Shown piece by piece: positions 1 through 64,000 of a stretch of DNA of 64,000 bases. Numbering within the stretch: position 1 is the first letter of the stretch; the number at the start of each line of letters is the position of its first letter. Both the position numbers and the translations under genes were made by a program. The DNA comes from Mrakia gelida (taxonomy: Eukaryota > Basidiomycota > Tremellomycetes > Cystofilobasidiales > Mrakiaceae): contig BRON01000016.1 in NCBI GenBank assembly GCA_024345305.1, forward strand, positions 496,001 to 560,000. Reading direction: 5' to 3'. The notes below the pieces were generated by a model. That model was not told the origin of the DNA, ran no database searches, and saw only the letters and a program-made list of their open reading frames with translations.

Positions 1-844
1 GGGCTGTGATGAGAGGGAAGTCTTCGATGATGGACGGGTAAGGAGGGAGAACGAGAGGGTGGTCGAGGGGGTCGACCTCGTCCTTGGGAGACAAAGGAGG
101 AGAGGGAATGAGCGACGACACTGCGTCAAGGAGCGAAACGTCAGATCAAAGGGACATCGTCAGTGCTCGCCTTTCAGCCTGTTGAGCGCAGAGAGAACTC
201 AACTTGGAAGAACGGGAAAGAAAGGGGTTGGAGGGGAGAAGTCAAGAGGACGAGGTTGTGGTGGTTCGAAGGAACCTTAAGTCGTTCCGTCGACTCTTTC
301 TCGCGCGTCGCGATCGTCGGACGCTGCTTTCTCCTCCGAAATGATACCATCTTTTGTTCGAGAGGAATTGATACACTTTTCACTTCACGTACTCTGGACG
401 AGTCTCCCGCTCTCTCTCTTCTCCGAAGCAACCAGTCCTTCCCTCGACTCGACTCGTCCCCTCGCTCACTCTCGTCGCGTCTCGAAAGAACCCCATCACA
501 CAGCACGCGTCTACTATCGAGGGAAAGCGAGCACTCCGAGGGCAAAGCCAAAAAGAGAAGCGAAGAGAGAAGAAAGTCAAAAAACGAAGAAGTTGAGCCT
601 GCTGAAACGAAAAACCGAGAAATCGAAAACACAAAGTTGTTGAAACCACATCGCGACACCCTCGCCCACCTCCTCGCTCCCATCTCCCTCGGTCGTCGAA
701 GACTAGATCCTCACCCTCCTCCCTCGCTCTGCCTCCTCGACTCTCCTCTCTCGCTTCAATCCTCCTTCGACTCTCCCTCGCCTCCCCATCTCCCCAAACC
801 CCGCTCCTCCCTCCACTCGACTCAGATCGACGACTGAGAGCTCC
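1..844. other. Unassigned left edge, 3' of OPI3
   Basis: No gene is supported here. The right half (about 660-835) is a pyrimidine-rich plus-strand tract, as seen in promoters or 5' leaders of this genome. At 144-154 there is GATCAAAGGGA, the reverse complement of the motif that recurs in the pheromone promoters. The long open frames on both strands have biased, arginine/serine-rich composition and no recognisable domain. The stretch could hold the promoter of a gene lying left of the window. Confidence 0.4.
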
Positions 845-2585
845 TTAAAGCTCATCATCGCTCGTCCTCGCCTTACTCCTACTCCTCGTCATCCTTCCAG
901 GGGTCTGTCCCGTCCCCTCCGTCGCGCTCGTCGTCGCCTTCTTGGGAGGCGTAGCAGGCGAGATCTTGATGGCGTCCGCGTACGACTCAGCCTCGGTGTT
1001 GGCGGGCTTGAATGGAGCGGGGGCGAAGGACTTCTTCGCGGGAGTGGATTTGGCGGGGGTGGAAGGGGCGACGAGGGATTTGGGAGCGGCGGGAGTGGAG
1101 GATTTGGCGTCTTTGGCTCGTTGGACTTCTCGGGCGGCGTAGATTTTGGAGGTGAAGGGACTGGTTGGGAGGAGGAGAGGAGGGGGAGGAGCTCAGTGAA
1201 AGGTCCGATGGGTCGCAGAGGAAGGTGGCGAGCCAAGAGGAAAGGGCGAGGGAGGCGAACGGAAGGAGACGAGACGCGTCGAAAGTTGACGAAGGAGAGG
1301 ATATCGAACGTACCCCTCGAACCTCAACGCGATCCTGTAGACGACCCAGACGACGGCGGTGATGAGGATTCCAGCGGGTCGTCGGTACCTACACGCGTCG
1401 AGAAAACACGCTCAAGGTCAGTTCTCGGCGAGGGAACGAGCTCGAGCCGGAAGCAGGGAGGGAGGGACGAGAGCTTACCAGAGAGCGGTAGCGAAGAAGC
1501 ACATGGTCGATCCGTTGTACATGGGATCGGTCTGGACGTTGAAGGGGAAGCCGGTGACTGTTTGGAGTGAAGGAAAGACGCGTCTCGTCAGTCGGGAGAG
1601 GTCGAGAGGGAAGGGAAGGGAGGACGAGCTCGCGAACGCACCCATCTTGTCCTGGAGGATACCACAGTAGTCTCCGAGGTAGGTTCCTGCGCCGCCAAAG
1701 AGTTGAGATCAGCTTCATGTCTCGTCGAAGGACCGGAGATCGAGGAACAAGACCCACCAGTAACTCCAAGAGCCCAAGTCGAGCTCAAAACGAGGAGCTG
1801 TCCGATGAAGAAGATGAGGGCAGCGGTAGGCTTGAGGTAGGGGTGATCAGGGATAGCTTGAGGCTGAGCTCGGAGAGCCTTCTCGAACCTGGGAGGGATC
1901 GTAAAAGCGAGAAAGCAACGACGAGCAAGGTCAGCGAGAACAAAGGACGGCGAAAGGCGGACGGACGAAGGAAGGAGGAGGAGTCGACGGGAAAAGCGAA
2001 CTCACAGACCGTCTCGAAGGAACCCAGCTGCGACGATAGTGACGGCGAGGAGGTAGCAAGCCTTGTGAGGGGTACCGAGGATCTTGGTAATAGTTTTCCG
2101 GTTGTACTCTGAGAGGGAGGGAACGGATGGGGGAGGGAGGGAAGGAAGGGAGAAAGAAATCAGCTTCGTCCTTCACTCCCATTCTTGTCCTTCTTTTCAC
2201 CTCGACATCTTCATGAGCTTGGAGCGAGGAAGAATGAGAGACGAACCGTTCCTAGCGACGATGTTCCATACCAGAGGGTTGAAGATAATACTGTTACGAT
2301 GAGGTCGAAGCGAAAGAAAAAGGTCAGTCGAGCAAGCATCAACAAGGGAAGGAGATGTTGAGAGAGTGTGCTTTGAACGGACCTTCCGATAGAAATCCAC
2401 AAGCTGGGCTGGTTGAAGTCTACGAAATCCTTAACATCCACCTTCTGGATGAGTTGGAGCTGTTGTTCAAAGAAGGATGCCTACGAAAAGGGAAGGAACG
2501 TCATCAGCGAAGAGAAGGAAGCTCGCCAGCGAACACCTTCGTTAAGCTCAGTTTCAAGACCGTAGAGAGGATTAGAGCTTACCAT
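845..2585 (-). CDS. OPI3: Phosphatidyl-N-methylethanolamine N-methyltransferase (OPI3/PEMT type)
   Basis: Integral ER enzyme that uses S-adenosylmethionine for the last methylations of phosphatidylethanolamine to phosphatidylcholine. Joined exons give the family order: an N-terminal hydrophobic part with IFNPLVWNIVARN (yeast Opi3 has FNPIFWNIVAR), then GTPHKACYLLAVTIVAAGFLRD, GVTG-GTYLGDYCGILQDK, VTGFPFNVQTDPMYNGST, RPAGILITAVVWVVYRIALR and a final YAAREVQ segment. A Lys/Ala/Ser/Thr/Pro-rich tail of about 80 residues follows, ending SDDEL, and is longer than in yeast Opi3. The first coding exon appears to be only the ATG, which is followed at once by a GTAAGC donor; the next exon begins GCATCCTTC (Ala-Ser-Phe). 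There are roughly eight introns. The gene is divergent from RPN9 across about 250 bp. Confidence 0.85.
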
Positions 2586-2831
2586 TTTAACGAGAACCGA
2601 AGCGTATTAGGAAGACCGGTTGGGTGAAGTGAACGAGCTGATTCAGGGGGATCGATGAGAAGCTACAAGGTCGTTGTCAGAAGCAAGATGACCTCGAGCG
2701 CTCCGTCTCTCCTTCCCCTTCGCTCTGCCTCCGCGATTCCTACCCTCGAGCTTCGAGCTTCCTTCTCCTTCCCTCCACCCATCACCCCACCCTCCTCCTC
2801 CCCAACTCTTCTTCTTCCTTTCAGCTTCATC
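2586..2831. promoter_or_regulatory. Divergent OPI3/RPN9 promoter
   Basis: About 246 bp between the two start codons. The RPN9 side is a strongly CT-rich leader (2700-2825), the usual basidiomycete core promoter/5' leader style in this window. No TATA box was seen. Confidence 0.5.
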
Positions 2832-4871
2832 ATGGACGTCGACCCTTCTCCTTCTAGCTTCATCGCTTCTGCCAAGTCGTCTGCCCCCACGCCTGAGATC
2901 TCTTCCCTCCTCGACAAGATCTCCTCAGCATGGAAGAACAAGTCAGTTCATCTTCCTTCTCTCCTCCCTCCGAATCCTAGCTGACTTTTTGACTTCGTTG
3001 ATGAACAGGCTGTGGCACAACGTTACTGTCCTCCTCCTCAAATTTGTTGATGATCCTCATACGGGTTCTCTGCAGGTCGATCTCTTCAACTTGTAAGCAC
3101 ATCCACGTTGACCTCCCTCCCTCACTTCTCCTCCTTCTCTCGCTCACTCCCATCCTTGTTTCTTCCTCTTTAGGTTCATCCGAGACTTTGAGAAGAAGCT
3201 CAACCCTCTTCGTCTAGTCGAGATTGCACGAAAGGTGTCCCGTCAGATCGAAGGTCAGCTTCGACTCTCCTGCTCTCCCTCCACCTCTCCTCCTTCTCTC
3301 GAGCTCACACCTTCCCTTCTTCTTCGCTCCTGTCCTCAGACCCCACCGCCTCCCTCACCTTCCTCACCTCCCTGCACTCTCGCCTCTCTCACCCTTACCC
3401 TCCACCCAACGAAGTCACCAAAGAACCCACCCCCGCTCCCCCACCTCCAGCAGCGGAAGCCTACGCTCTCTCGCTCTCCTCCATCGCTTATGGCAAACTC
3501 CTCCTCGGAGACCTCAAGGGGACCAAGGACGCCATCGACGAGAGTGAGAAGCTTCTCGAGGGACTCGATGGAGTGGACAGTGTTGTTTGGGCTGGGTTCT
3601 ATGGTGTTTCGGGGGATTACTACAAGGTGAGTTGAGCTTCGAACGAAGGAAGGGAAGGAGGAGGTGGGCTGAACGAGAGCTCGAGGAGCTCGATGTCGAC
3701 GAGAGAGAGAGAGCTGACTGTTTCTTTGAATATCACGATTGTCGTTCGCAGGTCAACGCCGAGTACGGACCCTACTACAAGAACTCTCTCCTCTACCTCG
3801 CCTGCGTCAACCTCCCCGATCTGTCCAACGAGGAGCTCGTCGCTAGAGCTCACGATCTCTCCCTCGCCGCCCTGCTCGCCGATACTATCTACAACTTCGG
3901 AGAGCTGGTGAGTCAACCCTTCCAATCTTCACTGGCTACCTAGCTTCTTGATGTTGCTGTGATGGTGCTCGACGAGAGAAGGAGTCGACGACGAGAACGA
4001 GCTCAACCTGACGCGACCCTCCTCCCTCCCCTTCCCTCCTCCTTCAGCTTCAACACCCCATCCTCACCTCGCTCGACAACACCCCCGACGTCTGGATCAA
4101 GAACCTCCTGTTTGCGTTCAACGCTGGTGATATCGGGAAGTACGAGAGCTTGTCCCCTCATTTCCCTTCGGAGGTGAGTCGTCTCGTTCTCGTCCTTTCT
4201 CCCTTCAGCCCACCTTCCCGCTCTCTCTCCCCACCTCGCTCAAGCTGACTCCTTCCCACTCCCTCCCACCCTCCTCCCTCCCCCCCGCTCATTCCGCTCA
4301 CTCGTCCACTCCCTCGCCCGGGCTCGTTCCACTCGCCCCAGCCCATCCTCGAAGAGAACAAGAACTTCCTCCGCCAAAAGATCTGCCTCATGACACTCAT
4401 CGAATCCGTCTTCCGAAGAGCCTCAGACGACAGGATCCTCTCGTTCCAGAACATCGCGGAGGACACGAAGGTCTCGGTTGGAGAGGTTGAGTATCTGGTT
4501 ATGAAGGCGCTTTCGTGAGTTGACCCGCCCAACACCCTCCGTCTCTTCTCGTTCGCTCGAGCTCACTTCCTCCCCCTCCCTCTTTCTCACCCTCCTTTTC
4601 CTTACCCTCCCTTCCCCTGCCCACCCCAACTCCTCACCCAACCCCTCTCTGTCCCACTCGTCGCCTCGGTACCCTCCTCGACAGTCTCAAACTCATCCGA
4701 GGCTCTCTCGACTCCATCGCCCAAACGGCCACCATCACCTGGGTTCAACCTCGAGTGCTCGATCGATCCCAGCTTGAGGCGCTCGTTTCGAGACTTACCG
4801 AGTGGACGGATAAGGTCGGGAAGGTGGGAGAGTTTGTGGGTGAGAGGGGGGTGGGGGTTGCTGTTAAGTAG
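2832..4871 (+). CDS. RPN9: 26S proteasome regulatory subunit RPN9 (PSMD13)
   Basis: Non-ATPase subunit of the proteasome lid, a PCI-domain scaffold protein. Start MDVDPSPSSF; exons then read LWHNVTVLLLKFVDDP, VDLFNLFIRDFEKKLNPLRL and VEIARKVSRQIE. The middle contains AYALSLSSIAYGKLLLGDLK and YYKVNAEYGPYYKNSLLYLA. The PCI region contains EENKNFLRQKICLMTLIESV, FRRASDDRILSFQNIAEDT and VSVGEVEYLVMKALSLKLI. It ends WTDKVGKVGEFVG...VAVK before TAG. This is the order and approximate length (about 400 residues) of PSMD13/Rpn9. About eight short introns are removed, with donors GTAAGC, GTGAGT and GTGAGC. The 3' end lies about 490 bp from pheromone gene 1, which points towards it. Confidence 0.9.
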
Positions 4872-5192
4872 ATTGAAGGATGAGACGGAGGAGGGAGGGA
4901 ATGATATGGAGGTTTGCTTGATTTCGAGGAGTGGGGGGATGGGAAAGAGAGCGATGAGAGGATGGGAGAGGGAGAGGAAAGAGTGAAGAAGTGGACGAGA
5001 GGGGAGTGAGTCGAGAAGAAAGGGAATGAAAGGGAAGAACGACGACGCGACGATGGATGACTCCTCCCCTCGACGCAAGAACAGGTTCACTTCACTTCTT
5101 CTCGTTCGACTCATCCTCTGAGAAGCCATCTTCTTCGCTCGCTGATCGCTCAAGTATCTTTCAAGAAGGAGAAGAGTAGTTCGCGTCGTTTC
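4872..5192. other. Convergent spacer between RPN9 and pheromone gene 1
   Basis: This holds the 3' ends of the two convergent transcripts. No gene was seen. The conserved pheromone 3' element starts immediately to the right. Confidence 0.4.
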
Positions 5193-5220
5193 AAAACATA
5201 AATATCCCGACTCCAGCAGG
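5193..5220 (-). promoter_or_regulatory. Conserved pheromone 3' element, copy 1
   Basis: On the minus strand it reads CCTGCTGGAGTCGGGATAT then TTATGTTTTGA. It is shared, with small changes, by all six pheromone genes, always 45-80 nt past the 3' UTR intron. It is probably a polyadenylation or mRNA-processing element; the role is inferred from position only. Confidence 0.6.
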
Positions 5221-5271
5221 TCCAGGCCTCCCTATCCCTCAAGAACGATTAATCAAGCCAAACCAAGTCAT

Positions 5272-5346
5272 CTAGAACGAAGAAAGAAGACCAGAGTCAG
5301 TATCAAGAGACGCTCGAAGGAAGGGAAGGGAAGGGGAAGCACTCAC
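5272..5346 (-). other. 3' UTR intron of pheromone gene 1
   Basis: On the minus strand a GTGAGT donor starts 10 nt after the stop codon, CTGAC lies at 5296-5300 and the intron ends CTAG. It is 75 nt long. The same layout recurs in the other five pheromone genes. Confidence 0.65.
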
Positions 5347-5356
5347 CAAGACTGGT

Positions 5357-5479
5357 TTAGGCGATGGTGCAGAAAAGGACGTTGGCTCCAGTGGAAGCCT
5401 TGGCCTCCTCGACGGGAGCGTTGGTCTGCTCAGCAGCGGCGGCGACGAAGGGAGTGAAGATAGCGGTGAAGGCGTCCAT
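5357..5479 (-). CDS. Lipopeptide mating pheromone precursor 1 (CaaX CTIA)
   Basis: A 40-residue precursor starting MDAFTAIFTPFVAAAAEQTN and ending in the CaaX box CTIA, expected to be farnesylated and carboxymethylated at Cys37. The variable C-terminal part is ASTGANVLFC, preceded by VEEAK, where N-terminal processing probably occurs. It lacks a signal peptide, as expected for Ste6-type exported fungal lipopeptides. The start is fixed by the shared MDAFTA leader of its five paralogues. A TATAAAA box (minus strand, 5579-5585) lies about 100 nt upstream. It is divergent from copy 2 across 576 bp. The CaaX and position near STE3 identify it; the partner receptor allele is unknown. Confidence 0.85.
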   Translation of the reverse strand: MDAFTAIFTPFVAAAAEQTNAPVEEAKASTGANVLFCTIA

Positions 5480-6055
5480 GTTGAGAGTGAAGGGTTTGGA
5501 AAGGAAGGTGGGTAGGAGAGAGGTAAGAAGGAGTTGAAAGAGTTGGTTGGGGAGGAAGAAGGTGTCGGGCGTTCGAGCTTTTATAGGATTTTCGGGATCT
5601 GCGCTTGGTGGAGGAGGGAACAAGGGATGAAACGGAAAGGAGAAGGAGTGGAAGCCGTTCTGTAGGAGAGAAGAAGCCGAAAGAAGGTCGAAGAGCGAGA
5701 AGAACAAAAGAAACTTGTCTCGCGCGCGCGCTGAAACAAGGGGCTGAGCGAACGAGACGCGTCGATCTCTGGTCCTTTTGATCCGGCTGGATTTCCGCTC
5801 GCTAGATAGATTGCGGCCTATTCGCGTCCCGTCGAACAAAGAGAAAGCAATCTATCTTTGCTATCTCCTGCGCGTTTCGAGCGTTGTTCTCGAACAGAAC
5901 AACGCGAGGTGAAAAAAGAGGTCCGAGCGTCGGAGATCTTGCTCGACCCTTAAAATAGCGACCTCAGTTCGTTTCCCATCTCTTCCCTCAACCACTACCT
6001 ACCTTCTACTCCACCTCTTCACTCCAACCCAAACCAACTCCTTCTTCACTTCACA
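5480..6055. promoter_or_regulatory. Bidirectional promoter of pheromone pair I
   Basis: It contains CCTTTTGATCC at 5774-5784, ACAAAGAGA at 5836-5844 and the inverted repeat CGTTGTTC (5882-5889)/GAACAACG (5897-5904). There is a TATAAAA on the minus strand near 5579-5585 and TTAAAATA near 5950 for the plus gene. The stretch 5725-5819 resembles 22363-22445 in pair III, with shared blocks in the same order. The motifs look like HMG-box protein sites and resemble the Ustilago pheromone response element ACAAAGGGA; that function is inferred. Confidence 0.6.
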
Positions 6056-6183
6056 ATGGACGCCTTCACCGCTACCCTACCCTCTCTCCCTTCGTCGCCG
6101 CCGCTGCTGAGACCACCACTGCTCCCTCCGTCGAGGCTAAGGTCTCCACCGGAGCCAACGCTCTCGTGTGCATCATTGCTTAA
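6056..6183 (+). pseudogene. Frameshifted pheromone precursor 2 (CaaX CIIA out of frame)
   Basis: It starts MDAFTA like its paralogues, but 35 nt lie between the A of ATG and the TTC of the conserved FVAAAAE, so the start and the mature peptide are in different frames. The downstream frame reads FVAAAAETTTAPSVEAKVST then GANALVC-IIA and TAA at 6181-6183. The altered segment is 6074-6090, where the other copies have 12 nt and this one has 17. No ATG in the peptide frame was found just upstream. Read from its own ATG the protein has no CaaX end. The 3' UTR intron and downstream element are intact, so this is either a recent break or a base-calling error. Confidence 0.7.
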
Positions 6184-6194
6184 GTCGAGTCATT

Positions 6195-6282
6195 GTGAGT
6201 CTCTCTTCCTCTCTCGACCCTCGCTCGTCGTCTCCTCGTTCTGACATCCTCCCGCTTCCGCTCTCTCTTCTCTCTTTCGCAG
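6195..6282 (+). other. 3' UTR intron of pheromone copy 2
   Basis: The GTGAGT donor lies 12 nt past the stop, CTGAC is at 6241-6245 and the acceptor is TTCGCAG at the end. It is 88 nt long and is retained although the reading frame is broken. Confidence 0.6.
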
Positions 6283-6325
6283 GCGACTTCGCTGCGATGT
6301 GGAACGATGGGTTATAACGAGCTTC

Positions 6326-6352
6326 GCTGGACTCGGAGCAGATATATGTTTT
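6326..6352 (+). promoter_or_regulatory. Conserved pheromone 3' element, copy 2
   Basis: Reads GCTGGACTCGGAGCAGATAT followed by ATGTTTT. This is the most diverged of the six, with an internal insertion. Confidence 0.5.
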
Positions 6353-7446
6353 GAATCCCTGATCTCTTCCGTTCTAAGCAAGACCTCTTCCTCTCTTTCT
6401 TCGAAAGCATCGACACGGACAAGTCTCGACACGTCGCTCTGGTTATGTTTCTGCCGATGAGCTGCTTTCTCATTCACGCAAGTCACCCCATCTCATTTGA
6501 TATCTCACTCTGATCTTCTATGAACCTCTCTCGTCCCTGTTCGACGATGGCTCGCCTTAGAGAAGATCACAGCTCGTCTGCGACGACGTCGTCGTTCCTT
6601 TTCCCTCTGCCACGCCGTTTTCGCAGCGCCAGAAATCCGTCGCAGAGAAGATGGGTCTGCAGCTTGGTGGATAGGAGCACGAGAACACGAGAGCTAAGCG
6701 CGGAACTCCTGCTAGATCTTCTCCCAGTTTCGAGCGACGACTACGATGCAGGCGACTCTGCTCTTCTCCCTGCGAGCTCGAGCGATGAAGAGGGCTCTTT
6801 CGAGACTGCGAACATGTGGAGCAGGTGGTGGTAGCAGCTCCCACATGAGCCTGACGTCAGCAAGAAGGCAGCGTATCTGCAGAAGCAAGGGGTCGAGCTC
6901 TCGAGGGAGAGGACTCAGGAGTTGAAGCCCGCTGCTAAGGCAAAACAGGGACGAAAGAACAAAGAAATCTCCCAGGGTCAGATGAGTGCGAGCGGAAGGC
7001 GTTCTGATGGAAAGGAGGTACGAGCGGGGAGACGTTCGGAGCTGGCCTAAGGACGAATGAAAGGGACGAGGGAACACGAACGGTCGAAGCTCGCCGGAAG
7101 CGGAGGCGAGGGAAACTGAGAGATGATGCCAGCAGAGCTGTATCGAGCCCTAGAGGTCGTGCTAGCAAATGGTATATCCTGATACGAAGACGAAGCTCGG
7201 CTATTAACGAGTTTGTTTATCCGAGATAAGTGCTCGTTTGAAGAGGAGGAAGGAAGGAAAGGGTGAGCTCGACCAAACTCAGGGTGATCGAGAATCAACC
7301 TCCCATTGTTCTCGTTCTTCCAGTTTCACTCGTCCTTCAACCTCCAACGAGCAGAGCTGACCTCTTTTTGACACTTAACAGCGAGCATCCTCTTAGACAG
7401 ATACACATCCCTCCTCATCCTCTCTCCCCTTCCCCTTCCCTTCGCC
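6353..7446. other. STE3 upstream region without a recognised gene
   Basis: About 1.1 kb. Only low-complexity open frames without domains or splice-site context were seen. The 150 bp before the STE3 start are CT-rich. No exact CCTTTGATC site was found, unlike the pheromone promoters; ATTTGATATC near 6497-6506 is the nearest match. Confidence 0.4.
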
Positions 7447-8877
7447 ATGCACGACCTCGTCTTCATCATCTACGCCTTCTTCGCCCTCTTCCTCCTCCTT
7501 CTCGCCTCCCCTCCTCACTGGCGCTCAGGCAACGTCGGAGCCCTCTGCCTCGTCGTCTGGGCCTTCATCGGTACCCTCGGATTCCTCGTAAACGCCATCG
7601 TCTGGTGGGACAACATTGAGGATCATTCTCCGGTCTGGTGCGATATCTGTCAGTGAAAACGTCGAGCTCAACCTCTTCCTCCTCCCCCTCCTCCTCCTTC
7701 CCTCCCCTCCTTTTCGAGCTCGCTGACTTGGCTTCGTCGCTTTTCAGGGACCAAATTGAACGTCACGCTCACCACTGGAATCGCTGCAGGATGTCTCTGC
7801 GTCAACCGTCGTCTGATGATCATCTCTTCAGCAAAGAGGTCGTCCGTTTCGTCGAGGGATCGTCGGTGGGGATTCTGGATCGACGTCGCTATCGGACTCG
7901 TCCCTCCCATTTTCGTTATGGCGATCCACTACACCGTCCAAGGAAACCGCTACAACATCCTCGAGGGACACGGATGCATCCCAGCTACGTACAACGACTG
8001 GAAGGGCATCGTGGTCGTCTACATCCCCGCTCTCCTCCTCGGAGTGATCTCGTTCGTTTACGGAGGTTCGTCGTCGCTTCTCTTCCTTCTCCTTCCCGTT
8101 TCGTTCTCGTACTCACCTTATCTCTGCCTCTTCCTTGCAGGCCTCTCCATCTACAACTTCACCTCTCGTCGTCGTCAATTCCAATCCGTCCTCCAAAACT
8201 CGTCGGGAGGACTCAACACCTCGAGGTTCATTCGACTCATCTCCCTCTCCTCCCTCGAAATGCTCCTCACCGTCCCCGTTGGGATCTGGTCGACCTCCTA
8301 CGCCTTCCAATACACCCTCTCCCCTGCTCTCAACTGGAAGGACACCCACGAGGATTTCTCCAAAGTCTACAGCTTCGACGCCGCCGCCATGATCGCCGCC
8401 GGTGCTTTGGTTATCGAGCGTCCTGCGATTCAACGTTGGATCCCCGTCTTCGCCGCTTTCGCCTACTTCTGCTTCTTCGGAGCGCAGGAGGAAGCCTTGG
8501 TGTCTTACTGGTGGGCGGCTGGGTGGGTGGTCAGGACTGGGAAGAGGCTTTTCAAGAAGCGAGGAGCAGACGCGTCAGTTCTTTTCGCTCTCGTTGTCCC
8601 CCACGCGGCGAGCTCCTGCTGACCTCTCCCTTCTTCGTTCTCTCTCTACAGGCCAACCACTGAGGACGCCTTCCTTCGTGTACCCCAGCTCGGCAACTCC
8701 ATCGGGCCCGTCAGCCCAACCAACCCTGGCTTCCCAAATCGGTCGACGGAGGATCTCGAGAAGGGAGGACTCTCGTTAACGATCACGGAGGATGGAGAGA
8801 AGGAGGCTTCGCTAGGAGTGGGTCACAAGAAGTCGGGGATAGCGGTGAGGGTGGAACGGAACGTGGTTGAGGAGTGA
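7447..8877 (+). CDS. STE3: STE3-type lipopeptide pheromone receptor (GPCR)
   Basis: Seven-helix plasma-membrane receptor of the fungal STE3 family, which binds farnesylated pheromone of the opposite mating type and signals through a heterotrimeric G protein. Four exons (7447-7648, 7748-8065, 8141-8573, 8652-8877) give 392 residues. Helix 1 is HDLVFIIYAFFALFLLLLAS. The family signatures are NAIVWWDN, WCDIWTKLNVTLTTGIAAG, CLCVNRRL and CIPATYNDW, then a cytoplasmic loop with SRRRQFQ. The hydrophilic C-terminal tail of about 85 residues starts after WVVRTGKRLFKKRG. Donors are GTCAGT and GTTCGT. It sits between pheromone pairs I and II, the usual P/R arrangement. The mating-type allele cannot be told from sequence alone. 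Confidence 0.93.
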
Positions 8878-9496
8878 TACATCCGGTCTTTTGGGTTTCG
8901 TTTCGCTTTCGTCCTTCGTCTTTTGTTTGTGCTTCTTTTGGGTACTCTGTTTGCTACACATAGATGACTACTTAGTAATTTACACGCTATTCTATTCACG
9001 CTTCGTTTTACTTCGATGAAGAAGAGGAGACACGAAGTGGACGGACGAAAAGAGATCGCGAGTCGCGAAGTCTCGACGCGTCGTCCCTTTCTCGTCGTAC
9101 CCCGATTCCGCAAACCTTCTCGATAGACTTCATGCTGCAGCGTTGGACCCTTTATTGTCGCTTGTATCGAAACTTCCTGTTGTGAACAACTAGGTCTCGT
9201 AATCGAAGGAACGAAGAGGCCATCGCGACCTCGACGCAAAATGGTCTCAACGTTCGAAAGAAGACTCTGCGGGCCCTTCCTTCCGATCTCGAACTCTTCC
9301 AGAATCTGAAGGACAACACTTGAGTTAAGTTACAGCGAGAATGTGCGACGATCCGGATTGCACGTAAGACGGACGCGGGGTTCGCGAAAGAAGACGACGC
9401 GCTCGCGTTTGACTCGCGGAAAGCGCACCACTTATCTCTTTTCTTCGCTCTCGGGTATCTTTCGGTCACTGAACAGGCTCTCAGGAAGTTGATTGT
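8878..9496. other. STE3 3' flank and spacer
   Basis: Downstream of the receptor stop, 8878-9000 is AT-rich with TTTGTTTG runs and probably contains the STE3 3' UTR. The rest has no supported gene. The next feature is the 3' element of pheromone gene 3. Confidence 0.4.
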
Positions 9497-9526
9497 TTAA
9501 AACATATATCCCCGAATCCAGCAGGT
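9497..9526 (-). promoter_or_regulatory. Conserved pheromone 3' element, copy 3
   Basis: Minus strand reads CCTGCTGGATTCGGGGATAT then ATGTTTTAA. It matches the elements behind the other pheromone genes. Confidence 0.6.
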
Positions 9527-9564
9527 TCAACATCGCGTCCGTCCATCGAGCTCAAAGTGATCAT

Positions 9565-9650
9565 CTGAAGGAAAAGAAGAAGAAGGGGGGGCAGGTCAGC
9601 TTCGTACATCGGAGGAGGAGTGCAAAAGAAGTGAAGGAAGAGGTACTCAC
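9565..9650 (-). other. 3' UTR intron of pheromone gene 3
   Basis: GTGAGT donor 10 nt after the stop, CTGAC at 9595-9599, CTTCAG acceptor; 86 nt. Confidence 0.65.
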
Positions 9651-9660
9651 GAGACTCGAT

Positions 9661-9783
9661 TTAGGCGATGGTGCAGAAAGCGAAGGTAGGTCCGGTCGAC
9701 CTCTTCGCCTCCTCGACGGGAGCGTTGGTCTCCTCAGCGGCGGAAGCGACGAAAGGGGTGAAGATGGCAGTGAAGGCGTCCAT
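9661..9783 (-). CDS. Lipopeptide mating pheromone precursor 3 (CaaX CTIA)
   Basis: A 40-residue precursor: leader MDAFTAIFTPFVASAAEETN, then APVEEAK and the variable end RSTGPTFAFC followed by TIA. The encoded protein is identical to precursor 6 at 22649-22771 although the nucleotide sequences differ at several third positions. It is divergent from precursor 4 and lies about 0.8 kb downstream of STE3. Expected processing is farnesylation at Cys37, removal of TIA and N-terminal trimming near EAK. A TATA-like TACAAAAG is found on the minus strand about 110 nt upstream. Confidence 0.87.
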   Translation of the reverse strand: MDAFTAIFTPFVASAAEETNAPVEEAKRSTGPTFAFCTIA

Positions 9784-10353
9784 GTTGAGAGTTGAGAGGT
9801 TTGGAAGGAAGGTGGGTAAGAAGGGAGTGAAGAGTGGAGTTGAAGGTAGTGGTTGGAGGATAAGAACGAGGAGGGAGGGACGTCGAGCTTTTGTACCTCG
9901 CGCCTCGATTTCGGATCCTCCCTTGTTCTCGCTCCTCGAACAAAAGGAGTGTCGAGAAGACAGGTATCGACAGGAGGGGATGCATCGAGGAATCTGGCCT
10001 TTTAGCCAAGTGCATGCATGACGCCGGAAGAAGTCGAGAATGAAACGAAGGAGAACAAAGGGGAAGTCGAGGGCTGAAAGGCGAAGACCGAGGAGTTCCC
10101 TTTGATCTTCTCGATTTCCTTTTCATTGACGAGAGCTCTCGCCTTTGATCCCTCTGTTCTCGTTTCGACGATCCTCTGGGCAGGCCTGGGCGCTCTCCGG
10201 ATGCGAACAAGGGCATTTCGGAAAGCTCGAAAAGGGTACAAAAAGGTCGAACGACGCGTCTCTTCCTCTTTCTCTCCAACCACTACCTTCACTCCACTCT
10301 TCACCTTCACTCCTCTTTACCCAACTAACCCGAAACCTTCCCTCGCTCTCAAC
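9784..10353. promoter_or_regulatory. Bidirectional promoter of pheromone pair II
   Basis: It contains CCCTTTGATC at 10098-10107, GCCTTTGATCCC at 10141-10152 and ACAAAGGGG at 10055-10063, close to the known PRE core ACAAAGGGA. There is an inverted repeat TTGTTC (9923-9928)/GAACAA (9938-9943). A TATA-like TACAAAAAG near 10238 serves the plus gene. The stretch GCCGGAAGAAG near 10023 is shared with pair III. Confidence 0.6.
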
Positions 10354-10476
10354 ATGGACGCCTTCACCGCTATCTTCACTCCCTTCGTCGCTTCCGCTTC
10401 CGAGCCCACCACCGCTCCTGTCGAGGAGGCGAAGAGGTTCACCGGAGCCAGCGTTCTCTTCTGTGTCATCGCCTAA
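10354..10476 (+). CDS. Lipopeptide mating pheromone precursor 4 (CaaX CVIA)
   Basis: A 40-residue precursor: MDAFTAIFTPFVASASEPTT, then APVEEAK and the variable end RFTGASVLFC with the CaaX box CVIA. It is the most distinct of the intact copies: Phe replaces Ser after Arg, and the box is CVIA, not CTIA. The leader is nearly invariant, so selection or gene conversion has kept the N-terminus while the peptide varies. The 3' UTR intron uses a GTTCGT donor, unlike the others. Confidence 0.87.
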   Translation: MDAFTAIFTPFVASASEPTTAPVEEAKRFTGASVLFCVIA

Positions 10477-10488
10477 ACAGTCTTCATC

Positions 10489-10570
10489 GTTCGTCCACTT
10501 CTTCTCTCTCGTGATAAGCATTTCCTTTTTAGCTCGCTGACCCTTGCTCTTCTCTGCCTTCCTTTCACAG
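10489..10570 (+). other. 3' UTR intron of pheromone gene 4
   Basis: GTTCGT donor 12 nt after the stop, GCTGACC branch-like site, TTTCACAG acceptor; 82 nt. Confidence 0.6.
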
Positions 10571-10605
10571 AACTTTGATGGACGGCGGACATTTTGGACT
10601 TCGAG

Positions 10606-10634
10606 CCTGACTGGATCAGGATCTTAATGCTTTA
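10606..10634 (+). promoter_or_regulatory. Conserved pheromone 3' element, copy 4
   Basis: Reads CTGACTGGATCAGGATCTTA then ATGCTTTAA. It is the same element with a few changes. Confidence 0.5.
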
Positions 10635-10917
10635 ACGATCTCTTAACTACCTTTCTCCTTATCCTGAAAGATAGTCTCGAACGAAACCTACTCCCGAAGA
10701 AGGTCAAGAGAAGAAGCGATCCCAAGCTCGCCGCTTTCGTTCCGCGAAATAACCACTCGGCTTCGACGACCTCACCTCTCTGCTGTTCCTTGCTCGTTCT
10801 CGACCAAGTCGCGTCGGGTATGAGAAGTCGTAAGAGTGATTGCATAAAGGGAGAAACAACATTAAAGCAAGCTAGGAGGCGAGATGAAGCAGAAAGCGGC
10901 GGGCTCGTCGAGTTCGT
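10635..10917. other. Spacer between pheromone gene 4 and RPC2
   Basis: Convergent intergenic region of under 300 bp; nothing recognised. Confidence 0.4.
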
Positions 10918-13900
10918 TCACACAGCGTCCTGAGAAGATAGAAGGAAAGGTCAGCCTCGGCTTCGCGCTTCATCTCGACACAAAAAGCGGGGAGATAGAC
11001 TCACCTCGAATCTCAGTCGAGGAACGACGTTCATGGCGAGAAGCTGGAAAGAGAGAGGGAGTCAAGTCAGCTTTCGGTCGTCGTCCAAGACGCGTGAATA
11101 ATATCAGAAGACGAGAGCTCACCTCCTGGAACAGCAGCTTCGCAGCGTAGGGCATGGTGATCTTGATGACGTTCTTGGAGCTGTGGCAGTACGTGCACCA
11201 TCTGGGAGAAGAAGCGAGCAGAGCAAGGCTGGTCAGCGACTTCGCGTCGCGAAAGAGAGGCTCGCTCGCTCGAAGACTCACCCGTTGTAGCCCATCAGAC
11301 CACACTCCTGGCAGGCATCCGTCTCGAAGGCGTCCGACGAGATCATGAGACGTTCGAGCATTAGCTGGGTAGCTCCGTATCCGACGAGACTGAGACGAAG
11401 GACGAGAGGAGAGTCAGCTCGCACTTCGAGGAGGAGAACGAGGCGAGAACGAGAACGACTCACCAATCTCTCTCCATCTCTCCGAGACGAAGACCTCCAT
11501 CTCGACTCCTTCCTTCGGTAGGTTGGCGAGTGAGGACAGCTCGAGGACCACTACATCGAGCGAAAAAAGGGGAAGAGTCAGGATTCCGAAACGAACGAAG
11601 GACGGGACGAGAGTCGAGAGAGACGGACCGAGGTCGAGCGTGCATCTTGTCCATGACCATGTGCTTGAGCTTCTGGTAGTAGATGGGACCGAAGAAGACG
11701 TAGGCTTCCAGAGACTGTCCGGTGATTCCGCTCGTGAGCATGTCCTTTCCAGAGTAGTCGAACCCGCTCTCGATGAGGATCTTCTGCATGTCCTCGACCT
11801 TCGATCCACCGAACGCAGTCTGGAAGAGAGAAGATGACGGTCAGTAAGGGAGGCAGAATTCGAGGGAGAGACGGGTACTCACTCCGTACTGAAGCCTGGA
11901 GGGAAAAGCGAAAAGACGAAGTCAGTCAAGGGTCGAACGAGCGAAGAGAAGCGAGACGCGATCACTCACTTTCCCGAGAGAACTCCAGCCTTTCCTGCTA
12001 GCAGCTCGATCATCTTTCCGACAGTCCTGGGTAAGAGAAGAAAAAAAGGTCGTCAGCTTCGAAGCGAAGCTTGTTGTGCGTCGAACGACTTACATCCGAG
12101 AAGGGAAACCGTGAGGGTTCATGATGATATCGGCTGGAGAACGAAGAACGAGTCGAGTCAGCGACGGCTTCGAGTCGAGCGCGAGAAGAGCCAAAGACTC
12201 ACGGCAGATTCCCTGATCGTTGAACGGCATGTCCTCCTGAGGAACGATGAGACCACAGACTCCCTTCTGTCCGTGACGAGACGAGAACTTGTCTCCCAGT
12301 TCTGGTCGACGCGTCTGACGGATGAGGACCTTGATGAGGAGTTGATCGTTCTCGCTGTCCGTGAGCATGACCTTGTCGATGTATCCAGCGATGGGAGACT
12401 TGTAGCTGAGAGGGGCGTTCTTGAAGGAGCTGGGTTGAGCGGCGGTTCCGGGGTTGAAGCTGTTGTCGTTCGCGTTCGTCGGGGTCTGCTTGTTGATGTA
12501 GACGTCTCCTGGGTCGACTCGCTCTCCTGCTCCGGCGATTCCGTCCGACTGGATGATATCGTATCGCTTCTGGACGAGTCCGGTGTCTTCGTCGATGGGA
12601 GCGTCGCAGATTCGGTCGTAGCTGGAGGAGAAAGAGACGAGGAGTCAGTCGAGGTTTCGAACTCGACGTGCTTGGAAGCGAAAGGGTTCGACTCACGTTC
12701 CATTGGGATACTTCCTGATCATAGCGACGTTCTTCCTGAGGACCTGGCATCGTCCGTAGCCTCGATCAACCGAAGCCTGAAGGAAAGGAAGGAAAGGAAG
12801 CGAGGTAAGCGGCGGATTCGACCTCGACCCGTCGAAACTCGTCCCTTCTCGAACTCACCTTGTTCAGGATCAAAGCATCCTCGATATCGTATCCAGAGTA
12901 ACTCATGACGGCGACGGTAGCGTTCTGACCAGCGGGAAGCTTGTCGTATCCGATGAGTTCGATCGTCTTGGTCTTGACCATCGGTTGTTGAGGGTAGACC
13001 ATGAGGTAGAGGAGGGTGTCGATTCGGTTGAGCTGGTTGTAGGCGATGGCTCCGATGGCTTGCTTTCCCATGGCGCACTGATAGGTGTTTCGAGGCGACT
13101 GGTTGTGGTGAGGGTAGGGGATGAGACCGGCGACGGCTCCGAGGATGGTGAAGGGTTCGATTTCGAGATGGGTGGTTCCAGGGACGATCATGTTCTCGTA
13201 GAGAGCGATGAGGGAGTCGTTCTCCTCGTTACAATCGAGGTACTCGATGATTCCGGAGGCGAGGAAGTCGTCGAAGGTCTTCTTGCCGTCCTTGAGGAAC
13301 TGTGAAGGAGAAGAAGAAAGGTCGTGAGCTCGAGAGACGAAGGAGGGATTCGAGACGAGACGAGACGCGACGAACCTTCATGTGAGCGTCCGTGAGTCGA
13401 GGGACGCCCTTGTCGACGATGATCATGGGACGACAGATTCGACCTCCGTCACTGGCGATGTATACGACTCGATGATGGGTGTTGATGTAGATGGAGACGA
13501 ACTCGGACATCTTTCCTGCTCGACGAAGCTTCCTGAAGTTGGTCACGAATCGAACCGGCGAGGGAGTGAGACCGACGATGTTTCCGTTGACGTTGACCAT
13601 GAAGGTTCCAGGACGGTAGAGTTCGTTTCCGGTGACGAGAGAGCAGTCTGGAGAGGGGAAGAACAGAGAAGATCGAGTCAGTCGCCGTCAAGAAGCGAAG
13701 GTGAGGAGGGGAGCGTCGACGAACCTTCCACTCCGAGGAGGTAAGCAATCTTCGTGATAGCCTCGTCGGGAACGTCGGTGGTGATGTGGGTCATGAGCGC
13801 GAGGTTCTTGACGAGACCACACGCCTCTCCTTCTGGGGTATCACTGGGACAGAGCATTCCCCACTGCGACGGCTGCAGGGCTCGAGGACCGGAGACCTTC

Positions 13901-16119
13901 CTCGTCTTCTCGAACTGAGAACTGATCCTTGTCATCATTCCGAGCGCGGCGATGAAGGAGAGACGACTGAGGACGTGGGTGATTCCTGCTCGTTCCATCT
14001 TGAATCGCTTGAGAGACCAATTTCCTGTCGAGATGGATCGAACGAATCCGGAGGTGATGAAGTCTGAGTGCATTCGGAAGGCCTTGAGTGCGTCGAACTC
14101 GTTCGCTCGGTTGGGCTTCTTGAGGACCTTGTCGATGTTGAGCTTGAGATCCGAGTTGAACTTCTTGAACAGATCTTCGAAGAGAAGGGAGAGGAGTTGA
14201 CCAGCCCTGAACGAGAGGAACGACGACGGGGTCAGCGAAGTCTCGACGAGACTAATTCGCACAAAGAAGTATTCGACTCACAACTCCAACCTCTTGTTTC
14301 CGACGTAGTCTCGATCGTCGACGTTCTTGTCGTTCTTCATAGCCATGATGACTCTTCGAGCCATGGTCGCGACGTAGATGGCCTTGGGTCTGAAGTTTCC
14401 GTTCTCGACGGGGACGTGGGCGATAACGATCGTGGAGAGAGCCTCGATAGCCTCCTCGAAGACTGGACGACGAGGACCCATGACTTTCCGGTTGACCTTG
14501 ACTCGGGCTCCAACGTAGTCGAGAGCCTGTTGGCATGTGAAGACCTTGGCCCTGTTCGAGAGAGTCGAAGGAGAACGAAGGTCAGCGAGAGAGTTCACGA
14601 CGAGACGCAAAGAGCGAAACGAGGACGAACATGGCAGCTTCCTCGAGGTTGACGGCGAAGTCGGAGTGGAAGCTCTCCTCGTTTCCACAGATGAGCTGAA
14701 GGACCTCCTTGTCGGACTGGCATCCGAGAGCCTTGAGGGCGATGACGACGGGGATCTGAGAGAACGAAGAAAACAAAGTCAGCGCGAGCGGCGAGCGACG
14801 AGAGGCGAAGTGAACTCACGTCCTCGTGGAACGAGTTGTGACGAAGGTAGATCTTTCCGTGCTTGGTGCAGACGTAGGTTTTCGACTTCCTCTCGTGCGT
14901 TGTCCTAGAAGGGGTCGAAGCGCAGTCAGCGGTAAGAAAGGGAGGACGCGAAGTCGACGCGAGGAACTAACGAGGTAACCTCAGCCATGACCAGTCCCTT
15001 CTTGGGATCCGTAGCGACGATGATTCGGTTCTTCGACATCTGCTCTTGAACGAGGATGACCTGCGAGAAGCGGGAGGGGCGTGAGTCAGCGACGAGAAGA
15101 GGAGGATCCGCGACGATGAGGGGAGACGAAGTTCAAAGCTCACCTTCTCCGTTCCCTTCACCACGAAGTACCCTCCAGGATCTAGCGGACACTCCGTCAT
15201 AGCAGCCAGTTCCGAGTCCGACTTCCCAGCCAGCACACACTTGTTACTCCTCAACATGATGGGCAGTCGTCCGATGGGCTCTCCCCTCCTCTTGATGATC
15301 TGCTTCCCTCTCGTGTACTCGAGGTCGACGTAGATCTGAGCCGAGTAGGTGGTGTCTCGTAGACGACATTCGTGAGGAGTGATGGATCGGTCGACGGCTT
15401 CCGAGTCTCCTCGTTCTGGGATACCCACTCGGATGTCGGTGTAGCGAAGCCAGAAGGTAGGGTCGATGTCGGAGGTGACTTTGGCATTGGCCTTCAGGAT
15501 CTCCTTGAGCTCGACGTCGACGAACTAGAGAAAGAGAAGAAAAGGGGACGGGCGGGAGGTTAGATCCACTGGGTATCTAAAAGTGAGAGCGAAGCCTCAA
15601 GGAAGGATGTCGAGGACGAACTGGAAGCAAACAACAAGGAAGGGAGGAAAGGTCAGCTTCGTTCTTCGTCGAGCGAAAGGAAGGAAGAGAAGCTCACCAT
15701 GATCGAACGATTCCAGATGTTGTTTCACCAGTCCCTTGACCTTGAGGAAAGCAGGTAGCAGAAGCCATTTGTCCTAGAGAAAGAGAGAGCAAGAAGAGAT
15801 GGTGAGCTTCGGCAAGGGAAGGAGGAGGAGGGAGGGATGGAAGGGAGGGAAGAGTCAGTCAGCTTTGAGCTGATGGACTTACCTCTACCGTCTTGATCTC
15901 GTCTGCAAGACCCTTCCCCTTCCAACTCGGCTTCCCTAGTGATGCCCAACCCATCTCCTCGTCCTCCATCCCGTATCCATTCGCGGCTCCCAGGGCTTCT
16001 TCTGGCTGCTCAGCTCGACCGATAATTTGAGGTGTCGAGGCGCGAGCGGCGCTCGTGCTGGCTTCCCCTGAGCTCGTAGAAGCAACAGGATCCGCTCTAG
16101 ACTTCTTCCGAGGAGGCAT
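10918..16119 (-). CDS. RPC2: DNA-directed RNA polymerase III second-largest subunit
   Basis: Catalytic subunit of Pol III (yeast RET1/RPC128), which transcribes tRNA and 5S genes. The N-terminus is [12 protein letters not shown], followed by a Ser/Ala-rich stretch of about 60 residues. Family blocks in order: [117 protein letters not shown] and the C-terminal zinc site [17 protein letters not shown], then [22 protein letters not shown] and [12 protein letters not shown] point to Pol III, not Pol II. About 18 introns are present. The junction after KQHLESFDH (15530-15720) does not keep frame with one intron, so a microexon may be missing from my model. It ends EDAV. Confidence 0.9.
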
Positions 16120-16390
16120 CGCTAGGCACTCGAAAAGGAGAGAAGGTGGGAGAGAAGGGTGGGGGGTGGTGCTGTGAGGATGGAAGTCTTTGAGAGGCAG
16201 AGGAGTTGGTCTCGTGAAATCGACGAGCTCAACTTCGCCCTTCCCCTCCCTCCACTCCCCTCCTTCGTCTGCTTCCTCTCGCACATCCTTCAAAGGAAAA
16301 CTTCCTTCCCTCTCTGCCCCCTTCATCTCCCCTTCATCTATCCAGCAACCCCCACTCTCTTCTCGTTTTCTTCTCTTCTCCCCCTCCGCC

Positions 16391-17892
16391 ATGGCTTCCA
16401 AGATCAGCTCTTCCGGGACGAGCACCCCTCAATCGACCAACTCGAACCTCATCCTCAAACGACAGCTCATGGGTAAGCTCATCCCTCCTTCTCTCTACAT
16501 CATCAAGACGAAGGTAGTCTCCTCTGTCGGCTACCTCGATCTCCAGCTTGGAGCGAAGTCCTGGCCTCTGGTAGGGAAGGAAGGGAAGGTCGAGAGGGGC
16601 GCTCCTCCTTCCTTCCAGCTTCCTCGTCGCCGCGTCCCTCCTTCCAGCACTTTCCCTCCCCTTTAAATCTTATCCTTTTCGCTGACACGCGTTCCTTCAC
16701 TTCCTGGATGCAGAACTCCGCAAGAAGCCCGTCGATGGGTTCTCTGCTGGTCTCGTGGACGACGACAACCTCCTCGAGTGGGAGGTCCTAATCATCGGGT
16801 GAGCTCATCTCTGCCTTCCCTCCTTCTTCTTCTCCTCGAGTTACTCTCTCTCGCCTCTCCCCTTTCTCCGACTACTTCGCCGCCTTACTAGGTCCATATG
16901 GAGAGACTGAGGAGCCGAGAAATGGAGCAGCACCGTCTCCCTGTCTCCTCTGCGGACGACCTTCGCTGTTCACTCCCTTTCCTTCCAAGCGACCGCCTCG
17001 ACGATCCTCGAGCTGACTTCGCTTCTTCTCTCCTTCTCCAGTCCTCCCGACACCCTGTAGTAAGCATAGCTCTACTCGTACAAATCTAAGTTCGATCCTG
17101 ACCTCGCTCTTGTTCGTTCTGCAGCGAGGGAGGCTTCCTCAAGGCTCGACTCTCCTTCCCTCCCGAGTTCCCTCTTCTCCCTCCAACCATGCGATTCACT
17201 ACCTCCATGTGGCATCCCAACAGTCAGTCTTCACCTCGAAATCTTCTCCTTGATGTCTCTCAGTCGCTGACGAGCTGCCTCCTCTCGATCTGCAGTCTAC
17301 CCCGACGGAAAGGTCTGCATCAGCATCTTGGTTCGTTCAGCCCTCCCCTCATCGAGAGTCCTTCCCTCTTCCCCACTTCCTTCGCTGACCTTTTTGCTCG
17401 TCTCGTTCCTTCTTTGCAGCACGCCCCCGGAGAGGATCAGTACGGTCACGAAGACGCTGGAGAGAGGTGGATGCCCGTTCACTCCGTCGAGTCCATCGTT
17501 AGTTCCTCTCGCGCGTCTCGTCGTCGTCTCGCTTCCTTCGGCTCCTGACTCTCGCGTTTTCCGCTTTCCTCGACTCTCACAGCTCATCAGTGTCATCAGT
17601 CTCCTCTCGCAAGACGTTCCCAACCTCGATGGACCTGCCAACGTCGATGCTGCCGTGAGTCCTTTCCTCGGCCGTCCCTCCTTTTGATTTCCTCGTCGCT
17701 GACGTGACTCCTCGTCGCCCTTCTTTCGCTTTCACAGAAGGAGGTCAGGGAAGATATCGCCGGTCAGTCTCCTCTTCCTTGCTTCCTCTCGTTCGAACTC
17801 AGCTGATCCCTTCTCCTCGCGTTTCTCCCTCAGGCTACAAGAAGAAGGTCCGGCGACTCGTGCGTCGCAGTGCTGAGGAGGCTTACGACTAA
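16391..17892 (+). CDS. UBC7: Ubiquitin-conjugating enzyme E2, UBC7/UBE2G type
   Basis: E2 enzyme that carries ubiquitin as a thioester; UBC7-type E2s act in ER-associated degradation. Start MASKISSSGTSTPQSTNSNL, then LILKRQLM-ELRKKPVDGFSAGL, DDDNLLEWEVLIIGPPDTLY, EGGFLKARLSFPPEFPLLPP and MRFTTSMWHPN. The active-site cysteine is in VYPDGKVCISILH. The acidic insertion APGEDQYGHEDAGERW after it is the mark of the UBC7/UBE2G subgroup. It ends VRRLVRRSAEEAYD. There are about eight introns, several flanking very small exons (for example PPDTL). It is divergent from RPC2 (271 bp) and convergent with SRP9. Confidence 0.9.
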
Positions 17893-18028
17893 GGCCTGTC
17901 TCTCCGTGGGTGGAAGCGTGTCCTGCATGGTTTTTCTAGTTTTATTGGGTCTCGAGCGAATGATGTGTATGAGGGTTGGCGTTTTGCTGGAGTGTTGGAG
18001 ACGTGACCAGAGCCCGCCTCGCGACCCG

Positions 18029-18055
18029 ATCTACTCGAGAGTAACCAGAGTAGAT
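18029..18055. repeat. Inverted repeat between convergent UBC7 and SRP9
   Basis: ATCTACTC (18029-18036) and GAGTAGAT (18048-18055) are perfect inverted arms around an 11-nt loop. The repeat lies midway between the two convergent stop codons, so it might form an RNA hairpin in both 3' UTRs. Confidence 0.5.
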
Positions 18056-18181
18056 GGGTAGGCTCCTTCTCTCTTCCGAGCCTGCCTTCCGAAGAGACCG
18101 TCGATCGCGAGGCATCCTCTCACACTCACGAGTCCAGGCGAGAGTCACTACGAACGAGTTTCATCCATCACCAACGAGCGA

Positions 18182-18817
18182 CTACTTCTTCTTCGACTTA
18201 GTCTTCTTCTTCTTCCCTCCAGCTCCCGCCGCTCCACCTGCTGCTGGCGGCGGTACCGATCCGTCGTCGACGGCCATAGGTTCTGATGAGTCCGCGGCCC
18301 CTGCTGGTATCGAGGATGCTTCGGGGAGAGGATCTGTGGAGGAGGAGGCGAGAGGAGCGGGTTTGGTTTGGAGGTTGGCCATCTTGTTGAGTAGACTCCG
18401 GTTAAGGGTCTCGAAACGGTTGAGGATGATGGCGGAGGTGGCTTTGTGTTTCAGGCACTGTGGAACGAGAGCGACAAGTGTGTTTAGAAAAGGTTGGGAG
18501 GAGGAGAGAAGGGACAGCGAGGAGGAAGGAGAGCAAGCTCACCTTGACATCGTTCGTGACCTTCAGGACCAGAACTCCGTCGCACGCCCTGAACTTAATG
18601 TTGTATCGCGTCTACAAGAGCGAGGAGGAATCAGTCAGCATATTCCTTGATGTTCAAGTGGCTCCGAGACGGACCTTAGTAGGGAAAGCGAGGTAGAGCT
18701 GAAGGGAAGGAGGGGAAGGGGGTCAGCTCGAGCTAGAGGGAAGGGGAGGTCGTCTGAGCTGCTTCACTCACCTCCTCAACCTCCTTCTGATACCGAGTCC
18801 AGCTCTTGATGTAGACC
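18182..18817 (-). CDS. SRP9: Signal recognition particle subunit SRP9
   Basis: Alu-domain protein of the signal recognition particle, which targets secretory proteins to the ER. Joined exons read MVYIKSWTRYQKEVEE, LYLAFPTKTRYNIKFRACDG, VLVLKVTNDVKCLKHKATSA and IILNRFETLNRSLLNKMANL. This follows the SRP9 pattern (W..F...AE.LYL..P.K.R...KYRH.DG.L.LKVTDD..CL.Y). A fungal-type extension of about 65 residues, rich in Ala/Pro/Gly, ends in a lysine run (KKKKTKSKKK) that may bind SRP RNA. The ATG at 18817 is the first Met before the conserved WTRY; an earlier start with NPFLA in frame cannot be excluded. Three introns. Confidence 0.8.
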
Positions 18818-18992
18818 ATAGCGAGGAAAGGATTCTGGATGGGTTTGGAAGATAGAGGAGTTGATGGTTGCAGGCTGAACGAGGGGAGGGAAGCTCGACC
18901 TTTCGACAGCTCAGCCGTTTTCGTTTGATCTCGTTTTTGGAGAGCTCACCTTTCCTTTCCTTCCCTCTAACTGCATCGACCTTCAAGCTCGA

Positions 18993-21608
18993 ATGCTTCG
19001 TGGTCTACTAGATCTCAGTACATCAGCTAAAGGAGCGGGTATCATCTTCAAAACTGGTCTTCGTCTTCAGCAAGCAGATCTCCTCGGAACATCCTCCCCT
19101 TCCTTCACCTCCCAACCTCGCTCAGATCCTCCAGATGTCGTCGCATCAGCTGCAGCCTTCAGCACCTCGAGCTCAGCTCCCTCCAACCAACCTTCTACAC
19201 CTTCTACCTCCGGCTTCGTCCTTGACCTTCGTCCAACGGCGGAATATCGAACAGCAAGAGGTCTTCCCTCCTCCGACCTTCCTCCTCCTCAGCCCATCAT
19301 CACCCTCGACCCGACACCACCAATCGACCTGCCTCCGCCAAACTCCACACCTTCCTACTCTCCCCCAGCTCCCTCTCATTCTAAAATATCTTTAGAAGCG
19401 TTCTCCTCCCAGTCTCCATCTTCACCTCCTTCACCTTCCTCCCTCTTCGATCTCGGCCCACCTCCAGCAGCCCCCTCCCCATCCCAAGCCCACCCCATCT
19501 CCTTCCAACCCTTATCAGCGGAGCCGCTCCTTACAACGACTCCTCCACCTCTCGAGCCAGTAGTTCCAACAGTCGATGCTCTCGGAAACGTCACCGGTTG
19601 GGTCGAGCAGGAGGACATTTTGAACGAGGTGAGCTTCTTCGTCCTCCCTCGTCGCGTTCTCGAATCGAGCCTGAGCTTATCTTCTTGCCTTAATCGGCAG
19701 GTCCCCGTCACTCTCAAACCGTCTCGGATCCCTTCATCTCGGATAGGTCGACTCTTCCACTACGGAAGTGAGTTCTCGTCTCTCTCTGCCTCGATGTCGT
19801 CGACGAGCTCGCTGACCCACTCCTCCCTCCCCTCAGGTCTCGCTACCTCGCTTTCGTTTGGAGCAGCATCCGAGGCGATCCGTCGGTCAACATCCTCGTC
19901 TTTGGAACCTCAAGGATCGCTCCTACTCTCGGAAGGAAACATAAAGCGACTCGTCGAGAAGCTCGGTCAGATGCGGGGAGCAGCCCTCAAGCTCGGACAG
20001 TTCATGAGCATCCAGGATTCAGGATCGCTCCCTCCCGAGCTGGAGAAGGTCCTCAGCCGAGTCCAGGCTGGTGCGGATTACATGCCTGATTGGCAGATGA
20101 GTGTGAGTTTTTCGTTCCTCCTCATCGTCTGAGTTATCGACGCTGACTTCGCGTCCTCCCTGTTCTCGCGTTCGTCCTTCCAGAAAGCCATGAGTGCCGA
20201 GCTCGGTCCCGAATGGCGTTCTCGTTTCAAGGAGTTCTCGGAGGTCCCCATCGCATCAGCCTCCATTGGTCAAGTTCACTCAGGAATGGTCTCGATGTTC
20301 GGACTCGATCTCCCCGTCGCCGTCAAGATCCAGTTCCCAGGCGTCGCGACTTCCATCTCCTCCGATCTCGCCAACCTCTCCCTCCTCCTTCGATCCTCCT
20401 TCCTCCTCCCAAAAGGTCTTTTCCTTGAAAATACGCTCAAGGTCATGCGAGGGGAGCTCCAGGAGGAGTGTGACTATATCCGAGAGGCGGAGTGCGCTCG
20501 TCGATTCGGAGCGTTGCTTGGGACGGGAGAGCCAGGAGAGGAAGGGAACGTTGGAGGGCCATTCAGGGTACCGAGGATTCTCGACGAGCTGAGCACGGGG
20601 AAGGTGTTGACAATGGAGCTGATGGAGGGGAAGCCGCTGAGTCGAGTGACGGGATTGAGCCAGACTTTGAGGAACGAGGTGAGTCTCGTCTCGACGCGTC
20701 TTCCTTCTCGCTGCTCGTTCATCTGAGCTGATCCTTTCCTTTTATTTCTTCAGATTGGTTCCAACATCATGCGACTCTGTCTTCGGGAGCTGTTCGAGTT
20801 TCGACTCATGCAGACCGATCCGAACTGGTCGAACTTCCTCTTCAACGCGAAGACTCGACAGGTTCGTCCTCCTTCCCTCTTGCTCTCCCTTCCTCTCGAA
20901 CCCCGACTGATCGCAGGCTCCTTTCCCACCTCAGATTGAAATCATCGACTTCGGAGCCACTCAGGAGTACTCGAAGCCGTTCATGGACGACTGGTTCCGG
21001 CTTCTTCGAGCCGCCATCGAGGACGACAAGGTCGCGATGAAGGAATCGAGTCTTCGACTGGGTTACCTCACTGGAGACGAGAACGAGGTGAGCAATACCC
21101 TCCTCCAGTAGTACACTCGTCTCTGCGTTCAAATCTGACGACATCGACCTTTCTTCGCCTCCCAGGAAATGCTCGACGCTCACCTCAAGTCGATGTCGCT
21201 CCTCGGTCGTGAGTTGAGAAGCTCGGTCCATCACCCCTGTTCTCCATCGCTGACCGTCTTCCTCTCTTATCACTCGACCCCAGTCCCTTACCGTCGAACT
21301 GCTACCGGAGCTCCCTTCGACTTCTTCAACCAAACGATCACGACTCAGGTTCGTTCAATCTCGGCTTTCGTTCTCGCTTGCGTCTCGCAAAAAAGACTGA
21401 CCTCCCATCCCCGTCACTCTCTCTTCGCTTCCAGGTCAAGGAACAGATCCCCGTCATGCTCAGGCACCGACTCACACCACCGCCGAGGGAGACCTACTCG
21501 CTCAACAGGAAACTCAGCGGGGCGTTCCTCCTTTGCGCGAGGTTGGGGAGTCAGGTCGATTGTGCTGGCATGTGGGAGGAGATCAGCGCGAACTACGTTC
21601 TGGATTAG
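18993..21608 (+). CDS. COQ8: Atypical kinase COQ8/ABC1 (mitochondrial ubiquinone biosynthesis)
   Basis: ADCK/UbiB-family atypical kinase-ATPase of the mitochondrial inner membrane that supports the coenzyme Q synthesis complex. The N-terminus [20 protein letters not shown] is followed by a long Pro/Ser-rich linker (about residues 45-200). The conserved part then has the family-specific KxGQ region [14 protein letters not shown], then [32 protein letters not shown] (Ala-rich loop in place of the usual P-loop), [29 protein letters not shown] and [12 protein letters not shown] (DFG). It ends [12 protein letters not shown]. About eight introns. ABC1 is reported as linked to STE3 in some red-yeast mating regions, which agrees with this context. 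Confidence 0.9.
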
Positions 21609-21833
21609 ATGTCTGATTGATCTTCATTCTTCACCATAACTCGAGTGTATATCCTTTGCAAGGAAGAATTGAGACGACGATCAGGCGTGGGTCGACGCGT
21701 CCTCGTTCGTCCAACCTCCGACTCTTCCTCTTCGTTTCGCACGTTATCAAGATCGAGCTCGAGTCGCGGACATGCTTTCGCTCAGAAATACGCGAGAGTG
21801 ACTTTCAGGAGAAGGAGAAGAAGAGCAACGTCG

Positions 21834-21863
21834 TTAAAACATAAATATCCTGACTCCAGCAGG
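21834..21863 (-). promoter_or_regulatory. Conserved pheromone 3' element, copy 5
   Basis: Minus strand reads CCTGCTGGAGTCAGGATATT then TATGTTTTAA. This is the best match to the consensus and nearly identical to the copy at 5193-5220. Confidence 0.6.
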
Positions 21864-21900
21864 TTCAAACTCCCAAACGAATCAAGCCCAAAAAGTTGAT

Positions 21901-21988
21901 CTGGAAAGGAGACGAGGGGAGAAGAAGGTCAGCTTGGAGCTCAGGCAGGTGGAGGAGAAAGGAACGAAGGAAGAGAAAAGACACTTAC
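21901..21988 (-). other. 3' UTR intron of pheromone gene 5
   Basis: GTAAGT donor 9 nt after the stop, CTGAC at 21928-21932, CCAG acceptor; 88 nt. Confidence 0.65.
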
Positions 21989-21997
21989 GAGGTTGGT

Positions 21998-22120
21998 TTA
22001 GGCGATGGTGCAGAAAGCGAAGGTGGGTCCAGTGGAAGCCTTGGCCTCCTCGACGGGAGCGTTGGTGGTCTCAGCGGCGGAGGCGACGAAAGGGGTGAAG
22101 ATAGCGGTGAAGGCGTCCAT
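21998..22120 (-). CDS. Lipopeptide mating pheromone precursor 5 (CaaX CTIA)
   Basis: A 40-residue precursor: MDAFTAIFTPFVASAAETTN, then APVEEAK and the variable end ASTGPTFAFC followed by TIA. It differs from precursors 3 and 6 mainly by Ala for Arg at the start of the peptide and Thr for Glu in the leader. It lies immediately downstream of COQ8, more than 11 kb from pair II. A TATA-like TACAAGAG (minus strand) is about 100 nt upstream. Confidence 0.87.
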   Translation of the reverse strand: MDAFTAIFTPFVASAAETTNAPVEEAKASTGPTFAFCTIA

Positions 22121-22648
22121 GTTGAGAGTGAGGGGTTTGGAAGGAAGGTGGGTAGGATAGAGGTAAGGAGGAGTTGAAAGAGTTGGTTGGAGGAGAGAAG
22201 GGTCGTTCGAGCTCGAGCTCTTGTAGGATTTCGAACAGATTCGGACCCACGTTGGTCTCTTCGAACAACGAACGGATAAGACATGAAACGGCAGGAGAAC
22301 AGGCTCGATACAGGTCTAAGAAGCCGGAAGAAGGACTCGAAGAAGAAGAACAAAGGACGTCTGCGCGCTGAAACAAGGGGCTGAACGCGTCGATCAGCCC
22401 GCCCTTTGATCCGCTTGTTCTTCTGGATTGGTATAGATTGCGGCCCTTTGATCGTTGTTCGAGAACAATCTATGTCTCCTGCTCGTTTCAGTCGTTGTCC
22501 CGAAGCGTCGAAAGTCACCCGAGGCGGCGAATTCTCCATAAAGACTGGAGCTGGCGACTCTACTCCTCTCCTCCAACCACTACCTTCACTTCACTCCTCA
22601 CCTTCACTCCTTCTCAACCACCCAACCGAAACCCTCTCTTACTTCAAC
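22121..22648. promoter_or_regulatory. Bidirectional promoter of pheromone pair III
   Basis: It contains CCCTTTGATCC at 22402-22412, CCCTTTGATC at 22444-22453, ACAAAGGA near 22350 and the inverted repeat TTGTTC (22455-22460)/GAACAA (22463-22468). The block 22363-22445 repeats the order of elements found at 5725-5819 in pair I: GAAACAAGGGGCTGA, ACGCGTCGATC, CCTTTTGATCC/CCCTTTGATCC, CTGGATT and ATAGATTGCGGCC. This supports segmental duplication of a whole divergent unit. Confidence 0.65.
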
Positions 22649-22771
22649 ATGGACGCCTTCACCGCTATCTTCACCCCTTTCGTCGCTTCCGCCGCTGAGG
22701 AGACCAACGCTCCCGTCGAGGAGGCGAAGAGGTCGACCGGACCCACCTTCGCTTTCTGCACCATCGCCTAA
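22649..22771 (+). CDS. Lipopeptide mating pheromone precursor 6 (CaaX CTIA)
   Basis: A 40-residue precursor with the same protein sequence as precursor 3: leader MDAFTAIFTPFVASAAEETN, end RSTGPTFAFC and TIA. The plus-strand 5' leader has the motif CAACCACTACCTTCACTYCA, shared with pheromone genes 2 and 4. The stop is followed by an intron at 22782. This identity across two pairs 13 kb apart points to recent duplication or gene conversion. Confidence 0.87.
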   Translation: MDAFTAIFTPFVASAAEETNAPVEEAKRSTGPTFAFCTIA

Positions 22772-22781
22772 ATCGAGTCTC

Positions 22782-22877
22782 GTGAGTTGGCCTTCCTTAC
22801 TCCATTTTCCTGGCACTCCTCTTCGATCGATGGGCGAAGCTGACCTGCCTGGCTTCTCTTCTTCCTTCTCTTTTCAG
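22782..22877 (+). other. 3' UTR intron of pheromone gene 6
   Basis: GTGAGT donor 10 nt after the stop, GCTGACC branch-like site near 22839, TTTTCAG acceptor; 96 nt. Confidence 0.65.
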
Positions 22878-22928
22878 ATGACTTTGGGCTCGATGACCGG
22901 ACGCGAGCTCGTTGAGGTTTGCTCCCTT

Positions 22929-22954
22929 GCTGGACTTGGGATATTATTGCTTTG
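22929..22954 (+). promoter_or_regulatory. Conserved pheromone 3' element, copy 6
   Basis: Reads GCTGGACTTGGGATATTATT then GCTTTG; a clear match to the family consensus. Confidence 0.55.
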
Positions 22955-23503
22955 AACAACCCTTTTTGATGACTCCTTAAGTATCCTTGAAATTCTAAGC
23001 TGTCTCGAACGAAAGAAAACTTCGAGAGCAGCTCAACGAGCGGTTTGATGTCTCGGACGAACACGCTCGCGAGATTTTTCGCTTCGAGCTGGGTCGTGAG
23101 CCTGAGCGTACGGACTCGAACTCCATCGGCTTCCATGCATGCGAGTAGTAGATGCTCGCCGGCGAAAGATCAAGACAAAGACGCCCCGACGCCTTCGAAC
23201 CCTCGGTCGAAGCAAGACGCGCGACGGGTCCTCTCTCGCCTCTCTCTCGTCCACTCCCCTTCCTCCGCGGCTCGCTCCGACCTCCACCGATACCCACCCC
23301 TCTCTTCTACCCTCCACCATCATTCAACCTCCCCCGCTCTCCCTTCCCTTCCTCACGCTCTCTCATTCGTCTCCCTCGCTCTCCCTCCTCCCCACAAATC
23401 TAATCCAAACCATTCATCCGGAATCGTCGTTATGTAAAGAACTAGCCACCCAAAAGCAAAGAAAACGAAACCGAACCCAGACCGAGGCGAGAAAGGAACG
23501 AAT
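22955..23503. other. Spacer between pheromone gene 6 and PCT1
   Basis: About 550 bp, convergent. The plus strand is pyrimidine-rich from 23230 to 23400. No gene supported. Confidence 0.4.
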
Positions 23504-25105
23504 CTACGTCGACGAAGCAGAGGAGACTCGACTGCTCCAGTCGACGAGGTCTGCTCGGAGCTCGGGGTGGCCGTTCTGCGTACGCAAACGAGGACGAAGG
23601 GGGGAGGTGGGTTAGTGGAGGGAGAGGTGAAGGGGAAAGAGGGAGAAAGAGGGAAAGAGAGAGGAAGAGGGGGGGATGGAAAGAGCGAACTCACCTTCGA
23701 CAGCTTCCCATCGAACATCCCATCTCGATATTCGGAGACGATCCGTTCCAGCAGGTCCGAGGTCGAGATCCCTGGTGTTCGTCGGGTTGGGAGGAACTTG
23801 CCTGGGAAGCGAAAGGGTTCGTTAGCTCGAGAACGAGAGAGGAGAGAGAGACCAACGAGGGAAGGAACGAAACGCGAGCTCGACTCACCCTGCTTCTTCA
23901 CAAAGTCGTACAAATCCGCCTTCCCCTTCACCGCGTACGGTTCCTCGTCATGCGCGACGTAGTCGATCCGATGCTCATCTATGAACTCCTGGGTGAGCTC
24001 CCAAGGCGCATCAGGAGCGACCTCGTCGACCCATCTGCAGTGCTTGACGGATTCGCATCGTTCGGTGTGGGTGAGGGCAGGGAGGGCTTTGTGGGATTTG
24101 CAGAGCTCGTCCGAGCAGACTCCGATGATGAGGTGGACGGAGGGGAAGCAGAGTTTGGCTTGACGCATTTGGAGGGCGTGACTGTTTGGTTCGAGAAGGA
24201 GGGAAAGAGGGTGAGCTCGAGCGAGAGGGAGGAAGGAGGGGAGCCGAAGGGACGGACCCGTAGTGGAAGAGGTCGTAGACACCTGGGGGAGCGAGAGAGC
24301 AGAGAGTCAGCATCTCAGTTGGACGAGAAAGAGGTTGGGTTGGGAAGAGGATGAGAGCTCACCATCAGCGTAGATCCTGACAGGACGATCTGTTGGAGGC
24401 TCGTTGACCTTGAACGACCTCACGCCAATCCCAGGCTCCTCGACCCCGTCGATAGCTCGCTGCACGAACGCTCTGATGTCCTCCTGAGGAAGCTGAACGA
24501 TATCGGGCGTAACAGGGAGAGGTGGTGGTGATGGTGGGGAGGGAGTGGTAGACTTGGAAGGTTCAGGAGGGGTGGGAGTCGTTCCTCGTTGTATGGGATC
24601 TGGGAGGTTGGTGAAGGAGGAGGAAGATGGAGTTGGTGGGGACTTGGGAACGATGGGATCGATGGGTTGGTTGGCTACTGAGGTAGAAGAGGAGTCTGTG
24701 AAGAAGAGAAGAGTAAGCTTGGAGTGGTTATCGAAGAAGGAAGGGGAGAGAGAGAGGAACGAACCGATATCACCATCCGCGCCAGCGTCGTCTGAGCCAG
24801 CATCGTCCGAGACGTTGAAGGGAGGGATGTCAACCTTCTTGGGTCGCATAGGAGAGTGAGGAATAGGATGATGAGGTCGAGCTCCAGTCCCTGTGGGTGG
24901 AGGCAAAGGAGACTCGTCGTTGTCTGCGAAGAGAGAGGAGAGAGAAGGTCAGATCAAGGGGAGGAGGGAAGGGAAGAAGTTGAGCTCAAAACGATGGGGT
25001 CAAACCCGAAGAGTCACCTTCTTCGCTAGCGTCTCGAGACGAAGGTTGACTCTCGTGAGGTCCTCTGCGTCGTCGTTTCTGGATGGCGGATTGGATGGTA
25101 GACAT
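23504..25105 (-). CDS. PCT1: CTP:phosphocholine cytidylyltransferase (PCT1)
   Basis: Makes CDP-choline from CTP and phosphocholine, the rate-limiting step of the Kennedy pathway. The N-terminal 180 residues are low complexity (Asp/Ser/Pro-rich), starting MSTIQSAIQKRRRRG. The catalytic domain has VRIYADGVYDLFHYGHALQM (HxGH CTP-binding motif), LIIGVCSDELCKSHK, RCESVKHCRWVDEVAPDAPW, YVAHDEEPY and the signature RTPGISTSDLLERIV. The last exon completes the protein with KNGHPELRADLVDWSSRVSS before TAG. The long amphipathic membrane-binding helix of animal enzymes is not seen after it, so the tail is short. Five or six introns. Confidence 0.9.
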
Positions 25106-25281
25106 GGCTTGAGAAGAGGAGAGAAGGAGGAGGAGAAGATGAGTGTCGGGAGGGAGGAGGCGAGGAGTTGGCTTCTGAAAGTGACGTTCGATTTTGAAGG
25201 GGGCTCGAGCGTCACGAAAAAGGAGGCAAATCTTCTCGTCCACTGTTCGGGAGAGATATGAGACGGAGAAGATGCGGGATA

Positions 25282-26343
25282 TCATGATATCAAGTCCAGA
25301 AAATCGTCCACGTCGTCTGCTTGATGTGAGGGAAGCTTGGCTGCTGGCTTCTTCGCGACCTCGACTCGACCTGTTCGACGCTTCGCTCCTGAGTCTCGTC
25401 CAGCGAGAAGTCGAGCCTTGACATCTACAGGAGACACATACATCACGATCAGCACTCTCGCTCGAGAAAAACGCCCGAAGGAAGAGGAAGAGAAGGAGAA
25501 GAGCTCACCACTCAACGCGTCCGCCTTCGCGCGTTCCGCCGACATCTCCACCAACGATCCCTCCCCAACTCGAACCTGAGACTTCTCTTTCGTCCTCCTG
25601 GCAGCTGCCCCAGATCCCAAACCTCGCAGCGAGTGATCGATGTCGTCCTCGGGGATCGTGCTGACTGGAGCGAGAGGCGAGGAGGAGGATGGGGAGGATT
25701 CGAGAGCGATTCGTTGGCGAGCCATGAACGCTGTGAGTTGCTCGAGTTCGTGGCTAGCTTCTCCATCGGACTCCTCTGTGAGCACGAGAGGAATAGCAGA
25801 TGATCAGGATGGCGGGAAGGAGGGTAGAGGGAGGGGGAGATGCGAGGTCGAGCTCACCTTCTTCTCCGGGAATCAAGACGTCCGCCTTCTCCTCGTACCG
25901 AGCCTGATTCGAGACGAGTTGACGTCGTCTGAAGCGAGATCCTGAAGCGTCGTCCGAGTCTTCTGTTACACGAACGAGAGGTCAGCAAGGGAAGCTCGAG
26001 GGAGGGGAGAAGAGAGAGTGCGAGCTCACCTGGATTCGTCGAAGCTCCAGCACCCTCCTCCTCCTCTTCTTCCACGTCCTCCTCATCGTCCTCATCATCC
26101 GAGTTCTGCTTCCCACTCGGCAGAGGGTTCGCCAAAGCCAGCGGTCTAGACTGTTGTAGTTTTGTGGAAGGGGTAGGAGTTTTCGTTGGTTCCAGCGTCT
26201 TCCCTCCTTGAAGTTGAGCTCTGTTTCGTTGCAAGACGAAGGTCAGCGAACGTCCCCGTCCACCATCTTAGCCAAGCAAGAGACGGGACTGACTTCTTCC
26301 ACTTTGCACTAGCCGCCTTCTTGTGCTTATCTTGGATGGTCAT
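25282..26343 (-). CDS. Unrecognised acidic/charged protein, about 280 residues
   Basis: I do not recognise it. The joined exons start MTIQDKHKKAASAKWKK, followed by QLQGGKTLEPTKTP, an acidic run (DDEDDEEDVEEEEEEG), SRFRRRQLVSNQARYEEKAD and VLIPGEEEESDGEASHELEQ. It continues LTAFMARQRIALES, IPEDDIDHSLRGLGSGAAAR and ends HQADDVDDFLDLIS. Exons join with ordinary GTGAGC introns and keep frame, so a real gene is likely. Composition (basic start, acidic middle, no hydrophobic segment) suggests a nuclear or nucleolar protein. It is divergent from CNOT11 across only 163 bp. Confidence 0.65.
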
Positions 26344-26506
26344 CGAACAACGAGAAGTCGAGGGTGAGAGTCAAGAAGGAAGGGACGAACGAGGTGAGCT
26401 CTCCATCGAGACTCGGCGGTGCTTCCCTCCCCTCTCCCTCCCTTCTTTCGAAGCTCATTTTCTTCCCTTCCTTCCCTCCTCACCCTTCCCTCCCACGGTC
26501 ACGACC

Positions 26507-28223
26507 ATGTCCACCTTCGCCATTACGCACATCCCCATCCTTCGGCCGAGGGTTGAAGAGCTGCTCTCTAGCTCTTCTACGCTTTTCAGCATCGCGAAGG
26601 ATGTGCTCTCCCTCGTCCCTTCCGAGCTCGCATTTTCCCTCGTCCTCGAGACAGCCTACCCAGTTCTCATGGATCTATCAAGACCGGTCAGTTTTCTTAA
26701 CCCTTGTTGGACCGACTTGAGAACTCGTAGCTGACTCTTTGTTTGCTTCTTGCAGGCCTCTCGTCGTATGGCCGCTCTGTTTGTCGTTGCGAGCTTGCAA
26801 GGCACCTCCTCCATTCCCGAGCTCGACCCTTTCCGCTCTTGCTACCTGGCTCTCCTATCAAGGGACACTCAAGTAAGCAGTTATTGATCTAGTACCTCCT
26901 CGAGCTCACCAACTAAACCTTTCTGGTTTCTGTTTGCAGGGCGACGCTCATCTCGAGGACTGGGAGAAGGACGACGTCGACGTCGATGAAAAGGTCCTCG
27001 ATTGGGCTCTGTGGTACATCCTCGCTGGGCTGAAGGACAAGGTCAGCTCCCACATCTCCTCCGCCACCTCCTCGAACCTCTCGTAACTGACTTCCATCGC
27101 TTCTTGACCCTTCCAGCTCAGCATCTATACCTCGGAGCAGTTGACGTCGACTCCCTTCCCTCTCCCCATCGAGTCTTTCTTCGGTCAGCCCACGTCCAAC
27201 TCAGGAACCTCTTCGGACTTTAGAGCAGCTCCTCGCTCAAGGGAAACTTCGTGAGCACAACTTTCTACCCTTCGACTTCACTGTGAGAGATGCAGAGAAG
27301 CTGACTGTTCTTCGCTTTTTCCCTTCCTCCCCACCTTCGATCGACGACCCTCCTCAGCCCGACGCGTAACACCCTCGCTCAACTCATTCGTCTCCTGTAT
27401 CTCGCAAAAGAAAGAGCTCTTAGCTCGAAGGAGGAACGAGTACGTCCATCCTACTCCCCCAACCTTCCCATCCTGCCTTCTCGACACCCACTAAACCCTC
27501 ACGCGTCCGTCTCTCACAGCTCGTCCCAACCCTCCTCCCCCCTCACACCCCCCTTCTCCCTCTCCTCTTCCCTCCCCCCGACCTCCCCACAACAACCCAA
27601 CACAACCCCGACCTTGTCTCCCTCCTTCTCCTCCACCTCCACACCCATCAACCAGACCACAGAGTCCACTACCTCGATGCTCTCTCGACCCTCCCGCCAA
27701 CCCTCCCCTCGCTCGACCTCATCTCGAAACTCCTTCGCGAGCCACCCAAAAGCGGCGAGGTAGAGGAGGAGGATATTTCGCTAGCGGAGGTGGTGAGGTA
27801 TGATGTTCTGGGGAGGTTCTTCGGGACGGTGGTGGATCAGTTGGATGGGTTGGAGTTGAGGAAGAAGGCTGGGGAGGGGAGCAGGGTCGAGGAGGAGTTG
27901 GCGAGGGGAGTGAGCATTGTACGTATCGTTCTCGACTTCAACCCACCTACCCACCCTCCCTGCCTTCCCACTCTCTCTCTCTCTCTGCTCCGTCCCCTTC
28001 CCAAAACTGACCTTCGTTTCGTTTCGTTTGGTTCGCGTTCGCTCAGGCCTGCCGGTTCATCACCTCCCTCCTCGCGTCCAAAACCATCTCTCGCGACGAC
28101 GGAGTGTCGGTGGAAGCCACGTCGTTCACATTGAGGTTCAGTCGGTTCTCGCAGGCTCAGATGTTGTATAGAACCCTCCTAGGTGGAGGTGGGGCGGAAG
28201 GGTCGGGATCGGATGCTGTTTAG
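26507..28223 (+). CDS. CCR4-NOT complex subunit 11 (CNOT11-like)
   Basis: Likely homologue of CNOT11 (DUF2363), a subunit of the CCR4-NOT mRNA deadenylase. The N-terminal helical part reads STFAITHIPILRPRVEELLS and SLVPSELAFSLVLETAYPVL. STPFPLPIESFFGQP resembles the short motif that joins the two halves in CNOT11. The C-terminal domain has NPDLVSLLLLHLHTHQPDHR, VHYLDALSTLPPTLPSLDLI, YDVLGRFFGTVVDQLDGLE, ACRFITSLLASKTISRD and VEATSFTLRFSRFSQAQMLY. These follow the human pattern (NPDLVVEVLLKL...YFSVLVNMDM...LVRLVCVFLQSLIRNKII...VQAFCIEFSRIREAAGLF). About six introns. The family call rests on remembered alignment, hence moderate confidence. Confidence 0.7.
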
Positions 28224-28701
28224 CGTCTCTCTGCCAACCAACTCTCTTCTGGTTCGAAAAAGTCGCGTCCCTCGACGCCTCGCTCGTCCTTCGCTCGCTT
28301 GGGGGGAAGAGCAGTTCAAAACGAAACCAGTCATCATAAAAGGCAAGCACACATCATCAAGTTCGAGAGCGACGAGGGAAAGAGAAACCAGGGAAAGCAA
28401 GAAAGCGTGAAAAGAAAGGTTCGAGGCGTGAGGAGAGACGAACGTGAGTGACGAAGCGAGACGTGACGCGTAAAACAAAGAGATAGACTAGTAAGGGGGT
28501 GGACGTAGACTACGTTAAACATGAGGGGGAGAGGAGGTAACCATCCTTCGAGAGAGAAAGAAAGGGAGAGGGAGAACGAAGCAAAAAGCAAGGAGGGAGG
28601 GAAAGGACAAAGGGACTAGGGAGAGAGATGAAGTCGAACCGACGAAGAGGGACGAGAAAGGTGAACAGGGTTGGTGGAGGAACGGGCGCTGGGTGAGGGG
28701 A
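28224..28701. other. Convergent spacer CNOT11/STE20
   Basis: About 480 bp holding two 3' UTRs. No gene or repeat seen. Confidence 0.4.
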
Positions 28702-31700
28702 CTAAGGACGATCCTTCTTGAATCGAAGCAGGGGAGCGAGACTGGCGACGTCGCAGGCTTTGGCGAGGAACTCGTGCTGCAGAGGAGAAAGATCGGACAA
28801 GGGAGGAGGTCAGCGAGAGATTGACGACGGAAACACATTTTCAGCAACGGGAGAGGGATGCGAAGACTCACCTCCAGCAGCTCGGCAGCGGTAGCTCTGC
28901 TCTTGACGTCGACACACAGGCAGACGCTGAGGAAGCTCTTGAGTTCCGAACTAAGCTGATCGGGTTTCTTGAGCGTGGGAGTTCCGTTGGTGGCGATGAG
29001 GTAGAGGGCCTTGAGAGGTTCTTCGTCGAGGTAGGGAGGTTCGTTCTCGATCATCTCTGTTGGAGGGGTAGGGACGAAAAGGGTCAGCGAGGGGAACGAC
29101 GAGAAGGGTCGAGCGAAGAGAGAGAACGAACCGATGGCCATGATTCCGAGCGACCAGATGTCGACCTAGGAAGAAAGGGGAGAAAGAAGGGGAAGAGGAC
29201 GGGAAGGATGAGAGGTCAGCGAACAGCTCTCGACGAAGGGCGCGAGCGGGTTCGAACGTTGAACTCACCTTCGCTCCGTACTCCTTCTGCTTCACAACCT
29301 CGGGAGCCATCCAGTAGGGAGTTCCGACCATCGTCGCACGCTTGGACTTCTCCGAGGAGAGCTTGGCGCAGAATCCGAAATCGGCTGAGGAGAAGGGAGG
29401 GAGAGGAAGGTCAGTTTCGCCGAGGTTCGACGTTCGACGCGACGAGAGAACGGAAACGAGACTCACTGATCTTGACCTCTCCAGCGGAGTTGAGAAGCAC
29501 GTTGTCGGACTTGATATCTCGATGGATGATGCTTCGCTGATGGAGATGCTCGAGTCCCTTGCACGTCTGTGAGGGGAGGGAGGGAAGGAAGGGACGAACG
29601 CGACGAAGGTCAGCTTCATCTTCTTCGCTTTCTGCTTGGTCTTCCCTCACACCAGCACTGAGATGAGATGCCCAGAAGGATAAAAGAGCTCGAGACTCAC
29701 CTCCAAACAAATCCCAGCGATCTGATCCTCCTCGAGCTTGTTGTTCTCAATCACATCCGTCAACGCTCCTCCCTCCATGAACTCCATCACGACCCAAAGC
29801 TCCTGGTTCTTGATCAGGAACGCCTCGATGAAGTTGACGACGTTCGGGTGATGCGACTCCTTCATGACGACGATTTCGTTGACGATGAGTTCTTTTCGAG
29901 GCTGCTGAGCGAGATCCATCTGCTTGATGGCCACCTTCGTCCCGTTGACGAGCGATTTGGCGACGAACACCATTCCGGAGGCCCTGTCGATGAGAAGAGG
30001 AGGAAGAGGAAGTGGGGGAAGAAAGAGATGAGAGGTCAGCCTTCGTTCGAGGTCTCGAGCTTGGTTCGCGTCGAGATGAGCAGACGGAAGCGAGCGAGAA
30101 ATCGAAACGTACCCTTGTCCGACCTTCTTGATCTTCGCGTACAGCACCGCCGGGTCGTCCTGACTGACCACAGCTCTCAGTCTCTCCATAATCTGACTCT
30201 CACTCATCGTGCTGATCCGTCGCTCAGCGACCTTGGGCTCCTCGACCGGCGCAGGAGTTGGAAGCTTCTTGGCCATCTGGAGAGGCTTGATCGCGACGTT
30301 GTTGTTCGACGAAGGAGCGGGAGTGTAGTTGGAGGAGGAGTTGTTGTTGGAAGAGGGAGCTGGTGCAGGGGAAGCCTTGTAGGGGTCTGCTGGCCGAGAG
30401 AAGGAAGAGGAGCCCTGGAGGACGGAGGAAGACGAAGGAAGCGAGGTCAGCTCGAGCTTCGAGCTCGGACGAAAGACTAATGAGGAGAACGAGAGCTCAC
30501 GTTCTGGTAGGGAGCCTGAGAAGGGGGAGGAGGAGCTGGACGAGTGACCTGGAGGACCTTCTGGGGAGCTGGCTGATACGACGAGGGCTGTTGCTGCTGC
30601 TGCTGCTGCTGCTGCTGTTGATTCGAGCTCGACGAGTATCCTCCGTTCTGCTGCTGCTGAGACCGATCCGACGACGACGATCCGTTCGACTGAGATCCAG
30701 CGAGTCCAGTACCTCCGAACCTAGCTGCTGGTGGGGTGGGAGCGTTGTTGGCGACGTACGGACGAGGCTGCTGCTGAACGGGAGCTGAAGCGGGTCCGAG
30801 GCCGTAATCGTCGAAGTCTCCTCCTCGCTTCTGGATGTCGGTGTAGAACTCGAGAACGTCGAGAACGGCTTGAGGGTTCTTGGCGTAATCCTCTTTCGTG
30901 ATGGCTGAGGAGGTAAGAAGACGAGTCCATTGTTCAGGGAGACCCTGAGCGAGGACGAAAGAGAGGAGAAGGAGGGAAGGAGGTTGATCAGCTCATGAGC
31001 TCCGTTGAAGCGGCTGATACGCGTCTTCTTCTTCGAGGAGGCCATACTGGAGGCACAACGAGGGAAGAGGAGGGCGAGAAGTGATGAAAGGGCTCAAGAA
31101 CGAGGGGAACGGGCTAGAACTCACGGTGAACGCTCCGGAGACAGGGTCGAATCCGACGTGGACCTGATGAACGAAGTTCGTAGGTATCGACACTCCAAGA
31201 GGGCTCTTGTTATAGACTGAGTCCGTCCAAGAGTAGAGCTCCTCGTCTGACTTCACTGAGATGTAGTAGGTCTTGTCCTTGGTGACGATCTCCATGCAGT
31301 AAGGTCGAAGGTCGGTTCGCTGGACGCCTGTGATGTCGCGAAGGTAGATGACGTTGGAAGCCTGGGCAGCGTTCTGAGAGATGATAGTATATCAGCTTCA
31401 GCTTCAGCCTCTCTGCTTCGAGGGAGAGAAGCAGCTCTACATACCTCTGACTTCCTAAACGACAGAACCTGATCCTCGAGCATCATCCACTTCTTGCTCC
31501 AAAAGATCGTCTCCTTCACGCTCACGAATCCAGCTCGGAAGGTCTCGTTCGCAGGCCCGGGCGAGGGTTGGAAGAAGGATGAGGATGGGTTGGATTTGGT
31601 AGGGGAGGAGTAGGGCATGTTGTTGACTCGTGAGGAGGAGGAGCCGCCGAAGGAAGGAGGAGCAGGAGCCGCTCGAGAGGGAGTGAGCGAGCTCGCTTTG

Positions 31701-31711
31701 TACTGCGACAT
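28702..31711 (-). CDS. STE20: PAK-family kinase with PH and CRIB domains (STE20/CLA4 type)
   Basis: Ser/Thr kinase activated by Cdc42/Rac. The start [11 protein letters not shown] is followed by a PH domain ([20 protein letters not shown]...[11 protein letters not shown]...[20 protein letters not shown]...[11 protein letters not shown]) at about residues 60-170. The CRIB motif is [20 protein letters not shown], then [20 protein letters not shown] linker has a polyglutamine run coded by CAG/CTG repeats near 30592-30621. The kinase domain has [31 protein letters not shown], the [12 protein letters not shown] activation segment and [17 protein letters not shown]. It ends [11 protein letters not shown] plus CRIB makes it CLA4-like by architecture. 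Basidiomycete mating-region STE20 genes share this architecture, so STE20 is used here. Confidence 0.9.
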
Positions 31712-32215
31712 GGCGAAGGGAGCTGGAACCACGAGTAAGGGATTGCGGGAGTATGTCAGCTGAGGTGCTAGCTTGCGACTGGGAGAAGAGGAACGAGCTC
31801 ACGCGAGAGATGGAAGGGGTTGGAGGAGGATGGAGAGGGAAGGAAGGAAGGCGAGGGGAAGGGGACGTGCGGGGAGGAGGCTGCTTCGAGAGCTATTTCC
31901 TCTGGCTAAACCTGTCGAGAGCTGAGATGGGTGGAAGGGGAGAAGGCGGAGGCGAGGTGCGTACGAGCGACCTGCGTTTGAAACTCGAGAAAAGGTCGAG
32001 AGGGAGGGAGGGAGGCGGTCGAAGTTGAGGGTTCCGCGACACTCCTCGAGCCGAGGACAAGGCGACGAGCGAGAGCGACTGTGCTTCGCTCTCCCTTTGA
32101 TCCTTCGCGACGCGTCTTTTTCGTAAGTGGAGATGAAAAGCTGCCGAGACGCGTCGAAGAGAAGAGCTGAATAGGCATGCTAAAAGTTATCGAAGCGAAA
32201 AACTTCCCTCCGAGC
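31712..32215. other. Spacer between PMS1 3' end and kinase start
   Basis: About 500 bp. It should hold the kinase promoter and PMS1 3' UTR. Apart from the CCCTTTGATCC site and two GACGCGTC palindromes nothing stands out. Confidence 0.4.
32093..32103 (+). promoter_or_regulatory. CCCTTTGATCC site upstream of STE20-type kinase
   Basis: Exact copy of the 11-mer found in the pair III pheromone promoter (22402-22412). It lies 382 bp upstream of the kinase start, in the spacer between PMS1 and the kinase. This suggests shared control by an HMG-box regulator; the function is inferred. Confidence 0.45.
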
Positions 32216-35200
32216 TCACTCCATCGAGGACCAGTCCAACTCCCTGGTCGTTCCCTTTGACCTCCTCTCAGCAACCCTGTTCAGACTCATCAGATGTCTC
32301 ATCGTAGGTCGTCCGTGAGGGCAATTCTGCTCGTCCGGAAGAAGAAGAAGAAGCTCGAGTCAGCCTTCCTCGCCGGAAAGAGACAGAGAAAGAGCAAGAG
32401 AACAACGAACCCAAGGCTGATCGATCAGACCCATGTTTTGAACGACCTGACAGAGCGAACGTTAAAGTGCAAGAGCAGTTAGTCGAAGGCAGCGACGAGC
32501 GAGAGAGAGGAGAGGAGGAGAGGTCGCAAGCTCACCTTCGACATCTGATTCTTGGTGAGAGACTTCCCAATCATGATGCTCTTCCGACAAGCTCGCATCG
32601 CAAACATGCTTCGAGCTTTCGAGCAGCGAACCATCTCTCCCGTTGGTCGGTCGTGCATCAGGTGAAGGAGCTCCTCGAGGTCTGCAAGCAGACGAGAACC
32701 TTCGTCAGCTCGAAGAGATGGGATGAGCGAGAGAAGGGAAGGGCCGCTTACCCTTGAAATCGAACACCGTCTCCTTGCTGATGGGTTGAGCGCTGAGAGC
32801 AAGACGCGTCTCCTCCGTCTCCTCGTCCTGGTCCACCGAGACGTCGAAACCATTCTGACGTAGGACCTCGATGTTATCCATGACGAGAACTGCATCGGCT
32901 GCTGAGATCTCCAAAGGACGAGGGCTGCAAGCACAGAAGTAGATCAAGTCAGCGACGAACGCACGAGCGAGCGAGAAGACGAGAAAGTCGAAACGAAGAA
33001 CTCACTGCAACAACTTCTGACTCTGGATCCTCGTCGTCAACTGCAGCGTCTCAAAGTTGAACTTCTCATCCGACGCATGCTGATCCACGATGAACAGATC
33101 GTCTCCTGCAACGCTCCTCTTCCTCACGACGATGAACCCGAGGTTGTACTGCCCGACGACGTCCATCCGACCGAAATCACTCTTGTCGATGGTTCGCTGG
33201 AGCTCGAGGTTGGCAGATTCCGAGTGGACGTTGGCGATGCTAGCGAGGTCTGGGTCGATGGCTTCGGGTTTAGGCTGAACCAGGAGGGAAGAGGGTGGGG
33301 AAGGGAGGACGGAGGGTTGGAGGAGGAGAGCTTGAGCGAGGCGAGCGGAGACGGAGGGGAGGTCGAAGGAAATGGTTTGGTCGCTGATCGTTGAGGAGAG
33401 ACCGCGAGGTGGGATGTTTGGACGTGGGACTTGACGAGCTGAGGGACGTGATGGTGGAGGGATGGGGAGAGGGTCGTCCTCGTCGTCGCTGTCGTCTTCG
33501 TCCTCGCCTTCGTCTCGTCCAACGGCAACCTCAGGAGACGAGCGACGTTTCGACTCGCTGACCTTCCGAACCGACGGAGGAGCCTCCTCAAGAATCTCGA
33601 TCTCGTCTTCGTCCCCGTCTTCGTCGACCGCGAGCGACCTTCGACTCCTCGACGGTCCTGCGACGGGCTGCTCGTCTCGCATCGACGCGTCCGACAATCT
33701 CCTCTTCGACGCACTCGGGCTGCGACGACGATGTAGTGAAGAAGACTCTTGGGGTTCGACGTCGAGATCCGAATCCGTGGGTCGTTTGGGAGGCGGGGAG
33801 TCTTCGACGGACGCGGCTGAGGATGAAGTGCGACGAGGAGGGACTGCCCGAGGAGGTGGTGAGGAAGACGACGAGGAGGCGACCATGGAAGAGCGTGATT
33901 TGGAGCGAGGGATGAGTTTTGGTGGAGGAAGGGGTAGTGGTGATGGAGAGCGAGACGCTTCTCGGGGGTGAGAGCGAGCGGCGAGGGTCGAGGTCGGAAA
34001 GGTGGACTGGACGAGTTTGGAGGACGAGGAGGTGGCGATAGGAGCGAGAGGAGCGTCGTCTGAGAGTCTTGAGGCTGTTGAGACGGCGTATTCCGATTTG
34101 GAGGGAGCGAAGAGTTTCTCGAGAGCAGACTAAAAGAAGAGTGAGAGGTCAGAATCGAGCGAAGACGCGTCGAGGGAGAGCAGAGGAACTCACACGAAGG
34201 CCTTGAAGGAGGTTCGACTCGTCGTGAAGGAAGATAGTCCGCTTGTCGGGACTGACGTTGATGTCGCAGAACGCTGTGGAACGAAAGAGCGGTCAGATGA
34301 GGGCGAACAAGCAGAGAGAGGAATTGAGCGCGACGAACCTGGAGGGAGCTGAAGATCAAGGACAACGAACGGAGTTTGAGAGGTGTTGAAGGTTCGGTAG
34401 ATGTCGTTGATGACTTTCTGGACCTGTGGGATCGAAAGAGGGGTGTCAGACACGCGTCTCTGTGGAGTGAAAAGTCGAGAGAACGGACCTTGGGCAGGTT
34501 GCACGGTCGACCGTTCACGTAGAGGAACTGACGATCTCCACTCGAGCGACCCTTCCCTGGAACAGGAGCCGAGATCATTCCAACGACATGGAGAGTATGA
34601 GACCTGATGAAGAAAGAAAAAGTCAGCCATCATCGCGAGTGAGACGAGACACGAAGACGCGAAGGAACTCACCTCGCGCCCTCTGGATCCCTTCCAGCAG
34701 AGCTCTTGTCCATCTCCACCTGGACCTCCAGATCCACCGAAACCAGATTCACCAGCTCCTTCGGACTCCACAGCGACGAGATCGAAGCTTTGAGACCTGG
34801 GTTCCCGTCGGTCTTGAGATGAACGGTCTTCTTCCTGTCGAGAGCAGTCAAGAAAGAGGACGAGACGTGGTGAGCTCGGTCTCTCCTTTTCCTCTTCACC
34901 GAGAGCGTGCTGAGGGCCGAGAGACTCACCCTTCCTTACTCATCCCTACCACCGTCAACCTCACCGCTTGACCTTTGCTCCCCGAGTTGAGAGCGTAGGC
35001 GTGAAGGAGAGTCAAAGCCTTCGCGAACTCCCTCTTCGCATGCTTCTCGAGCTCCTTCCTTCGAACTGGGACGGGCACGAAGAGACCTGAGACGACGACG
35101 GTGGTTCCTCTCTAAACACCGATCCCAAAGCGAACGAGTCAGCTCGCGTTTCGGCAGCGCGATGAGCTACGAGGTCGAGCTGAGCTCCGAGATGGAGAAG

Positions 35201-35842
35201 GGAGGGAAGGAAAGATCGAAGCTCACCGGTCTCGCCGTCTTCCCCTTGTCGTCCTTCACCCTTCCACTCCTATCAAACTGGATGATGGTGCCCGTAGGAG
35301 TCTCCTCCTCTGTAGCTGTTGTGATCTCTACTGATTCTGATAGACCGCAGAGGGAGGAGAGAGCTTCTCCTCTGAATCCGAAGGAGAGGACGGAGGTGAG
35401 GTCGGAGAAGGACGTGAGCTTCGAGGTGTGATGCTTTAGAGCTGGAGAAAGGGAGAGAGGTCAGCTCTTTCGTGCTTCTGAGCGGAAGCAGAGGTAGAAG
35501 ATGGTCTTGGTAGAGGTTGAGACTGACCTAGACTCGCATAGTCCTCGTTGGGGATGCCTGAACCGTTGTCGCTGACCTCGATGGAATCCAATCCCATGTT
35601 CTTGAACTTGACCTCTATGATCCGCCAACGAAACACGAGCACAGACAACGTAAGCTCAAGCTCATTATGGTGCCTCTTCTCCTCGGGCGAAAAGATATGA
35701 GCTCACCGATAGCAGTCCCTGAAGCATCCAACGCGTTCTCAACGAGCTCCTTCACCGCCGTCTGAAGGTCAACGATGACCTGTCCTGAGGTGATTCGATG
35801 CACCGACGAGTTATCGATCTGCTTGATATGATTCGAGCTCAT
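32216..35842 (-). CDS. PMS1: DNA mismatch repair endonuclease PMS1 (MutL-alpha subunit)
   Basis: Partner of MLH1; nicks DNA during mismatch repair. The start is [24 protein letters not shown] ATPase motifs: [23 protein letters not shown] and [14 protein letters not shown]. Transducer region: [36 protein letters not shown] Ser/Arg/acidic linker of about 250 residues follows. The C-terminal endonuclease carries [12 protein letters not shown], an exact DQHA-x2-E-x4-E metal motif, plus [10 protein letters not shown] and [11 protein letters not shown] (the last two exons are small: [12 protein letters not shown], then NCPHGRP). The protein ends ELDWSSME. All catalytic motifs are intact, so repair function is expected. 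Confidence 0.93.
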
Positions 35843-36182
35843 CTCGAGAACGCTCCCAGCCGAGAGAAGAAGCTCAAAAAGGGTAGGACGGAGAAGGAAG
35901 GAAGGGAGGAGATGGTGAACGTGGAAGGAGGGGAGGGGAGGAGAGTTCGAAATGAGCTCGCGCGAAGACGCGTCCTCCTCCCACTGGCCGAGATCGAAGC
36001 GTCAGGAAAAAATGGCGAGATGAGAATCGTGAGATTAAATAGAATGCCGGTAGGGCTATCGAGCACAAGTGGTATGAAACTGACGCTACAGAGAGAAAAC
36101 AACAGGTGTGACAACGAAAGAAAGATCGGACGGACGAACTCCTTGAGGAGAAGAGCAAAAATAGCGACGAGGGAAGACCTGC
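35843..36182. other. PMS1 upstream spacer
   Basis: About 340 bp between PMS1 start and the stop of the next minus-strand gene. No feature recognised. Confidence 0.4.
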
Positions 36183-37199
36183 TCAACCTCTCGTCACTCG
36201 TCGTTCCTCCTCGTCGGCGTCGAGATCCGTCTCGGGCGAGGACGTAGAAGGCCGTGGGTGATCCTGGGACGGGCGAGGCGGGGCTGGGGAGGAGGAGGGG
36301 AGGGAGGGAGGAGGAGGGGGAGTCGAGCTCGCGGCGACTGCTCCCAAGGCGAGAGGGAGGCTTGGTGGTGGAGGAGGGGATGGTGAGGAAGCAAGAGGAT
36401 GGGAGAGTTGAACGTCCTCGAACTGGTAGTCTGGAAGACCCGTCTTCCTCGCTGTCTCGTAGGCGGGAAGCTCGTTTCCAGCCTCTTCCTCCTCCCCTCC
36501 GACGTCCCTTCTCCCTCCTGGCCCGATCGTCTCCCCTTGAGCTCCCCTCCGTCCTTCAGCTCGAGCAGCCCTCTGAGGCAAAGTAGGAAGGAACATATCT
36601 GCTGGCAGAGGGTAGCCCTGAGAGTCGAAGTTGGAGGTTGAGCCCGCTGTTGGACGAGATCGAGGGTAGGTGAAGTTTCGTTGGGAGGAGGTGCGAAGGG
36701 ATCGAGAGTAGGAGCGTTGAGTTGAGAAGACCTGCCTCCAGGTGACGGCTCCTCCCTGTTTACGAAGCCGAAGGTACCTGTAGGTCGAAAGACGGAAGAA
36801 AGTTGTCAGAAAAGGATCGAGAACGAGGTTGAAAAGTAAGAGGAGGGAAGGTAAGAAAGGGAGAGGGACGGAGAGTTCCGACGAAGAAAGCTCACCTCAT
36901 GAGAACGAGAGCGGAAACGGCGACGAAGCAAGCGGCGATTACGCCCCACTGAAGCGCAGACTACGTTCCAGACGATCCGAGGAAGGGATGGGGATCAGTG
37001 TATGCGCTCGAATTCGAAGGAGGGAGGGCAGGAGAGAGCTCACTGAAACGCCGATGCGCTCAGAAGAGGAGGAGGACTCGGGGGAGGGGAAGAGAGGTGT
37101 CGCTGTGGAGGTTGAGGGTTGTTCTGTGGTTGTAGTAGTGGGTTGTTGACCTCCCAGATTTCTACGAATCGGGCGGAGGAAGCGAGAAGATGATGGCAT
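36183..37199 (-). CDS. Unrecognised single-pass membrane protein
   Basis: Not recognised by family. Joined exons give about 240 residues. The N-terminal 50 residues, starting MPSSSRFLRPIRRNLGG, are Ser/Thr-rich. One clear membrane helix follows, WGVIAACFVAVSALVLM, then a basic stop-transfer RYLRLRKQGG. The cytoplasmic tail is Pro/Ser-rich with GNELPAYETARKTGLPDYQF. ELPAYE and LPDYQ resemble short tyrosine or PY-like (PxY) sorting and ubiquitin-ligase adaptor motifs, which is speculative. Two introns split the helix from both sides. It is divergent from GAPDH across 434 bp. Confidence 0.6.
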
Positions 37200-37633
37200 T
37201 GGGTAGATAGCGGAGATTGTGGAGGGTGAGAAGGAGAACGAAGAAGGAAGAGTAGATTCAAGAAGTTGAAGAGACAAACGCTAATCGGGAGACCCCTCCT
37301 TCTCCCTCTGACGTGTTCAGGTACCATCTCCCTTCTGGTCCTGGTACCTGATGAAAATTAGATGTGAGGCAGCAAAGAGGCTCTCGAGAAGGGTAAGTTG
37401 TTTTAGCTGCAGACGAACGCGTCGTTCGAGTGAACGAAGCAGGCGAGGGGTTGGCGAGAAGGAGTGATCTTCTTGAGCCCTTCCTCGTCTAGGGTTCCAA
37501 CTGCCGCACTGCGCTCGCTCGTCTTCGTTTCGAGTGAAAAGAGCCTGGAATTTCCCTCCTTCCTTCTTGCTCCCAACAACCACCACCCCCCCTCCCTCCC
37601 TCAAACAAACCCCCCTCTACTAAACAAAACACT
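37200..37633. promoter_or_regulatory. Divergent promoter, membrane protein/GAPDH
   Basis: About 430 bp. The GAPDH side ends in a C-rich leader (37560-37620) just before ACTATGG. High expression is expected for GAPDH, but no clear TATA box was seen. Confidence 0.45.
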
Positions 37634-39759
<2,126 letters not shown>

Positions 39760-40559
39760 AAAAACGGCTTTACGACTTCTTCTCTCTAATACATGCCAGT
39801 TCCCTTCTATACATCGTCTCGAGAATCGAAAGAACGATCGAAAAACGACTTGGTGGCGAGCGAAGGAGCGCGACGCGAGCGCCTCGTCCCCTTTCGCCTC
39901 TCGCCTTTTCTCTCTCTTCCTCTTTCCTTCATACTCAGCTCTCAAGTGAAAGCATACCTATCGTGGCATAGAAAGTTTTCAGAGCATCAAGTCTACGAGA
40001 TCTTCATCGGTTTTGCTCGCAGCGGACTTGCTCGGTTCGAGCGAGCGAGATGGAGAACAGGACGGGGAGACTCGTTGGAGAAGGCGTAAATCCGATCATG
40101 ATCTTTGATCTTTGGCTCGTGCTTGATCAGATCACATCACATCGGCCGATGAGTATGATCTCGGATCCAGGATCTCGGGAAGAAGGGAGGAGATGGAACC
40201 GAAGGAAAGCGAGTCGCGTCGAAACGGGAGGTCGTTGAGTGAGGACCGAGATGGTCTTTCGTCACGAGTGAGGTTGGAGAGAGGGAGGGAGGGTATGTGA
40301 GAAGCGACGAGAAGGGCTGAGCATGTGTTGGTAGATGAGGACCGAGTCGTTCAAGGTTGACCCGAGAAGAGAAGACAAAACACGACGCGATGGATTTGAG
40401 GTTCGAGTGAGAGGACCCGAGGAAGGGAGGTCAAGTGGGATGGGTTCGGATCGACGACGAGAAATGGAGAAAGTAGACTCAAGAGGGTCTCTGATGCTAC
40501 TGATTCTCGTAAAAAAAACCGACGGAGAGGCGAGGGGAAAGCCGCGTCGCACGAGTCGT
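39760..40559. other. 800-bp stretch without a recognised gene
   Basis: This holds the GAPDH 3' UTR and the 3' side of the minus-strand gene that ends at 40560. ATCTTTGATC at 40100-40109 resembles the HMG-type site but lacks the CC. No other element was seen. Confidence 0.35.
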
Positions 40560-41333
40560 TCAAAAGCTCCCTTTCTGTCGACTTTCGTACTTCAGAGATG
40601 CACACAAGGCTGACGAGCATCGAGTTGATACTACCGCGTAACTCAATCTACGCCTCTCCGACCGACACCTCCGACAAAACCAGTTCGATCTGACCTCGGA
40701 CGCGTGCGAGCTAATCAAAGTCGACGGCGAGTGGCCGAGAGCGAGCCCTGTAGACCTAACAGAAAGGAGGAAGAAGGAGAGAGCAAGTAAGGCAGCTGGA
40801 GTTATGACCGAAGGCTCTCGACGAGGATTTTGGGGGGAGTGAAAGAGAAAGGAAAGGACGAACGGATCGAGGGTCGCGTTGAGCGAGTCGTCCACGAGCA
40901 GGAAGTCGCCTCCCTTGCCAGCAACGTATACACATAGAGACGAGCCTGACAGATCCCGAACAGTAGACCTGCTGAGGTAATCGGCCGCGACTTGACACTG
41001 AGAGAAGAGGAGGGGGAAGGAGAGGTCGAGGTGAGCTTCACTCAATGAGCTTGCTCCCCTTTCGGCGCTTCAATTTCGACGAGAACTGACCCAAAGGGTA
41101 CGATACTCTGCAGGAGTCATCGTTCTCTATGGGATGAGAGAAACGGAGACGAGGGTGAGCTGCAGAATGGTGCTTAAGAGGGAGCGATGGGAAGGAGGAG
41201 GGAGGGAGGTACGAACGAGAAGCATGCCGACGGCTTCCTTCTTCTCTCTCGAAGGCAGCTTCGCACCAAGACCATCCATTCCAGACGAGAGTCCGAGTAG
41301 TTGTCCGAACTGAGCGAGTCGAGAGGTGTCCAT
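40560..41333 (-). CDS. Small protein related to the local MYND family N-terminus
   Basis: The start MDTSRLAQFGQLLGLSSGMD resembles those of the MYND genes at 41646 (EYVNILGLSLGQEG) and 57209 (EFAELLGLTQGADA). Exons then read RTMTPAEYRTLW, CQVAADYLSRSTVRDLSGSS and LCVYVAGKGGDFLLVDDSLN. The tail after ATLDP is uncertain: one splice choice continues STGLALGHSPS... and stops at 40560; others stop earlier, near 40716. No MYND finger is seen, so it may be a truncated or diverged relative. It is head-to-head with the gene at 41646 across 312 bp. Function unknown. Confidence 0.45.
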
Positions 41334-41645
41334 GGCGATTTCTGAAGGGGAGGGAAGGGAGGAGAGCGAGTGAGAGTTGGCGGAAGGAGAGGAGGAAGTT
41401 GAGCTCGAAGCTCAAAGAGACGTCGTCAAGATAGTTCCTTCACGACCGTTGCAATAGAAAAACTGCCAAGGTCAAAGGGTTTGTCTGAGGTTGAGATCCT
41501 TAAGTCTACAGTTCCTCGATTTTGAGTTCAAAATCTGCTTGACGACCCGAGGCGACCCCTCCTTTTTGGATCGACCTCGAAGCGAGCTCCCTCTCCTTCC
41601 TTCCCTCGAACGTCGACCTTCTCCTTCTCCCCTCCTATCTCCCCC
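41334..41645. promoter_or_regulatory. Divergent promoter of the MYND-related pair
   Basis: 312 bp between two ATGs of genes with similar N-termini. No specific motif recognised. Confidence 0.35.
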
Positions 41646-42925
41646 ATGCCTCCTCCTGACTCCTTCTCCCCACAAAACGAATACGTGAATATTCTTGGAC
41701 TCTCTTTGGGGCAGGAAGGTGGACCTGGACCAATCGCTTCGTTCGAGCAGCTGCAAAGATTGAAGGAGCTGACGAAAGTTGGTCCATTCCTTCGTTCTCT
41801 ACTTTCCATTCGAGCTGACCCTTTGGGTTTTTTTCTTCTGACCCACTCTGCAGGAGATCATCAGAAAGGATATCGATCTGGCCCACACGGTAAGCCTTTC
41901 GAACGCACTGAGCCCTCCTTGAGCGAAGATCGAGCTGACCTTCGTCTTGCGTTGTCGCCAGAACGAGATGGCTTCCCTTTACCTTCCTTCCCTTTTCCGT
42001 ACCTACTTCGGCAACACCCTCGATGTCAGCAGTGAAGTCAAATGCTATATCTGGTCTCTATACTCCCAGATCATCTACGAGACGATCATCTGCTGTTCCG
42101 CGATGTGTGCTCGTTTCGTTCGTCAGAACGAGGTCGAAGCTCGTTCCTTCTACCTCGTTCTCGCTGAAAAGATCGCCATCGTCTCCAGGTCAGCTGTCGA
42201 AGTGAGTGCAAGCCCCGTTTCAAACTCACGCCGAACTTCCTCCTGATCTGTTCCCTTTGTTGACTGAATTGCAGCGTCTCGACCCCGAGCGGTACATCCT
42301 GCTCGCGTCCCTCGTCGTTCTCTTTCAAACGTTCTCCGCCCCAATCATCATGCAAAAGTCGACCTCCTTCACACGTCTACCGATCCTCTCACCTCCAATC
42401 CGAGCTCAACTCTTCACAGCCATCGCCCAAGTCGGAAGTCGACCGTCAACAGCCCTCCCCAGATGGATCCGCCCCCTCCCACTCGACAGGATCTTAGAAA
42501 CGACGAGATTGATGTCGAGTGCATCATCCGTTAACCTGGAACTATCCAGAGCTGGTATGATGAGGGGATATCCCAGCGTAGCTTGGTGGAAGTGCGAGCT
42601 GAGATGGCTGCCGACGGATCGAGAGCTGACGGAAGACGAGCGACGATTTGAACATCTGCCACACGAGGACGAAGGAGAGAACATGATGGCCTGTGGTCGA
42701 GTGAGTACTGAACTACTGTCCTCCTCTCTTGCGCTCGTTCTGACCCGACTTTCGTCGCTTTCGCAGTGCTTCACCGTTCGCTACTGCTGCAAAGGTCAGT
42801 CACATCACGTCGCGTCTCCTCGTTTCTTTCTTGCTCACGCGTCCTCCTCCTCATCGCCTACAGAGCACCAACGACTGGACTGGAAGCGTCACCACCAGAT
42901 GGTCTGCTTCACACCGAGCTGGTAG
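41646..42925 (+). CDS. MYND-finger protein, lineage family member A
   Basis: About 340 residues. The N-terminal helix contains NEYVNILGLSLGQEGGPG. The middle part is helical: ASLYLPSLFRTYFGN, SAMCARFVRQNEVEARSFYL, LAEKIAIVSR, then LDPERYILLASLVVLFQTFS. The C-terminal half-finger is CGRCFTVRYCCKEHQRLDWK then RHHQMVCFTPSW. This fits the second half of a MYND zinc finger (C-x2-C, YC, H-x3-C). The closest relative in the window is at 55948-57209. MYND fingers bind proline-rich partners; a specific job cannot be given. Five introns. Confidence 0.7.
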
Positions 42926-43727
42926 TCGTCTTCGCTCGCTCGTGAGTCCGACGCGTCTTCGTCCTCCGTCTCTTCCTCGCTTCTCCCATCGTCTGACTCT
43001 CGTTCTCATTCTTCTTTCTTTTGTCGCATCACTCCCAGACTCTCACTCGAATGTCTCACTCTTCAACTCCGATCACGTCGTCCTTTCCTCTTTCGGTTTC
43101 GTGCTCAACGTCAGTCTCTCGCCTCGTCGTTTCGTCCCGTTTCCCTTTCCCTTCGCCTCGCTGACCTCTTCCCTTCTTTGCACTTTACTCTGAAGCCAGA
43201 CGACTCCCTTCACATTCGCTTTCGCTCGGACACGGAGTCATCAAAGGAGACGAAAAGCCGTCGCTTGTCGATTTCGTTCGTCTTCGCCTCAGGTGGATAC
43301 GAAGGATTATTGATGGACGCTTTTGCTCGATTTGTACTGACTTTCCTCAGAGCGAGTCGAGCTACCGCCAGGCTGTTCTTGCTTGGCTTCGAGCGTCATT
43401 CTCCACTCTCCTCGGCTGTGTATATCCACAGCCGCTCGCTCGAGACCTTGCTGGAGGATCGCGTCGGTAGGAAGAGGCGAGTTCGTCATTTCTCTGTCCC
43501 CCTTCCCGCTTTGAGATGTTTGTTGACCTTCACGTTCCTTGTTCGGGTAACACAGCTTCATCCTTCTCCTCTCTTGCCGACAAAGCCGACGTTCTTCTTG
43601 ACCGCGCTGCGAACAATATTCGAACCTCGACCAGCGACGACGTTCCCGCTTTCACACTTAACCAACCTTCGCGTCTCCTCCTCTTCCTCTCTCCAACTCC
43701 CACCGACCCTTCCCAGATCTATCCACC
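42926..43727. other. Spacer before PalI/SUR7 gene
   Basis: About 800 bp with many CTGAC plus CAG patterns, so it may carry 5' UTR introns of the next gene. The open frame across its right part runs out of frame through the PalI start and is not supported. Confidence 0.35.
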
Positions 43728-45602
43728 ATGAGCTTCAAACTCCTCTGTATGATCCTACCGCTCATAGCAGCCATTCTCCTCGTCGTAGCTGGTTCCAGGC
43801 GAGGCGACGGAGGACTCTACCTCCTCAACGCGACCTTCTACAACTCGACGGGAACGGGAGGAGGGAAGCTCGCAGAGGTCAACATCGGGAACGCTGATTA
43901 CTGCTTGATCAAGGCTGGGGTGGAAACGTGCTCGAGGGAGAGGAGAGGGACTTGGGGTTATAGTGTTGGTGAGTATGATGAAAGAAGAAGAAGAACTGAA
44001 GCGGGAGAGTGAGCGAGTCGAGTTCACGAGCTGTCTTCTTCTGCTTGCTCGCTCGCAGATCTCAACGCTCTCCTCCAAGTCAGCGACCTTCCTGTGATCT
44101 TAAACAAGCACAAGACCTATGTATTCCAGATCTTTCACATCATCGGTAAGTTGAAGGAAGGAGAGAGGACGAACCTGCGAACTGCGCCTGTTCCGTCTTG
44201 ACCCGTTCGATCTCGTTGCGCTCGAGCTGATGTTCTCCTTGCTTCCCTCTCGAACAGCGATCATCTCATACTTTGATGCCTTTGGGAGTGTATTCCTCGG
44301 AGAGAGTTGGATTGTTCTCGCTGCGTTTTTGGCTGTGTTTGGAGATGAGTCGCGTTGCTTTCTTCCTGACACGCCACTCTTATCGCCCCCGTCCTCTCTC
44401 GCTCGACTTTCACCTCAGCAATCTCAAATACGGGTACAAGGTTTCATATCACAAGAGCTGACCTCCATCTCGACGCTTTCCTCTCTCACCAGGTCTTCTC
44501 TCCCTCATCGTCGACCTCGCCATCTTCCTCCCACTGCGATCTCAACTCAACCGCCTCGACTCGGTCTCAGCCTCCCTCGGTCCTTCCTTCTGGCTCGTCA
44601 TCTCGGCTTTCATCATCGTCTTCCTAAACGCGGCCTTTTTCCTAGGACTTGTCGCTGGGGAGGAGATCGGAAACTGGTTCGACCATCGTCGACGCGTCGC
44701 GGCCGACAGACGACAAGCTCGAGCCGAAGTCAAACGAGTCGAACAGGAGCAGAAGACTCAATTCAACTCCGGAGGAGTCAGCCCACTCGGATACCAAGCC
44801 CACCAGCCTCAGTCGTCGAACGGGGGAATGAAACAAACAGTCGGAGGACGAGAACGTCTCGATTTCGTCGGAGGTCTTCTGCGGAAGCAGAATCCGAGGC
44901 CAGGGAACTTCGGTGGTGGAGGAAGTATGAACGTTAAGGGTGGAATTGCAGCGACGACGGGAGGATGTGAGTGAAACTCTTGAGCTGAGCTTCGAGTCGA
45001 GGGGCGCGTCGCGGTCTTGCGTCGGTAATTTCTGAAACTGATCTCTTCCTCCCTTCTTTTTCTCTCTTGATACAGTCGGATACGATCCTCAAGCTGGCTA
45101 CTACGGGAACCCTTACCTCGATCCCTACCACCCTCACCATCATCCCAACCATCCCTGCCCTTCGACCGATCCTCCCTCCTGCGATCCATCTCCCTCCTGC
45201 ATCAACCCTTCACCCGACCTTCCTAACCCTACCCATCAGACTCCAGGATCCTTTGAGCCTCAAACGAACAGCGATCCCTCCCCGGCTCAGCCAACTCCGT
45301 CGATCCAAGTCAGCAGCCCGGATCCAACTCCCTCGACGTGGAGGACTGGCAACGCTCCGGAACTTCAAACTCACGCTGAACCTCAGCAGCCCGCAGCTTT
45401 CTCGAGTTGGGGAGGAGGAGGAGGAGCTGGAGATCATCACTCGACTCAACAAGACTCGTTCAACTCGTCGGCGAACGCGTCAAACGACGTTTCGTTCTCG
45501 TTCGGAGGAGGTGACGCCGGTGGGAGTTTCGGAGGAGGAGGAGGTGACAGTGGTGGTAGAGGTGGAGGAGGGGGAGGTGGAGGAGGAGGCGGTGGCGACT
45601 AG
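43728..45602 (+). CDS. PalI/Rim9-SUR7 family plasma-membrane protein
   Basis: Four-helix membrane protein resembling PalI/Rim9, part of the ambient pH-sensing (Rim/Pal) complex, or the related SUR7 eisosome proteins. Helix 1 is LLCMILPLIAAILLVVA. The extracellular loop has NADYCLIKAGVETCSRERRG then WGYS, the family cysteine loop. Further helices follow in IISYFDAFGSVFL, LLSLIVDLAIFLPLRSQL and FWLVISAFIIVFLNAAFFLG. The long C-terminal tail is Pro/Ser/Asn-rich and ends in a glycine run (GGGGGGGGGGD). The exon between helices 2 and 3 (SNLKYGYK) is small and its borders are uncertain. No enzyme motif is present. Confidence 0.7.
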
Positions 45603-46131
45603 TCTTTGCGAGTCCGTTCTAGGAAGGCCGTCGCTTCTTGTTTTCGTTCGCTCGTTCGTCGGGTCGTTGGAGGATCGATGATCGCCTTACGAAGCCCGCG
45701 CCGCTCCTTCATCCTGCAGGCCGTTCGAACTGTTCCTCCCCTTTTCCTATCTCCTTCGCCGAGAAGAATGTCCGACGAGAACAACGAGAACAAGGAGAGG
45801 AAGGTCGTTCGTCGCGAGTCAGGTTCATTTCCGAAGCTCAGCTCTTTTTCGGAGAGACGTGGCCGATGATGATAGATAGATAAATAGACACAAGAAGAGA
45901 AAAGATCGGATATAGTGGGAGAAATGAGAGAAGAGAGAGATGAGATGGGAGGAGAGGGACGAGACGCGAACCGAAGAAAACGAACGAGACGAGACGACGA
46001 GATAGATAGACAAACAGAGTTGAGAAGAGACCGAGAGATGGAAAGAAGTAGAATGAACACACAGAGGACACAGATGATAAAACAAAACTCGAACCAAAGA
46101 AGGAAAGAAAAGCGAGCGAAACGAACGACGT
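45603..46131. other. Convergent spacer with GATA repeats
   Basis: About 530 bp of 3' UTR. It has short GATAGATAGATAAATAGA-type runs at 45871-45888 and 45999-46010. No gene. Confidence 0.4.
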
Positions 46132-48689
46132 TCAACCCCTCCCCCTCTCCACAAACTCATCCCCAAACCTCCCCTGCTCCTGCCCATTCATCGGACTCAT
46201 CGTCCTCTCCAACCCATCCCCTCCCATCCTAATCCCCAACCCAAACCCACCCCCAGGCATCGAGAACCCACTGTACTCCTCCTGCCACGCGAACGCGTTT
46301 TGTTCAAGGACTGGTGTCGCTGGAGGCTGAGGGTGAAGAGGTGGGGTGTGAGAGTGGTAGTAAGGGTTGGCATTGGCGGAATCGAACGACTGTCCTCGAG
46401 CCATTCCAGGAGGAGCAGCGCCGTGGTCGTAGAGCGGCGAAGCAGCGAGTTGCTGGACTCTCGAAGAGGAACGACGAGCGATTCGAGGTGGTTGAGGACG
46501 AGGGAGGTATTGGTTTGGGTTGGAAGAGGTGGGAGGGGCAGAGTGGGTTCTTTGGATTGGGAGGGAGGAGAGTTGATCGTTCGAGTGCGAACCCGGGGGA
46601 GGAGGGTAGAACTCCTCTTGACGAAGAGGTTGGGTTGGAGGAGCCGCGTACGGGTCGAGGAGGGAGGTGGGGTAGGGCGATTGGGGGTAGGGTGAGAACT
46701 GCGAGGGGTATTGATGAGGTGGGGGAGCGCCGTACTGGGAGGAGGGGTAAGGGGAGTTGGTTACCGAAGAGCAGGAGGAGGAGGATTGAGGGTTCGGGGA
46801 CGCGTCGAAGTGGCATGAGGAAGGGTGGAGTTGGGTGTTGTTGGGGTAGTAAGGAGAGGGTTGGAAGTGATGAGGTGGTTGGAGGTAAGGGGAGACGGAG
46901 GATTCGTGCTGCTGGCGATACTCGTAGACCTGATGAGGATGGTTCGACTGGCCGAAGGGTTGTCGATCCGGTTGAGGGTGAACTCGAGACGAGGTCGAGG
47001 AGTTTTCCTTCGCGGAAGAGACATTCTCTTGATCGACAACCATATCCTTTTGAGTCTTAGGCTTCGCCTTGGTCTTCTTCTCCTGCTGGGATCCCTCCAG
47101 AGTCGTAGCGGAAGCCGTCCGCTTCCTCGACTTCGACGACGCGACCGATCCTCCGTCCGAGTCGACCGACAGACCAGCGTTCTTCTTCGGCACCGAAGGC
47201 CTCTTCACAGCCATCTTCCCCCGACGATCCTCCAACCCTATTCCGTTCATATCCCCCTGGAACAACCAAGCGAGGTTCCCTTCTCCGAATCCTGACGACG
47301 ACTTCCGAACGTGGTCGGGGTTGGTCGACGACGACGAGACGATGGGAGGAGCGGGAGCGACTTCGACTGGTGCTGCGACGACGACGGAGGGAGATTCGAC
47401 GATCTTGGAGAGGTCGATGGGGAGTCCTGCTTCCTCCATCCGAGCGACCTTGTAAATTTGTCGAAGGACGGGAGCCTTGTTGGCGCTGATGAGGGCTCCG
47501 ACGGAAGCTGTCGCGAGTTCGAGTCGTTGAATCGGGACGGAGGGTTCTCGAAGGAGGGCGAGGAGGAAGAGGGATCGATCTGCAAATATAAAGGAGGTCA
47601 GCTCGGCGTGCTCGAGGGAAGAGTGAGCTCGAAAAGGAAGGGCTGACCGTCTTCTGTGAGGTCCTGGGGATTGAGGTACATCTGAAAGAGAAGAGGAGGG
47701 CTCGGATCAGCTCGACGATTCGGGACGAGCGAGAGAGAGAGGAGAAGGGACCCACAACTCCAGCAGGCCAGAAAGAAGGAGGCGTCGACCCATCTCGGTA
47801 GGTTTGCTTCGTCGCAGCCGACCACGACTTAGCGACCGTCTTCGAAGTCGGTCGTCCGAGAGCGTTTAGTCGGTCGAGGAGGTACTCCGTCACGGCTGGG
47901 TCGATGGTTCGGGAGGAGGAGGACGTGGTGGTGATAGGTGTAGGGGTGGTGTATACGGCCGGCGACGAGGTAGATGAGGAAGCGGTGGCTGCTGGAGTAG
48001 GGAGGGACGAGTTGTTGACCGACGAGGAGGAGGCGTTGGCGAGTTGAGCTCGAGTGTTTACCCTTCCCTTTCTCGCTCCTCCCGCGTCCCCTACAGCAGC
48101 CACAGCAGCACCCAAAGCCGACAACTCCACCTCAGCCTCCTCTTCCTCATCCTCATCCTCCTCCTCACTCCCATCTGCATCCTCGTCGTCCTCCTCCTTC
48201 AGCCCATCCATCGACTCCCCTCTCTCTCCCTTCCCCTCCCTAAGCTCCTTCTCCCTAACCTCCCTCCCCTTCTTCGCCATCTGAACACACTCCAGTCTCA
48301 GCTCCGGCGTGAACATCCTATCCACTCCCGCTTGAAGGTATTCTGACGCGAAGACTGAGAAGGTTCCTTGCGGGCTAACCCACGCGACGAGGAAGGAGGA
48401 ACCGTTGATGAAGGATGCTTTTGAGAGGGCTTTGAGAGTGAGAGCTTGTTTCGATTTGTGGTGACGGGACATGGAGCGGAGGTCGAGGTAGGGTTCTTCG
48501 CGAGTGACTGAGAGAGGGAAGAGAGGGAGGAGGGAGAATGCGGGTGGGAACGGGGAGGAAGAGGATGGATGATCAGCTCGGTGAAAGGAAGGGAGGGATG
48601 GGAAGGAACGGGAGGCTTCGTAGAGAGGCTCGACTCGTTGTCAGGTGGACGTATATAGAAGAGGATAACGTACCTGCTATTCGTGCCAT
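46132..48689 (-). CDS. Putative low-complexity regulator with a faint MADS-like N-terminus
   Basis: Not recognised with confidence. About 725 residues. The start is MARIAVTREEPYLDLRSMSR, then KQALTLKALSKASFINGSSF and LVAWVSPQGTFSVFASEYL. The order (basic helix, hydrophobic strand, SPxG, FxS) resembles a MADS box (SPSG...FSS) but is about six residues short, so this is only a hint. An acidic run follows, then TEYLLDRLNALGRPTSKTVA, WSAATKQTYRDGSTPPSFWP and IQRLELATASVGALISANKA. The C-terminal 430 residues are Ser/Pro/Gln/Tyr-rich, with a basic KSRKRTASATTLEG nuclear-type signal. Four introns. The composition fits a transcription factor. Confidence 0.6.
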
Positions 48690-49128
48690 TTTAAGAGTCC
48701 AGGATGAAAGTTGACGGCGGGAAGGAGGAAGGGAACGAGAGGGAGGGAGGGAAGGAAGGGAGGGGAGGTTGAGATTTGGACCAGTTCCTTTTGCTTGCTC
48801 GTCGGTTCCTAGATCGAGAGAAGGACTGAAGAGTCCACGAGCGTCCAAAGAGGAGGGAGAAGAGAAGGGAAGGGAAGGGTGAGGGAAAGTTGCGTGCTTG
48901 GTGAGGGTTGGTGAACGAGAAGAAGGAAAGCGTTCCCTTCCCTCTTGTTGACCTCTCGTTCCCAAGCGCGTCTCGTCGATCGTCGGCCACAATCCGCAGA
49001 TCCTTCTTATATTTATTAACGCGAGAAGAAAACAAAGAGCTGAACGGTAAACATGGGGTGAGATGGGAAAACAACAGATAGGTGCAAGTAACGAAAAGTC
49101 CTGAGTAAGTAGAGAGAGAAGGAAGAGT
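48690..49128. other. Spacer 5' of the putative regulator
   Basis: About 440 bp: promoter of the minus gene at its left side and 3' UTR of the next minus gene at its right side. Nothing specific. Confidence 0.35.
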
Positions 49129-52100
49129 CTAAAATCTGAATCGAGCTCGTTCGGCGAGGAGACCTTCGCGTTCGTCGAGCCTGCCTGCTTTGGATGCCGC
49201 TGCTACTCCAGCCTGGAAGAGAACAACAACGAAGGTCAGGTCAGCGCTTGGTTGTTCGAAGAAGACGCGAGAAGAGTGGATAAGTGAGAACTCACATCGA
49301 AGTTGACCGACGCCTGATCGAAATGACCCAATGTCGCCTGAAGGCCAGCGACGAACCCGAACTCCTCTGCTGTCCTCACGACGAGAGGGTGAGCCGTAGC
49401 GAACGCTTCGACCATCATCGAGCAGGCTGAGTGGGTGTCAGTCTGGCCAAATCAAAAACAAAAGAGAAAAAGGGCGAAACGAGTCAGCTCTCTCGTTCTT
49501 CTCCTCTCCCACCTGCGACGCGAAACCAAAGCGATAGAAAAACTCACCTTCGCCTTCGTCTGAGCCAACAACAACGCAATCGCCGACTTCAAAGGCCTCA
49601 TTTCCTTCCCCAGATCCTCTGCCTCCTCCGCCCACCCACCCAAAGTCAACGCGTCCCTCCCAACATCCCCAGCGAGTTTGAACGCGGCTTCCATCTCCCT
49701 CGACCCTTCCTCCTTCGTGCTCCCTTCCTCGGCGCTCTCTCGCAGGCAGTATCCCCAGAGAGCTCGAGCCCAGGGTTCTCCGCCTGGACCGAAGTCGACT
49801 GCTTTGGCGAGGAAGACGGAGGCCCGGACCTGAGAAAGAGAAAAGGCGAGACGAAGGTCAGCGAGAGAAAGAGCGAAGCGCGTCGAACTCGAGACGTGGA
49901 AGGGAGAGAATACTCACCGGTTCGCTGAGAGCGAGATAAGCGTATCCGACGAGGAGGTAAGGAATGTCGAGGAGAGAGGGTAGAGGAGAGGACGGGGTTG
50001 GGTTGTGGATAGGTGTGTAGGTAGCCTTCGAGTCACGAGAGGTCTGAGGACTCGAGTCGTAATCTGGAGGAGGGAGGTTGACGAGGTTGGCTGCTGCTGC
50101 TGCATCTCGGAAGGCTTCTGTCGACCGCCCGAACGAAGTGTGGATGATGCTTCGGATGGCGACGGCGACGGCATTCTTTCCATCGCGAGAGAGGGCGGAC
50201 TCGACGGCGGAGAGGGCGAGAGGGAAGGAACGCATCTCGAGGTGGACCAAGGCGAGGAGGTGTTGGATTGGGAGGGTGGGAGAGAGTTTGAGGGCGAGGA
50301 GGAGATCGGCGAGAGCACCTGTGAGACGAAGACAACAGTGTTAGCTGAGCGAGATGTGGAGAGGGAGGAAGAACGCAGCAAGGACGAACCCTTCAGATGT
50401 CGAAGTCTCCACCGAATCAACGCTCGCCGAACCAAGATCCCAGTGTCCTCCTCTCCCTCCTGCCAGGCGATAACGTCCGAGAGCCGACGAAGGACATCGA
50501 CGACGTCCGAGAAGAAAGCCTTGTCGCAGGTCGATATCGACTCGACGAGGTACGAAGCTCTCCTGGCGAGGAACTCGTCGCGTCGTTCAGGGAATCTGCA
50601 TCGTCCAGCGAGAATCGAGGAGTCAGTCCTCCGTTCGACGGGTGAAGAGGTTCACAGCGAGACGAACCTCTGGAAGATAGCTGAACGAAGCTGAACCACG
50701 TCGCCGAGGATCCGAAGCGGCACTCCAGGTCGAAGAGGGTGTTCTGGTCGGTTAGTGATGATCTGGAGACGGGACGAAGGAAGATCAGTCGAGTTCAGCG
50801 CTTCGAGAAGAGAACGAAGGAGAATGCTCACCGTCCAACGGTCGTGGATATAGCCATCCGAAGCCAAACAAGGATCCACCAGCTCCAGCTTCGATATCGG
50901 GTCCACAGGCTGGAACGAGATCCCGTCTCCCTCGCCAGCCTCGACGTACCCCTTCTTATCATCCGTCCACCCTCCATGGGCTCCTCCCATCAATCCCACT
51001 CCCATTCCTGGAGCACCGATGAGGCCTCCTCCTCCTCCTGGAGAGTTGAGTGGGTTCGGAGAGGTGAGGAGCGCGGTCGAGTAGGAGATGGAGGAGTTGT
51101 CGCTTCGATGAGAACGAGCTGAGGAGTCCATGTTGGTCTGCAACGACGGCGGCTGGTTTTGAGGTGGTAGTTGGTAGGTAGAGGGAGGAGGAGCTGAGGA
51201 GCCGTTGGTTCCGGTGCCGAGGATACGCTGTTGAGTCGCAGAGCGCTCTTCCTTCTCTTGTTGAGTGAGTCGAGCGGTCTCGAGAGCGTCGATGAGGGAT
51301 TGGATGGCTGAAAGCGATGAAGTACGCGTCAGAAGAGAGCTCTTCGAGAAGAAAACAACGCAAGAAAAACCCACTCTTCTCAGCTGTGAGACGAAGGAGG
51401 GGAAGAAAGTCAGCACGCGTCCAAACGAGCAAAACGCGCAGAACGAGCAAAACGAACCTTCTCCACCTCCGTAACCATCTGGAATCCCAGCTTGAGGCTT
51501 CAGAGCAGTCTCCTCGACTCGTAGGCGTTGAATCGTCTGAGCGATCGTCTGAGAGTTGGCTTGAGCGACGATCCGCTGCGAAACGAATGACAAGACGAGT
51601 CAGCTCTCGATTTGTTATTCATTCGCGACGCGTCGAGAAGCTCACCTTGATCATCCCAGGCAAATCAGCCTCGAGTCCTTCGATCTGACGAGAAATCTGC
51701 ATTCCGATGTGACGTGTATCCTGAACGGCCTCGAAGAGAGCGACGGCGAGCTTGGAGGTAAAGGCTGGAGCACGACACGAATCGACCGACCAGGAGCGGT
51801 CAGCATCTCCCGAGAGGGCAGAGAAGGACGAGGAAGGAGGTGCTGACCTTTCGTGAGCCGCTCGTCGAGATCCTTGAGAGCCTTAGCAGAGCGGTCGGCT
51901 GGCCAGACGTGAGCGATGTTCCTGCGAGACGCGAAAGGAGGACGAGTCAGCGACGTCCGAGGGTTCTCGTTCGAAGAAGAGACGGAACTGACTGTTGATT
52001 CTCCTCCATCCAGAAAGCAGCCTTGTCGAAATCCCTAGATATCGACTCGAGAGCTCGACTCTCCTGACCCGTGAGCTCTGCAGAAACGAAACGAGGAGGA

Positions 52101-53275
52101 AAAGGTCAGTTCTGTCGCGACGCGACCTCGACGCTCGATTTCCATAGCCACAAGCGACGTACCGAGCTCCCTAGCTACCAGGCGAGACACATGACCACTC
52201 AGATTGGCGACGAAGACGTCCATCACTCGAATGAGGTACTGATCTGTGAAGATGAGGATGCGAACGAACGATCAGCTCTCGTCTCGTCTCCTCCTCGACT
52301 CGTTCGTTCGCCCAAAGCACGAACACCCCCCGCCTCGCCCATCAAACAGAGGTTAAGCTGACCTTGATTCGTCCTCCTAAACATCTGCCTCAAATTCGAC
52401 GAGAATCCCAACAACCTCTGAGCCGAACCCATCGCGCCTCCAGCACTTCCGACAGTCATGACTCGCGTCAACGCTCCTCCTCCCTGCTGCTGAGGTTGAG
52501 CTTGAGCTTGAGGGAAGTTGTAACCTCCTGTCGACGACGACAATGGAGCTGGAGTCGAGCCTCCTGGAGGGCTGAAGGACGGTCCAGCGAAAGCGTTGAC
52601 TTGCTCGTAAGTCGTCGCTGGGTACTGTCTCGGAGGAGGAGCTTGAGGCTGTCCTCCTCCATACCCGAGCTGAGGAGGAGCCTGAGCGTAACCTCCGTGC
52701 TGCTGCTGTTGTTGAGGTGGAGGAGGTCTTCGTTGATCTTGAAGAGGAACGGGAGGAGGGGAAGGGAAGGGAGCTGGTTGGTAGTGGGAGGAGGTTGAAG
52801 GAGGAGCTGAATGACCTTGAGCTTGAGCTTGGTTGGTTGGGAGGGGAGCGTCGTGTCTGTCGAAGGAGGATAACGGACGAGCGAAGAGGTTGGGGTTGGG
52901 TTGGGATGGAGCCTGCATGAGAGCTGGTTTGGGAGGACCATGGTAGGAGATCGGACGTTGATTCTGTTGAGGAGGAGGAAGCTGCTGATGTTGAGCTGGG
53001 GAGGGGCCTCGAGATGGGACGTTGCCGTATCCTCCTGGGTTCGGGCTGAGCTGCTGCTGCTGAGGTGGTTGAGGAGAGCGGTACTGCTGCTGGTTTGGAG
53101 GAGGAAGATGTTGCTGAGAGGAGTAGTGCGAGTTGGAAGAGGGAGCGAGGGAGGTTGAGGAGGAAGCGGTGGTCGAGACCGATACGATGGAAGCCGAGTC
53201 TGCCGCCAGACGCTCCTTCTCACGACGACGAGCTCGATTGGGATCCTTCTTGGACGTAGACTGAGGAACTGACAT
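49129..53275 (-). CDS. Large unrecognised protein with Gln/Pro-rich N-terminus and TPR-like C-terminus
   Basis: I do not recognise it. The start MSVPQSTSKKDPNRARRREK is a basic region. About 260 residues rich in Gln, Pro and Ser follow. A helical middle has QRLLGFSSNLRQMFRRTNQ, LTGQESRALESISRDFDKAA, FWMEENQQNIAHVWPADRSA, VALFEAVQDTRHIGMQISRQ and VAQANSQTIAQTIQRLRVEE. The C-terminal third has helix pairs such as PIQHLLALVHLEMRSFPLAL, SAVESALSRDGKNAVAVAIR, LLVGYAYLALSEPVRASVFL and FGFVAGLQATLGHFDQASVN, which read like tetratricopeptide repeats. It ends LAERARFRF. The gene has about 15 introns and exons keep frame. Confidence 0.6.
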
Positions 53276-54139
53276 GATGAGGGAGAGAGTGGAGGGGGTG
53301 GATAAGGGGAGCGAGGAAGTTTCGAAGGAGGGGAGTCGAGAGGGAAGGAGCTTTGAGAGCTGAGGAGGAGGAGGGGGTTCGAAGGAAGAGGGTTGACGAG
53401 TATGGGGGGAGGGGTCGATATGAGCGTTTCCAGAGATCTACAGGAGAGAGAAGGGGCTCGACTCTCTTGATGAGTACTACAGAGTAAGGTGTGCTGGAAG
53501 GTCGAAGTGGTTGAAAAGCAGAAAGGGCGCAAGGAGGCTCAGAAGCTGAAGCTCAGCTTGGACGCACCGCTCGAGCCGACCTTCTCTCTTCCTCCCAAAC
53601 CGTCACGACCTCTTCTACACTTTAGAACCCTTTCTCGTCATCGCTCACAGATGCAGCTCGACTCTGGTCTAGACGGCAACCTCTGCTCTTCGACCTCTTG
53701 AGGTGGACGTCGCTGTCACGAGCTCGGCCATCTCCTCTCCTCCTCCCTCTCTCTTCCTTCTCTCGACGCTGCTCAGCTCTCCCATCGCATCACCACCTCT
53801 TCAGCTTCCATCCGAATCTTACTGTCGTGCCTCTCAGCTGATGGTTGTGATCACGACATCCAGGAGCTCAAGGATAGACTGGTTCGTCCATCTTCTCCTT
53901 CTCCTCTCTTTCCCCTCGTTCGAGCTCACCTCTCTGACTTCCTCATCTCGTCCCTTCCTTCCCTTTCCAGGATCAGCGACGTAGCTCGAGAGCAACCCAT
54001 CTTTCTCTCTGATCTTTCCTTCTGATCTTTGAAACCGGAAGCCATCCCAAACCAAACGAGCATCAAGCTCAACAAACCAAGAAACGAAACGCGACTCTCT
54101 TCTCCCCTCCCTTCTCCTCCTCCCTCCTCTCCCACCACC
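53276..54139. other. Spacer with a possible small plus-strand gene
   Basis: Splice-like patterns exist on the plus strand (CTGCTCAG before 53775, a GTTCGTCC donor at 53881, TTCCAG before 53971). They would give a short reading ending IQELKDRLDQRRSSRATHLS, but the 5' exon does not stay open. I cannot support a gene. Confidence 0.25.
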
Positions 54140-54948
54140 CTACAAGCTCATCCTCCCCTTCCCCACTACACCACACCCACCACTCAGCTCCAACAAAGCC
54201 CTCCCCACTTCCCTCTCCTCCATCAACTCCTCCACCTTCGCCTCCAACCTCTTCATCTTCGCCTCCATCCCCTTCAACACCTTCGACTGCTCGTCCTCCT
54301 TCCCCTCCAACGTCTGAACTCGACTGAGCATCATTTGACCTCGGTGGAGAGGGCGGAAGGCTTCCTCCCCTCGTTCTCGGTCGCGGTTGGGAGTGTGTTG
54401 GGGTTGGTGTTGGCGACGGGGAGTGGGAGCGGCGGGAGGGAGGGGTTGGAAGTTGGTTCGAGGATGGTGAGGAGGGGGTTCAGTCGTGTAAGGGAGGGTG
54501 TAAGGCACTGGGGAGCTGTTTGGTTTGGTGGAAGGCGAGGGAGGGACGTAACGGCGTGCGGCGCCGGGAGGAGGAGGACCACGAGATGGAGCTTGAGGAC
54601 CTGTGAGCGAAGTGGGCGAGGGAGGGACGAATGGAGGGTGGGGTTAGCTTGGTCGATTAGGGAGGATCGAATGAAGGAGCTTGGCTAAAGCGTGAGCTCA
54701 CTATTCCATCCAGGAGCCAGAGGAGCGAACGTGAGAGGTCGGAGGGGTTGAGGTTGGAAGAACGAGAGCGTCGCGACGGGTTGGGCTCGTTGCTGGTCGA
54801 GCAAGGGGAAGCCTGAGGGAGGAGGTGGGTTTGGGGAAGAGGCTGGAAAACGAAACGCACGAGCTCAGTTCAGCTCGAGTCTGCCCTGTAGAAGGGATAC
54901 GGGAGAGGGAGGGACCGCACAGGAGGAGGGGTGAGGATGATTCGACAT
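54140..54948 (-). CDS. Small proline-rich coiled-coil protein
   Basis: About 200 residues, not recognised. Likely start MSNHPHPSSCA, then a Pro-rich segment (SSPNPPPPSGFPLLDQQRAQ, FFQPQPLRPLTFAPLAPGW). Further Pro/Arg-rich sequence leads to FRPLHRGQMMLSRVQTLEGK. A heptad-like helix EDEQSKVLKGMEAKMKRLEA then KVEELMEERE follows, and the protein ends VVGKGRMSL. The first intron would use a GTCCCT donor, which is unusual, so the start is uncertain. The coiled coil is the most reliable part. Confidence 0.5.
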
Positions 54949-55947
54949 GACTTCGATTCAAACGTGGGCGAGAACGAAACGAGGGAAATGAAGGTGGGAT
55001 GGTGGTTCGAGAAAGACAGAGGAAAAAGTCGAGAAACTGACTGGGTTTGGCTTAAGCGAGAGGGGAAGGAGGCTGAGGTACAGCGCAGGTCAGTCGAGGG
55101 CGAAACAATTCCGTTGGAATTCGATCGGGACGTGAGGGAGGTTCCCGGAGGGGTTCATGGGGGTCGTACGAGAGAGCCGAGGTGAATAGAAGAGAGGTGA
55201 ATAAGAGGAGGCTGAGCTGGAAAGCGAAGGTGGTGAAAGAGTAGAGTGGTCGACGGAGAGAGACGCGTCGCGTCGACAAGTTCAAATCAGTCAGATTCAA
55301 GCCCGTCAAACTCGCCGTGGAGGTTCACACAGCTCCCAGGTTGGATTCATCTTTCTCGAAGAAGGACTACGCGAGGCTAAAAGACCACCAAAGTAACCAT
55401 CGATCCTCCCGAGTCCACTTCGACTCGACGCGACGATGAAACGACCAAAAACGAACGACGCCCTCCGTTGCCTGCTCCACTTTTGTGAAAGCGGGTGCAA
55501 GTATGATGAATGTCGTCTGGAGGAAAGATGGAGGGAGAGGAAGGGGAGAGGTCAGCGAGACGAAGGGAGAAGAGACGACGATGGACGACGAGTCCAGAGA
55601 CTGACGGTCGAGTGTTGAGGCCGAAAGAAGGATCGTCGAGGGGATCCGGGCTTGGGAGCGTGTAGATGAGAGGGGATCTGAGTGCGGTGCGAGGGAAGAA
55701 GGAGGAGAAGGACGAAGATCGGCGAGACGAAGGAGGAGCCAAACGGAAAGGAACGACTGACGCTTGAGCTTGCGAGCGAAAGAAGGAACGTTGAAGGTAC
55801 CCGAGGCAGTAGAGACAGTGGCGGAGGGTGAGTCTGGGTAGGGATGCGTTGATTGAAGAAGGAAAGGGAAAGTCAGGCGAGGCGGTCGAGCGAACGAGGA
55901 GCGAAGACGCGTCGAACTCACGATCGAGCGAGGGAGCGACGACGCGA
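54949..55947. other. 1-kb stretch without a supported gene
   Basis: The only open frame of note (minus, 55052-55309) has a hydrophobic FAFQLSLLLFTSLLFTSAL segment, but it overlaps a CTTTCCAG acceptor-like site and has no homologue I know. The 3' UTR of the MYND gene must lie at the right end. Confidence 0.35.
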
Positions 55948-57209
55948 CTACCAGCTGGGTTTGAAGCAAGAGATCTTGTGTCGTTTCCAGTCAAGCTTTT
56001 GATGTTCTGGTGAGGAAGGGGAAAGAGGAGGAAGACGTCAGTTTGAAGTCGAGAAGGGAAGGAAAAAAGAGCAAGACACCCTCGACGCAACGAACCCTTC
56101 GAGCAGTAGCGAACGCACAAGCACTGGCGAATTAGGAAGAATTGGATCAGAGGTAGTCGAAGCACTGAGCGAGGTAGGACCAAGAGGGACTCACTCGGCT
56201 ACAAGCGTCCATCTCCTTCCCTCGTTCTCGCTCGACACACGTCGCGCCGGATCCGCCTCTCGTTCGGTCGCCCCTCAACTCGCACATCCACCAACCTGCG
56301 AAAGGTCCACCTTCTACATCCTCCAAATCCTTCACCTTCGTTCCACCGCGAGCAAAGGATTGCAACATAATCATCCCGTCTTCCCGTCCTACTCCTCTCC
56401 GGAGAAGGAGATCAACGACGACGACGAAGTCGCGTCTGATTCCTTCTTCAAGAGACGGGAAGGGGAAGTCCGAAGGTAGATGATACATCAGGCTGATATA
56501 GATCTTTGTGAAGAGTGCTGCCAGATAGTCGAGAAACTTCTCATCGGCGTCTGTCAGAGTCTGAAGACGAAAGCGAAGGGGATGAGAAAGGGCGAAGGTC
56601 AGTCATCCGTCCTTCCGCCCATGCCGAGACTGGCACCCGCCAAAGTGAAGACTAGCCTCTCGACCGTCCTCTTGAAACGCAGCTATCTGCCTGGACAGAG
56701 TCGACAAGAATCCACAGGCCTCCTTTGGATGTTCCCTGACGAATCGAGTGAACGTCGGAGATTCGGTGGTCCTCGTCGCCACAGCATGAAACAGGCTCCA
56801 CTCCAATCCAAACTCGGTAGGCAGAGAGAAGTAGGTCCTCAGAAGGCACGGGGTATAGAGGGAATCGAACTCGTACTGGAACAAGGAAGGCAAACGGGGG
56901 GGAGGGAGAGGGGAGAAACGTCAGCTTCTTTCAGCCGGCCCCAAAGAAGGTGGGAAACGGACGAAGTAAGAAAATATCTCGTCTGTGGATTTGCTGAGGA
57001 TATGCCTCAGCTGTTGAGGAGAAAAGAGGTCAGCAAAGGGTAGAAGTAAAGATCGGAAGGAGCGAGCTCAAGCGGAAGGAAGGGGGAGATGTACCTGTCT
57101 GCTCAACTAGGTCCGGCTTCGCCAATGAGACGACCTTGACAGGAGCTGCGTCAGCTCCTTGAGTGAGTCCCAGCAGCTCTGCGAACTCGATGGGCGTACG
57201 AGTGGCCAT
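55948..57209 (-). CDS. MYND-finger protein, lineage family member B
   Basis: Paralogue of the gene at 41646-42925. The N-terminus MATRTPIEFAELLGLTQGAD matches the NILGLSLGQEG helix. The middle YEFDSLYTPCLLRTYFSLP aligns with member A's ASLYLPSLFRTYFGN, and PTFTRFVREHPKEACGFLST, LSRQIAAFQE with its CARFVRQNEVEARSFYLVLA EKIAI. The C-terminal finger is CLCVRYCSKEHQKLDWKRHK then ISCFKPSW; member A ends RHHQMVCFTPSW. Both proteins end PSW. A probable earlier zinc pair lies in WWMCELRGDRT and ACSRC. The last intron sits inside the finger at the same position in both genes (after YCSK and YCCK), which confirms common origin. Function unknown. Confidence 0.7.
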
Positions 57210-58086
57210 GGCGAGAAGGGAGGAAGGGAGGGGTCGTCGTCGAAGTTGAAGGTCAACTCGCAAAAGGCGAGCTCGGACCTCCCTCCCCCCTCCGCTTTCC
57301 GTCCTTCTGTAGATCTGACTAGAAAATCCCCGATTATTTGTCAGCTCCACTAATCAGTTTCTTCCTTAACACCTCGCTCCGAAGAAAAAATACCTGTCTC
57401 GGACTCAAAACTCCCTGACGACCGGCTACTTTTCGCCTCGCTCGCCTCGCGCTTCGTTCTTGCCACCCAACTTCGACACCACTCCACCTCACTTCCTCTC
57501 TCTCCCTTCTTCACCGAGCTCCCCCAGCTCCCTCTTCTCCCCTCTCTCCCACCGTCGAGGATATCCATCCTCTCTTCTTACAAGCTCAAGATCTCGTCGT
57601 CAGCCTGCCAAAGAGCCTTGCACCCACCGCGTTTACAAGAACCTCCCGACTCAAGTCCATCGAATCAGGTCAGTCAGCTCGCTTCCTTCCTTCTGCCACT
57701 CTCTTTTCTCGTACGAGGTTGGAGGAGATGTATACTGCTATCGAGAACGCTCTCATCTTCGTTTGCTGACTCTTCTCGACCTTCTTCCATCCTTCCATCC
57801 TTCCTTCCTTCGATCCACCTTCCCTCCCTTCCCTTCCACCTCACCTCCTTCACCCTCTCTCTCTCACTTCTCAGACCCATCAGTTGATGCCCTTCGCCCT
57901 TCTGAATACTTCCTGTCCCACTAAAACTCATACCATCAAACCCTCTTTGGTTCGTTCCCTTCCCTCTCCCTTCTCTTTCCACCTCGTCGAAACTCGGAAG
58001 CTGACCGACCTCCCGCTCCTTCCTTTCGCTTCGTTCCCCTCGTTTCAGCGCTAATACCCGCAACTCAAAACCTACATCTACCCATC
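57210..58086. promoter_or_regulatory. Divergent spacer MYND-B/eIF5
   Basis: About 880 bp. Plus-strand GGTCAGTCAG/CTGAC/CAG patterns (57668-57875 and 57885-58050) suggest one or two introns in a long eIF5 5' UTR. No protein-coding exon seen. Confidence 0.4.
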
Positions 58087-60192
58087 ATGGCTTCTATCAA
58101 CATCCGACGAGACGTCGATGTACGTATCGTTTCCTTTTCCGTGCGAGCGAGGAAGAGGAGGGAAGGGAGGATGTGGAGGACAAAGGGACGGAACAAAAGT
58201 TTGGATCTTCGACGAAGCTGACCCTTCTCCCTCTCGTTCTCTCCATTTCGATGTGCTACAGGACAAGTTCTACGTACGTCTACTCGTTCTTTATCACGCT
58301 CTCTAGCTGACCCAAAGAGACCATGGTGCTGACCTTCCTCGTTAGCTCGTTGCGATTCGTCCCCGTCATCAGCGATACAAGTGAGCTCATTCTCTCCTTC
58401 CCTTCTTCGTTACTTCTTCTCTGGGATCGGTCACTGACTCGAGTCTTCCTTCCTTCGTCGTCTTCAGGATGCCCGTTCTCCTTACCAAGATCGAAGGAAA
58501 GGGAAACGGAATCAAGACGGTCGTCCCCAACATGAGCGACATCGCTCGAGCTCTCGCTCGACCTCCTTCCTGTGAGCTTCGACTTTTGCCTCTCGCTCGT
58601 TCTTGTCTTCTCGTTGTAGACACAAACATGAGCTGATGGCTGGCGATATTTTGTTCGTTCTCAGACCCGACCAAGTTCTTCGGAATCGAGCTCGGAGCTC
58701 AGGTCAAGCTCGAGGAGAAGTCGGATCGATACATCGTCAGTGGAGCTCACGACGCTGCTCGACTCAGGGATCTTCTTGACGTCTTCATCGACAAGGTGTG
58801 TTCCAGGTCATCGTTCTCTCTCCCTTCCTGCCTCGTGGCTGCCTCGCCTCGAGCTGCTGAGCTGACTCCTCATCTCGCGTCCCTCTACTCAACTCCTTAA
58901 CCTGCTCCTCTTTCCCTCCTCTCTCTCTCGCTCCCATCCATCATCGACCCCCAGTTCGTCCTCTGTGGAGCCTGCAAGAACCCCGAGACCGTCTACAACA
59001 TCACCAAGACCGACGATGTCTTCCGAGACTGCAAAGCCTGTGGAGCTCGATCCGCCGTCGACCTTCGACACAAGCTCACCACCTACATCATCAAGAACCC
59101 TCCTCCCGTCGAGAAGAAGATCAAGGGACTGAAGTCCGGAGCCGACGGATCCATCGCTGCCAACGCCGAAGCCATCAACGGGAAATCCTCCCCTACCGCC
59201 GAACCCGAGGACGGAGCCGACGGACAAGCCAACGCTGAGGTCGACGAGAGCGAGATCCCTGACGTTGCCGATCGACCCGACGACGACGACGACTGGGCGG
59301 TGGATGTCTCTCCTGAGGCTGTCAAGGCTAGGGAGAAGGCTCTCAGTGCTCAGTTGAAGAACTCGCTCATCCTTGGAGGACAGGACGGGGAGGGAGACGG
59401 AGACGACGACGACGATGCGGACTCGCCTTACGGACAGCTCAAGATCTGGATTGGGGAGCAGAAGGAGGGAGAGGGGTTGGATGAGAAGAAGGTTATGGCG
59501 AAGGTTAAGGAGTTGGGGCTCGAGAAGAAGCACAAGGCTGTTTTGGTGATCAGCGAGGCGTTGTTCACGGAGGAGGTCGTCAAGGAGATCCCGACTTACT
59601 CGAACTTGCTCAAGGCTGTGAGTCTATGTTCCTCTTTCTGTCGTCACATCTGTCTCGCGTCTCGTTACCACCTCATCGAGCTCAACTGACTCGTCGTTTT
59701 TCCTTTCGTTCTCCCTGCTTCCCTTCCTCGTCCTCCCCGCTCCTCTTACCCTCTCACCTTCCCCATCTCCCACCCATCTCCTCCTTCCCGCGCCCTCTCT
59801 TCCTTCCTCCTCCGCTCGCCTTCGCGCGCTCAGATGGTCACCTCCGAGAAGCACCAGAAAGCCCTCCTCGGTGGACTCGAACGTCTCGTCGGAATCACCT
59901 ACCCTTCCCTCATCCCCGCCGTCCCCAAGATCCTCATGGCCTACTACCAGGAGGACATCCTCGAGGAGGACGTCGCCAAGAACTGGGGGACTCACGTCTC
60001 CAAGAAGTACACGGATAAGGAGACGAGCAAGAAGGTCAGGAAGGCGGCGGGAGCTTTTTTGACTGTGAGTCGCGAGCGTCTTTTCTCGAGTGTTCTCGGG
60101 TGCCTTGGTTCGAGAAGACGACGTGCTGACTCGTTTCGTCGTTTGACTGTTCGCAGTGGCTCGACGAGGCCGACGAGTCTGACTCCGAGTAG
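58087..60192 (+). CDS. TIF5: Translation initiation factor eIF5
   Basis: GTPase-activating protein for eIF2 in the 43S/48S initiation complex. The N-terminal domain is [37 protein letters not shown], with the catalytic arginine region near the start. A zinc ribbon [11 protein letters not shown]...CKACGAR is at about residues 100-130. An acidic linker ([14 protein letters not shown]) precedes the C-terminal W2/HEAT domain, which includes [37 protein letters not shown] and [20 protein letters not shown]. It ends [11 protein letters not shown], the acidic-aromatic tail that binds eIF2-beta. The first exons are unusual: microexons of 12 nt (58262-58273) and 8 nt (58373-58380) encode DKFY and RYK. 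The model is complete, about 410 residues. Confidence 0.95.
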
Positions 60193-60652
60193 TTTTACAA
60201 CCCTCTCGTGTTGCTCGCGACGCGTCGAATCTCGCTCCCTCTTCTTCTTCCTCCCTCACTTGCTTAGTTCTCGTTTCTCGCTTCCACCGAACCCATCACC
60301 ACTCACTTGGCTTTCTTTCATCTTTCGTTTACGTCTCTCATCTCTCGTTCTCTCGCTCGCACACGATCTCAATCTGTACTTGTTTCGCTGCTCTTCTGCT
60401 CTCGCTCTTCGCAAGGGACGACTCTTTCTGTCGCTGCTTCTTTTTCTGCTACTTCGAGTACCAGCACGCCCTCACACCCAAGACCCTCTGAAAACAAAAA
60501 CAAGCCGAGGCGGAGGCAAATTTATCCCTCGGCTCGGCCCTCCTCTCCTCGACCAAGCTCACTTCAAAATTCGAAGGAGCTCACCTCCAACCCACCACCT
60601 TCTCCTTCCCTCCTTTCCCCCCTCCCCTTTCTCCCCCTTTCCACAGCAAACC
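60193..60652. other. Spacer between eIF5 and the coiled-coil gene
   Basis: About 460 bp, same-strand. The right end (60590-60650) is a CT-rich leader before CCATGG. Nothing else recognised. Confidence 0.4.
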
Positions 60653-62073
60653 ATGGCTCACAAACGTGAGTGCACGCTCTTGATATTTTGGTCGTGTAGC
60701 TGGAGCTGACAAGCTTGTTGGGATGATTCAGGTGCCAAACGATCCATCCGAGAGGCGAATCGAAACAAGGAGTGAGTCTCGACGTCCTCTTCTCCTCCTT
60801 TGCTCTGCTTCATCAGAAGGGTCTTGAGCTCGACTTGAGGCTGACCTTGCTTCTCCTTACCCTCTCTTCACCTCTTTCGTTCGCCCTTCCTCCCTCCCTT
60901 CCCCTCACCTGCCCTCCTCGGCCACCTCGCTCTCTCCCTCCCTCCTTCGCTCGCTTCGCTTCGCCCTCGCCTCAGAGGGAACGGCACGGACCGAGCTCCT
61001 TCCGGGAACGGGAACGAGAACCCTGCTGATTTCGAGAAACTCCCCAAGAACGCTATGCGGGTGTTGATGAGCGCTCAGGTCAGGGAGGATTACAGGAAGA
61101 GGAAGAGAGAGGAGCAGGAGGGGATTACTACAACGGGGGGGAAGAAGAAGAAGGTCAGTTTCTGGCTTTGAGTTGGGTTGGGCTGGGTGGCGGGGTGAGG
61201 GTGTGGTGGTGGGGAAGGGCTGGATGGAAGGGAGGGGAGCAGGGGCGAAGGGAAGGGAAGGAGGGAGGAAGGAGGACAAGAGACGAGCTCGAAGCTGACC
61301 TTCCTCCCTCCTCCCCTGTCGTTTCTCCTTCTTCCTTCCACTCACACCACCACCACCCACCCGCCCGCCCACCCACCCCTCAGGCCTCCACCACCACCAA
61401 CCCCTCCACCTCCTCCTCCTCTTCCAAACTCACCATCCTCCCCGGAGAATCCCTCCTCCACTTCAACCGACGAGTCGAAGACTCCCTCCGTTCCTCCGTC
61501 TCAGCCTCAACCAAAACAGCCCACGCTCACACGAACGACATCGCCCGTCAAGAACGAGAAGAACGAACCAAGAAGCACGACGATCGAGTAGCGAAACAAC
61601 AGGCTGCCAAAGCGGAGAAGGACGCTGCCTCGACCAACTCTGGCATGCAGGGAGACTCCAAACCCACCTCTACCCCCTCCTCCAACCCTTCCAAACCCAA
61701 ACCGGTCGCTCTCACCCCTCTCGAACAAAAAGCCAAAAAGAACAAAGCCCTCCTCCAGGAATTCATCCCAGCCGCATCCTCCTCAGCTCCTAAACGACTC
61801 AACCTCAACGACGTAGGATCCGCTCCTCCTTCCCTCACCCTCCCCAGGTTCGCGAGCAAGGCGATCAAGAACAATGCTTCGGCCGCGGAGAAGAAGAAGG
61901 AGAAGGGGGAGGCGGGAGGGACGGCTGGTGCGGCGGCTGCGAGGATGGGGTTGAGTTTGGCTCAGCAGAGGATTTTGGAGGAGGAGAGGGAGAGGGTGAT
62001 TTTGAGGTATCGGGAGTTGAAGGAACGGAAGGGGTTGGGGTTCGGTGGGGGGGCGTTGGTGGAGGAGAAGTAG
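60653..62073 (+). CDS. Basic coiled-coil protein, CCDC137-like
   Basis: About 330 residues. Short first exons give MAHK-RAKRSIREANRNKEGNGT. Next come FEKLPKNAMRVLMSAQVRED and YRKRKREEQEGI. After an intron, LTILPGESLLHFNRRVEDSL is a conserved-looking block reminiscent of the PGES..F..RV region of CCDC137-type nucleolar proteins. A Lys/Ala/Ser/Arg-rich coiled-coil tail includes RQEREERTKKHDDRVAKQQA, QKAKKNKALLQEFIPAA and RILEEERERVILRYRELKER. Strong basic charge suggests nuclear or nucleolar location. The name is a guess by resemblance; the gene itself is well supported by frame-preserving introns. Confidence 0.6.
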
Positions 62074-62679
62074 GGTTTTGTGTGGGTCTCTACGACGATG
62101 GAGGTTTCGAAGATTCTGCTCGCTGCTTGTGTGTGAAAGAGGGAGAAGAGAGAGAACGAGGGAAGCGAGCGCGTCTTGGTCCTCGTCGTTCGTTTTGGTG
62201 CGTTCATCGTTCTCACTCAAAGATGATCTCTCTCACTCTCCTGCTCATTGCTCGTCGGGGATAGCTCTATGATGAATTTCGACACGAGAAAGGAAGATCC
62301 GAACGCACGAAGTCGGACGCGATGTCGTCTCGTCTCGCGTCCTCGACGTGCTTCCCTCTTCGTCTCTTCGCCTCAGGGAGTCTCAAAGCAGCCTCCAAGA
62401 GCAGAACGTAAGCGTAGATCTTTCCGGCAGCTCTAATCGTCAACCAAACTAAATTGTCAAACCTAAAAGGAAAGGAGAGCAAAGTCAAAGTCCAAAATCG
62501 ACGAACAAACACAACGAAACGAGACAACAGAAACGAGAGGAGAAATACTAATACCCAGAACCGAGAACCAAACCACACACACACCTACCGAGCGAAACCA
62601 GAAGCAAAGTCTATACGAGCTGAGAACGATAAACGAGAGCGAGCGAGCAGAGGAAAAGAGAGCGAGACGCGTCGAGCGC
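62074..62679. other. Convergent spacer
   Basis: About 600 bp holding the 3' UTRs of the coiled-coil and glucanase genes. AC-rich text near 62440-62590 (CAAACCACACACACACC). No gene. Confidence 0.4.
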
Positions 62680-64000
62680 TCAGTTGTAAGTCCTCATGCT
62701 GTTGATCTGCCAGTAGGCGTTTTCGAAGGCCTGGATTCCGCAACGATCCAAAAAAAAGGCGTTAGTTGGGGGGAGACGAGGAAGAGGGAGAGGGGAAAAG
62801 AGTGTGGAGGGACGAGATGGGACGGGAACGAGCGAACGCACCGACGGGTTATTATCGACAAAATCGATACAGTTACTCGGACAGCCGGAGGAGCCATAAG
62901 TGTTTCCTGCCCAGTATCCACAGAACCTAACCAAAGGGCGAAGGAAGAGGGGAGGGGGGATGGTGAGCGGAGGTTTGAGGGAGGGAGAGAGAGCGAGAAC
63001 GGGCGAAGCGAAACGAGAACAAGAAGGAGAGTGAAAGGGGGGGGGGGGGGGGGGGGGAGGCTCGACTCACGTCAAATCAAAGATAATCTCGTGATCCCCC
63101 ATCACTCCTCCCGGTCCCTCAAGCGTACACCCCTGGCCCGTCGGGAAATCCGCGTCGGGTGGACCCCAGAGGGATTCATCGAGGGTTGGGGAGCCGGAGA
63201 GGATGTCGAGGGGGACGGAAGGGGAGGAACGAGGGAAGAACCAGGTTGATATGGCGGAGGGGGAGCGGCGGAGGATGTACCTGAGTGAATGAAACGGGGG
63301 AAGGAGGGGTTGAGGTTAGAAAAAGTGAAGGGGAGAGGAGGGAGAAAAGCGAGCGAGAAAACGAACCATCCTCCCCCAGCTTGATTGAAAGCAGGTCCGA
63401 ACGAGGTAGGTTTATCGGTGAAAGTGACTCCGCAGCCTTGGTTGGAGTTGAGGGTCGCGTCGCACTGGTTTGAGACGGGAGTTCTAGCGGTTGAAGAAGA
63501 ACGAGACGCGTTCGTCAGTTTGAGCTGGACTTTGAACGAGGACGCGACGAGGAGAAGGGAGACAGGGACTCACCCTCCCATAGTTCGCTGAGCAGGCATG
63601 TCGCAGTAAGGAGTGGTGTGAAGGGAGGAGAGGTTGGGTCCTTTGTTGTTTACTCCTCTGTTTCGGACGAGCGAAGACGAAGGTCAGCGAATCGAACGAA
63701 GCAAGAAGACGCGACGAGGAGCGTTGGGGGAAGGGAGACGTACTCGATGATGTCGATCTCCCCGCCAGCGGGCCAAGCTCCTCGAGTGACTGAGGAACGC
63801 GAAGAGACGAGTGAAAGGTCAGCACGAGCGAACGACGACGACGACGAGAGCAGATCGAAACGAAACAAACCTGTCCAAAACGCAGGCCACGTCCCGCAAC
63901 CCTCCGGCATATGGGCAAGGTCAAGAACGATCACACCCTGGCAAGTCAACAAAAGAGAAGCTCAAGTCAGCTCTAGAGGGAAAGAAGAGAGAGGGAGCGA
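62680..64000 (-). CDS. GH16 endo-beta-glucanase-like protein (5' part beyond window)
   Basis: Secreted glycoside hydrolase family 16 enzyme of the laminarinase/endo-1,3(4)-beta-glucanase type, acting on cell-wall beta-glucan. Exons read VIVLDLAHMPEGCGTWPAFW, TRGAWPAGGEIDIIEY (catalytic motif E-I-D-I-I-E, nucleophile and acid/base glutamates present), RGVNNKGPNLSSLHTTPYCD, FNQAGGGWYILRR, STWFFPR, WGPPDADFPTGQGCTLEGPG and ending FENAYWQINSMRTYN. An intron contains a 21-G run (63037-63057). The N-terminus and any signal peptide lie beyond base 64000, so the entry is partial. Confidence 0.85.
63037..63057 (+). repeat. 21-nt poly-G homopolymer in a GH16 intron
   Basis: Twenty-one consecutive G bases; on the transcribed strand this is a poly-C tract. 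Length is likely unreliable in sequencing and it can form a G-quadruplex. Confidence 0.9.

What the first reader, a model, noticed from the sequence alone, without database searches (positions are those of the whole stretch)
5193..22954. Six-copy pheromone precursor family in three divergent pairs around STE3
Six near-identical 40-codon units (5357, 6056, 9661, 10354, 21998, 22649) are seen, each with an MDAFTA leader and a CaaX end. They are always head-to-head in pairs separated by 530-580 bp. Red yeasts and related fungi often have pheromone genes with repeated peptides; here the multiplication is of whole divergent gene units.
Basis: partly seen in the sequence, partly recalled or inferred. 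Interest (0 to 1): 0.9.

Follow-up and report, generated by a model that had tools for sequence, protein, structure and literature searches.

The report
Yeast mating locus with thirteen pheromone genes
This yeast carries two pheromone receptor genes and thirteen small pheromone genes, mostly in back-to-back pairs, within one stretch of its genome, which suggests that a single strain may be able to signal to itself for sex.

Summary
This is not a red yeast: the nearest named relatives of receptor and precursors are Mrakia frigida (Cystofilobasidiales). A genome-wide search finds 13 units, all on one contig within 69.6 kb: six complete pairs (gaps 526-576 bp) and one orphan. A second STE3 starts 38.5 kb from the first. 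Twelve intact precursors give six predicted mature peptides in three classes. Same-class coding exons stay alike while much of the flanking sequence has diverged, which suggests gene conversion of short coding cassettes. Closest known case: Phaffia rhodozyma, where two receptor/pheromone clusters in one genome activate each other (primary homothallism). Cryptococcus also has divergently arranged copies, up to four, with identical mature peptides. I read this as an expanded Phaffia-like, probably self-compatible P/R locus; self-activation is inferred, not shown. No paper listed in my ten searches of the held library describes such a locus. New variant of a known kind.

The parts
5357..5479 (-). 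pheromone precursor P5m, intact 40 aa, predicted mature end ASTGANVLFC (+TIA)
5480..6055 (.). shared 576-bp promoter region of pair 5 (has AACAAAG, no ACAAAGG)
6056..6183 (+). pheromone unit P5p, frameshifted; its second-frame reading has a class-C-like leader half (ETTTAPSVEAK) and a class-B-like end (STGANALVCIIA)
7447..8877 (+). STE3-B pheromone receptor, 4 exons (7447-7648, 7748-8065, 8141-8573, 8652-8877), 392 aa
   Evidence: exon borders set by hand from GT..AG and homology
9661..9783 (-). pheromone precursor P6m, intact 40 aa, RSTGPTFAFC (+TIA)
9784..10353 (.). shared 570-bp promoter region of pair 6, with an ACAAAGG word
10354..10476 (+). pheromone precursor P6p, intact 40 aa, RFTGASVLFC (+VIA)
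21998..22120 (-). pheromone precursor P7m, intact 40 aa, ASTGPTFAFC (+TIA)
22121..22648 (.). shared 528-bp promoter region of pair 7, with an ACAAAGG word
22649..22771 (+). pheromone precursor P7p, intact 40 aa, same protein as P6m
28518..31391 (-). pieces of a STE20/CLA4-like PAK kinase (Pkinase, PBD, weak PH), a usual P/R-locus neighbour
   Evidence: exon structure not worked out; PBD also found on C18, C5 and C6

Best explanation
This is the pheromone/receptor (P/R) mating locus of a yeast of the order Cystofilobasidiales related to Mrakia. Shown from sequence: two paralogous STE3 receptors whose starts lie 38.5 kb apart on one contig; 13 lipopeptide pheromone units (12 intact) in six divergent pairs plus one orphan; three classes of predicted mature peptide; one HD1/HD2 pair on another contig. 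Inferred: the divergent pair with its shared promoter is the unit of duplication; short gene conversion of coding exons between same-class copies keeps the classes intact while flanks drift; and the two receptor modules answer each other's pheromones, so that one genome is self-compatible at the P/R step, as in Phaffia rhodozyma. Class-A peptides around STE3-B would act on STE3-A, and class-B/C peptides around STE3-A on STE3-B; this assignment is a guess by analogy. Copy number would add pheromone dose.
For: Two STE3 genes found genome-wide, both on C16; 13 of 13 pheromone matches on C16 with either query. Receptors about 71% identical, dS 0.59, dN 0.21, with dN near 0.4 in codons 201-323 against 0.05-0.10 in codons 324-392. 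Intact class B and C genes flank STE3-A, intact class A genes flank STE3-B. 12 of 13 units have a GTRAGT donor 8-11 nt after the stop and 12 of 13 a GCTGGA-type 3' motif; 10 ACAAAGG words in 3,862 bp of promoter against a shuffle mean of 0.62. Same-class leaders differ less at synonymous codons (34/299) than between classes (198/1088), 4 of 5000 label shuffles as large, while 260 bp upstream and the downstream stretch show no class signal in that test (1980 and 2228 of 5000). Phaffia precedent: PMC4915694 (passages; Discussion part 1 of 2).
Against: Nothing here tests ligand-receptor pairing, transcription or ploidy. The mature part has pN/pS 0.73, below 1, so positive selection is not shown. 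Synonymous divergence is low between classes too (0.182 against about 0.47 in flanks), so codon bias may explain part of the homogeneity. In the tree test the downstream stretch does show some class clustering (4 changes, 6 of 200 shuffles as low), unlike the upstream stretch (6 changes, 135 of 200). The CDS tree makes class C one group but not A or B. Pair 4 mixes a class-B and a class-A gene between the modules, so class and module do not match cleanly. The least alike receptor segment is cytoplasmic (291-323, 13/31 identical), not a loop. The receptor tree does not resolve one-to-one matching with Mrakia's two receptors. The Mrakia precursor P0007 is listed on a contig of another length than the receptors. 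N-terminal cleavage after E-A-K/R is assumed.
Confidence: 0.6

Rival explanations
1. Heterothallic, mushroom-type P/R locus: two receptor subloci, each with several pheromones, none of which activates the receptors of the same genome; different strains carry different sets.
For: One receptor with several pheromones per subgroup is the mushroom arrangement (PMC4136793 passages); a rust also carries two distinct mfa genes on one haplotype (PMC10977897 passages). David-Palma et al. considered the same alternative for Phaffia and set it aside only because strains did not differ (PMC4915694 Discussion part 1); no second strain could be compared here.
Against: The receptors group with Mrakia's and P0003 (100/99), not with the eight Agaricomycete rows sampled; the order holds an unusually high share of homothallic species (PMC8545103 section 3 and section 5 part 1).
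Confidence: 0.25
2. Dosage amplification: one specificity per receptor, extra copies only raise pheromone output, and the differences among mature ends are tolerated drift.
For: Cryptococcus deneoformans MFalpha copies contribute additively (PMC12510652 section 19); some copies encode identical proteins here (P6m = P7p; P3m = P4m); pN/pS of the mature part is below 1.
Against: Mature ends differ more than leaders (pN 0.416 against 0.108; 1 of 10,000 column shuffles as large), and class C (AVCSSSGFYGC) shares little with class A.
Confidence: 0.1
3. Assembly artefact: two mating types of a dikaryon or diploid joined on one contig.
For: The genome (34.9 Mb) is somewhat larger than the 30.5 Mb given for Mrakia blollopis (PMC5103461 passages).
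Against: At E 1e-8 the self-comparison of 120 kb shows no second copy of the other genes around the modules; a 2.4-kb control stretch has one full match and seven short ones; one full HD2 match and one full HD1 match.
Confidence: 0.05

Closest known systems
Phaffia rhodozyma P/R locus (STE3-1/MFA1 and STE3-2/MFA2)
   Same: Same order; two sister STE3 receptors and different pheromones in one genome on one scaffold; STE20 near; one HD1/HD2 pair apparently unlinked (PMC4915694 and PMC5103461, passages).
   Different: Phaffia has one pheromone gene per receptor and gene sets about 5 kb apart; here 13 units in seven places, receptors 38.5 kb apart with other genes between, receptors about 71% rather than about 50% identical.
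Cryptococcus MFalpha/MFa repeats
   Same: [quoted passage not shown] PMC12510652 passages and section 19).
   Different: Up to four copies per mating type with identical mature peptides there; here 12 intact copies with six predicted mature ends and two receptors.
Agaricomycete B mating loci
   Same: Several receptors, each with several different pheromones, in one genome (PMC4136793 passages).
   Different: Receptors here fall with Mrakia. Whether mushrooms have such fixed-gap divergent pheromone pairs was not examined.
Rust fungus Pra/mfa loci
   Same: More than one distinct pheromone on one haplotype in one species (PMC10977897 passages).
   Different: One or two mfa genes per allele, some precursors with repeated peptides.

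Membership tests
Basidiomycete P/R mating locus | STE3-type receptor | tested here: met
   PF02076 E 2.3e-83 (STE3-B) and 1.4e-83 (STE3-A, one residue mis-spliced)
Basidiomycete P/R mating locus | short precursor with CaaX end linked to the receptor | tested here: met
   12 intact of 13 units on the receptor contig; Pfam 'Pheromone' below its cut-off for the class-A peptide (E 0.051) and not reported for the class-B and class-C peptides
Basidiomycete P/R mating locus | STE20-type kinase nearby; HD1/HD2 pair elsewhere | tested here: met
   Pkinase and PBD at window 28518-31391, though PBD also occurs on C18, C5 and C6; HD1/HD2 on C11
Basidiomycete P/R mating locus | alternative allele in another strain | not testable with these tools
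   only one genome held
Phaffia-type primary homothallic P/R locus | two closely related receptors plus pheromones in one genome | tested here: met
   that the assembly is of a haploid is not shown
Phaffia-type primary homothallic P/R locus | one pheromone gene per receptor | tested here: not met
   13 units
Phaffia-type primary homothallic P/R locus | each receptor activated by the other cluster's pheromone | not testable with these tools
   needs deletion or reporter assays
Cryptococcus-type MF repeats | divergent arrangement of copies | tested here: met
   six pairs, gaps 526-576 bp
Cryptococcus-type MF repeats | identical mature peptides | tested here: not met
   six predicted mature ends in 12 intact copies
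Cryptococcus-type MF repeats | copies kept alike by gene conversion | tested here: inconclusive
   codon bias not excluded
Agaricomycete multi-sublocus B locus | receptors within Agaricomycete receptor clades | tested here: not met
   five-row Mrakia/own clade 100/99; 15 rows only, deeper fork weak (78/79)
Agaricomycete multi-sublocus B locus | non-self activation only, multiallelic | not testable with these tools
   one genome
Microbotryomycete (red yeast) locus | closest relatives in Microbotryomycetes | tested here: not met
   best named matches are Mrakia frigida

The most novel reading that the evidence does not exclude
A yeast genome that keeps a repertoire of six lipopeptide mating signals as exchangeable coding cassettes of about 120 bp: gene conversion moves or refreshes the coding exon between fixed promoter and 3'-end frames, so that peptide classes are retained and new or chimeric ones can arise (the broken unit at 6056 reads as a class-C leader half with a class-B end), with two receptors reading the repertoire inside one self-compatible genome.
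Probability: 0.3. Interest if true: 0.75.

Novelty: new variant of a known kind. Interest (0 to 1): 0.6.

Why it matters
Pheromone duplication in Cryptococcus has been read as redundancy and dose, because the copies encode identical mature peptides, and gene conversion as their keeper is still marked 'if confirmed' (PMC12510652 section 19). A locus with 13 copies in three peptide classes, whose coding exons and upstream flanks seem to have different histories, lets both ideas be tested in one genome. It also offers a possible intermediate between the two-pair Phaffia locus and the many-pheromone loci of mushrooms, in an order where homothallism is thought to have arisen several times (PMC8545103 abstract).

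Tried and rejected
Red-yeast (Microbotryomycete) origin: rejected, nearest named receptors and precursor are Mrakia frigida. Tandem-repeat precursors in the style of rhodotorucine (recalled): rejected, each precursor has one mature end. Haplotype duplication: not supported. One-to-one matching of STE3-A/STE3-B to Mrakia's two receptors: unresolved, identities 64.9-67.3% and forks of 80/58 and 85/90. Strand-specific lineages of the flanks (all minus units one group, all plus units another): none seen. Solved-structure relatives of STE3-B by sequence: none at E 0.001. Rfam on the window: 0 matches at gathering scores. A partner for the orphan unit at C16:449317: none recognised by eye in the 900 bp printed and none. 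Novelty searches of the held papers: (ten, the cap); I saw titles and the starts of abstracts, and four listings were cut (20 of 23, 10 of 11, 12 of 13, 8 of 40); none that I saw describes such a Mrakia-like P/R locus. Gene conversion of pheromone repeats as such is not new (PMC526376). No structure prediction was run.
Full report
Observation. The six units are real. In the window, ORFs of 40 codons start at 5479(-), 9783(-), 10354(+), 22120(-) and 22649(+), and a sixth unit starts at 6056(+). The sixth is frameshifted: its start and its CaaX end lie in different frames, and a scan for CaaX ORFs of 25-90 aa with an ATG finds none there. The three pairs are head to head with 576, 570 and 528 bp between the ATGs. 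The mature ends are not identical (below).

Whole-genome setting. The window is C16:496001-560000 of a 34.9-Mb assembly of 25 contigs. A protein search with a class-A precursor finds 13 places, all on C16 between 449,195 and 518,768; a class-C query finds the same 13. They form six complete divergent pairs with gaps of 526-576 bp and one orphan at 449,317(-). Twelve of 13 are intact. STE3 (PF02076) gives four exon matches in two genes, at C16:465.0-466.0 kb and 503.5-504.5 kb, spliced by me as 464,989-466,392 (STE3-A) and window 7447-8877 (STE3-B), four exons each.

Who it is. STE3-B's best relatives are two Mrakia frigida receptors (67% identity), both listed with the same longest-contig length of 602,898. 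An alignment search with the precursors returns 14 proteins, one of them named as M. frigida (on a contig of 447,299, so not shown to be linked to the receptors), the rest without an organism name. All 14 share an MDAF(T/S)A(I/M/V)F leader, and they have 13 different ends, P0014 and P0015 sharing one. P0007 (M. frigida) and P0006 share the APSV(E/D)AK..FYGC pattern of class C, and P0005 and P0008 resemble class A, so the classes may be older than the species (read by eye). In a tree of 15 receptors, chosen by me from those found, the two own and two Mrakia receptors plus the unnamed P0003 form a clade (100/99), apart from Tremella, Cryptococcus and eight Agaricomycete rows; inside it support is low (80/58, 85/90).

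Peptides. The 12 intact precursors give six mature ends if cut after E-A-K/R: AVCSSSGFYGC (3 copies, class C), RSTGANALMC (3, class B), RSTGPTFAFC (2), ASTGPTFAFC (2), ASTGANVLFC (1) and RFTGASVLFC (1) (class A and its variants). The cut site is assumed. Nonsynonymous difference is 0.416 in the mature part against 0.108 in the leader, and 1 of 10,000 column shuffles was as large; but pN/pS in the mature part is 0.73, so this is relaxed or diversifying change, not proof of positive selection. The broken unit at 6056, read in its second frame, has a class-C-like leader half (ETTTAPSVEAK) before a class-B-like end, so it looks chimeric.

Unit anatomy. 13 of 13 units have a TATA-like word 105-117 bp before the ATG, by a loose set of six words that I made after seeing the sequences; 12 of 13 have a GTRAGT donor 8-11 nt after the stop, 13 of 13 a CTGAC branch-like word, and 12 of 13 a GCTGGA-type motif 129-157 nt after the stop; unit 10354 lacks the donor and the last motif. 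So an intron in the 3' UTR right after the stop is probably a family trait; no transcript was seen. The promoters hold 10 ACAAAGG words in 3,862 bp against a mean of 0.62 in dinucleotide shuffles (maximum 4 in 500); six of seven promoter regions (the orphan's 550 bp counted as one) have one, pair 5 has only AACAAAG. Of the receptors, STE3-A has two ACAAAGG words in 600 bp upstream and STE3-B none. The word resembles the pheromone response element of smuts (recalled). The copies are homologous, so the sites are not independent.

History. Self-comparison of C16:440,001-560,000 aligns whole pairs to each other, for example 463,067-463,899 with 470,859-469,990 inverted, so STE3-A is flanked by inverted copies of one pair; apart from pheromone units and STE3 only two other repeats appear at E 1e-8. 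In trees, coding exons cluster by peptide class (3 changes, 0 of 200 shuffles as low; class C 100/100, but A and B not single groups), upstream flanks do not (6 changes, 135 of 200), and the downstream stretch does to a degree (4 changes, 6 of 200). With five labels (two class-A variants kept apart), same-class leaders differ at 34 of 299 synonymous comparisons and between-class leaders at 198 of 1088; 4 of 5000 label shuffles were as extreme, while upstream and downstream distances show no class signal (1980 and 2228 of 5000). In five of six printed profiles identity is 0.90-1.0 in every 30-bp bin of the 120-bp exon (the sixth, P7m/P7p, dips to 0.80); it is 0.46-0.75 in the 30 bp before the ATG and 0.18-0.43 at 150-179, but rises again in patches, near -90 (up to 0.97) and at 210-299 (up to 1.0). 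Gene conversion of short tracts fits; strong codon bias with saturated flanks could explain part. Fraser et al. already proposed conversion for Cryptococcus pheromone repeats (PMC526376, passages).

Receptors. STE3-A and STE3-B are about 71% identical, with dS 0.59 and dN 0.21; codons 201-323 have dN near 0.4, codons 324-392 0.05-0.10. By a topology that I drew by hand, the third extracellular loop region is 17/37 identical, the membrane-near cytoplasmic stretch 291-323 13/31 (the lowest) and the distal tail 61/69. A conserved distal tail fits one shared signalling partner; the loop difference would fit different ligands, but the lowest stretch is cytoplasmic, so this is weak evidence.

Neighbourhood. 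The modules are spread among ordinary genes: EMC1 (471 kb), APC1 (481-488 kb), an Rpb2-type RNA polymerase subunit (window 12.1-14.3 kb), and a PAK-type kinase at window 28.5-31.4 kb with PBD above and PH below the cut-off, hence STE20/CLA4-like. PBD also occurs on C18, C5 and C6. Pair 4 (478 kb), with one class-B and one class-A gene, stands between the modules. HD1 and HD2 stand divergently on C11 near 377.2 kb. Two further HD1-like N-termini are on C1 and C9 (38 and 33% identity), without a second HD2 match of weight (next E 0.07).

Reading. In Phaffia rhodozyma, of the same order, two receptor/pheromone clusters in one genome activate each other and the species is homothallic (PMC4915694, passages and part 1 of 2 of the Discussion). 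The present locus has the same layout in outline with many more pheromones. Cystofilobasidium capitatum instead has one receptor and two identical precursors (PMC8545103 section 5 part 1). In Cryptococcus, copies are often divergently arranged, up to four, with identical mature peptides, and rusts have some distinct ones (PMC12510652, passages and section 19). I therefore judge an expanded Phaffia-like, self-compatible P/R locus most likely (0.6) and a mushroom-like heterothallic locus next (0.25). The assembly does not look like two merged haplotypes.

Limits. One genome, no expression data, no crosses, no other strain, ploidy not known, organism unnamed. Exon borders of STE3 and the peptide cut site are set by hand. 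The neighbourhood Pfam scan covered 30 chosen ORFs plus two more pieces of the kinase, out of the 185 ORFs that my coding score picked in 160 kb, a few being taken from the list instead. Papers were searched only in the held open library, and most were seen as passages or listings.

Noticed in passing
G000 C1:2259827-2260129(-) and C9:761547-761828(+): Two extra HD1-like genes unlinked to the HD1/HD2 pair on C11; the C9 copy has weak Mating_N and Homeobox_KN matches below cut-off. Only one strong HD2 match was found.
   Followed up: partly
pheromone units, e.g. just after the stop of window 22649-22771: A likely intron in the 3' UTR directly after the stop codon (12 of 13 units with GTRAGT 8-11 nt downstream); reason unknown.
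   Followed up: partly
G000 C16:494577-495107 and 495580-496123 (the second overlaps window 1-123): Direct repeat, 76% identical, unidentified.
   Followed up: no
window 33005-34129(-): MutL C-terminal domain (mismatch-repair type gene) about 1.6 kb beyond the PAK-type kinase pieces.
   Followed up: no
window 42861-43048 and 55824-56009: Inverted repeat, 68.5% identical, about 190 bp, 13 kb apart.
   Followed up: no
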